A stretch of DNA of 64,000 nt, taken from contig NC_049987.1 of NCBI RefSeq assembly GCF_000003815.2, positions 4,883,341 through 4,947,340 on the forward strand, read 5' to 3'. Numbering within the stretch: position 1 is the first letter of the stretch; every line of letters begins with the position of its first letter. The DNA is from Branchiostoma floridae (taxonomy: Eukaryota; Chordata; Leptocardii; Amphioxiformes; Branchiostomatidae). The notes under the pieces were generated by a model that did no database searches, was not told the origin of the DNA, and was given only the letters and a program-made list of their open reading frames with translations. Below, in pieces: positions 1 to 64,000 of the stretch. The translations under genes and the position numbers were made by a program.

Positions 1-147
1 TTACAGTTTTCCATCCAGTACAATGAAAACACTTTAGACATAATTCCGTTCCAGGATAGATAGATAGATAAGTAAATAAACTGAAACCGAAGAGATGAAA
101 GGTTTAAGGTTTTCCACCTAGTGTGCATTGAAAACAAAATAATATGT

Positions 148-1535
148 AAACTAGAGTTCAACGAACCCATCTCTTCGCCAAATAATCATGCCTTTGTTTA
201 AGACTTTAAGGTCTTATTCATGTATTACTAAATAGCAAATGACTGCATGAACTGTGTTCCTCACATGCAAACACACAAACATTACCAAAACCAGACTGTG
301 ACCTGACAGATGACCTGGTAGCATCCCTGGTCAATCAGAATTTCATGCTTGTCAATTTAGACTTTGTCCCCAGTGTAAGGGCGTCCTCCAGCAAACCATC
401 TGTATAACAGCTGTGTCCATAGATATAGGTCAAAATGAGATATATAGAGCACAGTTTATTTCTGTTAATAAGTTTTGCTGCAGTACCTTAGGAAGCCGCT
501 AGGGGGCCCACAATCATAATTTATCTTCGTTTTCCTGACCCCTACCCACCTACCAAATATCATCAGGATTTTTTCAAGGCTTCTCGAGTTATGCATTCCA
601 CAAACAAAAGGACGCACACACTCGGCCCACTACCGTCCTAACGGAAAATGCTACGTCAACTATTTTCGAACACAACCTTCTTTTCCGCAGCCGCTACTTA
701 AATACTAAATATCATGAAAATCCATACACAGCTTCTTGAGTTATATGCTGTTGGCATGTATTTATGAACTTTCCTCATTAATTATGCAAATAAGCTACTG
801 ATTTGCATAATTAGTATTACATTGTATAAGTCATCACTCATTCTATCTACATACCGAAAATCCTGATGATCTGTTTACACGTTCTCAAGTTATCCTCGTC
901 CAAAGTTTGAACGGAAATCGGTGCCTGCAGTTCCCAAAAAGCCGCTAGGGGGTCCAAACTCACAGCACTTACTCTCTGTTTCAAGGGCTATCTACTACTC
1001 AAAAATCATGACCACAGCATGTCCAGAACACGAAGTGCCAAAATTAAAAGTTTTGCTGCAGTACCTTAGGCAGCCACTAGGGTGCCCATTATCGAACTTG
1101 ACCTTCGTTTTCCTAACCCCAATCCACCTAACAAATATAATCAGGATCCATTCAAGGGTTCTCGAGTTATCTTGCTTACAGACAAACGCACTTACATACA
1201 AATCCCGCTACAGCACCATAGGTAAGAGCCAGGTAAACCATTTTCGCACTTGACCTTCCTCTCTAAAACCGCTACACACCTACCAAGTTTCGTGAAAATC
1301 GCCAAGCTAGATTTTGACTTATGCTGCCAAAAACAAACCGCAAAAAACATACCAAGCTCGCTGCAGTACCGTAGGAAAACGCCAGGTAAACCGTTTTCAA
1401 ACTTGGCATTCCTTTCGACAACTGCTACACACCTACCAAAAATCACAAAGTTCCATCCACAATTTCTCGAGTTATATGCTGTTGACCTACATACAGACCC
1501 AAGTCAAGCAATCTCATACTCTTCTTGGCGAAGAG
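148..1535 (+). repeat. Dispersed modular repeat R1, copy A
   Basis: The left end (ACTAGAGTTCAACGAACCCA followed by CTCTTCGCCAA) is shared with copies at 26117 (+) and 29690 (-). The right end is CTTCTTGGCGAAGAG. A small stem-loop, AAGACTTTAAGGTCTT, lies near the left end. The interior repeats a module of about 150-200 bp: CTGCAGTACC...TAGG, then CTAGGGGGCCC or CCAGGTAAACC, then ACACACCTACCAA, then TCTCGAGTTAT. Modules begin near 478, 925, 1055, 1205 and 1360. Short open frames here recur in the other copies only because the DNA recurs. A second left-end fragment sits at 1550-1590. The element class is unknown. Confidence 0.75.
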
Positions 1536-1590
1536 AAATATGAAAAAAAAACTAGAGTTCCTCGAACACATATCTTCGCCAAATAAACAA

Positions 1591-2930
1591 TTTCTATGGA
1601 AGATAGTTCTTTTTGAATGATTAATGTGTATAAGTCCATATGTTATCTAGTCACATCATGTAGTGGTTGGTTGGATTATGAACATTGTGAGTAGATTAGT
1701 CTATTCTGTCGGTGTACATAATGCAGCAAATGTTTTGGCGATGTGAATGAATGTCTTTGCATAATCAGAACAATTTGTACAGGTATGAGGTTACTGTTCT
1801 ATTTTGTGTTGTCATAATTACTTTCGGAGAGCTGGTTATGTTTTGGGTAGCGTTTGTATGTATGTATGTATGTATGTATGTATGTATGTATGTAGAAACC
1901 AGCAAATTGAAGACCGGCTGAATGGATTGAAGTGATATTTGGTATGTGGGTAGGTCTTGGAAACCTGGAAACCACAGGAAGTCACGCCGATAATTGCATT
2001 CGTCACTCACCAAACCCCGGCCACTGTAACAGTTGTTCCTTCCAATTTACGGAACTTTTTAACTCACCAAGGGTCATCTAAGGGCCATATGTAAGGATTG
2101 CTACGACCCCCGCCTTGGTGAACGTTTGTTTCAATCTCATGAAAATAGAAAGTAAAGTTTTGCAGTCGCGAGTTAAGTCAGAGGTATTTTACAGAGTCCA
2201 AGGTTATGATTTCTGCGACTGTCCGATGACAGCCGCCTGTCACCTTTGGCGATTTGTATTTCTCGCAATGATGTCAGTTCTTTCTAGCCGACCTTTCCCT
2301 TACAACATGACATCTCTGTTAAGAGTTGAGGAATGCGTGGATAATTGACGGTGACCCTTTTGAACTAAGTGCTGTTCTTCAACATGTTGGGTTTGTCTTG
2401 TCCCAGCACTTGGTCACTTGTTGTTTTAACCTAGTTCACAGATGTAAGTACTATGTGTTACAAGCCGTCATTGTTCAATTATGTTATATTACTGACTTTA
2501 CATAGTACTTATTCGTTTGTTTAGACCCATGTAGTGTTACTGGCACATGGAACACCAAGTTTCCTTGCAGTCCATCATAAGAAAATGCACCTGAAGTGTC
2601 TCGTAGATATTAGCTCTACATCTTTATATCAAGTGATATTCGTCAAGTTCCCTCTACTACATTTTTACCGTTCCCATGATATAGTGTTGCTTTTATTGTT
2701 GATCTGTATATAGATATAAGCAACACTTGTATATAGATATGTTATATTTCAACTGCTATGAATCCTTTGCTGTGTGCCGTCGTATTGACATCAATTCAGC
2801 AAGCTATTTAATTGCTTAATTTTATAGATACGTGTTGGACACGGTCAGGCTTTGTATTTTGCTAACATGAACCATGACCATTTATAGGCATTTTTCAGCC
2901 AGTAGTCTCTACCAGACTCCATCCTGGCGG
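1591..2930. other. Intergenic, no gene seen
   Basis: I see no convincing exon, RNA gene or complete mobile element. The only structured part is a GTAT microsatellite at 1855-1893. Confidence 0.5.
1855..1893. repeat. (GTAT)n microsatellite
   Basis: About ten uninterrupted copies of the tetranucleotide TATG/GTAT. Confidence 0.95.
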
Positions 2931-3890
2931 AATAGTACACGGATGACCTAGTAACATCCCTGGTCAATCAGAATTTCATGCTTCCAAGACAACGTCTGTT
3001 TATCAGGGAGCCCCTGCTTCCACTGGCTCCTTTGACCTACTTCTTCTCTATTTTTAGACATCTATGGGTCGATTCAAGTCCTTTCAGGTGACTCCGTCAC
3101 AAGTATTTTTCAACCGTTATAGAAGTTTCCCTAAGTAATTATATTAAATACAGAGTGATTTATATAATTTGCATCTCATTATGTTGATAATCATCCAAAG
3201 TACCTACCTACCAAAAACATAAAATATCCATCAATCCCCTCAGGAGTTATCCATCTAAAAAGTTACGAAATATAACACCCACTGCAATTCCAAACAAGCT
3301 GCTAGGGGGCCCAAAATTAGACCATTGACTCCTAGTACCAACAGCTATCCACCAGTAAAAAATCACGAACCTGGCACTTCTGGAAAATTTAGGCGCAAAC
3401 TTTGATGCTCACTTGCAGTACCAAAACAATTTGCCAGGAGGCCCATTATCGAACTTGACCTTCCTTTCTGTGTCCCCTACCTATCAACCAAATATCATTA
3501 ACATCCATCAAGAACATCTCGAGTTATCTTGCTTACAAACAAACGCACTTACATACAAAGCCAGCTACAGCACCATAGGTAAAAGGTAGCTAAACCATTC
3601 TTGCACATGACAATCCTTTCCACAACCGCTAAACACCTGCCAAATATCGTGGAAATCGCCCAGCTGCATTTTGACTTATGCTTCCCGAAAAAACACAAAA
3701 AAAATACCAAGCTCGCTGCTGTACCGTAGGAAAACGCCAGGTAACCCATTTTCGAACTAGGCATGCCTTTTAACAACCGCTACACACCTGCAAAAAATCA
3801 AAAAGTTCCATCCACAATTTCACGAGTTATATCCTGTTGACCTACATACAGACCCAAGTCAGCAAAAACATAATCTTCTTGGCGAAGCTA
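2930..3890 (+). repeat. R1 repeat, diverged copy D
   Basis: It opens with the motif CCTGGTCAATCAGAATTTCA, also found in copy A (about 330) and copy B (about 26318). From about 3180 it repeats the R1 modules (GCTAGGGGGCCC, CTCGAGTTATCTTGCTTAC, CAGGTAACCCATTTTCGAAC) and ends with CTTGGCGAAG near 3877. It is more diverged than copies A to C. Confidence 0.6.
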
Positions 3891-5005
3891 AAAATAGTAA
3901 AGTCCGTACCATGTCGTCATTGAGGGGTCAGAGGTCAGGCCATCTTTTTTCAATGTATGTTCTACCAATGAGGATAAGTACTTTACACATTTGAAAGCTG
4001 TCACATTGACAGTTTGTCTGGGTGTGTTTGTTGTGCTTTGAGTGGACCCCCCCACTAGTATGTGGAATGGTAGGACCCAGAGGAGGTCAGAGAGCAGGTG
4101 TAAGTAGGTCAGTGAGTCTGGATGGGAGATCCAGAGAGGCGAGAAGCACTCCTGCAGGGAGTCCAGGAGTTGTGTGCCATGTGCGACGAGAGATGAAGAA
4201 TAAAATAGTCTATATCTAGATCGTGTGCCCCTGAACATGACTGAGAACCTAATATTGGCGTTGTCGGCGGACGCGATCTAGAGTCATGGAGAGTGCGGCA
4301 AGAGGACTCAGGATTGGGAAGAGGCAAATGAAACATATTTAAGCTTGGTCTTTACTTGAATAACAAATTTCTTTGTGCAGAACCAAGTGTTTATACCAGC
4401 CCGCCGTTTTGGTGAACATCTGTCTCCCACCTTAGGGCAATGCTAACTTGTTCTTCTTCGCATTACCGCTGGGCGTCGCTGCTGCAGTGTGAAGAATGCG
4501 GTCCCAAACGCGACAGTCATCGATAGCCTCCACCAGGCTTTCCTATGGGGGCACGGCCCGTAGCAAAAAGGGGGTTATTGACCAGGAGAGGCTAACATTC
4601 CCCCTTCGTTACTGGAAAAAAGAAACCCTCTACTGGCTAAACCCCCCTAGCAAATTATGCTTCCTTCAGCCAGCATAGTTACTACTGTCTGGTAGAGACT
4701 AGGGCATCGAAATTGTCTATTCATGATTCAGCATGCTAGCAATAAACACAATATTAAAAGCTAGGAGCCCAGAGTGCTGGCGGTTCAATTTTTTAATGTC
4801 TCTTTTTTCAAAAGTGGGTGATTTAACATATAATCCTCAACCCAGGGCTGGGCCGGGTGGGGAAAAAACACAACTTCGCTGGTATACCTAGCGCGAGTAG
4901 GGCGTGCTTGCTCGGTGACGCTCGCTACTGAATGACGGGCGATACCACCGAGCGAGCAGGCAGGGGGTTATCATATCCAATTACATTGGATGTCCTTGTT
5001 TGGCC
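3891..5005. other. Intergenic, no supported gene
   Basis: No splice-bounded exon is evident. A minus-strand frame over about 4445-4545 reads ESLVEAIDDCRVWDR, which could be a scrap of a retroelement protein, but I cannot place it. Confidence 0.35.
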
Positions 5006-5275
5006 ATCCTTTCACAATGTCGGCAAGGCATAAGCATTTAAAATGTCCTATAAAACTACAAGCTCAGAAAGGAACAAGAAACAGGCAAGTCTTCAAGTAC
5101 CAGAGTTACCAACCTAGGATTGTGTTAAAAAAATTCGTACTTTCCCAGCACTAACGTAGAGTGGAAATTGTTATCACCAAGCACAGTAGGAGCATCTTCT
5201 CTGGATAATTTTAAAGAACGCTTGCAGATAGATGTGCAAAAGTTAGGTGTGACGGCTCGTTCAGTGTAATATAAC
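5006..5275 (+). pseudogene. LINE reverse transcriptase C-terminus, decayed
   Basis: Two frames joined by a frameshift near 5145 give the typical end of a CR1/jockey-like ORF2. First comes a basic stretch (QAQKGTRNRQVFKYQSYQPR), then WKLLSPSTVGASSLDNFKER and LQIDVQKLGV. The pattern W-x-x-L-S-P followed by A-S-L-D-x-F-K-x-R-L is the family signature of LINE C-termini (established knowledge). Only the 3' end of the element is present, as expected from 5'-truncated insertion. The frameshift shows it is dead. Confidence 0.65.
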
Positions 5276-5301
5276 CAGCTGCTGCCGCGCCGCGTACTTG
5301 C

Positions 5302-5535
5302 GAAGCTGATGTGTTACGCCGAAGGGCGGTTATACCGGCTACATAGATACAGATACAGAAGCTGGTGTGTTACGACGAAGGGTGGTTATACCGGCTATGT
5401 AGATACAGATACAGAAGCTGGTGTGTTACGCCAAAGGGCGGTTATACGTACCGGCTATGTAGATACAGATACAGAAGCTGGTGTGTTACGCTAAAGGGCG
5501 GTTATACCGGCTATATAGATACAGATACAATACAG
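5302..5535 (+). repeat. 56-bp tandem repeat in a LINE 3' region, four copies
   Basis: Units start at 5302, 5358, 5414 and 5474 with GAAGCTGGTGTGTTACGCC and end in AGATACAGATACA. The third unit carries a 4-bp insertion. The array directly follows the LINE coding end, so it is probably a 3' UTR minisatellite of that LINE. Open frames across it are by-products of the repeat. Confidence 0.85.
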
Positions 5536-5599
5536 AATTTACCAATCTGACGAAACTATTCAGTTAGGCATATCTTTACTGGCTCATATTTGAGCCGTG

Positions 5600-6022
5600 T
5601 ACCTAAAGAAATTTTAGGTACAGGTACAGGTACACAGGATTAGGTACAGGTCCGGTCCCTTTACCTGTACCTAAACAAGTTTGATCAATTATCTGTACGT
5701 TAAAAATGTTGCCAACTGTCTCATTTAGTGAGAAATCGACATCATTCTATTAGGATTTACATATTTGAACCTCAAAACAAAGTTTTCTTAATTTTCAACT
5801 CAAGATGATTAGAATTGCTATGTTTGATTTGGAAATTTACTTATCGTTAGTCACAAAAAGTGGTGTTCAATAGTGATTTAGTGTGTTTAGGTACAGGTAC
5901 AGGTACACATTGTGTTGAGTAATGAGGCCGTGGTCGAGGCACCTCCTCGAGCACGGGACCCCCGTTTTACGTCCATCCCGGATGACGATTCGTGGACGAA
6001 GGTTAGACATCCAGGTAAACGA
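5600..6022. repeat. GGTACA-rich simple repeat and flank
   Basis: Runs of AGGTACAGGTACA occur at about 5627-5660 and 5887-5908 in otherwise plain AT-rich DNA. At 5950-5990 the motif GAGCACGGGACCCCCGTTTT and a following GTCCATCCCGGATGACG resemble a motif also seen near 12430, 20190 and 63015 (CACGGGACC..., then TCCGAGGGACG). This suggests a widely dispersed repeat. Confidence 0.5.
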
Positions 6023-6388
6023 TATTCAAATACAATTCAATCTCTACATCTGGATAAAAAAATAGAGATTTACTTTCGGGCGTTTTGAGTGTCATCCATC
6101 ACTGTTCTTCAGGGTCACAAGAATGACCTGGCAGGACAATTCCATACAAGTACTCACCACAAGAAAACATCATTTAAGTAACATTTGCTTACGATACTTA
6201 GGAGTTAGTGAATTGACATATGTGCATGTTCAACCAATGTCTCTAGTTAGCTGTACTTGTATTGAATTGTTCTGCCAGTTCATTCTAGTGACACTGAATT
6301 AAGGAGAGTGATGGCTGTCACTCGAAACGTCCAGAAATAAATCTTGTCTTTTTTATCCAGTTGTAGAGATTGAGTTGTATTTGAACAC
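6023..6388. mobile_element. Palindromic repeat with hammerhead-like motifs (Penelope-like terminal repeat?)
   Basis: Two inverted arms of about 143 bp (6023-6165 and 6245-6388) enclose a short loop. The right arm on the plus strand has a six-pair stem GAGTGA/TCACTC with loop TGGCTG, followed by GAAACGTC at 6324. The left arm on the minus strand has CTGAAGA, an AGTG/CACT stem, then a mutated CAAAAC. CUGANGA, stem II and GAAA form the hammerhead ribozyme core, and Penelope-like elements are known to carry minimal hammerheads in their terminal repeats. Neither arm keeps a perfect core, so any activity is doubtful. Confidence 0.5.
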
Positions 6389-6649
6389 AGGAAAGCTTAT
6401 TTATCACCCCTTACAATGAGCATGGTACCCTTTTAGTTATGATAATAAAAATTCAAGTAAGAAATTTCTGCACATTTGATTTTGCACTCAATCCCAAACC
6501 TGTTTGTCAAAATTACTAGCTGAAACAAAAATTCAATAAAACAGAAATAAAAATCCATCTTACACAAAGTATTAAAAGAAAACTGCAGTCGTCGATAAAT
6601 AGATATGGGAGATGTTTTTAGGTACATGTATTTAAAAGACGAGTGAAAT

Positions 6650-6840
6650 ATTGTAAATGCAGAAATGTTCGCGGTGGATTAATGTTTGCGGTTTTCGCGG
6701 TGACCACCGCGAACATTTTTCTATTATGGTATTAGACTGCACACTATAATGGTGTTACCGCGAACTTAGAGCCACCGCGAAAAGTCCTTTTCCCGCTACC
6801 GCGAAGTTAAATCCCCGCGAACTTAAATGCATTTACAGTA
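6650..6840 (+). mobile_element. MITE family M1, copy 1
   Basis: The ends are inverted: TTGTAAATGCAG...TTCGCGG and CCGCGAA...TGCATTTACAGTA. The interior is rich in CCGCGAA/TTCGCGG. Homologous copies lie at 31523-31717, 52223-52403 and, truncated by the window edge, 63956-64000. Length about 190 bp. Flanking TA is compatible with a TA target duplication. Confidence 0.8.
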
Positions 6841-7004
6841 TGGGATAGGGCTGTTTCTATAGAGGTTTATGATTTTATCTTGGCACTCTCGCTGAGCGTC
6901 TTGAGTGACCGCTGGAGCTGACTCAAGCAGGAATCGTATCTTAGATATAGAATAGTTCGTTCCTGTCCATTCTACCCACACATATTCAATTAGATTATCC
7001 AACT

Positions 7005-7325
7005 CCTTCAGTTTTAAACTACCTAAGCCAAAAACAAAGTCAAAAAAGCGAACTTTTCTCTACCGTACCATCAGTCTGGAATGTCACCTACCACCACACA
7101 TCAAATCCCTGCTCAACATCTCACGCTTTAAAAAAGGCAATGTACCATGTCTTCTCAAGCCATTAGTTTTTTTTTATGTTTGTGTATCTATTATTATCTG
7201 TTTGTACATATACATGTATGTTTGTGTATATATTTGCGTTTGTATATGTATGTTTCATTGTTTCATTCGAACCCTGGTAGACTAGCCCTAAATAGAGCTA
7301 AAGGGTATCTGAATAAAGGAATAGT
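7005..7325 (+). pseudogene. LINE 3' end, truncated and decayed
   Basis: The frame from 7011 reads FKLPKPKTKSKKRTFLYRT, then LPPHIKSLLNISRFKKGN. It matches the usual LINE ORF2 tail pattern of K/R-rich strand, L-P-P-H-I and S-x-F-K-K. The tryptophan expected before N-x-L-P-P is replaced (SLECHLPP). A 3' UTR-like stretch follows, ending in CTGAATAAAGGAATAG. It is 5'-truncated and not functional. Confidence 0.6.
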
Positions 7326-7339
7326 CTGAACCACGAGAA

Positions 7340-8150
7340 TAACAAATCTGGAAAAGAAGATAAACCTCCAATGATCAAAGCAGTTCTTCTCAAGAATGAA
7401 AGGAATCTTAATTGGCCACTCTCACAATGGAGGTTTGTCTGATGTTGTCTGTATGCGAACATCTGTGTAATCAAGCTTCGAAACATCCTGTAACTTTGGC
7501 ACCTGAGCTAAAAGATTTTGACAATGCTAAACTAGTCTTTTCAGGTGTATTATTTTTTTAAATCAAAATACTAAAAGCGGCCGTACTGAAAAATGCTCAA
7601 ACAATTCTGCTCAACAATAAAGGAATCTTAATTAGACGCTCTCAAATTATCTGTGAAAGAACACCTGTGCAATCCACAATAAAAGGATTCTTAATTGGCC
7701 ACCCTCAAAGGGTTTCTTATCAGTTGTGATTGACAGGTGGAACAATGGACGTTTGTCTGATGTTGTCTGTGTCCGATGACATCTGTGCACTGAAGCTTCG
7801 AAACATCCCGTAACTTTGGAACCTGAGCTAAAAGATTTTGACAATGCTGATGTCGTTTCAGATGTGTCCAAAATTTTGCTTTTTATCAAACGACTAAAAA
7901 CTGCCATACTCAAACTATCGCTAATGGGTACGAAAGCTTCATGAATAGTAATAATTAAGTTGCCTGAAGCGCCCATTGAGGAATGCAGATCGGCTTAATT
8001 GGCCTCTCTCAAAGGGTTTCTTACCAACCGTGTTTGTTAGGAAGAACACCTGTGCACAGATTTTGAGAATTTTGTTTTTCTTATCAAAAGAGTAAAGACT
8101 GTCATACACATACCATTGGAAATAGGGTACGAAAGATTCGTGAATAGTAT
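7340..8150 (+). repeat. Diverged tandem repeat array, about 230-310 bp units
   Basis: Recurring blocks are GGAATCTTAATTGGCCACTC (7391, 7620, 7685, 7996), GTTTGTCTGATGTTGTCTGT (7432, 7751), AAGCTTCGAAACATCC (7472, 7793) and GAGCTAAAAGATTTTGACAA (7507, 7828). Spacing is irregular, so units have gained and lost sequence. No coding potential is evident. Confidence 0.65.
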
Positions 8151-8284
8151 TAAAAGAGAGAGTTTATTTGCAAAATCATGCCCGATGGCACGTACAGTCT
8201 CGAGATGAGAGTAGAGTCATTCAGTACATAATACATGTATTAGTTTCTAATCTACTATAAGGTCCTACGTTTACTATTATAGGG

Positions 8285-8400
8285 TTTGACTTCTTCTTTG
8301 GGGGTAGTGGTTAATAAATTGTGCCACTTTCTGCAAAAACGCCGTCAGGCGACATGCTTTGACCCTGGTTAAATAAAGAATAAACAAGCAAATAAACATG
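8285..8400 (+). mobile_element. LINE 3' UTR-like tail
   Basis: The sequence ends TTTGACCCTGGTTAAATAAA followed by GAATAAACAAGC. This resembles the ending of the LINE fragment at 7325 (CCCTGGTAGACTAG...GAATAAAGG). No coding part remains, so assignment is by 3' end resemblance only. Confidence 0.35.
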
Positions 8401-8692
8401 AGTGGGTTTTGTGCTTGGAGTAAAATGTAGTCTTTTGTCTACAAAGCACGCAAACAGACGTTGATTGGCGTTAGTATATATATATGAAGATATCAGAGTG
8501 TCGAGTATATTTAGATATCTATGATTACAATGAGGTCGTCATTCGTTCCGAAGCGTTTTCCGCAGCCAGCTTGGTTTGGGGAAATGATTTTATTTTCATA
8601 GATAGTTGGTAAGCCTGGAGTTAAGTACAGAAGAACTTAACAAGACAGATTTTTTGTTCCGGTCTTTTTGGGCCCACTTTCATGTAGTGGAA

Positions 8693-9695
8693 CAATGTGG
8701 CTTACTCGCCATTGTTGGGGGAAGTGTCCAGATGAGAGAAGTAAATTGAATAGCTTGATCAGCGGTTTTGCGAAGATGTGAGAAGCACTAAGTACTTAGC
8801 CCGGTGTGGCAAAAATATGCAATTAAGGTCTTCAATCAATCAATCAATCAATTATTCAGAATCAAGTCACTGCCTGAGGCTTTCTTATTCTTTAGCTGAC
8901 TGATCGCTTGTGTGATTTCTTGTTTTTGTATGGTAGCATCTAAGGAGTTTGATTTGTTGTTGGAAACGCCCAGGCCCTCTGGCACTACAACATATGTCCA
9001 AAAAAGTTTTCTTTCCAGTACTTAGAACACATTTTTGGTGGTGATCTCTTTCCTTCCCATTGATTGTAACGTTAAAGGTAAAATCCAAACTGAATTCAGC
9101 TAATTGTGTGTCCAATGGACTATTGGCGTTGTCAAAGAAATGATGACATTGGAACAAAAGTGCCCGACTCATCGTCACCACATGTAAATACAATGTGGCT
9201 TACTCGCCATTGTTGAGGGAAGTGTCCGGATGAGAGAAGTAAATTGAATAAATTGAATAGCTTGATCAGCGGTTTTGCGAAGATGTGAGAAGCACTAAGT
9301 ACTTAGCCCGGTGTGGCAAAAATATGCAATTAAGGTCTTCAATCAATCAATCAATCAATTATTCAGAATCAAGTCACTGCTTGAGGCTTTCTTATTCTTT
9401 AGCTGACTGATCGCTTGTGTGATGTCTTGTTTTTGTATGGTAGCATCTAAGGAGTTTGATTTGTTGTTGGAAACGCCCAGGGCCTCTGGCACTACAACAT
9501 ATGTCCAAAAAAGTTTTCTTTCCAGTACTTAGAACACATTTTTGGTGGTGATCTCTTTCCTTCCCATTGATAGTAACGTTAAAGGTCAAATCCAAACTGA
9601 ATTCAGCTAATTGTGTGTCCAATGGACTATTGGCGTTGTCAAAGAAATGATAAGATTGGAACAAAAGTGCCCGACTCATCATCCTCACCTGTAAT
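8693..9695. repeat. Tandem segmental duplication, unit about 500 bp
   Basis: Unit 1 (8693-9190) and unit 2 (9191-9695) both begin CAATGTGGCTTACTCGCCAT. They are nearly identical apart from a roughly 12-bp insertion (AAATTGAATA...) and scattered substitutions. Each contains an (AATC)n run and a minus-strand frame of about 98 residues, including KERDHHQKCVLSTGKKTFLD. The two frames differ at only a few residues, but the duplication is recent, so open frames in both are weak evidence for a protein. I do not recognise it. Confidence 0.85.
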
Positions 9696-10090
9696 TACTG
9701 GTTGCCATGACTTTTATGCCGTCACCAAAGCATTCTAGGATCAGCCCATAATCTACGCCAATGGCAGTACAGGCCAGGTGTTGGAAGATTTTAACTGTTG
9801 ATCATATCAAGCCGAGCTAACCACTGTTAATGTAAGCTACATCTAAAGTACATAGAGCTGGATACCATTCATAACATCAAATGGGGGTGCCTACGTGGGT
9901 GGGTGTTGTGTTGAAACTCCGTATACGTGAAAGGGCCGGGTTGAGGCTTTGCACGCCAGCAATGGAGAAGTTGCATCATCAGATGAGCAGACAACTTCTT
10001 TCGTCAGTTGGAATGTCGTCATAATTATAGGCTATAGCACATACTTAAAAAAAGCCCAGCCCATCCCGTTTCCCACACTTCTGATTCCAG

Positions 10091-10166
10091 ACCCGAGAAG
10101 AAGAGTTGAAGAAGATCTCCAGAAGACTGCAGCTGTCTCACCGCGAACGTCCTGACAAGAAACTCG
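10091..10166 (+). CDS. Candidate internal exon of an unknown gene
   Basis: A pyrimidine-rich acceptor (TTTCCCACACTTCTGATTCCAG) ends at 10090 and a consensus donor GTGAGTAG starts at 10167. The 76-nt exon is open in the first frame as TREEELKKISRRLQLSHRER then PDKKL, a charged helical peptide with coding-like composition. It would enter in phase 0 and leave in phase 1. I see no convincing neighbouring exons, so it may be a relic or part of a gene with long introns. Confidence 0.35.
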
Positions 10167-11209
10167 GTGAGTAGCAACACCGTAGTGGTAGCACAGCGGC
10201 AAGTTGTGTCATGTTTGCTGTTTTTATTATCGATGTAATGATTTCAGAAATAACCCCTATTTCCTTGGTATTGTGGAACAGCTAACCAATAGGCCATGTG
10301 GTTTATAAATTAGCTTATCTCCGAGCAGATGCATGTATAGGGTTATGTGTTCTCTAACGTAGGACATCTGTCGGTGCAGAGGAATCCCTAACGAGATGTT
10401 AGGCTTTGTGTCCTGGTAAGCAATCAGTCATATTAGGGCTTCAATTCTTTTTGCGTGATAATGCACTATATCTTCGCGGTAGCTTTTCTTATAATCGATG
10501 TAATAATTTCAGAAATTACCCCTACGTCCTTAGAAGTCCAGATTTGCATTATTTCCGCGGGTTAGGCCTTGTGGTAATAGATAATGCCAAGCAGATGTTG
10601 ATTCTCGAAATTCTCTGATCGTTTTGTGCACGTCGTCACAGGCAACATTTTACAATGGTGTGCGTCTTAGGTATCCATATGGGAATCTGTGTGATTGTTT
10701 TCATTTGGTGTCGTTCTTTTGAGACGCTGACTTTGCTGCTGATGCGTACAGGATTGTGCTTTAAATTTGACAGCTTTCAAGTACGTTTTTTTTGTATAAG
10801 TCAATGCGATATCGATATTATCCGCATGCGATATAAACGCCACACCACAGAAAACAACACAATCGACATAAACCATAATTACGTCAAAGAGTATGTTACT
10901 AGTACTCACAGTTACTTGTTTTTTATGTGGTGTTATGCAAGTATTGTGACTATATATAGTCTCTGCATGTTGCAGTTGTGCCTTTAATATCATTCCTTCT
11001 ACATGATAAAGCTGATATGCCCCTTACAACTTTCTGTTGCTCTCAGTGTGCTACACCCAGTGTGTCAATAGACTAAGAACCATTTGAGGGCAGGCTATTG
11101 ACAGCCGGCAGCCCGGGATGCCAGCCAATAAGAGCTTGTCACAAGACTTTCCCGCCATTATTCGCCAGTTTCTGATCCGTCTCTCGTCCAAGCCAACATA
11201 GCGCTGAAT
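10167..11209. other. No supported feature
   Basis: AT-rich sequence. Two related stretches near 10215-10310 and 10485-10580 (ATCGATGTAATGATTTCAGAA versus ATAATCGATGTAATAATTTC) show an old local duplication. Open frames of about 108-110 codons on both strands at 10655-10993 overlap each other, have no splice or composition support and look random. Confidence 0.4.
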
Positions 11210-11293
11210 ATGGGCGCTGAATTTTCTACTTGGTCCGAGTTCAGTGCAGCGCTTGAAGCGTTCCAGGAAGCCAACCATATTGAGCTGAGCAAA
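11210..11293 (+). CDS. Candidate first coding exon, FAR1/SWIM-zinc-finger-like N-terminus
   Basis: From an ATG at 11210 the frame reads MGAEFSTWSEFSAALEAFQE then ANHIELSK, followed by a possible donor GTGACT at 11294. Without splicing it stops at 11305. The pattern F-S-T-W-x-E-F-x-A-A-L-x-x-F-x-x-x-N resembles the N-terminal segment of ZSWIM and MULE-transposase-derived proteins (F-x-S/T-W/Y-E-E-F...). This is recognition from memory and weak. No downstream exon was found. Confidence 0.3.
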
Positions 11294-11305
11294 GTGACTT
11301 CTTAG

Positions 11306-12266
11306 ATGGTGGTAAATGAGAATGTCAAGCTGCAGACAACGTTGACAAGTCTATAGGGCAGAGGAACATGTCTACAGCGCAGCAAAATTTGGATGTGTCA
11401 ATCATGGCAAACCACGATGTTTATCATGGCTAAAGCCAATGGATTAACATCACATGCAGATATATATTGTTGTTAAGTTCAGGATGATAGTGAGCCAATA
11501 TCAATAGACATGATTTTTAGACTTACTTGAAGCTTTTGTTGTAGTAAAAGTGATTTATCATCAAATATGTCGGATAAACGCACAATTCGGTCATTTGTAC
11601 GGAAGCACAAAATCCCAAGGCTCCTATCCCTCAATTTTTAGTGACTTCGCTTATCTGCACGACGAAAAGTCACCAATGCCGGAAGATTGCACGAAAAATT
11701 GTCAAACATCGTCGACAAATTGACTGAAAATGCTAAATATCGTCAATCACGGTACAAATAAGCCGATAACTGTTAATATGCTATAGCTACGTGAGATGAA
11801 ACTATCACAGTGAATTTGAATCAAGATGCAGATGTTATAGCCTCTCTGAGGCCTATTTGATCTTTTTTCGGCTCGTAATACACTTTTGCTGGCCATTTCT
11901 TTTTGTACTTTTTGTTAAGAATTGCTTAATAACTAGGAAAAAATTTATATGGATATGCAAAACCATTTTAGTAGAAAATATATAGATGGTCCCGGGCCCA
12001 TGTGGTGCTAGCTGTCCGTGTTTTAAGAAATTTCGTTTTTGTTGTCATATCAATTGTGGGAAAGATATTATGATAGATGTAGAAATAACATTCTTTGCAA
12101 AATATTGTCCAGTTGCAATCAGGTAGACAGGATGTCTTAAAATGTCCACTTCGAGCCATTAATTGTTCTATGAACTATCTCATTGTATGTTAGGCACATC
12201 TTACGCACCCGGTGCCTCTGAAACCGCACCATCAGTGAACTGTCTGAACAATAGAAAGACATCAGG
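11306..12266. other. No supported feature
   Basis: AT-rich DNA. No exon, RNA gene or bounded mobile element could be supported. Confidence 0.4.
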
Positions 12267-12450
12267 ACAGTTCGGCACATGTACACTTCGGTCCGGACAT
12301 TTCGGTCCCAAGTTCAGGAGTCAGGACAATTCGACCTCAGGCTGAGGACACTTTGGTCACAGGTTCAGGACATTTCGGGCCCGGGTCCAGGCCTCGATAG
12401 TTATCTACCTGGCTTTTGTAAGGGCCGTCCCTCGGATAGGACGTTATATG
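12267..12450 (+). repeat. Degenerate TCAGGACATTTCGG repeats
   Basis: About five imperfect copies of a roughly 22-bp motif (GGACAGTTCGG, GGACATTTCGG, GGACAATTCGA, GGACACTTTGG, GGACATTTCGG). They are followed by the dispersed motif CCTCGGATAGGACGTTATAT also present in reverse near 20200. Confidence 0.5.
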
Positions 12451-12499
12451 GAAGTCCCGTGTTTGAGGAGAGCCGAACAAGTCAAAGAACCCACTGAAC

Positions 12500-13051
12500 T
12501 TAGGCCACAGCAAGTAAATTTCATGGATGACATCCTCTGCAGACTGAAAAAGTAGTGCGATAGGGTGAAAAAAAAGATAGGTGAAAAAAACAAACAAGAT
12601 GGCTACATTTTCAAAAATAGGCACCATTAAGTTGTGATGACTCTTGTCAAAAGAATTAAAGGGACAAAACATAGTATCAGAGCCAACAAGGCATTCATTC
12701 CTGTATTTAAAACATGTAGCACGTACTGGTGTGGTAAAAGTGACACTAGTGAGGTAGACTGGCATCACCAACAAAGTTGGTAAACACACTCATGGCTTCC
12801 ATATTGGTGTCACTTTTACAACTATCCAATAAGTTTCATTTCTACAACTACAGTCCTGGGTACCTCGCAAGTGTCAATTCTACAAGTACGATTATTAGGC
12901 TACAACAAAATACATTTGCTCATTTTGGTACTTTATCGTCATGTTGAACATCCCTGCAGAAGAAAAAAAATTCTTGTTTTTTTTTCTGAAATCAGGCGAA
13001 AATTAATGCGCGCGCTGATGTCATCCGTAACATTTACTTGCTGTGGCCTTA
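12500..13051. mobile_element. MITE family M2, copy 1
   Basis: The inverted ends are TTAGGCCACAGCAAGTAAAT with ATGGATGACATC, and GATGTCATC with ATTTACTTGCTGTGGCCTTA. The element is about 550 bp. A homologous copy in opposite internal orientation lies at 32482-33013, inside an intron of the large minus-strand gene. No transposase frame is present, so it is non-autonomous. Confidence 0.8.
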
Positions 13052-13276
13052 TCGAAAAGAGTCCTTCCCGATGTGAGTGGTTCACACCCGACAGTCCTAT
13101 TGCCGCACATGGGGCAGTTACTGTCGTACTATTGAAGTCACCTGAGTGGCGCCAAATGGCAGACCCTTGCGATTTAGCCCCGCCTATTGTAAACTAACAA
13201 GTCAGCCCCTGGCTCCCAAGAGTGAGTAGTCGGCCCACCCAATAACAATAACAATTGTAAAAGGTTTCCGTTGTTA

Positions 13277-13464
13277 TCCCCCCTCACATGTGGCAAAAAT
13301 TGATCGGACAACGAGTCTGCGAGCTCTGAAGTACGAGGAGGCATGACTCTGATACCGACGAAGAAATGGCAGAGTTCCCTCCCTTCCCGTCAGGGTCATG
13401 CCGCCTCGTTATTTAGAGCTCACACACTCGTCGTCCGATCGATTTTCGCTACATGTGAGGGGGG
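13277..13464. mobile_element. Palindromic MITE nested in a duplicated block
   Basis: The arms are CCCCTCACATGTGGCAAAAA and, inverted, TTTTCGCTACATGTGAGGGG. The palindrome continues through CGAGTxTGxGAGCTCT. The paralogous blocks at about 14612 and 15030 read TTTGTTACGACGGTAGC without the insertion, which gives an empty site. Flanking TA on both sides fits a TA target duplication. Confidence 0.7.
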
Positions 13465-14044
13465 TATTACGACGGTAGCATTGCCGGTGGGAGAGGTCCG
13501 AATAATTTGTTTCATTTTACCTGTCTTGTGATCAGTTAATTGGGTGTTAAGTGTCTTTCTCTTGGGAGCAGCATACTTGTCTTACAGTAGCTGTCCTAAA
13601 GTTTGTTTTATCTGACCATTACCAACTCAGCCAGGTCAAGTCGGCCAAAACCTTGATCAACTTACTTGGAACAAATCCTGGTCAACTCGGGCCAACACTC
13701 CTGTCTTGGTCGAACTATTTCGTCCCTTCTTTTTGTACAGATTCCCCTGTTATTGTCGATATCCGTTGGTCCCTTGCAGTCGAAGTCAAACCGTGCACTT
13801 AACTTCTTTCCATGCAGTTGTGTCCGCTATGACGGTACTACCCCAAACGATCCAATATATGGTTTAAAGGTATACGTGTATACATGGAGATACTTCAAAT
13901 TTACGTATACCTTTAGTTAGTCTGGGCTTTTGTTACCTGATTGGTGTTTGCTCATACAGCAGATTGGTGTTTTGCTCATACAGCAGATTGGTGTTTTGCT
14001 CATACAATACAGCCTCTATTGTTAAAGATAATATAAGTTTATAG

Positions 14045-14087
<43 letters not shown>

Positions 14088-15860
14088 TCTCTCTCTATGT
14101 GTGTATGTGTGTGTGCGCCTACAGGAATTGAAATTGCAACTTTTGGCATACGACACTTCAAAAATGACGCTAATATCTTTTGAAATAGACAAATGCACCT
14201 GAAAATAATGCACAAATGTATGATACGTAGCGAATTCGACATTACTTTTTGGAGTAATACACAAGTTGGGCCGACGTTGTTCATCTATGGTATGCAAAAT
14301 ACACCTTTCGTGACTTGGTATCGCTGCTTGCCCTCCTATCAAAAATCATGATTTGGTAGTTGTGCGGGAGAGTAACTTTGTAATCAAGTGATTTGACCTG
14401 CTGAAATAACTTTCTGAAATCAAATTTTACTGGTTACCCCGTTCAGGCAACGTTAACTCAAGTAGCTAGTCAGAAATTTGTAGCATTGAGGAGTAAAAAT
14501 TGCACAGATGGACAGGATAACCATTGCAATCTAAACAAACCATCCAGCGTCATTAGATTGGAATCTACTGATTGACGATACCCGTGGTAATAACGAGCAA
14601 ATTATGAAAGGTTCCCTTTGTTACGACGGTAGCATTGCCGTAGGGTTGGGAGAGGTCTGAGCAATTATTCGTTTCATTTTCACCTGTGGAGTAATTAAGT
14701 GGGTGTTAAGTGTTTTTCTCTTGAGAACAACATACTTGTCTTAAAGTAACTGCCTTAAACTGTTAACCATATCCACTAAACACCTGTCAACTTGGCCCAA
14801 ATCCTGGTCAACTCGGGCCAACACTCCTGTCTTGGTCATCCTATTTTGTCCCTTCTTTTTTTGTGCGGATTCCACTGTAATTGTCGATATTCCCCTGGCC
14901 CTGTCAATTACACAGATGGACAGGATAACCATTCATATCAAAACGAGCCATCTAGCGTCATTAGATTGGAATCTGCCGAATTGACGATACCCAAGGTAAT
15001 GAGCTAAATGAGCCAATCATGAAAGAACCTTTGTTACGACGGTAGCTTTGCCGGTGGGAGAGGTCTGAGCAATTTGTTTCATTTTTACCTGTCTCGTGAT
15101 CACTTAATTAGGTGTAAAGTGTCTTTCTCTTGGGAGCAGCATACTTGTCTTACAGTAACTGTTTTTTTGGTATTCCCTGGACTGGGGGTGGGGGGCTCCC
15201 CCTTCGTATTTTCAAAACGGCTTACTGTACCAAATTTGCAGGGGGTAATATGCTCGTCAAGTTTTATACTTCCTGAAATTTGTATCACATAATGACCATA
15301 ATGACCTAATTTGACGTAATTATGACATAATGAATTGATGTTTTTTGGCTAAAACGAAGAATTCACATAATACCTAAATATTTCACACAAAAAGTTACTA
15401 ATAAAGGTTTCTTATCAATATTTAAGTGTCATAAGACTTCTGTTGTCAAAGGCCGACGCAAAAACGTCAAAAGTTTGTTTTATCTGACCATTACCAACTC
15501 AGCCAGATCAATTCGGTCCAAACCTTGATCAATTTGGCCGAAATCCTGGTCAACTCGGGCCAACACTCCTGTCTTGGTCGAACTGTTTCGTCCCTTCTTT
15601 TTTGTACAGATTCCCCTGTTATTGTCGATATCCGTTGGCCCCTTGCGGTCGGAGTCAAACCGTGCACTTAACTTCTTTCCATGCAGTTGTGTCCGCTATG
15701 ATGGCACTCCCTATTCCAAACGATCCAATATATGGTTTAAAGGTATACGTGTATTGTTACATGGAGATACTTCAAATTTGCCTTAGTCTGGGCTTTTGTT
15801 GCCTGATTGGTGTTTTGCTCATGTAGCAGATTGGTATTTTGCTCATACAATACAGCTTCT
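13465..15860 (+). repeat. Local three-block duplication
   Basis: Blocks begin TTACGACGGTAGCATTGCCG at about 13467, 14617 and 15033. They share GTCTTTCTCTTGGGAGCAGC, CTCGGGCCAACACTCCTGTC and, in the first and third, CCATGCAGTTGTGTCCGCTA and ATATGGTTTAAAGGTATACG. A further pair (GATGGACAGGATAACCATTC) occurs at 14508 and 14918. Block 3 has an extra insertion at about 15165-15470. Open frames across it lack gene support. Confidence 0.75.
14046..14096. repeat. (CT)n microsatellite
   Basis: A nearly pure CT dinucleotide run with occasional CCC interruptions, followed by a short GT-rich stretch. Confidence 0.95.
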
Positions 15861-16154
15861 AACAACACCGGATATAAGTTACCATGTACGTGGATAACGG
15901 TGAACAACCGATATGTGTATACATGGAGATACTTCGATTTTACCTAATAGTCTAGGTTTTTGTTGCTTGTAAATTGTCTCATATTTATTCCCTACAAAAT
16001 AAACACAGAAAAAAACAGCAATCGACCGTTTCCGAAGAACGAATCTACAAAAACAGATCAATTAACAGACAACTACTATTGTAAGACTACTACTGCACAA
16101 CCAATCAATGAACAGCATCCAATTTGTGCATTTGCATAATTTTGGTGTGAGAAG

Positions 16155-16195
16155 TATAAATTTTTGCCCCCGTCTCTATATGTGGTACTCAGTTT
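16155..16195 (+). promoter_or_regulatory. Possible TATA promoter of the small secreted-peptide gene
   Basis: TATAAATT at 16155 is followed about 30 bases later by an initiator-like TACTCAGTTT. A non-coding first exon could end at a donor near 16250 (GTG/GTAATC) or 16425 (ATCC/GTAAGA) and splice to the acceptor at 16626. The order and spacing fit a metazoan core promoter. Without transcript data it is inference. Confidence 0.35.
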
Positions 16196-16639
16196 CACCT
16201 TAACAAACACTGTTTTTACTGAACGATCTGTATTAAAGCGTTTTACGTGGTAATCTCTCCAAGTATCCTTATATATCAGTTATAACCTTGTAATATTACT
16301 TGTATCATAGACTCAGAAAATCATAGATACTAGTAGTAACGACTGCTTTCATAGAGTAACGCAGGTCGTACAACTGCGAGTCTAGTTTGTAAACACAGAT
16401 CGCCTCTGTAGTCAAATGATATCCGTAAGAACAAACCTCATGTATCGGTTAACGTAATGCTGTTGTTATATATTGTATTGTCACCAAAGCTAGCTGTTGA
16501 AATAGCCTCCGGCTAGTTGGGTAGCCCTGGCTGTATCTCTCTATACAGCAGAATAATTCAAATCAAAATCTCTATATGCGATTGAAAATATCCAACTATA
16601 AAGTTGACTGTTTCCTTTTACCTCAGGTGAGTCAACACC

Positions 16640-17193
16640 ATGAGGCTGTTCGTCTGTATGCTGCTTGTGACGATGGTTTTCACCGCAGTGCTTATTGACC
16701 ACTCGGAGGGCTTCATAGTGTTTGCTAGGCGCCGTCGATCTAAGCTGGAAAATGAAGAGCTGCCGGGGTACGAGAAAGAAACGAGGTCCCTCATGGAAAT
16801 CCTGAAAGACCTGTTGGATGACGTGGATGAGCAGCTTGACGCACGTGCACAGGAGGTACGGGATCCAGAGGAGCAAGAAGGTAAGAAATCTCACGTTTTG
16901 CTTTTTTTTTACCATGTACTGTAAATATACATAAGGGTCATTGCACAAGAAAACCAGGCAGAGGCCGGAAGATGGAGTCGGCCAAATACTTTGTATGTGT
17001 GAAAGATATGTACAACTATGAACAGCCTTCTTGTTAAAAACCCTCCATGTATTTTTCGTTATGACGGTCTGGGATCCCCCTCAGAGACCCTCTAAAATCC
17101 AACAATTTATGGCTGAAAATTACTGAAATTTCAAAGGCAATGCTGAAATATCTGATTGTATGCTTATTTTCAGACGCCCTGATGCGACGCTGA
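16640..17193 (+). CDS. Small secreted peptide precursor, two coding exons
   Basis: An acceptor (TTCCTTTTACCTCAG, ending at 16626) precedes the ATG at 16640. Exon 1 runs to 16880 with donor GTAAGAAA. Exon 2 starts at 17174 after TGCTTATTTTCAG and stops at TGA 17191-17193. Phase 1 joins G to AC as an aspartate codon, giving 86 residues. Residues 1-24 are a signal peptide (MRLFVCMLLVTMVFTAVLID then HSEG). FIVFA and a tetrabasic RRRR follow, which is a convertase-like site. The rest is an acidic, probably helical segment (SLMEILKDLLDDVDEQLDAR) ending in RR, with no cysteine. Third codon positions are richer in G/C than the surrounding DNA. Two AATAAA signals follow. Likely a secreted peptide or neuropeptide-like precursor. 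I do not recognise the family. Reading through the intron would give a 94-residue frame ending in junk, so splicing is preferred. Confidence 0.7.
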
Positions 17194-17259
17194 CCCCTGT
17201 ACCCGGCATGGCAGCCTACCGGATCAACGGAAGACCGGCGTTTCCAGTGATGACCAAAA

Positions 17260-17284
17260 AATAAACACTGGGTTGACAAATAAA
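17260..17284 (+). terminator. Polyadenylation signals of the secreted-peptide gene
   Basis: AATAAA occurs at 17260-17265 and again at 17279-17284, about 70-90 bases after the stop codon. The second is followed by GT-rich sequence near 17309, as expected for a cleavage region. Confidence 0.6.
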
Positions 17285-17465
17285 AGTCATGAAAACGTTG
17301 AGTATTATTTGTGCAGTGTGACTTATTTCTAAGAACTTGTGATATCGCTGGCCTTGTGTTCGTAGTTATGATCGAAGTCGTAGGAATAAAGTAGAGTGGC
17401 AGGATTGGAATGTGACAGGAAGAGAAGGCCAAAAGACTTGCACATTGACAGGAAGTAGAATTCCG

Positions 17466-17529
17466 TATGTGTGGGTGTGTGTGTGTGTGTGTCACTGTGT
17501 GTGTGAGTTTGTGTGTGTGTGTGTGTGTG
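17466..17529. repeat. (GT)n microsatellite
   Basis: An imperfect GT run interrupted by CAC and AGTT. Open frames on the complementary strand here are histidine-threonine artefacts. Confidence 0.95.
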
Positions 17530-18134
17530 AAGCCATGCAGTGGGTCTATTAACCTCCATGATCCAACGATAAAACAGAATAAACAAGTTACCTGAAAGTG
17601 TCATGCATGCAGGCTTATTTTTCATGTAATTCGAGTTTTTCTTCAGTTTTTACTCGCAAGGTGCATGGAATCTTGGTAGACTTGCTGACGTCAAACTTGT
17701 CTTTCTTGTCTAAACTAGTACTATCTATGGTGGTTCGAGGTTTGTAACTGTTGCTAATTTCACTAGGAAGGTCTGAACAAAATAACGGAGATGCCACGGT
17801 CTCCCACACCAAACAATCCAATATTAATATACCTTTATCATGTGAATTTCACTTGCAACTCAAGTGTTGCTGAAATTATTGAACCCAAGGTACGCGGAGT
17901 GAAAATAAAGGTATACACCAAGTACTGAGCAGTGTGGAAAAATTAAGTGTGTCGATCCTTACTCCCTTTTGAATAAATCGGCGACAATGGGGACCACTAT
18001 TTAACAAAAATATAGATGTTTTCATGTACATATCAAAGAGTAGTAGTGGCGGCTCCCACTATAGATTTTTTTACATCAAAACTTGGTATAAAAAAAAAAC
18101 ACATAAACACAGAAATCATCGGACGTCAGAGACT

Positions 18135-18259
18135 TTACAAATTCTTTATTTGAAGGTCCTCATCAAAAATGATCCAAAACATAATCTCAAGAAATATATA
18201 TGCAGATAGTTTTCTGTCCTCAGGGTCTGGGCAGTCGTAGTCGCTGTTGTCTGTGTCTC
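18135..18259 (-). CDS. Possible terminal exon of a minus-strand gene
   Basis: On the minus strand an acceptor (TTTCTTTCTTTTCTAG) ends at 18260. The exon reads, in phase 1, DTDNSDYDCPDPEDRKLSAY then IFLEIMF, and stops at TAA 18137-18135. The acidic start looks coding. The later part is hydrophobic and less convincing, and another frame is also open. An AATAAA (complement at 18145-18150) lies just before the stop, so this may be a 3' exon. The gene would extend to higher coordinates, where I could not find matching exons. Confidence 0.3.
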
Positions 18260-18413
18260 CTAGAAAAGAAAGAAACCGGTAAGGATCTGTAACACATGAA
18301 AACTACTGCCGAAAACATTCAAAGAAGGACAGGTGAATATTTGTGCGTTCAAAGATTTTATAATTAGTTAAGATATAATGGCATTAACTGATTAAAACAT
18401 GTTTTCCTTTTCG

Positions 18414-18635
18414 GTAACGCTAGTTCACATTTATCCATAGGGTGACCTTTATCCGTTGTCTTTAAAAACAGCACATTTAGGAGTATTAAGTCTGCTGACA
18501 GCGGTTTCAAATTTGCAATATTTTGACAATGCTCCGATTTGAAACCACCGTCCGTCAACTTCATATCCCTAAATAAGTTTTTTCTTACAAACAACTAATA
18601 TAGGTTACCCTCGGATAAAGGTGAACCAGCGTTAC
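18414..18635. mobile_element. Palindromic MITE family M3, copy 1
   Basis: The ends are GTAACGCTAGTTCACATTTA and, inverted, AAAGGTGAACCAGCGTTAC. Subterminal GGTTACC/GGTGACC and TTTATCCG motifs are mirrored, and a central inverted pair contains ACCACCGTCCGTC. Related copies lie at 29937-30135 and 31082-31304. Length about 220 bp. Confidence 0.8.
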
Positions 18636-19464
18636 ACACTCAAGCAAGACGTCACAACAACGATCGAAGTAAAGTACAATGCAGCATTTAGTGAACAACA
18701 AACGTATGAAGCTCTCTCCAACCACATGACTGTGTGTGTAAACGTAAAAAAAAGTGTAAATGGAGTCCTATCTATATATGTCCTAGGCACCTCAAAGCAT
18801 GGTCATTTGATCCTAATACTATGGAAAATAGCTTAATTATTAAGATATACATTTTGGTCTAAAATGGTCCCAAATAAATCATTTTTAAAGCAGTATGTCT
18901 TTCATGCCTTTCATCCCGCTTTAGTACGGCGCACATAAAGAGCTGCGCGAGGACATGGGAAGGGCTGATGCTTTTTTGCGAAACATTTACGTGGGTCCGT
19001 AAGGTGTACGCAGTGACACTCACTTTAAAGAACAATTAATGATAAAGGCTTCAATCCTAAACGAACTATTGTATTCAGTGTCTGAAGCTAAGATCAACAT
19101 TACGTACATTACAATCTTATATATTCATTTCTTCTCATTGTTCAGTTCATTGTACATTTGAAAATTATTCTGGGTTGAATCTGGAAAAATGACTTTTTGC
19201 CCTTTGGCATGGCAACACGGCAATCGGAAATCCTAGAGCCCTAACCCATACCGCTTCGTACACTGTTTCAGTTCCTTTCACAATATACATGTAGCAACAC
19301 TGAGAACGTGTATGAAGTGATTATGGCTTTATTTCAATGCACGTTGTGGTGAAGCTTGTACGCATGAAGCGCCGTCTGGCGCCGCTTTGGGTACTGCAGC
19401 TCCAGTACACCTGCCTCATGATTAGCATAACAAAGGCTGCCGTGAGTCGCCATCACGCGACTAA

Positions 19465-19568
19465 CCCGGAAGTCAGGCACGGTTTCACAACTAAAAGAGG
19501 AGCTTCTTTTTCTTGCCGGTTTCTCCGGACAACAGAACTTCGCAAAATTCACAAAAGAACACCTTAAG
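19465..19568 (+). promoter_or_regulatory. Possible promoter and non-coding first exon
   Basis: A relatively CpG-rich stretch contains an ETS-type core, CCCGGAAGTC, at about 19467. It ends in a strong splice donor, AAG/GTAAGTCAGG, at 19569. This is the look of a TATA-less promoter with a first exon. No coding start or matching downstream exon is clear. Just upstream, at about 19330, the minus strand has an AATAAA. Confidence 0.25.
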
Positions 19569-19910
19569 GTAAGTCAGGTAAGTTTTGTGCGGCAGGTATA
19601 TAGGTCATGGGATTCATATACGGTTCCTTCTTAGCTCGAGTCTAAACTTCCAACCTAACGTTCCTTAAAGTTTAATATTAAAGTGTCGTACCCAACGCAT
19701 CTTAATGTCAGCATTGGGCAATAATTCTCTCCTAAGGATCCTGTAAGGGGGTAACCTTGTGATTGACATCAGTTTGATGAGTTTGATCAAAGAAATTTGA
19801 AGCTAAGTGAAATATTGTTGTTATTGTTATTGTTATTGGGTGGGCCGACTACTCACTCTTTGCAGCCAGGGGCTGAATTGCGAGGAGCTTACAATAGGCA
19901 GGGCTAAATC

Positions 19911-20087
19911 GCAAGTGTCTGGAGCGAGCTGCCATTCGGCGCCACTCAGGTGACCTCAATACGACTGTCGCAAGTGTCTGGAGCGAGCTGCCATTCGGCG
20001 CCACTCAGGTGACCTCAATACGACTGTCGCAAGTGTCTGGAGCGAGCTGCCATTCGGCGCCACTCAGGTGACCTCAATACGACAGTA
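19911..20087 (+). repeat. 59-bp tandem repeat, three copies
   Basis: Units start at 19911, 19970 and 20029 with GCAAGTGTCTGGAGCGAGCT and contain CGGCGCCACTCAGGTGACCT. They are almost identical. The flank (GGGTGGGCCGACTACTCACT) is the reverse complement of sequence at 13205-13245, where only one copy of the unit is found. The array is therefore a local expansion within a dispersed repeat. Confidence 0.9.
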
Positions 20088-20099
20088 ATTGCCCCAGGT

Positions 20100-22600
20100 G
20101 CGGCCAAGGTACTGTAGGTTTTGAACCGCTCACACAGCACCATCGCACATGTGGCGGTTTCTTTAACGTGCCCGGGGTATGGCTCTCCCCAGACACGGGA
20201 CCTCCATGTAACGTCCTATCCGAGGGACGATATTTTGCTGCGCGCGTACATGTCTGTGCCTCGCTGCGCTTCATAGCCACCACCCCACCCCTGCCCCCGT
20301 CCGAAACACGCCACAGGTGTTCTACAGAGTCTGTGCAAACTTCAGACAATGTTGTAAACTTGGACTCTCATGTTACACCCGGGATGGATGAGTTGTGTTG
20401 CGATATCAATCATTAAGTTTTTCTATTGATGACAAGAATAGATTTAATGACATTGAAACTTATGAAAGCAAAGCTTCTTTGATTCATGCAGTATTACATA
20501 ATCACCTCCCTCCCTACCATCCAAAACTCACTATAGGTGTTTTTATTCAGTACATGTACAACCGTTAGATGTTGGCCAGCTTGACTCTAACTTATATAAT
20601 TGTATTTGAGCTAACTGAATCTCGGTGCTTAAATTTGTTTGCTGCCAACTCCCTCCTGCGTGTGTATACATGGTTACCTTGTTACTCCACTGCTAATTAG
20701 TAAACTTACTAAAGAACAGAGACGATATCCACCTTAGATACACCTGTACAGCTTTAAGGATGGCCCGTATCATTTTATGTTGTTCTTTAATTTCCACTGT
20801 GAACACGAAAGAAAAGAGCCAGTAGTGCTGTTTACCCTGTCATGGTACCTGCACCTAAAAAGCACCTGTGACTGTCTGACATTGTACCAAAATGGCGGAT
20901 AAGGCACTAACGGGTACATATTTAAAAGTTTCCGTTTATTTAGGAGCGATACCTGTGCTAGGTGACACATGTATAGCTTTAGGGATGCCCGTTAGTCTTT
21001 TATTTTGTTCCTTTAATGTGAATTCCAACCAAAAGAGCTAATACGGGATACAGTGATTTTTACCTTGTTACTGTACCCAACAAAGCACCCATGACCTTCT
21101 GACCTTATAACTAAACTGGCGGACGGGGTACTACGTGTCTAATGTTAAATTGTGTTTAGCGGTGTATAATTGTGGCGGGGAGGGGGTCTGTGTAGTGACT
21201 TAACTGCCAATTCATACTGCACGAATTATAATACTCTATGAATATTACAATTTACTAACACACTTTCGGGAAGCGAAATGAAGCAGTGTCTGTAACATTG
21301 AGGTGATTTCACATGTAATAGTATGTAACATCTATTATCATAATACCGGTACGTTTACGACGATTTCTCTAGCCATACTGATTTGACAAATTGTCAACGC
21401 ATAATTTTCTCCAGTTACATGTTGCTGTTATAGGTTACCCTTGCCACTTCTTCTGTGTAACTCTTTTCTGCCACTCTTGTCCTGCTAAAAGCGTGATATT
21501 GTAATTGTAACACGCCGCGGAATTACACGGCGAACGGGCGCGTGGTTGGGAGGGGGTAAAAAATACCGGTAGGAAGAAACACGGCACAATTAACTGCCGC
21601 TATGTACATTTATACATCCTCTGATGTTCCTTCCTTTTCTGTCAGTATATGCATAAAACATAAACCTGCATGGGCATACAAAATATCATGAGAAAACGGA
21701 CGTACACTGTCAAGAATTTTCATTTAACTTCTGTCCGTCACAACTGCTATGACGTAACACTTCACTGCTAGCGTAGATATAAAAATGGCGGGAAAATGGC
21801 TGCGTACGTTCAATTTTGCCCGTCGTAGATCCGGGCTATTATGCAACGGTTCTTCACACTTTTACATGAGTTGTAGGTCAGCAACAGAAATTCAAGATTG
21901 TTGTTGAATCATGTTCGTCTTGTGCCGTGAGCATGTGCAATTATGATCTATAAATTTGGCAATGAATGTGACAGTGTGTTCGTCCCACGACGAGCTGCCT
22001 ACCCCGAAAAAGATACTGAAAACTTTTGGCCTTGTTGTCTTCGAATGCATTGTTATCGATGCTTTGTAAATGATGTATTGGACACCTAGATGTCTGAAGT
22101 GTGCACAGCTCAGAAATAACTATTGTTGCATGTGTAGATCTCTTTAAGTTCCAGTATTTTCAATCTACCGGTATAAGTCTTACTACCGGTATTATGCCAA
22201 TGCATGTTAATGAAACAATCACCAAAAAAGAGCCAAATCGTATCTTGTTATCGAATGAGTGGAGATGTGGCACAGACGTTGCTAAATAAAGAACCAACAA
22301 TTTGGATATTTCAATCTCAAGAGGATGTATCTCTTCATTTCTTCTGCCAAATTTTTAACTTAATGAAATTTGGAGCCTGTTATGAAACCAATGGCATTAC
22401 TTTCTTTGCTTGAACCTCATACATAATGACTTAAACGTGAGCCAAACTAAAGCCACATGCACCTCTACTAATCTGGATGGAAAACAACATCCTTATTTGA
22501 GGATAAACGCTTTTCCTTTAAATTTTTATAGAGAACGAAAAACTACTTCACAGCCTCCTAGACTTGGCCTAACGGATTTGCGGCACCATTGGGAGGCACC
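20100..22600. other. No supported gene
   Basis: 20150-20240 holds the dispersed motif CACGGGACCTCCATGTAACG. 20735-20920 and 20960-21140 are a diverged tandem pair (CTTTAAGGATGGCCCGTATC versus CTTTAGGGATGCCCGTTAGT). A short CpG-rich stretch at 21510-21560 and an ATG frame of about 40 codons from 21785 (MAGKWLRTFNFARRRSGL) could mark a promoter or small exon. I cannot support either. Confidence 0.35.
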
Positions 22601-22639
22601 GGTGTGTCTGGCTACAGCAGAAAACACATGGAAGAGAAG

Positions 22640-23088
22640 GAAAAGGTTGGTGAAATCATTCCTCATTATCTGCTTCACTGTCCTAATTATGCTCAATAGC
22701 GTACACTCCTCTTAGACAGACTTGAAAACCTGAATATTCCTATGTTAGATTTAAATTCGTTATTTGATAGTTGTGTTTATCTGCTACTTAAAGGATTGGC
22801 TTTACTGACATCTGATACAAATTCCCAAATTCTCTCCATAACTCAATCATATTTATCTGAAACAAAACGATTTTAAAATTGCTTTTTGACTATCCTTATC
22901 ATTTACTATTGGTAACATAAGTTTATTCGTCCGTTTCTTTTTAGAATTAGGCGTTCCCGTACCCATTTCATCTTTTTTGTCCTACGTTGTGTTGTTATTT
23001 TGTCTAGTGGTGTCTTTAATATAAGCCTGTGTGCTTGAATGGGGGCACCACTATGTTTTGTATTAATGTTGCAATAAAAAAAAATCTT
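22640..23088 (+). pseudogene. LINE ORF2 C-terminus and 3' UTR with poly(A)
   Basis: The frame from about 22656 reads EIIPHYLLHCPNYAQ, a stop, then RTLLLDRLENLNIPML...LLKGLALLTSDTN...ILSITQSYLSETKRF and stop. The pattern H-Y-L-L-H-C-P-x-Y...R-x-x-L-L and a final helix ending T-K/N-R-F is typical of LINE reverse transcriptase C-termini. A 3' UTR follows and ends in AATAAAAAAAAATC at about 23073-23088. The in-frame TAG shows it is inactive, and it is 5'-truncated. Confidence 0.7.
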
Positions 23089-23410
23089 TCTTTTAAAGTT
23101 GGCACTTTAAATAAACGAATACAATGAAGAATGCACCAAGTACAGAAGTGCACCTTGAAGCAACAGACGCCGGGTAGGATTATGATCATGCCTATTGTTC
23201 AATAAATATGCTTTCGCTGAAAAGCTAACTCTGCCTTTCCTGACATCACATTATTCTAAATCATATGTTGATTGACGTTCAAAAATAGATGACGAAAACA
23301 ATATTATTGTAACATTATAACACTCATTTAAAGAATCGTAAACGGTCTGACGTGTTGAATATGCTGCAAACATCTCCATTTTGGCACGTTCTGGACAGTC
23401 TACCCAAAGT

Positions 23411-23819
23411 GTCCCGCGTAGTGGTGCGTACCTAAAGCCCGGACTTGGAATTGTCAAAAAAAAACTAAATGTCAGGAGCCAAGTCCGGACTTGCAAAAAG
23501 CTATCTGTCACTTATATTCCCTTTTTTGTTCTAAACCATCTAAAACTTTCCATAGACAGTGAAATTTACACTAGTAAAAGACAAAAAACATTTCGTGTTT
23601 ACACTGGCTGTATATAATTTGCATGTATTTTTCACATTGCATTTCAGTTCATGCTAACATGCAATTTTATATGCACCATACCCCCTCCCCCTCAAAAAAG
23701 AAAACTTTCTAGCGTACATAACATGCAATGATGCAATGATCACCTGAACTGTTGAACCTGAGTCCGGACCTGATCGATGAACCTGAATATAAGTTAAGGT
23801 ACGCACCACTAGTCCCGCG
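23411..23819. mobile_element. hAT-type MITE with 8-bp target duplication
   Basis: The element at 23419-23811 has perfect 15-bp inverted ends, TAGTGGTGCGTACCT and AGGTACGCACCACTA. It is flanked on both sides by GTCCCGCG (23411-23418 and 23812-23819). An 8-bp target duplication is the hallmark of hAT transposition. The 393-bp interior has no transposase. Confidence 0.92.
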
Positions 23820-24026
23820 TCTCCCTGCATTCAATGGGATCCGGATCCGTGAAAATGGCTACGCTACAAAGTCGCGGACCAAACTTCTAAGGCTTTTCTT
23901 CCCGAGTGTACACATTTCTGTTCAAGTAAGACTCGATGACCATAACCAAGACTTGGCCCATACATCTTAAATGTATGGAATAAGATTTAAGAAACCGGAA
24001 TATACAAAGAGTTTCATCTTTCCCAG

Positions 24027-24077
24027 TTCCACAGGAGCTGATGTATGCCGCCATGCTGGGAGATAAGACCTTAACTT
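24027..24077 (+). CDS. Candidate exon, ankyrin-like segment
   Basis: An acceptor (GTTTCATCTTTCCCAG) ends at 24026. The exon reads PQELMYAAMLGDKTLT and is followed by donor GTACGT at 24078 (alternatively GTAACA at 24082). L-M-Y-A-A-x-x-G-D is ankyrin-repeat-like. It may belong to the same broken gene as the segments at 24176 and 25835. The phases do not fit perfectly, so exon ends are uncertain. Confidence 0.3.
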
Positions 24078-24175
24078 GTACGTAACATAGATAAAACCAA
24101 ACATCATCTTAATGAAGACGTCTCTTTTAATCAAAAGGACAAACTTTGATAACTATGTGATGACGTTACCTACAG

Positions 24176-24241
24176 AATGAGAAGACAGCAGAAGAGATTG
24201 CAGCAATTAAGAAAGCGCGGAAGCTGTTCCAGTTTTCCAAA
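24176..24241 (+). CDS. Candidate exon, charged helical segment
   Basis: An acceptor (TGACGTTACCTACAG) ends at 24175 and donor GTAAGC starts at 24242. The 66-nt exon reads NEKTAEEIAAIKKARKLFQF then SK in phase 0. K-T-A-E-E-I-A is common at ankyrin repeat ends. A following acceptor at 24345 would continue in this frame as GKIRTDDV and stop. Short and tentative. Confidence 0.3.
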
Positions 24242-24591
24242 GTAAGCCATGGCCAAACAAAGTAAATCTTTTCATATACTTTCTGCTTATAACATCACGT
24301 AAAATTTTACACTTTTTTAATCATATTAACGTTGTGTTCTGCAGGGTAAGATCCGGACAGACGATGTTTGAAGCAGCTCAACATTTGGTGAGACGTATCT
24401 TTTCATCGATCAGTGAACACATGTATATATATTATTTATGTATATATCAGGACATCAATAAAGTTTATCTTTTGTCATTGTATGGTGAATCATGTCCCTG
24501 CATAAGCTATGTAAACAGGGATACATTTTGTATTCAGTGTATTCTATGTTGTGCAAGTAAGTGAACACCTTTCTTTGAGAGTTGTTTATGT

Positions 24592-24930
24592 ACGAGGGGC
24601 GGTCAATACGTAATGCCACTTCCAGTTGTCTAATCTAAATAAAATTTTGAATGTGTAATGATTCATATCTCTATGGGTTATGTTGCAAAAAACACCTCTG
24701 AACTAATTGTGGTTTCTGATTTACTGGTGTTTGAACTGAGTCAGGTGTGAAATGGACCAGGTGTGAAATGGAGCCAGTTGAGTGTCGCGCAGTGATCCGG
24801 TATTTGGCGGGCGTCTCATGGACCCCGCCTAACATTATAGTGAGCAACCGTTTGACAAGAATTCTCGGAATTCCGCAGGCATCTGTGGAATTTTTCTACA
24901 GCCCCGCCCGCCCGTGTTCAGTCACGTGAC
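24592..24930 (+). mobile_element. mariner-like transposon 5' fragment
   Basis: ACGAGGGGCGGTCAATACGT resembles the terminal repeats of mariner elements. About 170 bp later an ATG begins MEPVECRAVIRYL, similar to the usual mariner transposase start (M-E-x-x-E-x-R-A-V-I-K-x-L). The frame then loses resemblance, and no catalytic DD(34)D region or right end was found. Confidence 0.5.
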
Positions 24931-25204
24931 CTGACCCCGCCGAAACAGGGGTAAACAACTGGTCTTGCCACTTTCTCAGGCGATACCTCAAAAATCCCTG
25001 CACCAAAACACAAATGCTATACACCAAAATAAAGGGAATTTTGTTGTCTAAATACACTGTTAATGGCTTTAACATAGGTGCTAAACTCGATGAGATATTT
25101 TCCGGAACGTCCGGCAAATGCCCCTTCTTCCGCGCTCGGCGCTGGGGGCTTCGTGCGGACAGAAACTTCCGCGGGAGGGTCTGCATGGGGGGTCCCGACA
25201 ATGA

Positions 25205-25520
25205 TTTACGCTGAAGTCAGAAGAACGCCCTACGTATTACGCAAAATCAAGGATGGCAATTACGCTAAATTTGGTCACCTCGCTACGAATTACGCAGATA
25301 TTCATAAGATGGTTTTCCCTACGAATTACGGGAAATAAAAATAGGCTGCCTACGAATAGGCCAAGGAAGACGTGGCTGGACAATATCAAGACATGGACTG
25401 GCCTAAGCACTGAACAGCTCATCAGAGGGGCAGAGGACAGAGCGAGATGGGCACGGATCACTGCTACTGGATGTCGGGGAGCCCCTACGACCACTGAGGT
25501 TACGGGCCGTGAGTGAGTGA
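25205..25520 (+). pseudogene. LINE reverse transcriptase tail with nested short repeats
   Basis: At 25350-25450 the plus strand reads NRPRKTWLDNIKTWTGLSTE then QLIRGAEDRARWARI. This matches the common LINE C-terminal motif G-R-P-R-x-T-W-x-D-x-I...A-x-D-R-x-x-W. The end carries a GAGTGAGTGAGTG run at 25510. Just upstream, 25225-25355 has four or five copies of CTACGAATTACGC-like motifs. No complete element remains. Confidence 0.6.
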
Positions 25521-25834
25521 GTGTGCCTACGCCTCACTGTTTGACGTTACAGGCCTGTTTACAAGCCTGTTGTCCATACAAATCTTAGTACTGCATAACA
25601 GTACATTCAGATTTTTATGCTAGTTTCGCATTTCGAACATGGCATATGCTAATCATTTTGTTCTTCTACTCTAGTGATTCTACAAAGTTCTTGTAGAGGA
25701 ATATTTTATGTATGTGGAGGACAAAAAAGGCATACTTACCGTTATTTTACCATGATATTGCAAGGGGATAGATGCATAATTGTATGATTTTTAAAGCATT
25801 TTTTTATTTATTCTTTTATGTTCTTTATTTTTAG

Positions 25835-26116
25835 GATATGGCCTTAGTTGCTGAAGATCAAGATGAGAGGATGGAGGTGTGCTTCACAAAGCTAAAGCAG
25901 GCACAAAAAGACCTCAAAAACTACAAGAGAAGATGTACACAGGCAGAGCACGAAAATGAACAACTGGAAGAGAGATACGAGTGGCTTACTCAACAGTACT
26001 AGTATTAAATCGTATCGCAGCTCCACACAAATGTAGAACACTTCCAGAAAGTCATAGCAGAAAAGTCATCTGATGTGTTCGAAATCAGTAAAAACCTTGC
26101 AGCTGAAAACAAGAGG
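25835..26116 (+). pseudogene. Coiled-coil coding exon with in-frame stops, cut by a repeat
   Basis: After an acceptor (TGTTCTTTATTTTTAG) the frame is open from 25835 as DMALVAEDQDERMEVCFTKL, KQAQKDLKNYKRRCTQAEHE, NEQLEERYEWLTQQY, then TAG and TAA at 26000 and 26006. The same frame then continues with heptad-like coding character (VSQLHTNVEHFQKVIAEKSS, DVFEISKNLAAENKR) to 26116, where repeat R1 begins. Either the exon really ends at the TAG, or nonsense mutations and the insertion killed a longer coiled-coil gene. The coding look on both sides favours a pseudogene. Confidence 0.5.
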
Positions 26117-29100
26117 AACTAGAGTTCAACGAACCCATCTCTTCGCCAAATAATCATGCCTTTATTCAAGACTTTAAGGTCTTATTCATGTATTACTAAA
26201 TCATGCCTTTATTTAAGACTTTAAGGTCTTATTCATGTATTACTAAATAGTACCTACCCCCAAACCCCACAAATGCTACCAAAACAAGACCTAATTGTAC
26301 AAGATGACCTGATAGCACCCCTGGTCAATCAGAATTTCAAGCTTTTCAGTGTCCAGCTCACGGCTTGTCAGTGTTTCCTCCAGCAAAAACATCTGTCAAA
26401 CAGATGTGTCCATAGATATAGGTCAAGTGAGATACATGTATATACAAAACAGTTTATTTCTGTTAATTGGCCACTGATTACAATTAAATGCATCTTTCCA
26501 TGTAGATTATTATTTTAAGTACTCATTCTATCTACATACCAAAAAATCCTGATGATCCGTCAACACGTTCTCGAGTTATTCTCGTTCAAAGTTTGAAAGG
26601 AAATCGGTGCCTGCAGTTCCCAAAAAGCCGCTAGGGGGTCCAAACTCACAGCACTTACTCTCTGCCCCAAGGGCTATCTACCACTCAAAAATCATGACCA
26701 CAGCATATCCAAAACACGAAGTGTCAAAAATAAAAGTTTTGCTGCAGTACCTTAGGCAGTTACTAGGGGGCCCATTATCGAACTTGACCTTCGTTTTCTT
26801 GACCCCCACCCACCTACCAAATATCATCAGGATCCATTCAAGGGTTCTCGAGTTATCTTGCTTACAGACAAATGCACTTACATACAAATCCCGCTACAGC
26901 GCCGTAGGTAAGAGCCAGGTAAACCATTTTCGCACTTGACCTTCCTCTCCAAAACCGCTACACACCTACCAAGTTTCTTGAAAATCGCCTAGCTAGATTT
27001 TGACTTATGCTGCCCAAAACAAACTGCAAAAAACATACCAAGCTCGCTGCAGTACCGTAGGAAAACGCCAGGTAAACCGTTTTCGAACTTGGCATTCCTT
27101 TCGACAACCGCTACACACCTACCAAAAATCACAAAGTTCCATCCACAATTTCTCGAGTTATATGCTGTTGACCTACATACAGACCCAAGTCAAACAAAAA
27201 CATACTCTATCGCCATTGGCGAAGAGAATGATGAACTGACAACAAATTTCTATTTTGATACCACGTTTATGTCATGATCCCTTGTCATTTTTCTGTACTG
27301 ATTTATAATGATGTAAAGAAGAGATACATGTATCTGTCATTTGTTTGTTATTATAAGGTAAATTGTTGTTGCAGTTTCTGTACAGATAGCAGCAATTCTT
27401 TATTTTTATGTATCACTCAGTGCATAATTGCTGAAGTCATAATGTTCTGTCAGAAGTGTAGGAGAGGTACACCAGTCAAGTTAGTAAGAATTATAAGAAC
27501 AATCTAGAGGTAATCATGAAGGACAGGCTTGGTCGCATTCAGTAGGCACCTCCAATATTGGCATGCATTGTTTTGATTGTCTTTCTTGAGTACCCTGTAG
27601 AAAAAGAAGAGAAATGATGAGGAATGTTTCAAAAGTCAAAAATGGTAAATAGCTTGGTAAAGTTGGTTCAAGAGTTATAAAATGAATGTATATATTTCCA
27701 TGAAATATATATATATATACATATACCTGTCTACTTCATAGTTATTGTGCCATTTATTGAGTTACTTACTCTAAATATCAAGATATACACTTCACAGGTA
27801 ACTTTTTCATGGAAAATGTGTTAAATTAGACAGAAAACAAGTAAAATCTGCCCGACATAAATTATGCAATTTGGTCGCCAATTATGCATAAATTATGCAA
27901 ATTAATGAAGATATGCTTGATACCAGTGTTGAGATATTTCAATCCAAGTGACACCACAAATTTCTTTTAATTCTTCCCATTGAAAACAATAGGGCCCTAG
28001 TGCCATGCCTGACCCCATTGTTAAGGCCTTTGTTCTCTTCGCCAAGAAGAGTATGTTATTGCTGACTTGGGTCTGTATGTAGGTCAACAGCAAATAACTC
28101 CAGAAATTGTGGATGGAACTTTGTGATTTTTGGTAGGTGTGTAGCAGTTGTCAAAAGAAATCCCAAGTTAGAAAACGGTTTACCTGGCGTTTTCCTACGG
28201 TACTGCAGCAAGCTTGGTATGTTTTGGGGGTTTGTTTTGGGCAGCATAAGTCAAAATGCAGCGGAGCGATTTTCACGATACTTAGTAGGTGTGTAGCGGT
28301 TTTAAAGAGGAAGGTCAAGTGCGAAAATGGTTTACCTAGCTCTTACCTACGGTGCTGTAGCGGGATTTGTATGTAAGTGCGTTTGTCTGTATGCAAGATA
28401 ACTCGAGAACCCTTGAATGGATCCTGATGATATTTGGTAGGTGGGTGGGTGTCAGGAAAACGAAGGTCAAGTTTGATAATGGGCCCTCTAGTGGCTGCCT
28501 AAGATACTGCAGCAAAACTTTTAAATTATACACTTCGTGTTCTGGACAGGCTGTGGTCATGATTTTTAAGTGGTAGATAGCCCTTGAGACAGAGAGTAAG
28601 TGCTGTGAGTTTGGACCCTCTAGCGGCTTTTTGGGAACTGCAGGCACCGATTTCCTTTCAAACTTTGGACGAGAATAACTCAAGAACGTGTTGACGGATC
28701 ATCAGGAATTTTGGTATGTAGATAGAATGAGTGATGACTTACACAATGTAATACTTATTATGTAAATCAGCATATAATTTGCATAATTAATGAGGAACGT
28801 TCATAAATCCATACCAACAGCATATAACTCAAGAATCTGTGTATGGATTTTCATGATATTTGGCATGTGAGTAGCGTTTGCAGAAAGAAAGGTTGTGTTT
28901 GAAAATAGTTGGCATATCATTTTCCGTTAGGACGGTAGCGGGCCGAGTGTGTGCGTCCGTTTGTTTGTGTAATGCATAACTCGAGAAGCCTTGAAAGGAT
29001 CCTGATAATATTAAGTAGGTGGGTAGGGGTCAGAACAACGAAGGTCGAGTATGATAGTGGGCCCCCTAGCGGCTTCTTAAGATACTGCAGCAAAACTTCA

Positions 29101-29690
29101 ATTTTTTACATCTTGTGTTCTGAACATGCTGTGGTCGTGATTTTTGAGTGGTAGATAGCCTAAGTGACGACTTACATAATTTAATACTAATTATTCAAAT
29201 CAACAGCTAATTTGCATAATAAATGAGGAAAGTACAGAAATCCACTGAATTCCATGATAGGACTTTCAAACTTGTTTGCATTGTTTTTGGCTGAAAGGTA
29301 CTTTAGATAATAATCTACATCGAAAGGTGCATTTAGTTGTAATCAGTGGCCAATTAACAGAAATAAACTGTTTTCTATATATATATATCTCATTTTGACC
29401 TATATTTATAGACACAGCTGTTACACAGATGTTTCGCTGGAGGAGCTTGTGAGCTGGACGCTGTTACACTGGGGACAAAACCTCTGGAAAGCATGACATT
29501 CGGATTGACCAGGCATGGTACCAGGTTATCTGTGATCACAGACTTGCTTTGGGGAGCATTTCTGGCTTTGTGAGGATCACAGTTCATGCTACTATTTAGT
29601 AATACATGAATAAGACCTTAAACTTAAAGTCTTAAATAAAGGCATGATTATTTGGCGAAGAGATGTGTTTGTCGAACTCTAGTTTACTAT
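26117..29690. mobile_element. Inverted pair of R1 elements (copies B and C)
   Basis: Copy B runs forward 26117-27230. Copy C runs in reverse 28034-29690, and its outer end is the reverse complement of copy B's left end. Between them lie about 800 bp without recognisable features except an AT microsatellite near 27707. Copy B lacks the segment matching 470-870 of copy A, while copy C keeps it, so C was not made by simple inversion of B. The matching frames in the copies (for example PAVPKKPLGGPNSQHLL) are repeat by-products. Confidence 0.75.
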
Positions 29691-29936
29691 GTTGTAAAGC
29701 TCAACTAGAGTTCGGTGACCTCATACTTGCATGAAATCAATTTGTGTGGAAAATGATAGTTAATACACACTTGGGTCCTATCCCTTGGTGTTGAGCACCG
29801 TGATATTCTTCCAATATACATAAATGATACAATCAATGCAGAAAAGACTGACAAAACAGTATTCCCATCATATGACCTTTATTCCTGTGCACTTGATGTA
29901 ATTTTAAACAACCCACAGGGCCTGTGTAGCGCTAGT

Positions 29937-30135
29937 GCACCTTTATCTGTGGGGTAACTTATATCCGCTGTATTTTAGAGATGTCAGGTCGTAAGTCGGT
30001 GGTTTCGCATTGCGGTATTTTTAAAACATTGCAGTTTAAAGTAAACGTCCGTCTACCCAATATCCCCAAATATATACCCTGTCTTTAGATACAACGGACA
30101 AAGGTTACCCCACGGATAAAGGTAAACTAGCGCTC
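29937..30135. mobile_element. Palindromic MITE family M3, copy 2
   Basis: The ends are TAGCGCTAGTGCACCTTTAT and, inverted, AAAGGTAAACTAGCGCT. GGGGTAAC and GGTTACCCC subterminal motifs are mirrored. It lies between the R1 pair and the 3' end of the large minus-strand gene. The remaining 30136-30893 shows no gene. Confidence 0.75.
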
Positions 30136-30893
30136 TATAGTAAAACTACTGTCTGCGCAACTTTCACCCGTTTCGGGTATGTCAAATGAGTTAGCGTTTT
30201 TGTTACCAACGCACCATAAGAAAGGTACTGTATCCATATTGCAGTTCACACAAACACCTGTTGTGAAGGCTAAGCAAGCAATGTTTGCTTGGTATAATTA
30301 CCGATTTACTATAACGTATTAATTTAGTGATATGTCCTGACAGTATATACGTATATCGTGGCGTATTTGTACTTTTATCAAAATTAGTACTGATTTTGAA
30401 AATCGTAGGCACCATATGCAGACTGACGAATTAAAATTGGACGTCAGGTGTGTGACTTATGGTCTAACTTCCACAAGTTACATGTACGTAACTGAACGAA
30501 GTGAAATTCAGTGTCACTGTCACCTTTGTATAGGATACACAAAAACAGATTCAAGCATATCAAACACATGGGCGTATTAGCACGTTCATCATTCCAAGTT
30601 CGCATGTGCAGGTCAGTAATTTAATCATATTGAATTAATTTGAATTCTATCGCATTAAACTTACATCTAAGTTTCTACACGACCTTTCAGCTGCCTTTTT
30701 CACACCGTTCACAAATGTACATTACAGCTTCTGCACTAAACTAGTCCGCAAACTAGAGCGCATTTTATATAACATGACGATATCACATCAGTTATTTTAT
30801 GCCACACTATATACACCTTCCAATAGCTGTAGTAACGTAGGTTTAGTGAGAACTAACGGCAGATGTCATAATTAAGCAGGATATTGGCGAGGT

Positions 30894-31025
30894 TTAGGAT
30901 GACTTCGGATGTGACAAGATGGAGTCGAGGACTGACTCCACCAGACTCTCTGTAGTGGTCTCCACCACGATCTGTGGGACGGCTACAGGCTTCTCCTCTG
31001 CCGCGTCATGGCCCTGGATCACAGC
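30894..31025 (-). CDS. Giant repeat gene, exon 7: C-terminus
   Basis: The acceptor is CCTTACTGCCTTCTCAG, phase 0. It encodes AVIQGHDAAEEKPVAVPQIV, VETTTESLVESVLDSILSHP, KSS and TAA at 30896-30894. No canonical AATAAA is visible soon after the stop. ATTAAA- and CATAAA-type variants lie on the minus strand at about 30615 and 30790. Confidence 0.65.
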   Translation of the reverse strand, partial: AVIQGHDAAEEKPVAVPQIVVETTTESLVESVLDSILSHPKSS

Positions 31026-34000
31026 CTGAGAAGGCAGTAAGGCCATAGTTATTACCTTGTGTATACTGTATACATACAGACATAACGCTTGTTCACTTTT
31101 ATTCGAGGGGAATCCTACATCCGTTGTACCTAAAAACAGGATAATTAGGGATATCACGTTGATGGACGGTGGTTTAAACTTGCATTTTTTTTTCACATAA
31201 TGCAGTTTGAGACCACCGTCCGTCGTCTTGATATCCCTAAATACCCTGGTGTTAAATACAACGGATAAAGGTTACCCCACAAATAAAGGTGAACTAGCGT
31301 TACATAGTCATACACTATCGAGTTGTAGCAAGGAAATTAAAAGCTCCTTGGTTGTAGCACCACTAAACCCTTATGTCAAGGATTTGCAACGTAAACATCA
31401 AGACCACAGAGCACCCAGTGCCAAAGATTGAAAATTCCTACTGCAGTTACTGTACCAAGGCCAAATCACCCCACCTACCAACCTGCTACATACTGTCTCA
31501 ATCCATACATCGGATCATGATATACTGTAAATGCATTTAAGTTCGCGGGGGATTTAATTTCGCGGTAGCGGGGAAAAGGACTTTTCGCGGTGGTTTCAAT
31601 TTCGCGGTAACACCATAGACTGCAGTCTAATACCATAATAGAAAACTGTTCGCGGTGGTTTAAGTTCGCGAAAACCGCGAACATTAATCCACCGCGAACA
31701 TTTCTGCATTTGCAGTATACCCCAAAACATAATTCAGGCTTTATATGCAGACTATAGATGCAGAATACAGTGACTGATGAGGATGATGATTCAGACCGAA
31801 ACAGTAATCCACTTTTTCATGGAGGCAACTATTGACGGATGTGCGGCATACCTCTAAGGCGTCCTGAATGTTGTCCACCGCCGATCCCAGGGAGTTCACG
31901 GCAACGGAGAGCTCCTGCACTGCGCTCTGTTTAATGGCGTCCTCGCGGGCTTCATCGATCGTTTGGATGGCGTGTTGGAGAGCGTCTTCAGCGGACGTAC
32001 CCTTCACCTTCCCCGCCGCCCCATTCAGGACGACCAGGGCCTTCGACATGACCTCGATCACTTGGTCCCTATTGAGGGAACCGGGGAAATGTAAGTCACT
32101 GTCAATCAAATGTGATTTTAAAAACTCTATTGTTGACAACATGTGCGTTAACATTCTGTACAAAAGGAACGAAACTGTAGTATCTATTTATTACTTTCTA
32201 CATGTATCAACCCAATCCACAGTGTGAGAAATAGGCACAGGGGTCAAGACATTTCTGAAACATGTTAGGATCAAACATTCAGCTTTAGTAATTTGTACCT
32301 AGGAGCCAGGTTTCCATGTTTCTATGGTTATGATGTGCTGAGAGATTTAGATGTTGTGTTCTGTGTTTAATTCATTTTCTTTATCCACGGTATCCGACAG
32401 TTTACCGGGACAAATTTGTGACTTCGGAGCCCGGCCGGGGTTACATCCCCTTCGAATACCGGTGCAAATGGAACCGTAGCATAAGGCCACAGCAAGTAAA
32501 TTTTATGGATGACATCAGCGCGCGCATTAATTTTCGCCTGATTTCAGAAGAAGAAAAAACAAGAATTTTTGTCTTCTTTAGGGATGGTCAACATGAACAT
32601 AAAGTACCAAAATGAGCAAATATATTGTGTTGTAGGTTAATAATTGTACTTGTACAAGTGACACTTGCGAGGTACCCAAGACTGTAGTTGTAGAAAACTT
32701 GTTGGATAGTTGTAAAAGTGACACCGATATGGAAGCCATGAGTGTGGTTACCAACTTTGTTTGTGATGCCAGTCTGCCACACTAGTGTCCACACTTTTGT
32801 CCCTTTTACCACACCAGTGCATAAATACAGGAATGAATGCATTGTTGGCTCTGACACCATGTTTTGTCCCTTTAATTATTTTTACAACAGTCATCACAAC
32901 TTTATAGTGCCTATTTTTTAAAACGCACTCATCTTGTTGTTTTTTTCGCCCTATCACACTATTTTTGCAGTCTGTAGAGGATGTCAGCCATAAAATTTAC
33001 TTGCTGTGGCCTAAACAGCGAAGAAACAACGGTCAGCATTTGTAGAACGAACCTATCCTCGCTCCCCAGGTCCGAGTGGATTCCCTCGGCCGCTTTGTCC
33101 ACAGCAGCGGCGGCAGCTGCCACTGACTCCGCACTACTTGCCTGCTCCACTCCGGACAGACCCTGCAGTAACACATCCATCCTGTCCCCCTTCGTACCTC
33201 CTGTGGCGGTTCCGGCTACCCCCAATGCCTGTGTCAACGGTACGGAGAAAACATTCGTATCTACAACAACACAAGGTGCGTTGAACAAAGTAAATTCTTT
33301 AGTAAACGTTTGGACGACCATCTGTCGCCTTCATCAGTACAAAATGAAGCAAATACTATCGGTGCTATATGAACTTCGACAGAGTCGGTGCATTTTGTAC
33401 TGATGAAGGCGACAGATGGTCGTTGAAACATTTACTGAAGAAATAAGGGAAGGTTGTGTAACGAAGAATACTTTGTTCAATTGAAATACCAACCTGATGA
33501 AACCATTTGCGGAAACACAAGGTACGGTTGTACAATTTAAGCTTTGCTCAAACTCAAAAACAAACGCATCCTGGACTTTCAGTCGATTTTGCTGACCTTC
33601 ATCAGATATCTAAATCAGTGCGCTGACTTTCGACAGGTTGTGCATTTTGGATACGCAGCAGGACTTTTTTGTGAGGGCTGCAATGGAGGTTATCATGCAT
33701 TAGGGCCCATCTACCCATAGTGACGGTGCACTACAAACTAACAAAGTGAATGCAGTGAATCAGACATCTGATGAATTCGGCGAGATCGACTGAGAATTCG
33801 TGATGAGTGTTTCTCTTTGTGGTGCCACAAAGCTCAAGTTTCTCAAATACAGATTCTACCAACACAGATGAGCTTTCATTCGGACATATTGTATGTTTTG
33901 CAATTTGAAAAAAAAACGCCAATAGGTTTCAAATGGTACTGATTTGGTAAACAGTTTTAGCCCTTTTGTTGACTACCCATCCATTGACGACGATCATGTT

Positions 34001-37000
34001 AAATATATGCATAAACATCCGATCTATTTTCAGTCTGATTAAGTAATTGTAAGCTATAAAATATATATCGTACAGCAGCATTAACATATACATAGAAAAA
34101 CTCATACTGAAAAACAGGCGTCTGTACCTGGAGAACAGAACTTGACTCTGAAGATGTCCCTCCTGTATTGAGAGCGGTGAGTACCCCAATCAGCTTCTGC
34201 CTGTCACTGTCCTTTTCTTGTTCCTTTACGGCGTTTTGTAAGGCAGCGATTATGAGAGCAAGTGTGTTGTCCCCTGTTCCACTGAAGTAACCACTGGCGA
34301 AATCTACCGTTGATACAGTAGTGGCCATCTTGGAGGTGGATTCCTGTACAAGTTGCTTGAGCTTGGTAACAGCGTTTGTTGGTGATTCTGCAAGGGCTTG
34401 TAACGCTGGTAACAAGTCTGTTGTATCTAGGCTGTATTTGGCAAACGCAACACCCAGAAGAAGCTGCTGCTTGTCCACTGACGACATGTCTGCCTTTTCC
34501 ATAATCACGTCCGTGATAGCCTGAATTGTCTGTCCAGTGCGAAAAGCTAGCGACTGTCTGATTTGTTGAGACTGCTGAGGACTTAACACGCCCTGAGTTG
34601 CTAGGCTATTTGCCAAGGATTGGATCTGGAAGAGAGTAGTTGCCTTCTCCTGCATAACCATGAGAGCTTTGGTATGTGCGCTTTCCCTAGATATGGTGAA
34701 GGCACGTAATACATCTCTAACGTCACGCACGTGAACCTGGCGCGAAAATACGTCAACGTTGTCGAGTACCGAATTCTCAGCTCCAACGAGACGTAGAACA
34801 TTTTTAAGCGCCCTGCTTGGCTCTTGTTGCAAGGACGATGCTAGAGTTTGTCCCTGTTCCGCTGTTATCACGCCCTTGGTTGTCAGTTGCTGCATAATTG
34901 TAAAGGTCTGGACAGTAAATGCCCGTTTATAAATGATGTTCACGATACTGCCTACAGCGTCGTTATATGATCTGTCAAGTGCGGACAACACCACTTTGAT
35001 GTACCCTTTGTCAACATGATATGACATCTTATCAACCATTCCTATGATGATAAGCTGCTCAGAACTCAGAGTGACTCTGTCTTTCAAAACATCTGAAATG
35101 GTCTTCAACCCAAAATCAGAGGAGGTCGTATGTGCATTTCTAATGGACTGATATTCGATGTCACTGATTTTCCCACTCTGTAATAAGTTGGACAAAATCG
35201 TATTCACATCGTCATCGTTACCAAACCCGGGGAGCCCTGGAGTCTGAACAACATCTCCCGTTATAATTGTTTCCTGTTGGGTGGAACCAGTAAAGTGAAC
35301 GCTAACTGTTTGTCCGGTTTTCCGTCCGACCGTCTGGGTGATGGTGGACATTGCCTGCTGGGACGAGGTTTGCCAGGCTTGCACAATTGACGCCACGTCT
35401 TGGCTTCCCAGCCTGTCCTTGTTGTTTTGCACCACGGTGACCAGACTCTGTCGGTCTGTGTCAGATAGGCCTACTTTCTGTCCCACCACACGTATGATGG
35501 TCTGGACGGCGTCACCTGGAGATGTTTCAAATGAAGCAGTGATCTTGTCCTTTTCGTCTTCCGTCAGCCGACCCAGCGATGTCATGGTCTGGATGACGGT
35601 TTTGGAAGTCTGAGTAGCCTGTGTCTTCTTTTGTGTGGTCTCTTGGAGAACAGTTTGTAGTACCTGCATTGCCTGCTGTGGACTTTGCTGCAATCCAGTC
35701 AACACCTTGCTGACCTGAGTTCGAGTCAGGTCACCTTGTACCTTTTTAATGGTCTGTATTGCCTGCAACTGACCAAGGGGCGTTTGGCCAGCTTTGTCGC
35801 CCACCGTCTGCACAAGTTTTGTCAAAGCTGCCGAGGGCGACTCTTGTACCGCCGTCTGGATGGCTTGACTCTCTGGTTGTGTCAAAACGCCCTGAAGCTG
35901 CACACTCTGTAGGACAGATTGCGCCTGCTGTACTGTTTGCTGCACTTCGGCTTGCTGGACCTGTTGCTGCGGAAATAGGGGCTGTTGGACGACCTGTTGG
36001 GTGGAACCAGTAAAGTGAACGCTAACTGTTTGTCCGGTTTTCCGTCCAACCGTCTGGGTGATGGTGGACATTGCCTGCTGTGGCGAGGTTTGCCAGGCTT
36101 GCACAATTGAGGCCACGTCTTGGCTTCCCAGCCTGTCCTTGTTGTTTTGCACCACGGTGACCAGACTCTGTCGGTCTGTGTCAGATAGGCCTACTTTCTG
36201 TCCCACCACACCTATGATGGTCTGGACGGCGTCACCTGGAGATGTTTCAAATGAAGCAGTGATCTTGTCCTTTTCGTCTTCCGTCAGCCGACCCAGCGAT
36301 GTCATGGTCTGGATGACGGTTTTGGAAGTCTGAGTAGCCTGTATCTTCTTTTGTGTGGTCTCTTGGAGAACAGTTTGTAGTACCTGCATTGCCTGCTGTG
36401 GACTTTGCTGCAATCCAGTCAACACCTTGCTGACCTGAGTTCGAGTCAGGTCACCTTGTACCTTTTTAATGGTCTGTATTGCCTGCAACTGATCAGGGGG
36501 CGTTTGGCCAGCTGTGTCGCCCACCGTCTGCACAAGTTTTGTCAAAGCTGCCGAGGGCGACTCTTGTACCGCCGTCTGGATGGCTTGACTCTCTGGTTGT
36601 GTCAAAACGCCCTGAAGCTGCACACTCTGTAGGACAGATTGCGCCTGCTGTACTGTTTGCTGCACTTCGGCTTGCTGGACCTGTTGCTGCGGAAAAAGTG
36701 GCTGTTGGACGACCTGTTGGGTGGAACCAGTAAAGTGAACGCTAACTGTTTGTCCGGTTTTCCGTCCAACCGTCTGGGTGATGGTGGACATTGCCTGCTG
36801 GGGCGAGGTTTGCCAGGCTTGCACAATTGAGGCCACGTCTTGGCTTCCCAGCCTGTCCTTGTTGTTTTGCACCACGGTGACCAGACTCTGTCGGTCTGTG
36901 TCAGATAGGCCTACTTTCTGTCCCACCACACGTATGATGGTCTGGACGGCGTCACCTGGAGATGTTTCAAATGAAGCAGTGATCTTGTCCTTTTCGTCTT

Positions 37001-40000
37001 TCGTCAGCCGACCCAGCGATGTCATGGTCTGGATGACGGTTTTGGAAGTCTGAGTAGCCTGTGTCTTCTTTTGTGTGGTCTCTTGGAGAACAGTTTGTAG
37101 TACCTGCATTGCCTGCTGTGGACTTTGCTGCAATCCAGTCAACACCTTGCTGACCTGAGTTCGAGTCAGGTCACCTTGTACCTTTTTAATGGTCTGTATT
37201 GCCTGCAACTGATCAAGGGGCGTTTGGCCAGCTTTGTCGCCCACCGTCTGCACAAGTTTTGTCAAAGCTGCCGAGGGCGACTCTTGTACCGCCGTCTGGA
37301 TGGCTTGACTCTCTGGTTGTGTCAAAACGCCCTGAAGCTGCACACTCTGTAGGACAGATTGCGCCTGCTGTACTATTTGCTGCACTTCGGCTTGCTGGAC
37401 CTGTTGCTGCGGAAATAGGGGCTGTTGCAAGGCCTGTTGGGTGGAACCAGTAAAGTGAACGCTAACTGTTTGTCCAGTTTTCCGTCCAACCGTCTGGGTG
37501 ATGGTGGACATTGCCTGCTGGGGCGAGGTTTGCCAGGCTTGCACAATTGAGGCCACGTCTTGGCTTCCCAGCCTGTCCTTGTTGTTTTGCACCACGGTGA
37601 CCAGACTCTGTCGGTCTGTGTCAGATAGGCCTACTTTCTGTCCCACCACACGTATGATGGTCTGGACGGCGTCACCTGGAGATGTTTCAAATGAAGCAGT
37701 GATCTTGTCATTTTCGTCTTCCGTCAGTCGACCCAGCGATGTCATGGTCTGGATGACGGTTTTGGAAGTCTGAGTAGCCTGTGTCTTCTTTTGTGTGGTC
37801 TCTTGGAGAACAGTTTGAAGTACCTGCATTGCCTGCTGTGGACTTTGCTGCAATCCAGTCAACACCTTGCTGACCTGAGTTCGAGTCAGGTCACCTTGAA
37901 CCTTTTTGATGGTCTGTATTGCCTGCAACTGACCAAGGGGCGTTTGGCCAGCTTTGTCGCCCACCGTCTGCACAAGTTTTGTCAAAGCTGCCGAGGGCGA
38001 CTCTTGTACCGCCGTCTGGATGGCTTGACTCTCTGGTTGTGTCAAAACGCCCTGAAGCTGCACACTCTGTAGGACAGATTGCGCCTGCTGTACTGTTTGC
38101 TGCACTTCGGCTTGATGGACCTGTTGCTGCGGAAATAGGGGCTGTTGGACGACCTGTTGGGTGGAACCAGTAAAGTGAACGCTAACTGTTTGTCCGGTTT
38201 TCCGTCCAACCGTCTGGGTGATGGTGGACATTGCCTGCTGGGGCGAGGTTTGCCAGGCTTGCACAATTGAGGCCACGTCTTGGCTTCCCAGCCTGTCCTT
38301 GTTGTTTTGCACCACGGTGACCAGACTCTGTCGGTCTGTGTCAGATAGGCCTACTTTCTGTCCCACCACACGTATGATGGTCTGGACGGCGTCACCTGGA
38401 GATGTTTCAAATGAATCAGTGATCTTGTCCTTTTCGTCTTCCGTCAGCCGACCCAGCGATGTCATGGTCTGGATGACGGTTTTGGAAGTCTGAGTAGCCT
38501 GTGTCTTCTTTAGTGTGGTCTCTTGGAGAACAGTTTGTAGTACCTGCATTGCCTGCTGTGGACTTTGCTGCAATCCAGTCAACACCTTGCTGACCTGAGT
38601 TCGAGTCAGGTCACCTTGTACCTTTTTAATGGTCTGTATTGCCTGCAACTGATCAAGGGGCGTTTGGCCAGCTTTGTCGCCCACCGTCTGCACAAGTTTT
38701 GTCAAAGCTGCCGAGGGCGACTCTTGTACCGCCGTCTGGATGGCTTGACTCTCTGGTTGTGTCAAAACTGCCTGAAGCTGCACACTCTGTAGGACAGATT
38801 GCGCCTGCTGTACTGTTTGCTGCACTTCGGCTTGATGGACCTGTTGCTGCGGAAATAGGGGCTGTTGGACGACCTGTTGGGTGGAACCAGTAAAGTGAAC
38901 GCTAACTGTTTGTCCGGTTTTCCGTCCAACCGTCTGGGTGATGGTGGACATTGCCTGCTGGGGCGAGGTTTGCCAGGCTTGCACAATTGAGGCCACGTCT
39001 TGGCTTCCCAGCCTGTCCTTGTTGTTTTGCACCACGGTGACCAGACTCTGTCGGTCTGTGTCAGATAGGCCTACTTTCTGTCCCACCACACGTATGATGG
39101 TCTGGACGGCGTCACCTGGAGATGTTTCAAATGAATCAGTGATCTTGTCCTTTTCGTCTTCCGTCAGTCGACCCAGCGATGTCATGGTCTGGATGACGGT
39201 TTTGGAAGTCTGAGTAGCCTGTGTCTTCTTTTGTGTGGTCTCTTGGAGAACAGTTTGTAGTACCTGCATTGCCTGCTGTGGACTTTGCTGCAATCCAGTC
39301 AACACCTTGCTGACCTGAGTTCGAGTCAGGTCACCTTGTACCTTTTTAATGGTCTGTATTGCCTGCAACTGATCAAGGGGCGTTTGGCCAGCTTTGTCGC
39401 CCACCGTCTGCACAAGTTTTGTCAAAGCTGCCGAGGACGACTCTTGTACCGCCGTCTGGATGGCTTGACTCTCTGGTTGTGTCAAAACGCCCTGAAGCTG
39501 CACACTCTGTAGGACAGATTGCGCCTGCTGTACTGTTTGCTGCACTTCGGCTTGATGGACCTGTTGCTGCGGAAATAGGGGCTGTTGGACGACCTGTTGG
39601 GTGGAACCAGTAAAGTGAACGCTAACTGTTTGTCCGGTTTTCCGTCCAACCGTCTGGGTGATGGTGGACATTGCCTGCTGGGGCGAGGTTTGCCAGGCTT
39701 GCACAATTGAGGCCACGTCTTGGCTTCCCAGCCTGTCCTTGTTGTTTTGCACCACGGTGACCAGACTCTGTCGGTCTGTGTCAGATAGGCCTACTTTCTG
39801 TCCCACCACACGTATGATGGTCTGGACGCCGTCACCTGGAGATGTTTCAAATGAAGCAGTGATCTTGTCCTTTTCGTCTTCCGTCAGTCGACCCAGCGAT
39901 GTCATGGTCTGGATGACGGTTTGGAAGTCTGAGTAGCCTGTGTCTTCTTTAGTGTGGTCTCTTGGAGAACAGTTTGTAGTACCTGCATTGCCTGCTGTGG

Positions 40001-43000
40001 ACTTTGCTGCAATCCAGTCAACACCTTGCTGACCTGAGTTCGAGTCAGGTCACCTTGTACCTTTTTAATGGTCTGTATTGCCTGCAACTGATCAAGGGGC
40101 GTTTGGCCAGCTTTGTCGCCCACCGTCTGCACAAGTTTTGTCAAAGCTGCCGAGGGCGACTCTTGTACTGCCGTCTGGATGGCTTGACTCTCTGGTTGTG
40201 TCAAAACGCCCTGAAGCTGCACACTCTGTAGGACAGATTGCGCCTGCTGTACTGTTTGCTGCACTTCGGCTTGATGGACCTGTTGCTGCGGAAATAGGGG
40301 CTGTTGGACGACCTGTTGGGTGGAACCAGTAAAGTGAACGCTAACTGTTTGTCCGGTTTTCCGTCCAACCGTCTGGGTGATGGTGGACATTGCCTGCTGG
40401 GGCGAGGTTTGCCAGGCTTGCACAATTGAGGCCACGTCTTGGCTTCCCAGCCTGTCCTTGTTGTTTTGCACCACGGTGACCAGACTCTGTCGGTCTGTGT
40501 CAGATAGGCCTACTTTCTGTCCCACCACACGTATGATGGTCTGGACGGCGTCACCTGGAGATGTTTCAAATGAATCAGTGATCTTGTCCTTTTCGTCTTC
40601 CGTCAGCCGACCCAGCGATGTCATGGTCTGGATGACGGTTTTGGAAGTCTGAGTAGCCTGTGTCTTCTTTTGTGTGGTCTCTTGGAGAACAGTTTGAAGT
40701 ACCTGCATTGCCTGCTGTGGACTTTGCTGCAATCCAGTCAACACCTTGCTGACCTGAGTTCGAGTCAGGTCACCTTGTACCTTTTTAATGGTCTGTATTG
40801 CCTGCAACTGATCAAGGGGCGTTTGGCCAGCTTTGTCGCCCACCGTCTGCACAAGTTTTGTCAAAGCTGCCGAGGACGACTCTTGTACCGCCGTCTGGAT
40901 GGCTTGACTCTCTGGTTGTGTCAAAACGCCCTGAAGCTGCACACTCTGTAGGACAGATTGCGCCTGCTGTACTGTTTGCTGCACTTCGGCTTGCTGGACC
41001 TGTTGCTGCGGAAATAGGGGCTGTTGGACGACCTGTTGGGTGGAACCAGTAAAGTGAACGCTAACTGTTTGTCCGGTTTTCCGTCCAACCGTCTGGGTGA
41101 TGGTGGACATTGCCTGCTGGGGCGAGGTTTGCCAGGCTTGCACAATTGAGGCCACGTCTTGGCTTCCCAGCCTGTCCTTGTTGTTTTGCACCACGGTGAC
41201 CAGACTCTGTCGGTCTGTGTCAGATAGGCCTACTTTCTGTCCCACCACACGTATGATGGTCTGGACGGCGTCACCTGGAGATGTTTCAAATGAATCAGTG
41301 ATCTTGTCCTTTTCGTCTTCCGTCAGCCGACCCAGCGATGTCATGGTCTGGATGACGGTTTTGGAAGTCTGAGTAGCCTGTGTCTTCTTTAGTGTGGTCT
41401 CTTGGAGAACCAGTTTGTAGTACCTGCATTGCCTGCTGTGGACTTTGCTGCAATCCAGTCAACACCTTGCTGATCTGAGTTCGAGTCAGGTCACCTTGTA
41501 CCTTTTTAATGGTCTGTATTGCCTGCAACTGATCAAGGGGCGTTTGGCCAGCTTTGTCGCCCACCGTCTGCACAAGTTTTGTCAAAGCTGCCGAGGGCGA
41601 CTCTTGTACCGCCGTCTGGATGGCTTGACTCTCTGGTTGTGTCAAAACGCCCTGAAGCTGCACACTCTGTAGGACAGATTGCGCCTGCTGTACTGTTTGC
41701 TGCACTTCGGCTTGCTGGACCTGTTGCTGCGGAAATAGGGGCTGTTGGACGACCTGTTGGGTGGAACCAGTAAAGTGAACGCTAACTGTTTGTCCGGTTT
41801 TCCGTCCAACCGTCTGGGTGATGGTGGACATTGCCTGCTGGGGCGAGGTTTGCCAGGCTTGCACAATTGAGGCCACGTCTTGGCTTCCCAGCCTGTCCTT
41901 GTTGTTTTGCACCACGGTGACCAGACTCTGTCGGTCTGTGTCAGATAGGCCTACTTTCTGTCCCACCACACGTATGATGGTCTGGACGGCGTCACCTGGA
42001 GATGTTTCAAATGAATCAGTGATCTTGTCCTTTTCGTCTTCCGTCAGTCGACCCAGCGATGTCATGGTCTGGATGACGGTTTTGGAAGTCTGAGTAGCCT
42101 GTGTCTTCTTTAGTGTGGTCTCTTGGAGAACAGTTTGTAGTACCTGCATTGCCTGCTGTGGACTTTGCTGCAATCCAGTCAACACCTTGCTGACCTGAGT
42201 TCGAGTCAGGTCACCTTGTACCTTTTTAATGGTCTGTATTGCCTGCAACTGATCAAGGGGCGTTTGGCCAGCTTTGTCGCCCACCGTCTGCACAAGTTTT
42301 GTCAAAGCTGCCGAGGACGACTCTTGTACCGCCGTCTGGATGGCTTGACTCTCTGGTTGTGTCAAAACGCCCTGAAGCTGCACACTCTGTAGGACAGATT
42401 GCGCCTGCTGTACTGTTTGCTGCACTTCGGCTTGATGGACCTGTTGCTGCGGAAATAGGGGCTGTTGGACGACCTGTTGGGTGGAACCAGTAAAGTGAAC
42501 GCTAACTGTTTGTCCGGTTTTCCGTCCAACCGTCTGGGTGATGGTGGACATTGCCTGCTGGGGCGAGGTTTGCCAGGCTTGCACAATTGAGGCCACGTCT
42601 TGGCTTCCCAGCCTGTCCTTGTTGTTTTGCACCACGGTGACCAGACTCTGTCGGTCTGTGTCAGATAGGCCTACTTTCTGTCCCACCACACGTATGATGG
42701 TCTGGACGGCGTCACCTGGAGATGTTTCAAATGAATCAGTGATCTTGTCCTTTTCGTCTTCCGTCAGTCGACCCAGCGATGTCATGGTCTGGATGACGGT
42801 TTTGGAAGTCTGAGTAGCCTGTGTCTTCTTTTGTGTGGTCTCTTGGAGAACAGTTTGAAGTACCTGCATTGCCTGCTGTGGACTTTGCTGCAATCCAGTC
42901 AACACCTTGCTGACCTGAGTTCGAGTCAGGTCACCTTGAACCTTTTTGATGGTCTGTATTGCCTGCAACTGACCAAGGGGCGTTTGGCCAGCTTTGTCGC

Positions 43001-46000
43001 CCACCGTCTGCACAAGTTTTGTCAAAGCTGCCGAGGGCGACTCTTGTACCGCCGTCTGGATGGCTTGACTCTCTGGTTGTGTCAAAACGCCCTGAAGCTG
43101 CACACTCTGTAGGACAGATTGCGCCTGCTGTACTGTTTGCTGCACTTCGGCTTGCTGGACCTGTTGCTGCGGAAATAGCGGGCTGTTGCAAGGCCTGTTG
43201 GGTGGACCAGTAAAGTGAACGCTAACTGTTTGTCCGGTTTTCCGTCCACCGTCTGGGTGATGGTGGACATTGCCTGCTGGGGCGAGGTTTGCCAGGCTTG
43301 CACAATTGAGGCCACGTCTTGGCTTCCCAGCCTGTCCTTGTTGTTTTGCACCACGGTGACCAGACTCTGTCGGTCTGTGTCAGATAGGCCTACTTTCTGT
43401 CCCACCACACGTATGATGGTCTGGACGGCGTCACCTGGAGATGTTTCAAATGAATCAGTGATCTTGTCCTTTTCGTCTTCCGTCAGCCGACCCAGCGATG
43501 TCATGGTCTGGATGACGGTTTTGGAAGTCTGAGTAGCCTGTGTCTTCTTTTGTGTGGTCTCTTGGAGAACAGTTTGTAGTACCTGCATTGCCTGCTGTGG
43601 ACTTTGCTGCAATCCAGTCAACACCTTGCTGATCTGAGTTCGAGTCAGGTCACCTTGTACCTTTTTAATGGTCTGTATTGCCTGCAACTGATCAAGGGGC
43701 GTTTGGCCAGCTTTGTCGCCCACCGTCTGCACAAGTTTTGTCAAAGCTGCCGAGGGCGACTCTTGTACCGCCGTCTGGATGGCTTGACTCTCTGGTTGTG
43801 TCAAAACGCCCTGAAGCTGCACACTCTGTAGGACAGATTGCGCCTGCTGTACTGTTTGCTGCACTTCGGCTTGCTGGACCTGTTGCTGCGGAAATAGGGG
43901 CTGTTGGACGACCTGTTGGGTGGAACCAGTAAAGTGAACGCTAACTGTTTGTCCGGTTTTCCGTCCAACCGTCTGGGTGATGGTGGACATTGCCTGCTGG
44001 GGCGAGGTTTGCCAGGCTTGCACAATTGAGGCCACGTCTTGGCTTCCCAGCCTGTCCTTGTTGTTTTGCACCACGGTGACCAGACTCTGTCGGTCTGTGT
44101 CAGATAGGCCCTACTTCTGTCCCCCACACGTATGATGGTCTGGACGGCGTCACCTGGAGATGTTTCAAATGAATAAGTGATCTTGTCCCTTTTTCGTCTT
44201 TCCGTCAGGCCGACCCAAGCGATGTCAATGTTCTGGATGACGTTTTTGGAAGTCTGAGTAGCCTGTGTCTTCTTTCGTGTGGTCTCTGGGAGAACAGTTT
44301 GTAGTACCTGCATTGCCTGCTGTGGACTTTGCTGCAATCCAGTCAACACCTTGCTGACCTGAGTTCGAGTCAGGTCACCTTGTACCTTTTTAATGGTCTG
44401 TATTGCCTGCAACTGATCAAGGGGCGTTTGGCCAGCTTTGTCGCCCACCGTCTGCACAAGTTTTGTCAAAGCTGCCGAGGGCGACTCTTGTACCGCCGTC
44501 TGGATGGCTTGACTCTCTGGTTGTGTCAAAACGCCCTGAAGCTGCACACTCTGTAGGACAGATTGCGCCTGCTGTACTGTTTGCTGCACTTCGGCTTGAT
44601 GGACCTGTTGCTGCGGAAATAGGGGCTGTTGCAAGGCCTGTTGGGTGGAACCAGTAAAGTGAACGCTAACTGTTTGTCCGGTTTTCCGTCCAACCGTCTG
44701 GGTGATGGTGGACATTGCCTGCTGGGGCGAGGTTTGCCAGGCTTGCACAATTGAGGCCACGTCTTGGCTTCCCAGCCTGTCCTTGTTGTTTTGCACCACG
44801 GTGACCAGACTCTGTCGGTCTGTGTCAGATAGGCCTACTTTCTGTCCCACCACACGTATGATGGTCTGGACGGCGTCACCTGGAGATGTTTCAAATGAAT
44901 CAGTGATCTTGTCCTTTTCGTCTTCCGTCAGTCGACCCAGCGATGTCATGGTCTGGATGACGGTTTTGGAAGTCTGAGTAGCCTGTGTCTTCTTTTGTGT
45001 GGTCTCTTGGAGAACAGTTTGAAGTACCTGCATTGCCTGCTGTGGACTTTGCTGCAATCCAGTCAACACCTTGCTGACCTGAGTTCGAGTCAGGTCACCT
45101 TGAACCTTTTTGATGGTCTGTATTGCCTGCAACTGACCAAGGGGCGTTTGGCCAGCTTTGTCGCCCACCGTCTGCACAAGTTTTGTCAAAGCTGCCGAGG
45201 GCGACTCTTGTACCGCCGTCTGGATGGCTTGACTCTCTGGTTGTGTCAAAACGCCCTGAAGCTGCGCGTTTTGCACGACAGATTGCAGTTGCTGTACTGG
45301 TGGTTGCACTTCGACTTGCTGCGGAATTAGTTGCTGCTGGACTCCATGTTGGGTCGACCCAGGTAAGGAAAAGCCTTGTGATCGTTGTACTATCTGCAGA
45401 ATTATCCTTAGACTAGCTTGAGGGGACTTTTCTAGTGCTTCCACGACTTTCTCAACATCATTCTGTGTGAGTGATGTTTGTATATTTTGCAACCTTTGAC
45501 TTATGGTATCGGTATTCACAAGTACCCCGTTTGCCCTTATTACGTTAAGAACGACCTGTAGTGCCTCTAGAGGTGACTTTTGCATTGCTTGTACTATTGC
45601 CACGGCATCTTGGGGTGACACTGAATACGTTGACACCATACTTGATGTTCCGATGTTACCCATGCCTTGCGGTCCAAAGGAACCGATTGGTGACAGTTCG
45701 CCTTGTGGTATCCCTTGTTGACCGTAAATGGTATGAAGGGCATTGAAAATGCTCAACAAGAAAGCGTTATCAATATCCTCTCTGCTAGGTGACTGGTAGC
45801 TCGCCGCCATGATTTGCTGCACGGATGGTTCAAGTACAGTTTGTAGACCTCCTGTGGCGGAGATGATGTCCAAAACTGATGGCTGTAGTCTGATATTTTG
45901 ACCCAGTACGGTGGCTAGGTATTTCTGGACCGCGCTCTGCCTACTTATACCATGTCGTCCAATCTTAGGGATGACGATAATGGTTAATGCTTCCGCACCT

Positions 46001-49000
46001 AAGGCACGCTCAAGAGAATCCACTGCAGACAGCAAGTCATTTTGGTCAGTTTGACCTCCTGGTGCTTGTAGATTGGCATATACGGAGCTAAGTTCTCGTA
46101 AGATATCTTTGTACAGGATGGTCTGCTCTTTAGGGACAGTAGGCATTCCGGAATCATAGATGGAATTCTGTGCAGACTTCGTACACCCCTGTAATATGGC
46201 CAGCATAGCCAGCTTACATGCAGACATCAGATTACCATCTCTTGTCATGATGTTTTTCTTTTCCTGTGCTTGATTGTTTTCCTCGATGAGTCGCTTTCGC
46301 ATGACCTCCAGGAGGGCAAACTGTTGTAGTAACCGGTCCATGTCAGTCTGACTGTTGTCTGAGGGATCTGGATCGGGCCCTTTTTAGAATTAAGATAGAT
46401 TTTGAAAAAAAAACATTAATAGCGTTGCATTTTTTTCCACTTTTATTCAACCTTAGCTTGCTACACCTTCAACCTATAGCCGTTTTGGATACTTCAAGGG
46501 CATATCACTTCTTATCTAGTTCTCTTGCACAGGAAAAGTGTCCTGGACGATGAGCGTTTTATGCAATGACAGGAAGCCTATATAGGCAAGGCACATGTTG
46601 TTCCTAAATCAAATACAACAAAGATTCAAATTAAAACCAAGCTATCCTTCTGGAAGGATACAGAAAATGTGCTGGAAGGATACAAAGAAAGCGTAAAGAT
46701 AAGGAAGAGGTTACATATGGTACTGATCATGATGGCAAAGATTGTTCATTAGCCCACAGCACCTTGTTTTGGTCTCACCTTCACTGTTGTCCTCCAAAAT
46801 CATCTTTACTGAATCCAACACATTGTCCTCATCTATAACTGAAGTACTCGCTGCATCTGGATCGCTGAAGGTCTTCTCCTTCTTTTCTATAAGATAGAAA
46901 ATTTCGATATTGTCAGATGACACACAAACGCATCACATCAATCATACTCGATTGTGGTATCATCTGGGTCCTCTGTCGCCTACGTGTATTTGGCATCAGA
47001 ATATTAGTTACAGCACCAAAGCATGAATAGTTTGCACCGGAACTTCTGCTGTGATTCTTCCCAAGTAGGCGAAAGAAGCACAAAATATCAGGGGGTCACT
47101 GGTAGTTTCGCTATATTCTTAGTTTGTTACATGGCAAGTCGTTTCTCTAAATTGCAAGTCATTTCGCTACTACATGGCAAGTGGTTTGATTCGCTACATG
47201 GCAACTTGCCATGTGGCAAGTCATTTCGCTACATGACAAGTCATTTCACTACAGGGCAAGTCGTTTCGCTACATGGCAAGTCGTTTCTCTACATGGCAAG
47301 TCATTTCGCCACATGACATGTCATTTCGCTACATGGCAATTCATTTCGCTACATGGTTATTCATTTCGCTACATTCCAAGTCGTTTCGCTACATTCCAAG
47401 TCGTTTCGGTACATTGCAAGTCGTTTCGTTACATGGCAAGTGATTTCGCCACATGGCATGTTATTTCGCCACATGGCATGTTATTTCGCTACATAGTTAG
47501 TCATTTCCCTCAATGGCAGTTCGTTTCGCTACATTGTGGGTCGTTTCGCAAAATGGCAAGTGATTTCGCCACATGGCATGTCATTTCGATACATAGTTAG
47601 TCATTTCGCTCAATGGCAGTTCGTTTCTCTACATTGTGAGTCGTTTCGCTACATGGCAAATCATTTCACTACTACATGGCAAGTCGTTTCGCTACATGGC
47701 AATTCATTTTGCTACATGGTTATTCATTTCGCTACATTCCAAGTCGTTTCGCTACATTCCAAGTCGTTTCGCCACATGGCAAGTCGTTTCGCCACATGGC
47801 ATGTCATTTCGATACATAGTTAGTCATTTCGCTACATGGCAGTTCGTTTCGCTACATTGTGCGTCGTTTCGCTACATGGCAAGTCGTTTCGCTACATGGC
47901 AAATCATTTCACTACTACATGGCAAGTCGTTTCGCTACATGCACGGCGGTCGGTTGCTAGGGTATTCTTTCCCGTTGCTATGCGCGTTCGATAGAATATC
48001 GGGTTACTGGAGGCCTACTTTTGGCTACCCGTAAAATATTTGAAAATAAACAAAATGTTTTGACAAGGAAAATGTTTTCGAAATAAGATTAAATTAGCAA
48101 TTTTACATACATTGAATGTTGTCGTTTGAATTTAGATAGCTGTTTTGTTTCGATGTTACTCAAAAAGACGATCATTTTCTGTTTTCAGGAAGGCCTTTAA
48201 TTTGACCAAACTCTTGATAAGATAGACCGCATGTATCATCGAAAATTCTCGTTTTTTATATTTTTCGTCATCTATGAGGAAAATAAAACTTTCTGTTTTG
48301 GGGATTTTTTAATTTTTGATTTAAAGCAAAGTTACAGTCGAAAATATGCGTAAAAATGGCATTTTTCGCACTTAATTACCGATAATTCAAAATCGAAGGC
48401 ATTTTCTACAAATCCCAAAAACAGAAATCTCGGGAAAATCATGGCGGTCATTTTGAGCCGTCAACGAGTTAATTTGGACTCTTCTTGGTCGCGATCTTAA
48501 ACGAAGTTTGCACGCATGTCATGCCGCACGGATAGCGAGAGGGTGTAATTGATACCGATGTAAACAACACTTACAATATTCAAGGTCACCAACACAAACG
48601 TCAGTAGCTTCGTTAAATATCACAGGTCCCAAACAAAGTGATGGATGTACTGTCCCGAAAATTGTTTATATTAGTGAAAAACTATCTTTTTTGGCTGATT
48701 CAAGGTAGTTTGGCAAAAAAGGCCAGAGAGCGGTGTTTACCGGCAACGACCGCAGATGACCCCAAATAGAACACGGGTTCGGTTCGAAATACGTCAGATG
48801 GAATATCGTGGAACAAGGTTCCAATTCGGCTAGACATGGGAGGTTTTGAGCCCGTATTTGACCACCGTGATGGTTATTCATTTCGCTACATTCCAAGTCG
48901 TTTCGCTACATTGCAAGTCGTTTCGCTACATTGCAAGTCGTTTCGCTACATGGCAAGTCATTTCTCCACATGGCAAGTCGTTTCGCCACATGGCATGTCA

Positions 49001-52000
49001 TTTCGCTACATAGTCATTTCGCTACATGTCAGTTCGTTTCGCTACATTCCAAGTTCGTTTCGCTACATGGCAAGTCGTTTGGCTACATGGCAAATCATCT
49101 CACTACTACATGCTACATGGCAAGTTATTTCGCTACATCGTTAATCATTTCGCTACATGGCAAGTCGTTTCGCTACATTGCAAGTCGTTTCGCTACATTG
49201 CAAGTCGTTTCGCTACATGGCAAGTCATTTCTCCACATGGCAAGTCGTTTCGCCACATGGCATGTCATTTCGCTACATAGTCATTTCGCTACATGTCAGT
49301 TCGTTTCGCTACATTCCAAGTTCGTTTCGCTACATGGCAAGTCGTTTGGCTACATGGCAAATCATCTCACTACTACATGCTACATGGCAAGTTATTTCGC
49401 TACATCGTTAATCATTTCGCTACATGGCAAGTCGTTTCGCTACTGATTGGGAAATTAAGTCTCTACATGGCAAATCGTTTTTCTATATGGCAAGTCATTT
49501 CGCTATATGCCAAGTCGTTTCCCTACATTGCAAGTCGTTTTGCTACATTGCAAGTCGTTTCGCTACATGGCAAGTAATTTCGCCATGTGACAAGTGGTTT
49601 CGGTATATTGCAAAACATTGCAACTCGTTTCGCTACATTTAAATGTTGTTTCTCTCTAAGTAGACAATAGCTTTGGAAACGGGTGCCCTGCAATCGCGTA
49701 TGTATTTACAGGCATTGGATGACATGACACCTGTCTTAGTGAGGTCCGTATGTCACAACAGAGCAATATCGACATTGCCAGGCTTTTCTCACCAGTTTCG
49801 ATGTCATGCCAAATTATTTCTGCACAGATAGAACCCTAGAGAAAGAAAGTGAAATATTCCAAGAAGACAATACCATTTGATTGTTCATCCTCACGATTAG
49901 ATGGTGCATCTACCGAGGCTGGGCTTTGTTCCCTTTGCTTGTGGATTTGCTTGAAGATGCGAAGGACGTGCTGTAGCCTTTCCATCGTTTCTCGGTGTAG
50001 ATCTCCATGCTCTGTGTCTTCCGCGATGTTTTCGACCTCCTTCTTACGTGCAGAGTCGTCATGCTTCAACCCGTCAGGTTCGGCAACAATGTTCCGCTCG
50101 TCGTCTTTCGTTGTTGTTGCTTCACCTGTTAGAAATGGCATACAAGAAAAGATAAGCATTCTGTTCAGGTACACAGATTAAGTCTTAACGCCTAAGTCAC
50201 ATATCCAAAATGGGGCCCTTGACAATAGCTTTCGGGAACGAAAAGTATGACATAAAAGACAGCAAACTACAAGAGAATAGTCGTGGGCATTATTTGTGTA
50301 TATAAAGTTTTACGTATACATGTCTATTTTTCGTTTCCACAAACAGCCTAGAAAATTTGACATTTAGCCTCAGTGGGTATCTAAAGTGGGCTTCGAGCTC
50401 TCCTGCTGGCGACAAATTATTCTCCCCTGCGGTCCCCGAGTAAAATAAGTGACCTCTACCAACAAAATTAACGGCCTTGCTCGGAAAGTCACGTCCTCCG
50501 TTCCAAATTAAATTAGATGCCGATTCCATGCTTGAAAGAGTGCATTAAAAGTGTGACGTCATAAATACGTCCAAAGATTGACGCTGCTTCAGGTCAGCTT
50601 GTTGTCACCATACATGTGCATGAGGCCATGAGTAACAACTTTTTGGCAAGCTTTTTTTCGCACAGCACATTAGTTTTGAGGTTGCAACATGATGGCATCC
50701 ATATAATCCAATCAGTATGGCCTAAGGCCATACCAATTTAATTGATTGGTACACGGATTCGCTCGCTCCTATTTTTTGGAAAATAAAATAAAAATAAAAA
50801 TTACCACTCAGCAAATTTTCACCATTTAATGAATTTAACCATTCACCAACTTCCTGGTGTAGCAAATTGGCCTTTATATTATAAGCTCCTTAAAATGTGG
50901 GTATTGTATATTTTTCATTCATGAAGAATGGGACAAACATAAAAACTGACACCACTTTTGTAATTTTCAACGAACAGGTGCTGTTACTGTACAGTAATAG
51001 TGTTTTTGTACGTTTTTCAAGCTGAAAAATTATTATTCTTTATGTTTTGGATTAGCCCTTATCTTTACCCCAACCATTTTACAATTTTTTTTTTTTATTT
51101 TTTTTTCGCCCTTTCGCTCCATATTTTTTATGAAAAAATCCGTGAACCAAGAAATTAAATTGGTGTGGCCTAATAGAGGTATTAAAACCTAAAACCGAGT
51201 TCACGTGCGAAGTCACATATTCAGGTCCGTATGAGTTCCGCATGGAAGTCTTATATCCTCTACCAGGTTCTACCTGGAAAGAATAGAGATTGGACAGATA
51301 TAGCCAGATAACATGCCAAAGGAGTTAGCTGGGTCGCAAACCATTCTCCTTGGCCACTAATTATATAACTCCTGCTAAGCTAATCTGACATGTTATGTGT
51401 CTATATTTATCCAAATTCTACTATTTTTCCAGCGACCTGTGGGGCCTGGTAGAGGCTAAAAATTCCATACGGATCTCATACGGACTTCAATATATACGCA
51501 CGTGTGAACCCGGCTTTAGGTTTTATGGGCCCCTCCCCCAATCATGACCAATGGGAGGGCTTCTTCTTCTTCGTCGTGTCATCACTACACGATGACTTAC
51601 CACACTAGTTAGACTACCTGCACTGTTGAGGGTACCCATTATTATTACAGTCACGTTCTAGGATACGCCTCTAAAAGTTGTCTGCACCATAATTATCTAC
51701 AAGGCCATCGCAAGTTCGCACAGGTCATGGTTTTGACTCTAGTAAACGTTTGCACGTTAAGATACGTGCAATTATTTCTGTAACTGTATCAATATAGCCG
51801 GTATACCCCCCATTCAGCGTAAGCCGGGTTCACACGTGCGTATATATTTTAGTCCGTACGTATGAGATCCGTATAGAATTGTTAGCCTCTGCGTACCAGG
51901 GTCCACAGGTTGCAGGAAAAATGATAGAAATTAGAGAGATATAGAAAGATGATATGCCAGACGATATGCCATACTCCTTGGCCAGCTAACTCCTCTGGCA

Positions 52001-54505
52001 TGCTGTGCATCTAAATTTGTCCAGTTTGTACTAGTTTTACAGTGACCCGTGGAGCCTGGTAGAGGCTAGGAAATCCGTACCAACCTAATACGGTTTCGAA
52101 TATCTACGCACGTGTGAACTCACCTTAACACACCAGCTTCGCAGCCACGCGGCGCGGCAGCAGCTGGTTATATTACACTGAACTACCTGCCACACCTGTC
52201 CTTTGCACATCTGTCTGTAAGATACTGTAAATGCATTAAAGTTCGCTGGGATTTAATTTCGCGGTAGCGGGAAAATGGACTTTTCGCGCTGTTTTTAATT
52301 TCGCGGTAGCACCATGCACTGCAGTCTCTTACTGTTATGGAAAAATGACCGCCGCGAAAACCGCGAACATTAATCCACCGCGAACATTTCTGCATTTACA
52401 GTATTCTATCCAGCGACGATGCCCCTACTGTGATTGGCGAAAACAAATCCCACTCTACGATAGTACGATTTTTAAAAACATTTAGTGTTGATTTTGAGTT
52501 GTGGACTTGCTCTATCCATGAGTTCTGCGAATTCGGATACACGTTTTTTAAGAAGGGGGAAGAGACGTGCAAACAATAGATGTAATAAAAGCATAACCTT
52601 ATCAATGTTTGCCTGTTTGGTAGACGATACATAGAAGTTGTGTATCATAGCTTAAGTCGTTTTGTTTTCCCATGCACTGACAATGTTCAGGACATACGTT
52701 AAGTCACACGTGCGTACATATTCAAGTCCGTATGAGGTCCGTATGGAGTTCTTAGCCTCTTCCAGGCTTCATAGGCCGCTAGGAAAATAAGAGAAACTGG
52801 AGAAATATAGACACATAACATGCCAAAGGAGTTATCTGGCCGAGGAATATGGATTGCGACCAGCTAACTCCGATGACATGTTATCTGGATATGTTTGTCC
52901 AAATGTCTATTACTTTTCCAGCGACCTGTGGAGCCTGATAGAGTCTAAGACTTCCATACGGACCTCATGCGGATTTGAACATATACGTGCGTAAGAACGT
53001 GATGATAATTTACGTAAACGTTTCATGCATGTAACCACTGCATTAAGCCAATTCTGACAAGAACGTGCAAATAAAGATCATTAAACAAACAAAGAAAGAT
53101 TTATCGGCCCTTATCAACACTATTGTAATTGTTTAGGCCTATCGGCACTCATACGCACGAATGGGGCCCCTGTGGATATAGGTTAATGTATTTATTATTG
53201 TCTTTAGTATGTAGCATTGTTAAACTATGCTTAGTTTTTCACGACATTTTATTGGCGTCCATTAAATGGTACTTACTATCTTATTGATTTCTAAACGTTT
53301 AAGAAAGCAAATCAGCTAGTGACTAATGTTACAGTAGTTGTCTGGTGGGCAGTCATGCGCAATGAATTGTGGGTGTGCCTTACTCAAAACAACGACACAA
53401 TGGAGTCTCTCCACACACATGGACGGCGTCCAAAACACGAATTATAAAATTCTGCTCTGAATTATATCAAATCAAATTTTCAAAATTCTTCCTTTGTTTA
53501 AAAGTTGTTGTGTTGGGCAAGGATATAAAGGACACTACCGTTTGTCAAACTGTCAAAAAAGATAAAATATTATGATAAATAGGCCGACCTTACTGACTGA
53601 GGTCGCTAGTAATGCCGGCGGCGGGATAGGACACTATTGTGTTGAAATAGTTTTGAAGACAACTTTTCTCTAAAATTTGCTATGTTGGCACAGGATAGAG
53701 CACTATCGTTTGTCAAACTGTCAAAATATAAAATGCTATAACATAATGATAAATAGGGACGACCTCATTGCTTGAGATCGCTAGCCATGCCTGCGGCACG
53801 ATAGAGCACTATTGTGTTGAAACAATTTTGAAGACAACAAAATTTTAAAGTGGTTGTCTAAGGACGAAGAACAATGTTTTTCGATAGCGTAATAAGAGCA
53901 ATAAGATTTTTAGCCACCGGTTCAGCTCTATGCTTTTCTCAAACTGAGGGTACTTATATCAATGTGTTCAGCGTCTGAGGGGAAATTTCTGGATCGTATT
54001 GAAAAAAGGAAAGGGGGTTCTCTTTTGTTTTGTTTGACCTTGGAGTGGTACGCGACCAGACGCGTTGTTTCATCTAAACAATTTATCAAACACTAATCAT
54101 AATATATTTTTCATGTTTAATGGAATTCACACTGAAGCAAGTCATTTGTACAAACCATTAAACCCGAGCACAATCCATTTTTTGAATGATCAGAAAGTTG
54201 AGGTCAAATCAGTTATTCGTTAAACATCATTGAACGTAGTCTCTACCAGACTGACTACGCTGGCTGTTACAGGAAGAATAATTTGCCAGAAGAGTCTTGA
54301 TACCATAGGAGTTGAAACATGAACCTTAACTTTAGTGTAGACTGACTACCCTAACCAGTTTCCCGATTTTGTTCGGAATTCTATACGATCCCTGCACCCC
54401 CGTAGGAAGGCCTTGTGGAGGCTAATCGTTGAACGTACCTTGGAGTGTGGAGAAACACAGCAGCATACAGGCCACGCACACGGCCCAAACCAGCGGGGAC
54501 GCCAT
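30894..54505 (-). CDS. Giant secreted repeat protein gene, seven coding exons
   Basis: Exons in order: 54505-54439, 50125-49874, 46886-46779, 46379-34128, 33228-33053, 32068-31852, 31025-30894. Every junction is GT-AG and phases agree (1, 1, 1, 0, 2, 0). Coding length as read is 13,204 nt. Setting each tandem unit to 720 bp removes a net four bases and gives 13,200 nt, exactly 4,400 codons with the stop. The product has a signal peptide, an acidic N-terminal region, degenerate helical modules, 14 near-identical 240-residue units, more degenerate modules, and an alanine-rich then acidic C-terminus. No transmembrane segment is seen outside the signal. The array is cysteine-free and about one-fifth glutamine. 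I do not recognise the family. An extracellular structural, adhesive or mucus-type protein is inference. Four register breaks in the array are either sequence errors or real lesions. Confidence 0.75.
31082..31304. mobile_element. Palindromic MITE family M3, copy 3 (intronic)
   Basis: The ends are ATAACGCTTGTTCACTTTTA and, inverted, AAAGGTGAACTAGCGTTAC. The central inverted pair contains GACGGTGGTTTAAAC and TTTGAGACCACCGTCCGTC. It lies in the last intron of the giant gene, 57 bp upstream of exon 7. Confidence 0.8.
31523..31717 (-). mobile_element. MITE family M1, copy 2 (intronic)
   Basis: The ends are TACTGTAAATGCATTTAAGT and, inverted, TTTCTGCATTTGCAGTA, with internal TTCGCGG/CCGCGAA. It is in reverse orientation relative to the copy at 6650 and in the same intron as the M3 copy. 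Confidence 0.85.
31852..32068 (-). CDS. Giant repeat gene, exon 6: helical segment
   Basis: The acceptor is CCCGGTTCCCTCAATAG. Phase 2 completes an arginine codon with exon 5. It encodes DQVIEVMSKALVVLNGAAGK, then AEDALQHAIQTIDEAREDAI and KQSAVQELSVAVNSLGSAVD, ending NIQDALE at donor GTATGC (31851). Regularly spaced Val/Leu/Ala suggest long helices. Confidence 0.7.
32482..33013. mobile_element. MITE family M2, copy 2 (intronic)
   Basis: The ends are TAAGGCCACAGCAAGTAAAT and, inverted, ATTTACTTGCTGTGGCCTA. Its interior is the reverse complement of the copy at 12500-13051. Open frames across it on either strand are element sequence. Confidence 0.85.
33053..33228 (-). CDS. Giant repeat gene, exon 5: Gly/Ala-rich segment
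   Basis: The acceptor TTTTCTCCGTACCGTTGACACAG and phase 0 fit the end of exon 4. It encodes ALGVAGTATGGTKGDRMDVL, LQGLSGVEQASSAESVAAAA, then AAVDKAAEGIHSDLGSED. The donor is GATAG/GTTCGT at 33052, in phase 2. A second possible acceptor 36 bases upstream (TTGTGTTGTTGTAG) would be out of phase. MITE M2 ends only 40 bases beyond the donor. Confidence 0.65.
33285..33610. mobile_element. Inverted repeat with hammerhead-like cores
   Basis: The arms 33285-33345 and 33391-33445 are reverse complements. The right arm (plus strand) has CTGATGA at 33400, a six-pair stem GGCGAC/GTCGTT with loop AGATG, then GAAAC at 33425. A third, reversed relic at 33577-33605 reads CTGATGA...GACTGAAA on the minus strand. 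CUGAUGA, stem II and GAAA are the hammerhead core, known from Penelope-like terminal repeats. It lies in intron 4 of the giant gene. Confidence 0.5.
34128..46379 (-). CDS. Giant repeat gene, exon 4: 12.25-kb repeat exon
   Basis: The acceptor ends CTTAATTCTAAAAAG (46380), and the exon begins in phase with GPDPSDNSQTDMDRLLQQFA. From 46341 to about 45280 it encodes a non-repetitive helical region with degenerate modules (for example MQKSPLEALQVVLNVI, LEKSPQASLRIILQIV). The 14-unit array follows to about 35279. About 380 further residues (from ETIITGDVVQTPGLPGF) contain degenerate modules such as LQQEPSRALKNVLRLVG and LAESPTNAVTKLKQLV. The exon ends SSESSSVLQ at donor CAG/GTACAG (34127). The frame is broken near 39920, 41410, 43178-43250 and 44105-44290. 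Confidence 0.8.
35279..45290 (-). repeat. 720-bp coding tandem array, 14 units
   Basis: The anchor ATGGTGGACATTGCCTGCTG (complement of the coding strand) occurs at 35341, 36061, 36781, 37501, 38221, 38941, 39661, 40380, 41100, 41821, 42541, 43260, 43980 and 44705. Spacing is exactly 720 except 719, 721, 719 and 725 where indels occur. Units differ by only a few bases, and several variants (Asp/Ala in KIT-D/A-SF, His/Gln in QQQV-H/Q-QAEV) cluster in neighbouring units. The first unit's leading part is diverged (LIPQQVEVQPPVQQLQSVV), marking the array edge. Confidence 0.95.
46779..46886 (-). CDS. Giant repeat gene, exon 3: short acidic segment
   Basis: The acceptor is TTTTCTATCTTATAG and the donor GAAG/GTGAGACC. 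The 108-nt exon is symmetric (phase 1-1) and encodes KKEKTFSDPDAASTSVIDED then NVLDSVKMILEDNSE. Intron 2, upstream of it (46887-49873), contains the 20-bp satellite and a CACTA-like insertion. Confidence 0.7.
47110..47941 (+). repeat. 20-bp satellite, left block (intronic)
   Basis: About forty copies of TTTCGCTACATGGCAAGTCG with variants (CCAAGTCG, GTTAGTCA, CACATGGCATG). Because 20 is not a multiple of 3, all plus frames read the same 20-residue cycle, so the long open frames are not genes. It lies in intron 2 of the giant gene. Confidence 0.95.
47942..48869. mobile_element. CACTA-like insertion splitting the satellite
   Basis: The 928-bp element begins CACGGCGGTC and ends GACCACCGTG, the inverted form with one mismatch. 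It is flanked by ATG on both sides (47939-47941 and 48870-48872). CAC ends with a 3-bp target duplication are characteristic of CACTA/EnSpm elements. No transposase is evident, and the interior is AT-rich with several self-similar A/T runs. Confidence 0.75.
48873..49640 (+). repeat. 20-bp satellite, right block with 267-bp higher-order unit
   Basis: It is the same 20-bp motif as the left block. A 267-bp stretch containing the GTCAGTTCG, CAAGTTCG and ACTACTACATGC variants occurs twice in a row (about 48895-49160 and 49162-49428). This shows recent duplication of a multi-copy block. The edges decay at about 49600-49640. Confidence 0.9.
49874..50125 (-). CDS. Giant repeat gene, exon 2: charged segment
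   Basis: The acceptor is CTTGTATGCCATTTCTAACAG and the donor ATG/GTATTG at 49873. The 252-nt exon is symmetric (phase 1-1). It encodes an acidic, charged stretch: EATTTKDDERNIVAEPDGLK, then ETMERLQHVLRIFKQIHKQR as a probable amphipathic helix, then PSNREDEQSN. No cysteine. Confidence 0.75.
50215..50350 (-). mobile_element. MITE family M5, partial copy (intronic)
   Basis: Contains AAAAGTATGACATAAAAGAC, AGAATAGTCGTGGGCATTAT and TTCGTTTCCACAAACAGCC, the reverse complement of the copies at 58090 and 63132. The outer ends are not recognisable. It lies in intron 1 of the giant gene. Confidence 0.65.
50723..51172. mobile_element. Terminal inverted repeat element (AGGCCAYACCAATTTAATT)
   Basis: The left end is TAAGGCCATACCAATTTAAT, then TTGGTACACGGATT. 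The right end, inverted, is TTAGGCCACACCAATTTAAT, then TTGGTTCACGGATT. The interior is A/T-rich with mirrored TCGC blocks. Length about 450 bp, with no coding capacity. It lies in intron 1 of the giant gene. Confidence 0.8.
51183..51525. mobile_element. Palindromic MITE family M4, copy 1
   Basis: The ends are TAAAACCTAAAACCGAGTTC and, inverted, GGGTTCACACGTGCGTATAT with TAAAACCTAAAGCC. Inner mirrored parts are TCCGTATGAG, CTCTACCAGG and CATGCCAAAGGAGTTAGCTG. Copies 2 and 3 lie at 51820-52127 and 52699-53002. Confidence 0.85.
51820..52127. mobile_element. Palindromic MITE family M4, copy 2
   Basis: The ends are TAAGCCGGGTTCACACGTGC and, inverted, TAAGGTGAGTTCACACGTGC. It keeps GGCATGC...CTCTGGCATGC and CCTGGTAGAGGCTAGG as in copy 1. 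Confidence 0.85.
52128..52215 (-). mobile_element. LINE 3' region fragment
   Basis: The reverse complement reads AACCAGCTGCTGCCGCGCCG, GCGAAGCTGGTGTG and a matching upstream stretch. It corresponds to 5225-5315, the junction between the LINE tail and its 56-bp repeat, so it is a second copy of the same LINE 3' region. Confidence 0.6.
52223..52403 (-). mobile_element. MITE family M1, copy 3
   Basis: The ends are TACTGTAAATGCATTAAAGT and, inverted, TTTCTGCATTTACAGTA, with internal TTCGCGG and CCGCGAA. It is inserted between the LINE fragment and later intron sequence of the giant gene. Confidence 0.85.
52699..53002. mobile_element. Palindromic MITE family M4, copy 3
   Basis: The left end is TTAAGTCACACGTGCGTACA. 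The right end, inverted, is CGTTCTTACGCACGTATATG. It has the same mirrored core as copies 1 and 2 (GTCCGTATGAGG, CATGCCAAAGGAGTTATCTG). Confidence 0.8.
53003..54438. repeat. Intron 1 remainder with a local tandem pair
   Basis: 53507-53661 and 53685-53845 are a diverged tandem pair sharing CGTTTGTCAAACTGTCAAAA and CACTATTGTGTTGAAA. Elsewhere in this stretch I see no exon or complete element. It is intron 1 of the giant gene. Confidence 0.55.
54439..54505 (-). CDS. Giant repeat gene, exon 1: signal peptide
   Basis: The ATG at 54505 sits in a strong context (GACCATGG). It encodes MASPLVWAVCVACMLLCFST then LQ and one base of a glycine codon. The hydrophobic core and small residues fit a cleaved signal peptide, with cleavage likely near Gly23. 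The donor is GTACGTTC at 54438. Phase 1 matches the acceptor at 50126, giving LQ-GEATTT. The 4.3-kb intron that follows is filled with MITEs. I see no clear TATA box upstream. The promoter should lie just right of 54540. Confidence 0.7.
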
Positions 54506-54759
54506 GGTCTGCTGCCCGCCTGAAAACTGCCTGACTCCGTTGTAAGTTTGACGCTATGTACAGACAAGTGACCTGGTCGACCCGAGACCCTGACTAAGCC
54601 TTAGCGAAAGTTGTAAAGCCGGATTCCCAGTTCAGCCTCTGGCCATAATCCTGGCCTGGTGGCGAACACGCGCGCCACTCACCTGACATAGGCTGCCCGG
54701 CTTGATATAATGCAATGTTCACCCATGCATGATTGCACCCTTTGATCTTTTAACCTCTT

Positions 54760-54960
54760 CATTACATCACCAAATTGGCCGCCACACAACCCACTTTAGA
54801 AGCTGGCTACCCCCAACCCGTTCGGAAGTCCATGGTAGAAACCTAAAAAGTGCGAACCGCCTTTGCATCCCATTGACCAAAACTAACCGCTACAAAAACA
54901 GCCCCATCCTATAGGCTATACTTCACTCACCTTTTAAATACATGTACCTGAAAAGATCTC
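54760..54960 (+). pseudogene. LINE ORF2 C-terminal fragment
   Basis: The plus strand reads HTTHFRSWLPPTRSEVHGRN, then LKSANRLCIPLTKTNRYKNS and PIL before a stop. The pattern L-P-x-x-R-T/K-x-R-Y-x-x-S-F/P-I is usual near LINE ORF2 ends. It is short and interrupted, and sits just upstream (5') of exon 1 of the giant gene on the other strand. Confidence 0.4.
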
Positions 54961-55619
54961 CCATGTCTGTCAATCCACCGTCAAAGTCTTCATTTATACC
55001 TTATATAGCAAGTTGTTTTGTTTCTTTTTTGCTTTATTCCTATGATAAGACTTCTTGTATTTGTATATCTTCATAGATTTTACACATGTATGAAGTACAA
55101 TGTACGAAATGCGCATTTCAGCATCTTCTACTGTGTAGAAGTAGCTGCGATGTATTTTATTGTTCACTGACTGAACCAATAAACCAATCTTATATAAAAC
55201 ATAGCCCCCAGTAACGACCGACATCTGATCTACGTAGTACCTTTATGGACACAACAAAAAAGTAGTTACTTTCGTACAGTCGACTATAAACTATAAAATA
55301 GAGATACAAAACAAATCTTAGAGTTTCCCTAGCCAAAGGGTACAGGGCAACAAACTTGAATTTATGATTTTGATATACAGTCAGGTGGGGCTAAACGTGA
55401 ATTTCATTATCCCTTCTCAAGCCACACGTGCACTGACCTTAATTTATTTATGACATCCTCTGGAGACCCCAAAACTAATGTGCGAGGGCGAAAAAAAGAT
55501 ACAGTACCAAATAAAGATACTATACTAATATTAAGGCACAAACTAAACCTTCAGACCACTCTTTCCCATGCTTGATTTGTCTTATGTTCACCTCCAGTAA
55601 GACTGTAAGAAACAATCGT

Positions 55620-55800
55620 CGCCATTACAATAATATCGCCATTATTGAGAGTGAAGATTCAGAGGAGGGCAAGGGTGCTTTGGCCCCATGGCCTGTATGA
55701 GCCCCTTACTTGGGGAGCAAATCCTCTGGCAAGCATAAAATTCTGATCGACGAGGGATGCTATTGGGTGACATGTGGCTACATTTTTTTTGCTGAAAAAA
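55620..55800 (-). repeat. R1 repeat fragment
   Basis: The reverse complement contains TGACC/TCACCxAATAGCATCCCT, GTCGATCAGAATTTTATGCT and GCCAGAGGATTTGC. It matches the R1 interior at about 310-400 and 26300-26390. Confidence 0.55.
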
Positions 55801-58089
55801 ATCAATGCGCGCATAACAAAGAAACATTTTCTGTATTCACATATGTTACGCATATACTCCACCAGGACAATCTGTTTTTAGCTAACTTTGTAGGACAAGT
55901 TAATCAGTTTTAGCACGATCATACTTTTAATATGTATAGTTTTAACCTTTGCCTTTTAGACATTGTGCTCGTATTATTGTACTCGTATCTGCCTTTTAGA
56001 CATTGTAATCATATATTTATTCATTATGATATTCATGCTACACGTCTTATCTGTATCTTTTATGTTACTATGTTTCTGAGATTAGCAATTATGTAACTTT
56101 ACACAATGTAAACGAGCCTGATAATTCGGCTTTCGAGCCGCAAGTTGGCTGTGAAGCAAATAAACCATTCTCTCATGTTAGCATCGTGAGAAATGTCAAA
56201 TCTATAGATATAGTCAAATCTGCTTGTTGTTTCGAGTCTTTTGAAATCTGTTTTCTAAACATACAAATAATGTGAATGATTAATTACGTAAAAGATTATA
56301 CAGAGAAATCTATATATGGACGTATGTAGCTAAAGCTTTGTGGTTCCGCTATGACTTGGTACAAAATTCTTACTCAGAAACGGTACATGTACAGAAACAA
56401 CACTAGACTGTATTTCAATACACATGGTTTATTGAGTATGTTGGCCCAACGCAGAATTACTTACATGATACACAGATAGAAAATGTTTTTATATGGTTTT
56501 ACCGAGAATCAATACATGTCATAGTGCTGTGCGATATTTTGTCATAATACCAGGTAAAGAAGTAGAGAGTACAAGCCAGTTAATTGCACAACGGATAACC
56601 GCATACTTCTGTTAATTGCACGGAATCCAAAAATCACAATCCGGTGCGGTTCAGTTGGATAACTCCGCATAATTGCACCATCTGGGTAATTGCACGAAAT
56701 ACACTGGCAAATGAAACGGCTTCTACCGTACAGGAAAACCTCGGTTAAAATGATAACATTGATATGAAATCCAAACAGCAGAAAAATCTTACAATACAAG
56801 AGTATTTCCCACATTAATAATGCGAAGAAAACATCTACATCTACTGTACAAATCTACGTCATCATACATTTACATACGCTTACAGGTCCCGAGAAGTCAA
56901 AAGCCAATACCGATAAGTCACGAGAATTGGGAACATCCTAATAGTATACATTTATGACCTAACATATGGACCAATCACTATTAGACTTGAACTGTCTGTT
57001 ACAATGGTTTCAGAGGTATGATGACTGGTTTCTATAGTGACAGAGAATACTGAGCTCCTATTGGATGGGCTTTGATAGTGGGTAAGAATCCTGAGCACAT
57101 ACTGGTAACTCTATGGAATGGTTTTCTCGAGTTAGAAGTGTGCATGGCCACCAGCCCCGGAGAGGAGATATGCGCCGCCAGGAGACTAAAAGCCTGTTGA
57201 GTCAGCATAACATGTTGTGCTGCCCTTACGGCTGATTAATCAGCCTACGGCTGATTAAAAGGCTATGGGACGAACGAACGAACGAATGACCACCAGCTAC
57301 CAATGACACGAGTCATAAGCCGACAGCAAGTGATTGTGTAACACAGTCTAAGAGGTATTCCGTAGCTTCTTTTTTTTTTCCATACTCTGGAAGCAGAGGT
57401 TCGGCTCCGGCTATTTTGGACGTGTTTTTATGAGTTTTGTCGGGCTTTCTATTTTGTGCCGTTTTCTTTATGTCCGCCAGACAAACCTATGGGATTGTAA
57501 ATAAATCTATGGAATTCTATGAAAAAAATGTGACAAAACTCCCCAGGGTAAATGATTTTGCCTGTTTGTTTTTTTGTTTTTGTTTTTTAAATAGCCGTAG
57601 CCAAACTTCTGCTTGGAGAGAACTTTTTCAGTCGGATTCTCAGTTCAGCCACTGGACATAATCCAGGCCTCATGGCGAACACGCGCGCCTATATCCATGT
57701 CTTTGAGCGCCCAATTTGATATGATACAATGTTCGCGGATGCATGATTGTACTCTTTAATTATGATATCGTTTAACCTCCTCATTACTTCACACAGTAAC
57801 ACCAGAGTCCCCTACCTCCTGTTGTGACCGACAAACGACTCTAGACCCTGACCTTCTTAGTAATGTTAAGACGGAGTTTTTTCTCCAGCGTACTGTCTAC
57901 TACAAACTACAAAATAGAGATACACAACAAATCTTAGAGTTCCACTGGCAAATGATATAGGGCAACAACTTTGATTCTGACAAACTCCTATTGGATGGAT
58001 TTTCATAATCATTAGTAATTCTAGGAAAAGCAAGTAGAGTTTAAAGTGTTCGGCCACAAGTTCTCGGGGAGAGGGCTCAAGAAGGCTAG

Positions 58090-58278
58090 CGTCACATTTC
58101 CATACCGGGACCCGGCCGGGCTGTTTGTGGAAACAAAAAATAGAAATGCATACGTAAAAATATATCAAAATAGTGCCCACGACCATTCTCTTTACGTCTT
58201 GTGTAGTTTGTTGTCTTTTACATCATACTTTTCGCTCCCGAAAGTTGACCGGCCTGGCCCCGGTTTGGAAATGTGACG
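58090..58278. mobile_element. MITE family M5, copy
   Basis: The ends are CGTCACATTTCCATACCGGG and, inverted, CGTCACATTTCCAAACCGGG. The internal motif GGGCTGTTTGTGGAAACAAA is shared with the copy at 63132 and the fragment at 50215. Confidence 0.85.
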
Positions 58279-59378
58279 TTGTCAGTAATAGAGGTTTCTA
58301 AACCGGATTCTCAGTTCAGCCTCTGGACGTAATTCTGGCCTCACGGCGAACACACGCGCCCCTTCATGACATCGGGCGCCCAATTTAATATAATACAATG
58401 TTCGCCCATGCATGATTGTTACAGTACTCCTTGATCATCGCATCGGTCTTTGACCTCCTATCCTCACTACTTCACACAGTAACAACAGAGCGCCCCCAAA
58501 TGTAGCGACCGACATCTGATCTATACGTATAACCTTTATTGACACAACAAAAAGTACAGTCGACTATAAACTACAAACTAAAGATACAAAACATATCTTA
58601 GAGTTCCACTAGCCAAATTGAAAAAGGTCGTCACAGTAACACACCAGCCTCTCAGAGACTGTGTCCTACATGTCATGAAAAATCGAAGATAAATTCCACT
58701 TTATAATGACCTGTCCTGCATACAGTAAACAGGTAGATGTACTGTTACAGAATATTAGAACTAGAACACGCTTTTCCCTTTCGGGAACGCAGACCGATAT
58801 TTTCCATGTACTGCTTGCTAACAAGTTGCACTCCAATATCCGCATACGTAGGTCAATATATTTGTGCATTATTCCAAATGCGAGACCAGATCACCCATAA
58901 ATAAATGTGCTGTAATCTTTATAATGTTATTGATGAAATTTTGTTGCACTGAGACTCTATTTGTGTGTAGTTAAGCATCTGTATGTAATGTTGCCATACG
59001 TTGTATCCTGTACAATTGTCGAGTAATAAGGTTCATTCAAAGTTCATTCAAAAGGTATAGGGCAACAAACTTTGATACAGTCAGGTTGAGATAAACGTGA
59101 GTGTCATTCCCCTTTCTAAGGCCACACGTGCAATGACTTCATTTTATAGATGAAATCCTCCAAACCGTAGCGCGAGGGCGAAGGGTGTAGGGCAACAAAC
59201 TTTAATTTGTAACTTTGATACAGTCAGATGGGGCAAAACGTGTCACCTTCTGATATTTAATACAGTCAGGTGGGGCTAAATATGAGTGTCATCCTTTCTT
59301 ATATTTATTACAGTCATGCGGGGCTAACGTGAGTGTCATCTCTTCTAATATTGAATAAAGCAACCTTTTATATTATCT

Positions 59379-59717
59379 TAAAGCTAAGGGCACAACCCAC
59401 CATACGTGCAATTTCTCCGTACGTTTTTTTGGGAGGCCACGTATTTATAATTATGAAAACGTTCAGGCTGTACAGGGCAGGAGCGTCGCCTGTACTGGCA
59501 CGTACGGGGGGTGAATCCGAAGCCCGATGGCACACAAAGTTTTGCCTGCACGTAACGTTGTACGGCGTGTCTGTGTGCTCCAAAATTCATCGGATTCCCT
59601 ACGAGTTCGTACGGAGGCGGTACTTACCACTTACGGATCCCAAAAGATTGCCCGTGTTTTGGCACTTAGACAGCACGTAGTATTTGCAAGTATGGCGGGT
59701 TGTTCTCTTAGCTTTAG
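59379..59717. mobile_element. Palindromic MITE family M6
   Basis: The ends are TAAAGCTAAGGGCACAACCC, then ACCATACGTGCAA. Inverted from the right they are TAAAGCTAAGAGAACAACCC, then GCCATACTTGCAA. Length about 339 bp. It is absent from the paralogous segment near 56180. Confidence 0.8.
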
Positions 59718-60379
59718 CACTGTGAGAAATGTCAAATCTATTTATTTATTCATACATGTACAGTCAAATCTGCTTGTTGTATCGAGTCTCTTGAAATCTG
59801 TTGTATTTCAAAGGAGAAAGAATTGTGAATAAGTTATTACGTACAGTAAGAGATCATATTCAGAGCAATCTCTATTCGGACGTCGGTTAGCTAAAATCGT
59901 GCAGTTCCGCACTGACTTTGAACAATATTCCTACTCACGAACGGTACGGAAACAACAAGGGACTGTACGTATCCCAATATCAACTGCAATGCTTTAAGGT
60001 TTTCAAGATCTTTCAATAGGTATCTATTAAAGACAAGCATAGCGGATACATTAAGCCTTCTTGTACATGACATATGCACATGTATAGACATATACACTGT
60101 TTTTTTACAATTGATACATGATCAAGTATTATGCAATTTTTTCATTATGCATAGTACTAACATAGCACGAAACCTCTGTTATATAACGCTTATGCACAAA
60201 TGATAACACTTATATGAAATCTATACAGCAGGAAATGCTGACTGTATATATAACAACGTTTAACAGATTATAATGTTATGAAGATATCTACAGCTACCTT
60301 TCCAATCCACATCCTTAATTGTACATTAACATTAATGTTGTTGAGGTCAGGCATCGAGAAGCTTTGTAGTCAACACCTC

Positions 60380-60601
60380 TAATGGCGCATACGCCACATA
60401 GGTCGTACGATCGTCGTACGATCGCTAACTTCGGGCATTTTGGAGAACAAAAATGTACGTCTCCTACAAAGTTGAACCGTCTTGGTACACAAAATTCTGC
60501 TTTGTATCCATGTCGGTGTTTGGGTCTGTCGCAGCCTGCTTGAAAATCCTATGGCATCACAATCGTAAGACGATCGCACGACCTATGTGACCGCGCCCTT
60601 A
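60380..60601. mobile_element. Palindromic MITE family M7 with empty site
   Basis: The ends are TAATGGCGCATACGCCACAT, then AGGTCGTACGATCG. Inverted from the right they are TAAGGGCGCGGTCACATAGG, then TCGTGCGATCG. Length 222 bp. The paralogous copy near 56905-56925 continues without it, which supports insertion after the duplication. Confidence 0.8.
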
Positions 60602-61387
60602 AGTCAGGAGAACTGGGGACATCCTAACCTACATGTGCTAACATGGACAAATCACTAACAGACCTAGAACTGTATGTTACAATGCTTTTAGAGTTATGAT
60701 GACTGGTGTATATAGTGACAGAGAATACTAAGCTCCTATGGGATGTATTTTCACAATGATCGGTAACTCCAGGAAAGGGAATGGTTGGAGATGTACGTAG
60801 CCTTACTAAAATTGCGCTCCTAGGGACCGGTCTTACAGTTGCCATGACCTACGGGTCATTAACCCCAGCCAGTGAGAGATTGTGTAAACACAGGCCAGAG
60901 ATGTACGGCCACAAGTTCACTTCATGGATCTTTCTGGTTTTTGCGGCCATCTTGATTTGGGGTCATGGAAATGGCGCACTCTGATTGGCTGAAGAAAGGT
61001 TTCTATATAAAGCTACCTTCTCCACTGTCAGGTGGGAGGCGCAATAAGTCCCCAACAGCGAGAGGTTGTGTAACACGATTAAAAGGTATCCATAGATGGT
61101 CTTATTCCGTCGGGATCGGGAAACTAAAATGTAGGCCAGTGGTAGCCTCCTCTGTAGCTTTTCACAAGTGTTGGCGTTATGTTGTTGGGGGAGGGAGTGA
61201 GATAATTCGCGATTTTCAACATATGTACCACGTTCTTAGACTAGCGGGTACATAGAGGACCTTCATGGCCTACGAACCTGGCCCATATTTTGAAATTCGC
61301 GAATCAGCCCCCCTCTCCACACACCCCACACCCCAAAAAATACCCGCCAGCGCCAGGCCACGAAGGAGAGTAAGGGCGCGGAGCGAT

Positions 61388-61504
61388 CTATCCCGATACT
61401 GTGAACAGGTCGTCTGCCTCCCAGGCCAGGGACACGTAGGACCACTTCCGACCGGATCCAGGACAACCTTTCTCTGATGTCTCCATGTCGTCAACATCAG
61501 TCTC
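61388..61504 (-). CDS. Tyrosine kinase gene, last exon (C-terminal tail)
   Basis: The acceptor is GTTTTCTGTTGTAG, phase 0. The exon encodes ETDVDDMETSEKGCPGSGRK, WSYVSLAWEADDLFTVSG and TAG at 61390-61388. It continues the acidic tail from the preceding exon (DDVSDTAEDKDQ). WSYVSLAW contains a tyrosine that could be a phosphorylation or docking site, by inference. No AATAAA is evident within several hundred bases downstream. The opposite-strand open frame here is a shadow. Confidence 0.7.
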   Translation of the reverse strand, partial: ETDVDDMETSEKGCPGSGRKWSYVSLAWEADDLFTVSG

Positions 61505-62103
61505 CTACAACAGAAAACACGCAAAGTTTAAAGTGCCTATGTCACCTACATTCAACATTCCTTGATTTACATTCAACCATAACAGTCCAAGTGCAAGGAA
61601 GCGTTTCTTTTATAAACGCGGTTAATCCGACCAGACGACGCAAAATCACATTAAAATCGTCGACTTTACAACACCTGCTTACGTACCAAATATCATTACA
61701 ATCCATCCAGAGATTCTTATGATGGTCAACTGGATATGCAATATGCACAAAATCACAAAAATGACACTGCCGATTCACAGTAACCAGCTTGGAGGCCCAA
61801 ATTTACACCGCTTCACATTTATGTCGACACCTATCTTCAGTATCTAAAATCAGCACCAACACAACACGTCCAGGACCAAAGATATGTACAACAAATTGCT
61901 ACCGCTGCAGTACAAAGGTCAACCTCCAGGAGATCTAAAAGCTAAAGCGACTTTCTCCATTGGGCTCACCCCACCTTTTAAAAACCATCGCAATCCGTCC
62001 AGCGGTTCTAGAGATATATCCCAATTCATAACCCTGAGTAAAAACAGTACCTCCATCTTCAGTACCTCCATCTTCGTTGAGGTAAAAAAACTAACGTCCC
62101 TAC

Positions 62104-62290
62104 CTGATCTTTGTCTTCTGCAGTGTCGCTGACGTCATCGATGTCGTCACTGTTGATGGAGACCTTCATCCCCGCCACGTCCCTGTAGTCAGACTTGTCC
62201 TGTAGGGCCTGGTCACACTCGTTAAACAGCTCCGTGAAGCCTGGCCGGCTGGTCGGCTCCCATTCCCAGCACCGGCACATCAACTCGTAC
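62104..62290 (-). CDS. Tyrosine kinase gene, exon with subdomain XI (functional copy 5)
   Basis: The acceptor is CTATGGTACTGCAG and the donor CAG/GTAGGG at 62103. It encodes YELMCRCWEWEPTSRPGFTE, LFNECDQALQDKSDYRDVAG, MKVSINSDDIDDVSDTAEDK, DQ. C-W-x-x-x-P-x-x-R-P-x-F is subdomain XI of tyrosine kinases, whose conserved arginine stabilises the large lobe. Phase 2 in and phase 0 out match exons 63550-63448 and 61504-61388. It is the only one of five tandem copies that continues into the acidic tail. The intron down to 61504 contains R1-like repeat fragments. Confidence 0.75.
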
Positions 62291-62327
62291 CTGCAGTACC
62301 ATAGAAAGTCGTTAGGGGGCCCATGAT

Positions 62328-62424
62328 CTACCCATGAGGCTTGTCCTGTATACGCAAGGCCTGGTCACACTCGTTAATCAGCTCCGTGAAGCCTGGCCGG
62401 GCGGTAGGCTTCCACTCCCAGTAC
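62328..62424 (-). pseudogene. Tyrosine kinase subdomain XI exon, copy 4 (internal deletion)
   Basis: The acceptor is CTATGGTATTGCAG. It reads YWEWKPTARPGFTELINECD then QALRIQDKPHG and stop. An in-frame deletion removed the residues matching ELMCRC, so the helix leading to the C-W motif is lost. Probably not functional in a kinase. Confidence 0.6.
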
Positions 62425-62461
62425 CTGCAATACCATAGAAAGTCGTTAGGGGGCCCATGAT

Positions 62462-62578
62462 CTACCCATGAGACTTGTGTTGTATACGTAGGTCCTGGTC
62501 ACACTCGTTCTAAACAGCTCCGTGAAGCCTGGCCGGGCGGTCGGCTCCCACTCCCAGCACCGGCACATCAACTCGTAC
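62462..62578 (-). pseudogene. Tyrosine kinase subdomain XI exon, copy 3 (frameshifted)
   Basis: The acceptor is CTATGGTACTGCAG. It reads YELMCRCWEWEPTARPGFTE then LF. A two-base insertion (TTTAGAACGAG instead of TTTAACGAG) then shifts the frame. Confidence 0.65.
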
Positions 62579-62615
62579 CTGCAGTACCATAGAAAGTCGT
62601 TAGGGGGCCCATGAT

Positions 62616-62724
62616 CTACCCAAGAGACTTGTCCTGCAGGGCCTGGTCACACTCGTTAAACAGCTCCGTGAAGCCTGGCCGGCTGGTCGGCTCCCACTCC
62701 CAGCACCGGCACATCAACTCGTAC
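62616..62724 (-). CDS. Tyrosine kinase subdomain XI exon, copy 2 (alternative end?)
   Basis: The acceptor is CTATGGTATTGCAG. It reads YELMCRCWEWEPTSRPGFTE, LFNECDQALQDKSLG, then TAG at 62618-62616. It is intact to the stop and identical to copy 5 over the subdomain XI core. If spliced to the exon at 63448 it would give a kinase lacking the acidic tail. It could equally be a non-functional duplicate. Confidence 0.5.
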
Positions 62725-62761
62725 CTGCAATACCATAGAAAGTCGTTAGGGGGCCCATGAT

Positions 62762-62876
62762 CTACCTATGAGACTTGTCTTGTATACGTAGGGCCTGGTC
62801 ACACTCGTTAAGCAGCTCCGTGAAGCCTGGTCGGCTGGTCGGCTCCCACTCCCAGCACCGGCACATCAACTCGTAC
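62762..62876 (-). CDS. Tyrosine kinase subdomain XI exon, copy 1 (alternative end?)
   Basis: The acceptor here differs from the other copies (GTTCCACCTGACAG). It reads YELMCRCWEWEPTSRPGFTE, LLNECDQALRIQDKSHR, then TAG at 62764-62762. It is the first copy met after the exon ending at 63448 and is fully open. A donor-like GTATAC occurs within it (CTAC/GTATAC). Either it terminates a short isoform or it is skipped in favour of copy 5. Confidence 0.5.
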
Positions 62877-63131
62877 CTGTCAGGTGGAACATTGTTGTTG
62901 TTGTTTACCTTATTGTGCCTAGTGCCTAGCAGCCAGTTTCCCTGCAGTTTCTGTAGCAGGGTATGTTTTTTACAGGCAGAGATTGCATTTCCCCTTAAAC
63001 GTAGCTGAGTCACCTACTCGAACACGGGACCCCCATTTTACAATACTTCCGAAAGACACTGGTGCAGCTCCAACCGAGATGCCCTTCCCAGGATTTGAAT
63101 CGGGGTCTTCCAGTTCCCAACTAAGGCTAAA

Positions 63132-63310
63132 GTCACATTTCCAAGCCGGGCTGTTTGTGGAAAACGAAAAATAGAAATGTATATGTAAAAAAAATTCACA
63201 AGTAATGCCCAGGACTATTCTCTTTACGTCTTGTGTAGTTTGGTGTCTTTTATATCATACTTTCATTCCCAGAATTTGTCCGACCTGGTCCCGGTTTGGA
63301 AATAATGACG
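63132..63310. mobile_element. MITE family M5, copy (intronic)
   Basis: The ends are GTCACATTTCCAAGCCGGGC and, inverted, CGTCATTATTTCCAAACCGG. It shares GGCTGTTTGTGGAAAACGAA with the copy at 58090. It lies in the kinase intron between 63448 and 62876. A dispersed motif (CGAACACGGGACCCCCATTT) precedes it at about 63015. Confidence 0.75.
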
Positions 63311-63447
63311 TATGCCTAATTGGAACAAAAAGCTCAACTGTGAGGCTGCTACTATACAGATGAAAAATACCTTTGATTTATTCACTGACATCCATAGCAT
63401 TAATGTCAACGTCTATTCTTGATTCGTAAATAAGTAAAGAGCATTAC

Positions 63448-63550
63448 AGGCGGTTGGAGCATCCCTCGGGCTGCGCCATGCGGTATCCGGAGGACAGGCG
63501 GCTCACCAGCGCGACAGTGCTGTTCGGTATGTCAGGGTAGGGGTCCTCTC
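63448..63550 (-). CDS. Tyrosine kinase gene, exon with subdomain X
   Basis: The acceptor is AATACTATTGCCTGCCCCAG-like and the donor CCT/GTAATG at 63447. It encodes (G)EDPYPDIPNSTVALVSRLSS, GYRMAQPEGCSNR and two bases of Leu. G-x-x-P-Y-P-x-I-x-N and G-Y-R-M-x-x-P-x-x-C are standard for the region between subdomains IX and XI in receptor-type tyrosine kinases. Phases match exons 63811-63771 (1) and the subdomain XI exons (2). Confidence 0.8.
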
Positions 63551-63770
63551 CTGGGGCAGGCAATAATACTCATATCTCCGTGAAATATTCTGATTATGCA
63601 AATTCACACCAGCATAATCTACGCTTGGTTATGTATACTTTTAACTAACTTACACATGTCACAATGTTGACATTCCAATCATTTACTTTATCACTTAAAA
63701 CAACTATGGCACTTTTCTTATTGATCATGCAAATTAAACGCATTTGCATAATTGAAACAAGCCTGCTTAC

Positions 63771-63811
63771 CTAGTGTAGCCACTTCATACAATAGAATCC
63801 CAAAACTCCAC
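63771..63811 (-). CDS. Tyrosine kinase gene, exon with subdomain IX
   Basis: The acceptor is ATGTTTTACAG and the donor CTAG/GTAAGC at 63770. The 41-nt exon encodes WSFGILLYEVATL in phase 1, continuing to G-E-D-P-Y-P in the next exon. W-S-F/Y-G-I/V-L-L-x-E is the subdomain IX signature. The aspartate that precedes it (S-D-V-W) and the rest of the kinase lie beyond the right edge. Which receptor family this belongs to cannot be decided from these exons. Confidence 0.8.
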
Positions 63812-63955
63812 CTGTAAAACATAAACAATATTTAACAAGAGTCCATAGGACACAAACCTCCGTCGTGCACGAATATTAATTTCCTTAAAATTTGTTTCCA
63901 TTTATGTCTAGATAAAACACTGGGCAGCAATCGAGGCAAACCTCTGCTTAGAGAG

Positions 63956-64000
63956 TACTGTAAATGCAGAAGCTTTCGCGGTGGTTAAATGTTCGCGGTT
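63956..64000 (+). mobile_element. MITE family M1, copy 4 (cut by window edge)
   Basis: TACTGTAAATGCAGAAGCTT followed by TCGCGGTGG and TTCGCGG matches the left end of copy 1. It continues beyond the window. Confidence 0.75.

Follow-up and report, generated by a model that had tools for sequence, protein, structure and literature searches.

What kind of protein would a lancelet build from fourteen near-identical copies of a 240-residue unit, and how might it work? The question is raised by a locus in a 64,000-nucleotide stretch of the Branchiostoma floridae genome (hereafter the window) whose exons appear to form one gene, encoding a very large, apparently secreted protein of approximately 4,400 amino acids (Table 1). 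Seven minus-strand exons of compatible phase lead from a start codon at 54505 to a stop codon whose last base is 30894; all six introns carry GT..AG boundaries and the phase agrees throughout the modelled splice joins, as had been put forward in a preliminary description of the locus, which traced seven exons from a signal exon to a stop. With the net indels in exon 4 discounted, the predicted protein comprises ~4,399 residues, and it is seemingly secreted, as judged by eye from its signal-peptide-like start. Separately, intron 2 harbors two minisatellite arrays of the same ~20-bp unit, at 47128-47941 (~40 copies) and 48881-49613 (~36 copies), the latter showing a 267-bp higher-order period.

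Table 1. Parts of the predicted gene and their positions in the window.
Feature	Position	Strand	Description
Exon 1	54439..54505	(-)	start codon and signal-peptide-like stretch MASPLVWAVCVACMLLCFSTLQ, judged by eye
Exon 2	49874..50125	(-)	acidic, charged head; pI 4.6 after the signal
Intron 2	46887..49873	(-)	contains two arrays of a ~20-bp minisatellite
Exon 3	46779..46886	(-)	acidic head, continuation
Exon 4	34128..46379	(-)	12,252 bp; holds the 14 units between an N- and a C-terminal region
Non-array N-terminal region	45361..46377	(-)	339 aa, two Cys; last part a diverged relative of the unit
Array of 14 units	35289..45360	(-)	each a Gln/Pro linker and modules R1-R4, ~50 aa each
Error-like cluster in unit 2	44109..44242	(-)	frame-breaking; dense, resembling a poor read end
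Unit used for structure prediction	38169..38888	(-)	AF2
Degenerate C-terminal modules	34128..35288	(-)	387 aa; from module alignment
Exon 5	33053..33228	(-)	start of acidic, Ala/Val-rich C-terminal domain
Exon 6	31852..32068	(-)	first base uncertain
Exon 7	30894..31025	(-)	carries the stop codon

The array dominates exon 4. Its units start (at GSTQ or a shifted equivalent) at 45360, 44652, 43927, 43208, 42488, 41768 and 41047 (units 1-7) and at 40327, 39608, 38888, 38168, 37448, 36728 and 36008 (units 8-14), and the array ends at 35289; the first unit measures 708 bp and the remaining 13 measure 719-725 bp. The 12.25-kb exon with 14 units of 720 bp reported earlier is confirmed in its length and unit count, with the correction that the exon is not one open frame as assembled. 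Nine of the 14 units (1, 5, 7 and 9-14) are free of frame breaks and encode 240 residues each (236 in unit 1), with no stop, no cysteine, no N-X-S/T sequon and 46-50 Gln per unit, in line with the earlier hand count of about 49 Gln in 240 residues and with the array being described as cysteine-free. The unit is rich in Gln, Thr and Val (20% Gln, 5% Lys, 3% Pro), and its pI (8.2 for one unit) compares with 4.6 and 4.3 at the protein ends.

When the units are cut at a different point, 12 of the 14 diverge from the majority in 2-10 alignment columns, the outliers being the unit with the error cluster (25 columns) and the last unit, which runs into unique sequence (181 columns). Leaving out these two, the distinct changes amount to 17 replacement, 11 silent and no stop (expected replacement:silent:stop, 68:27:5), so that the changes among near-identical units are only weakly conservative. 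Across 13 of the 14 units, 58 of the 78 informative-site pairs fail the four-gamete test, and neighboring units are no more alike than chance (P 0.80). The failed pairs fit exchange between units, and a shotgun assembly that shuffled reads of 99%-identical units would look alike; because the two are indistinguishable, no conclusion is drawn on the copy history of the array.

Each unit consists of four related three-helix modules of ~50 residues (z 4.6-10.4 across the six pairs, by shuffling), R1-R3 and R3-R4 being more alike than the other pairs. The single 240-residue repeat of the preliminary description is confirmed as a unit, its four-module composition having been missed. In an alignment of 13 modules that takes in both flanks and whose borders were chosen by eye, identity to the first module is 13-38%. 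The end of the N-terminal region shares 24 of 86 residues with modules R3R4, and in a search of the lancelet's own genome the N-terminal query matches units from residue ~250 onward (its residues 340-428 being unit 1 itself), while the C-terminal part matches, besides itself, units only (25-27% identity, E 0.007-0.08). Because the C-terminal part and the end of the N-terminal region match units in this way, most of exon 4 seems to derive from one module, a suggestion that does not extend to the beginning of the N-terminal region. Over the diverged 34 codons at the start of unit 1, the point estimates of dN and dS are 0.18 and 0.56; between older module pairs, silent sites are saturated or nearly so. 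The flanks contain no N-X-S/T sequon in 1,020 residues against 6.4 expected by shuffling (P 0.001, in a test picked after the zero had been noticed).

Scored with general position frequencies for splice sites, the donors of exons 1, 3 and 6 rank in the top 1% of GTs (that of exon 1, AAG/GTACGT, within the best 0.4%), whereas that of exon 2 (ATG/GTATTG) is weak, 22% of gene-region GTs scoring equally well, and those of exons 5 and 4 are matched by 14% and 11%, respectively. Additionally, an in-frame stop at 32961-32959 means that exon 5 could be terminal or spliced otherwise, giving an alternative 3' end. The splice agreement reported earlier holds for the phases, some of the junctions being weak. 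These weak donors and the alternative stop could indicate a mis-joined model, in which exons 1-3 or 5-7 would belong to other transcripts and the array would perhaps not be secreted, but this is quite unlikely in view of the strong donors of exons 1, 3 and 6 and the agreement of phase across all six introns. A recent pseudogene would be an alternative of another kind, as exon 4 is covered, as assembled, by five overlapping minus-strand ORFs. The frame is interrupted by length changes in the unit 2 cluster (net +5), around the junction of units 3 and 4 (three indels that net -1), in unit 6 (+1) and in unit 8 (-1), the breaks other than the cluster lying near 43.2, 41.4 and 39.9 kb; all were missed in the preliminary description. 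However, every break falls in the first eight units, and units 9-14, the 2.2 kb of exon 4 that is unique sequence and the remaining exons of the model are clean. Each break is private to one unit, whereas other variants are common to several; the unit 2 cluster, moreover, is dense and resembles a poor read end. This confinement to individual units, with units 9-14 and the unique parts unaffected, makes an error of assembly likelier than decay, and that the breaks are real is improbable.

Of 20 sampled 10-kb stretches from the same genome, 8 contain runs of N, many of them exactly 100 N in length and others long, and these gaps resemble those of a scaffolded shotgun assembly; the window itself has no N runs. 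One sampled 10-kb stretch is N throughout, and part of the N may not represent assembly gaps. One paper describes a B. floridae assembly for which existing shotgun data were reused, haplomerged and scaffolded (PMC7269912). If this is the assembly analysed here, near-identical 720-bp units were pieced together out of short reads, and both the count of 14 and the order of the units are provisional.

The predicted structure of the unit gives a first view of how the protein may be organized. For one unit, AF2 predicts 11 helices (pLDDT 87.9, pTM 0.83) with residues 1-15 below pLDDT 50, from a shallow alignment of 11 window-derived rows (nine near-identical and two diverged), and a helix starts at the Pro of each of the four S-P motifs (58, 110, 164 and 216). 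The preliminary description had proposed helical repeats and the modelling of one unit, and the result is one confident, all-helical bead. A model of two units (480 residues) repeats the bead, with residues 1-22 and 240-261 below pLDDT 50 and a pTM of 0.47; five such runs differ, with mean pLDDT of 80, 78, 71, 61 and 53. As modelled, the two units would look like beads on a flexible string, an arrangement on which the preliminary description was silent and which, together with the frame breaks and the four-module unit, is newly found here. Foldseek returned no PDB match at E <= 0.001 among 224 at E <= 10 (best 50 of 224 inspected) and no significant match among 185 to viral models (best 50 of 185 inspected). 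EbhA of Staphylococcus aureus (2dgj), a giant surface protein formed by a chain of helical modules, appears in the Foldseek list at chance level only (E 2.2, TM 0.13). A new fold is possible for the predicted bead, and is put no more strongly because Foldseek, the sole aligner, can overlook helical repeat folds.

Relatives were sought in Pfam, NCBIfam, PDB, PHROGs, prokaryote and viral contigs and the lancelet's own genome, other animal genomes being outside the scope. No Pfam or NCBIfam family was found above its curated cut-off with queries covering the unit or module, the N- and C-terminal parts, the head and the tail; the best match below cut-off, Phage-MuB_C (E 0.0005), scored 20.3 bits where the cut-off is 25 and was rejected. 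Against PDB sequences, phmmer with one unit gave no match at E <= 1, and the module profile gave three (E 0.9-2.8), with no spidroin among the names. Assignment to any family in Pfam, NCBIfam or PDB was accordingly rejected, every Pfam and NCBIfam match being below cut-off and PDB giving no significant match. PHROGs yielded no match, and with two peptide patterns none of 140 candidate stretches in prokaryote genome contigs and none of 88 in viral contigs was confirmed. In the own genome (513.4 Mb in 431 contigs, the window lying on contig C9), the unit, N-terminal part, C-terminal part and tail gave 19, 15, 13 and 3 matches, respectively, all at this locus, save one chance-level tail match (E 0.7) on contig C2; these queries thus found no second copy of the gene. 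A transposon, phage or bacterial contaminant was rejected in view of the lack of prokaryote and viral relatives in these sets and by the single locus in the own genome; the preliminary description had named a unit matching a transposon or contaminant as the outcome that would speak against it, and no such match appeared. Its view of a protein without known relatives stands as far as Pfam, NCBIfam, PDB sequences and Foldseek are concerned, nothing significant having emerged from them. Likewise, no title on this protein was found in the amphioxus, Branchiostoma or deuterostome literature among the matches listed, which leave most subscription journals uncovered.

Comparison with known repetitive proteins narrows the candidates. 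Pfam holds models for spidroin end domains, and none of them matched the tail or the 263-residue stretch that follows the signal at E <= 1, or the N- and C-terminal parts of exon 4 at E <= 5. On the sequence features tested (end domains and repeat kinship), membership among the spidroins fails. Mucins carry a glycosylated domain rich in Pro, Thr and Ser between Cys-rich ends; 3% Pro, the absence of Cys from the units and the lack of a mucin or VWD domain among the Pfam matches speak against membership here. The architecture of one spidroin is nevertheless close: spider AcSp1 is described in PMC4481645 as at least 14 tandem 200-residue units that form helical globular beads with disordered tails between non-repetitive ends, and as an aciniform spidroin that forms fibres when drawn. 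The lancelet protein, too, is predicted to consist of helical beads and disordered linkers, with 14 units and non-repetitive ends; helical beads with disordered linkers are a feature of AcSp1 and not of all spidroins, and the AF2 models reproduce it. The spider-silk likeness without sequence kinship proposed earlier is in agreement with this common plan (PMC4481645) and the lack of a sequence match. The differences are also clear, since the AcSp1 bead is a 5-helix bundle whereas the lancelet unit has 11 predicted helices in four modules and is Gln/Thr/Val-rich without a sequence match to PDB chains, and the AcSp1 linker is ~63 residues long (PMC5000702), as opposed to ~15-22 here.

On balance, the evidence leans towards a secreted, self-assembling structural protein that works like an aciniform spidroin and is not itself a spidroin. 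The single-copy gene would encode a putative signal peptide, an acidic head and a helical N-terminal region with two cysteines, followed by fourteen 26-kDa helical beads on flexible Gln- and Pro-containing linkers of ~15-22 residues, then degenerate modules and an acidic tail. Such a protein could be stored in soluble form as beads on a string and, once outside the cell, assemble to form a fibre, sheet or gel, the Gln-rich faces and linkers providing many weak contacts or enzymatic Gln-Lys bonds. The end domains of silk proteins have been proposed to control assembly, and by analogy the charged end domains could time it here. The near-identity of the units might be kept by exchange between them together with the need for a regular polymer. 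How the exons are laid out, the repeats and their division into four modules, the modelled beads and flexible linkers and the absence of relatives in the searched sets are computed results. In favor of the reading stand the phase-consistent exons from a signal-like start, the bead and two-unit models, the mutual similarity of the four modules, dN below dS at the start of unit 1, the absence of sequons from flanks and units and of Cys from the units, the pI contrast between ends and unit, and the AcSp1 precedent. Against it count the broken exon 4 as assembled, the weakly conservative changes among units, the missing spidroin end domain, the shallow AF2 alignments and the spread of the two-unit runs. 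The secreted, repetitive structural protein of the preliminary description is supported by the all-helical AF2 bead and the null family and fold searches, its signal peptide being judged by eye. The more specific suggestions of that description, an egg coat, mucus or an adhesive, found no support here.

The odds of the readings considered here overlap and need not sum to one, and two further readings concern function. Semenogelin and involucrin are Gln-rich cross-linked proteins with short, non-globular repeats, and they are precedents for a non-fibrous gel, in which the lancelet protein would be a component of mucus, a feeding net or a coagulum, cross-linked by transglutaminase through its Gln and Lys. 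Like them, it would be secreted or structural with long Gln-rich repeats, and a long, seemingly secreted chain with 20% Gln, 5% Lys and no Cys in its units would suit this role. However, the unit is predicted as a confidently folded bead and not as a disordered Gln-rich chain, and it is not mucin-like (3% Pro, no sequons); such a gel is unlikely, and it is partly a subtype of the self-assembling structural protein preferred here. Egg coats commonly carry rapid concerted repeats, which would favor an egg-coat protein. Nonetheless, no ZP module is among the Pfam matches, which speaks against a ZP egg-coat protein, and the egg coat of B. belcheri is described through five ZP proteins (PMC3543715), although this is a weak point given the 1,247 hits in that study. 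An egg-coat role is highly improbable.

A more specific and rather doubtful proposal is that the protein represents a chordate silk, i.e., an independently evolved extracellular fibre protein whose new-fold bead of four three-helix modules converged on the architecture of spider wrapping silk. The fibre plan of folded beads on a flexible string is already known from that silk; its recurrence in a likely chordate protein of unrelated sequence, with no significant Foldseek match to solved or viral structures, would suggest that such an architecture can evolve more than once. The protein would also offer materials research a new repeat module and open a way into what lancelets secrete.

Elsewhere in the window, ten other ORFs (of 243 of at least 70 aa) gave no Pfam match at E <= 0.01. 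Two short arrays were observed, a 59-bp unit present three times at 100% match (19909-20083) and a 146-bp unit, not a multiple of three, present three times in a GC-rich stretch (62421-62879).
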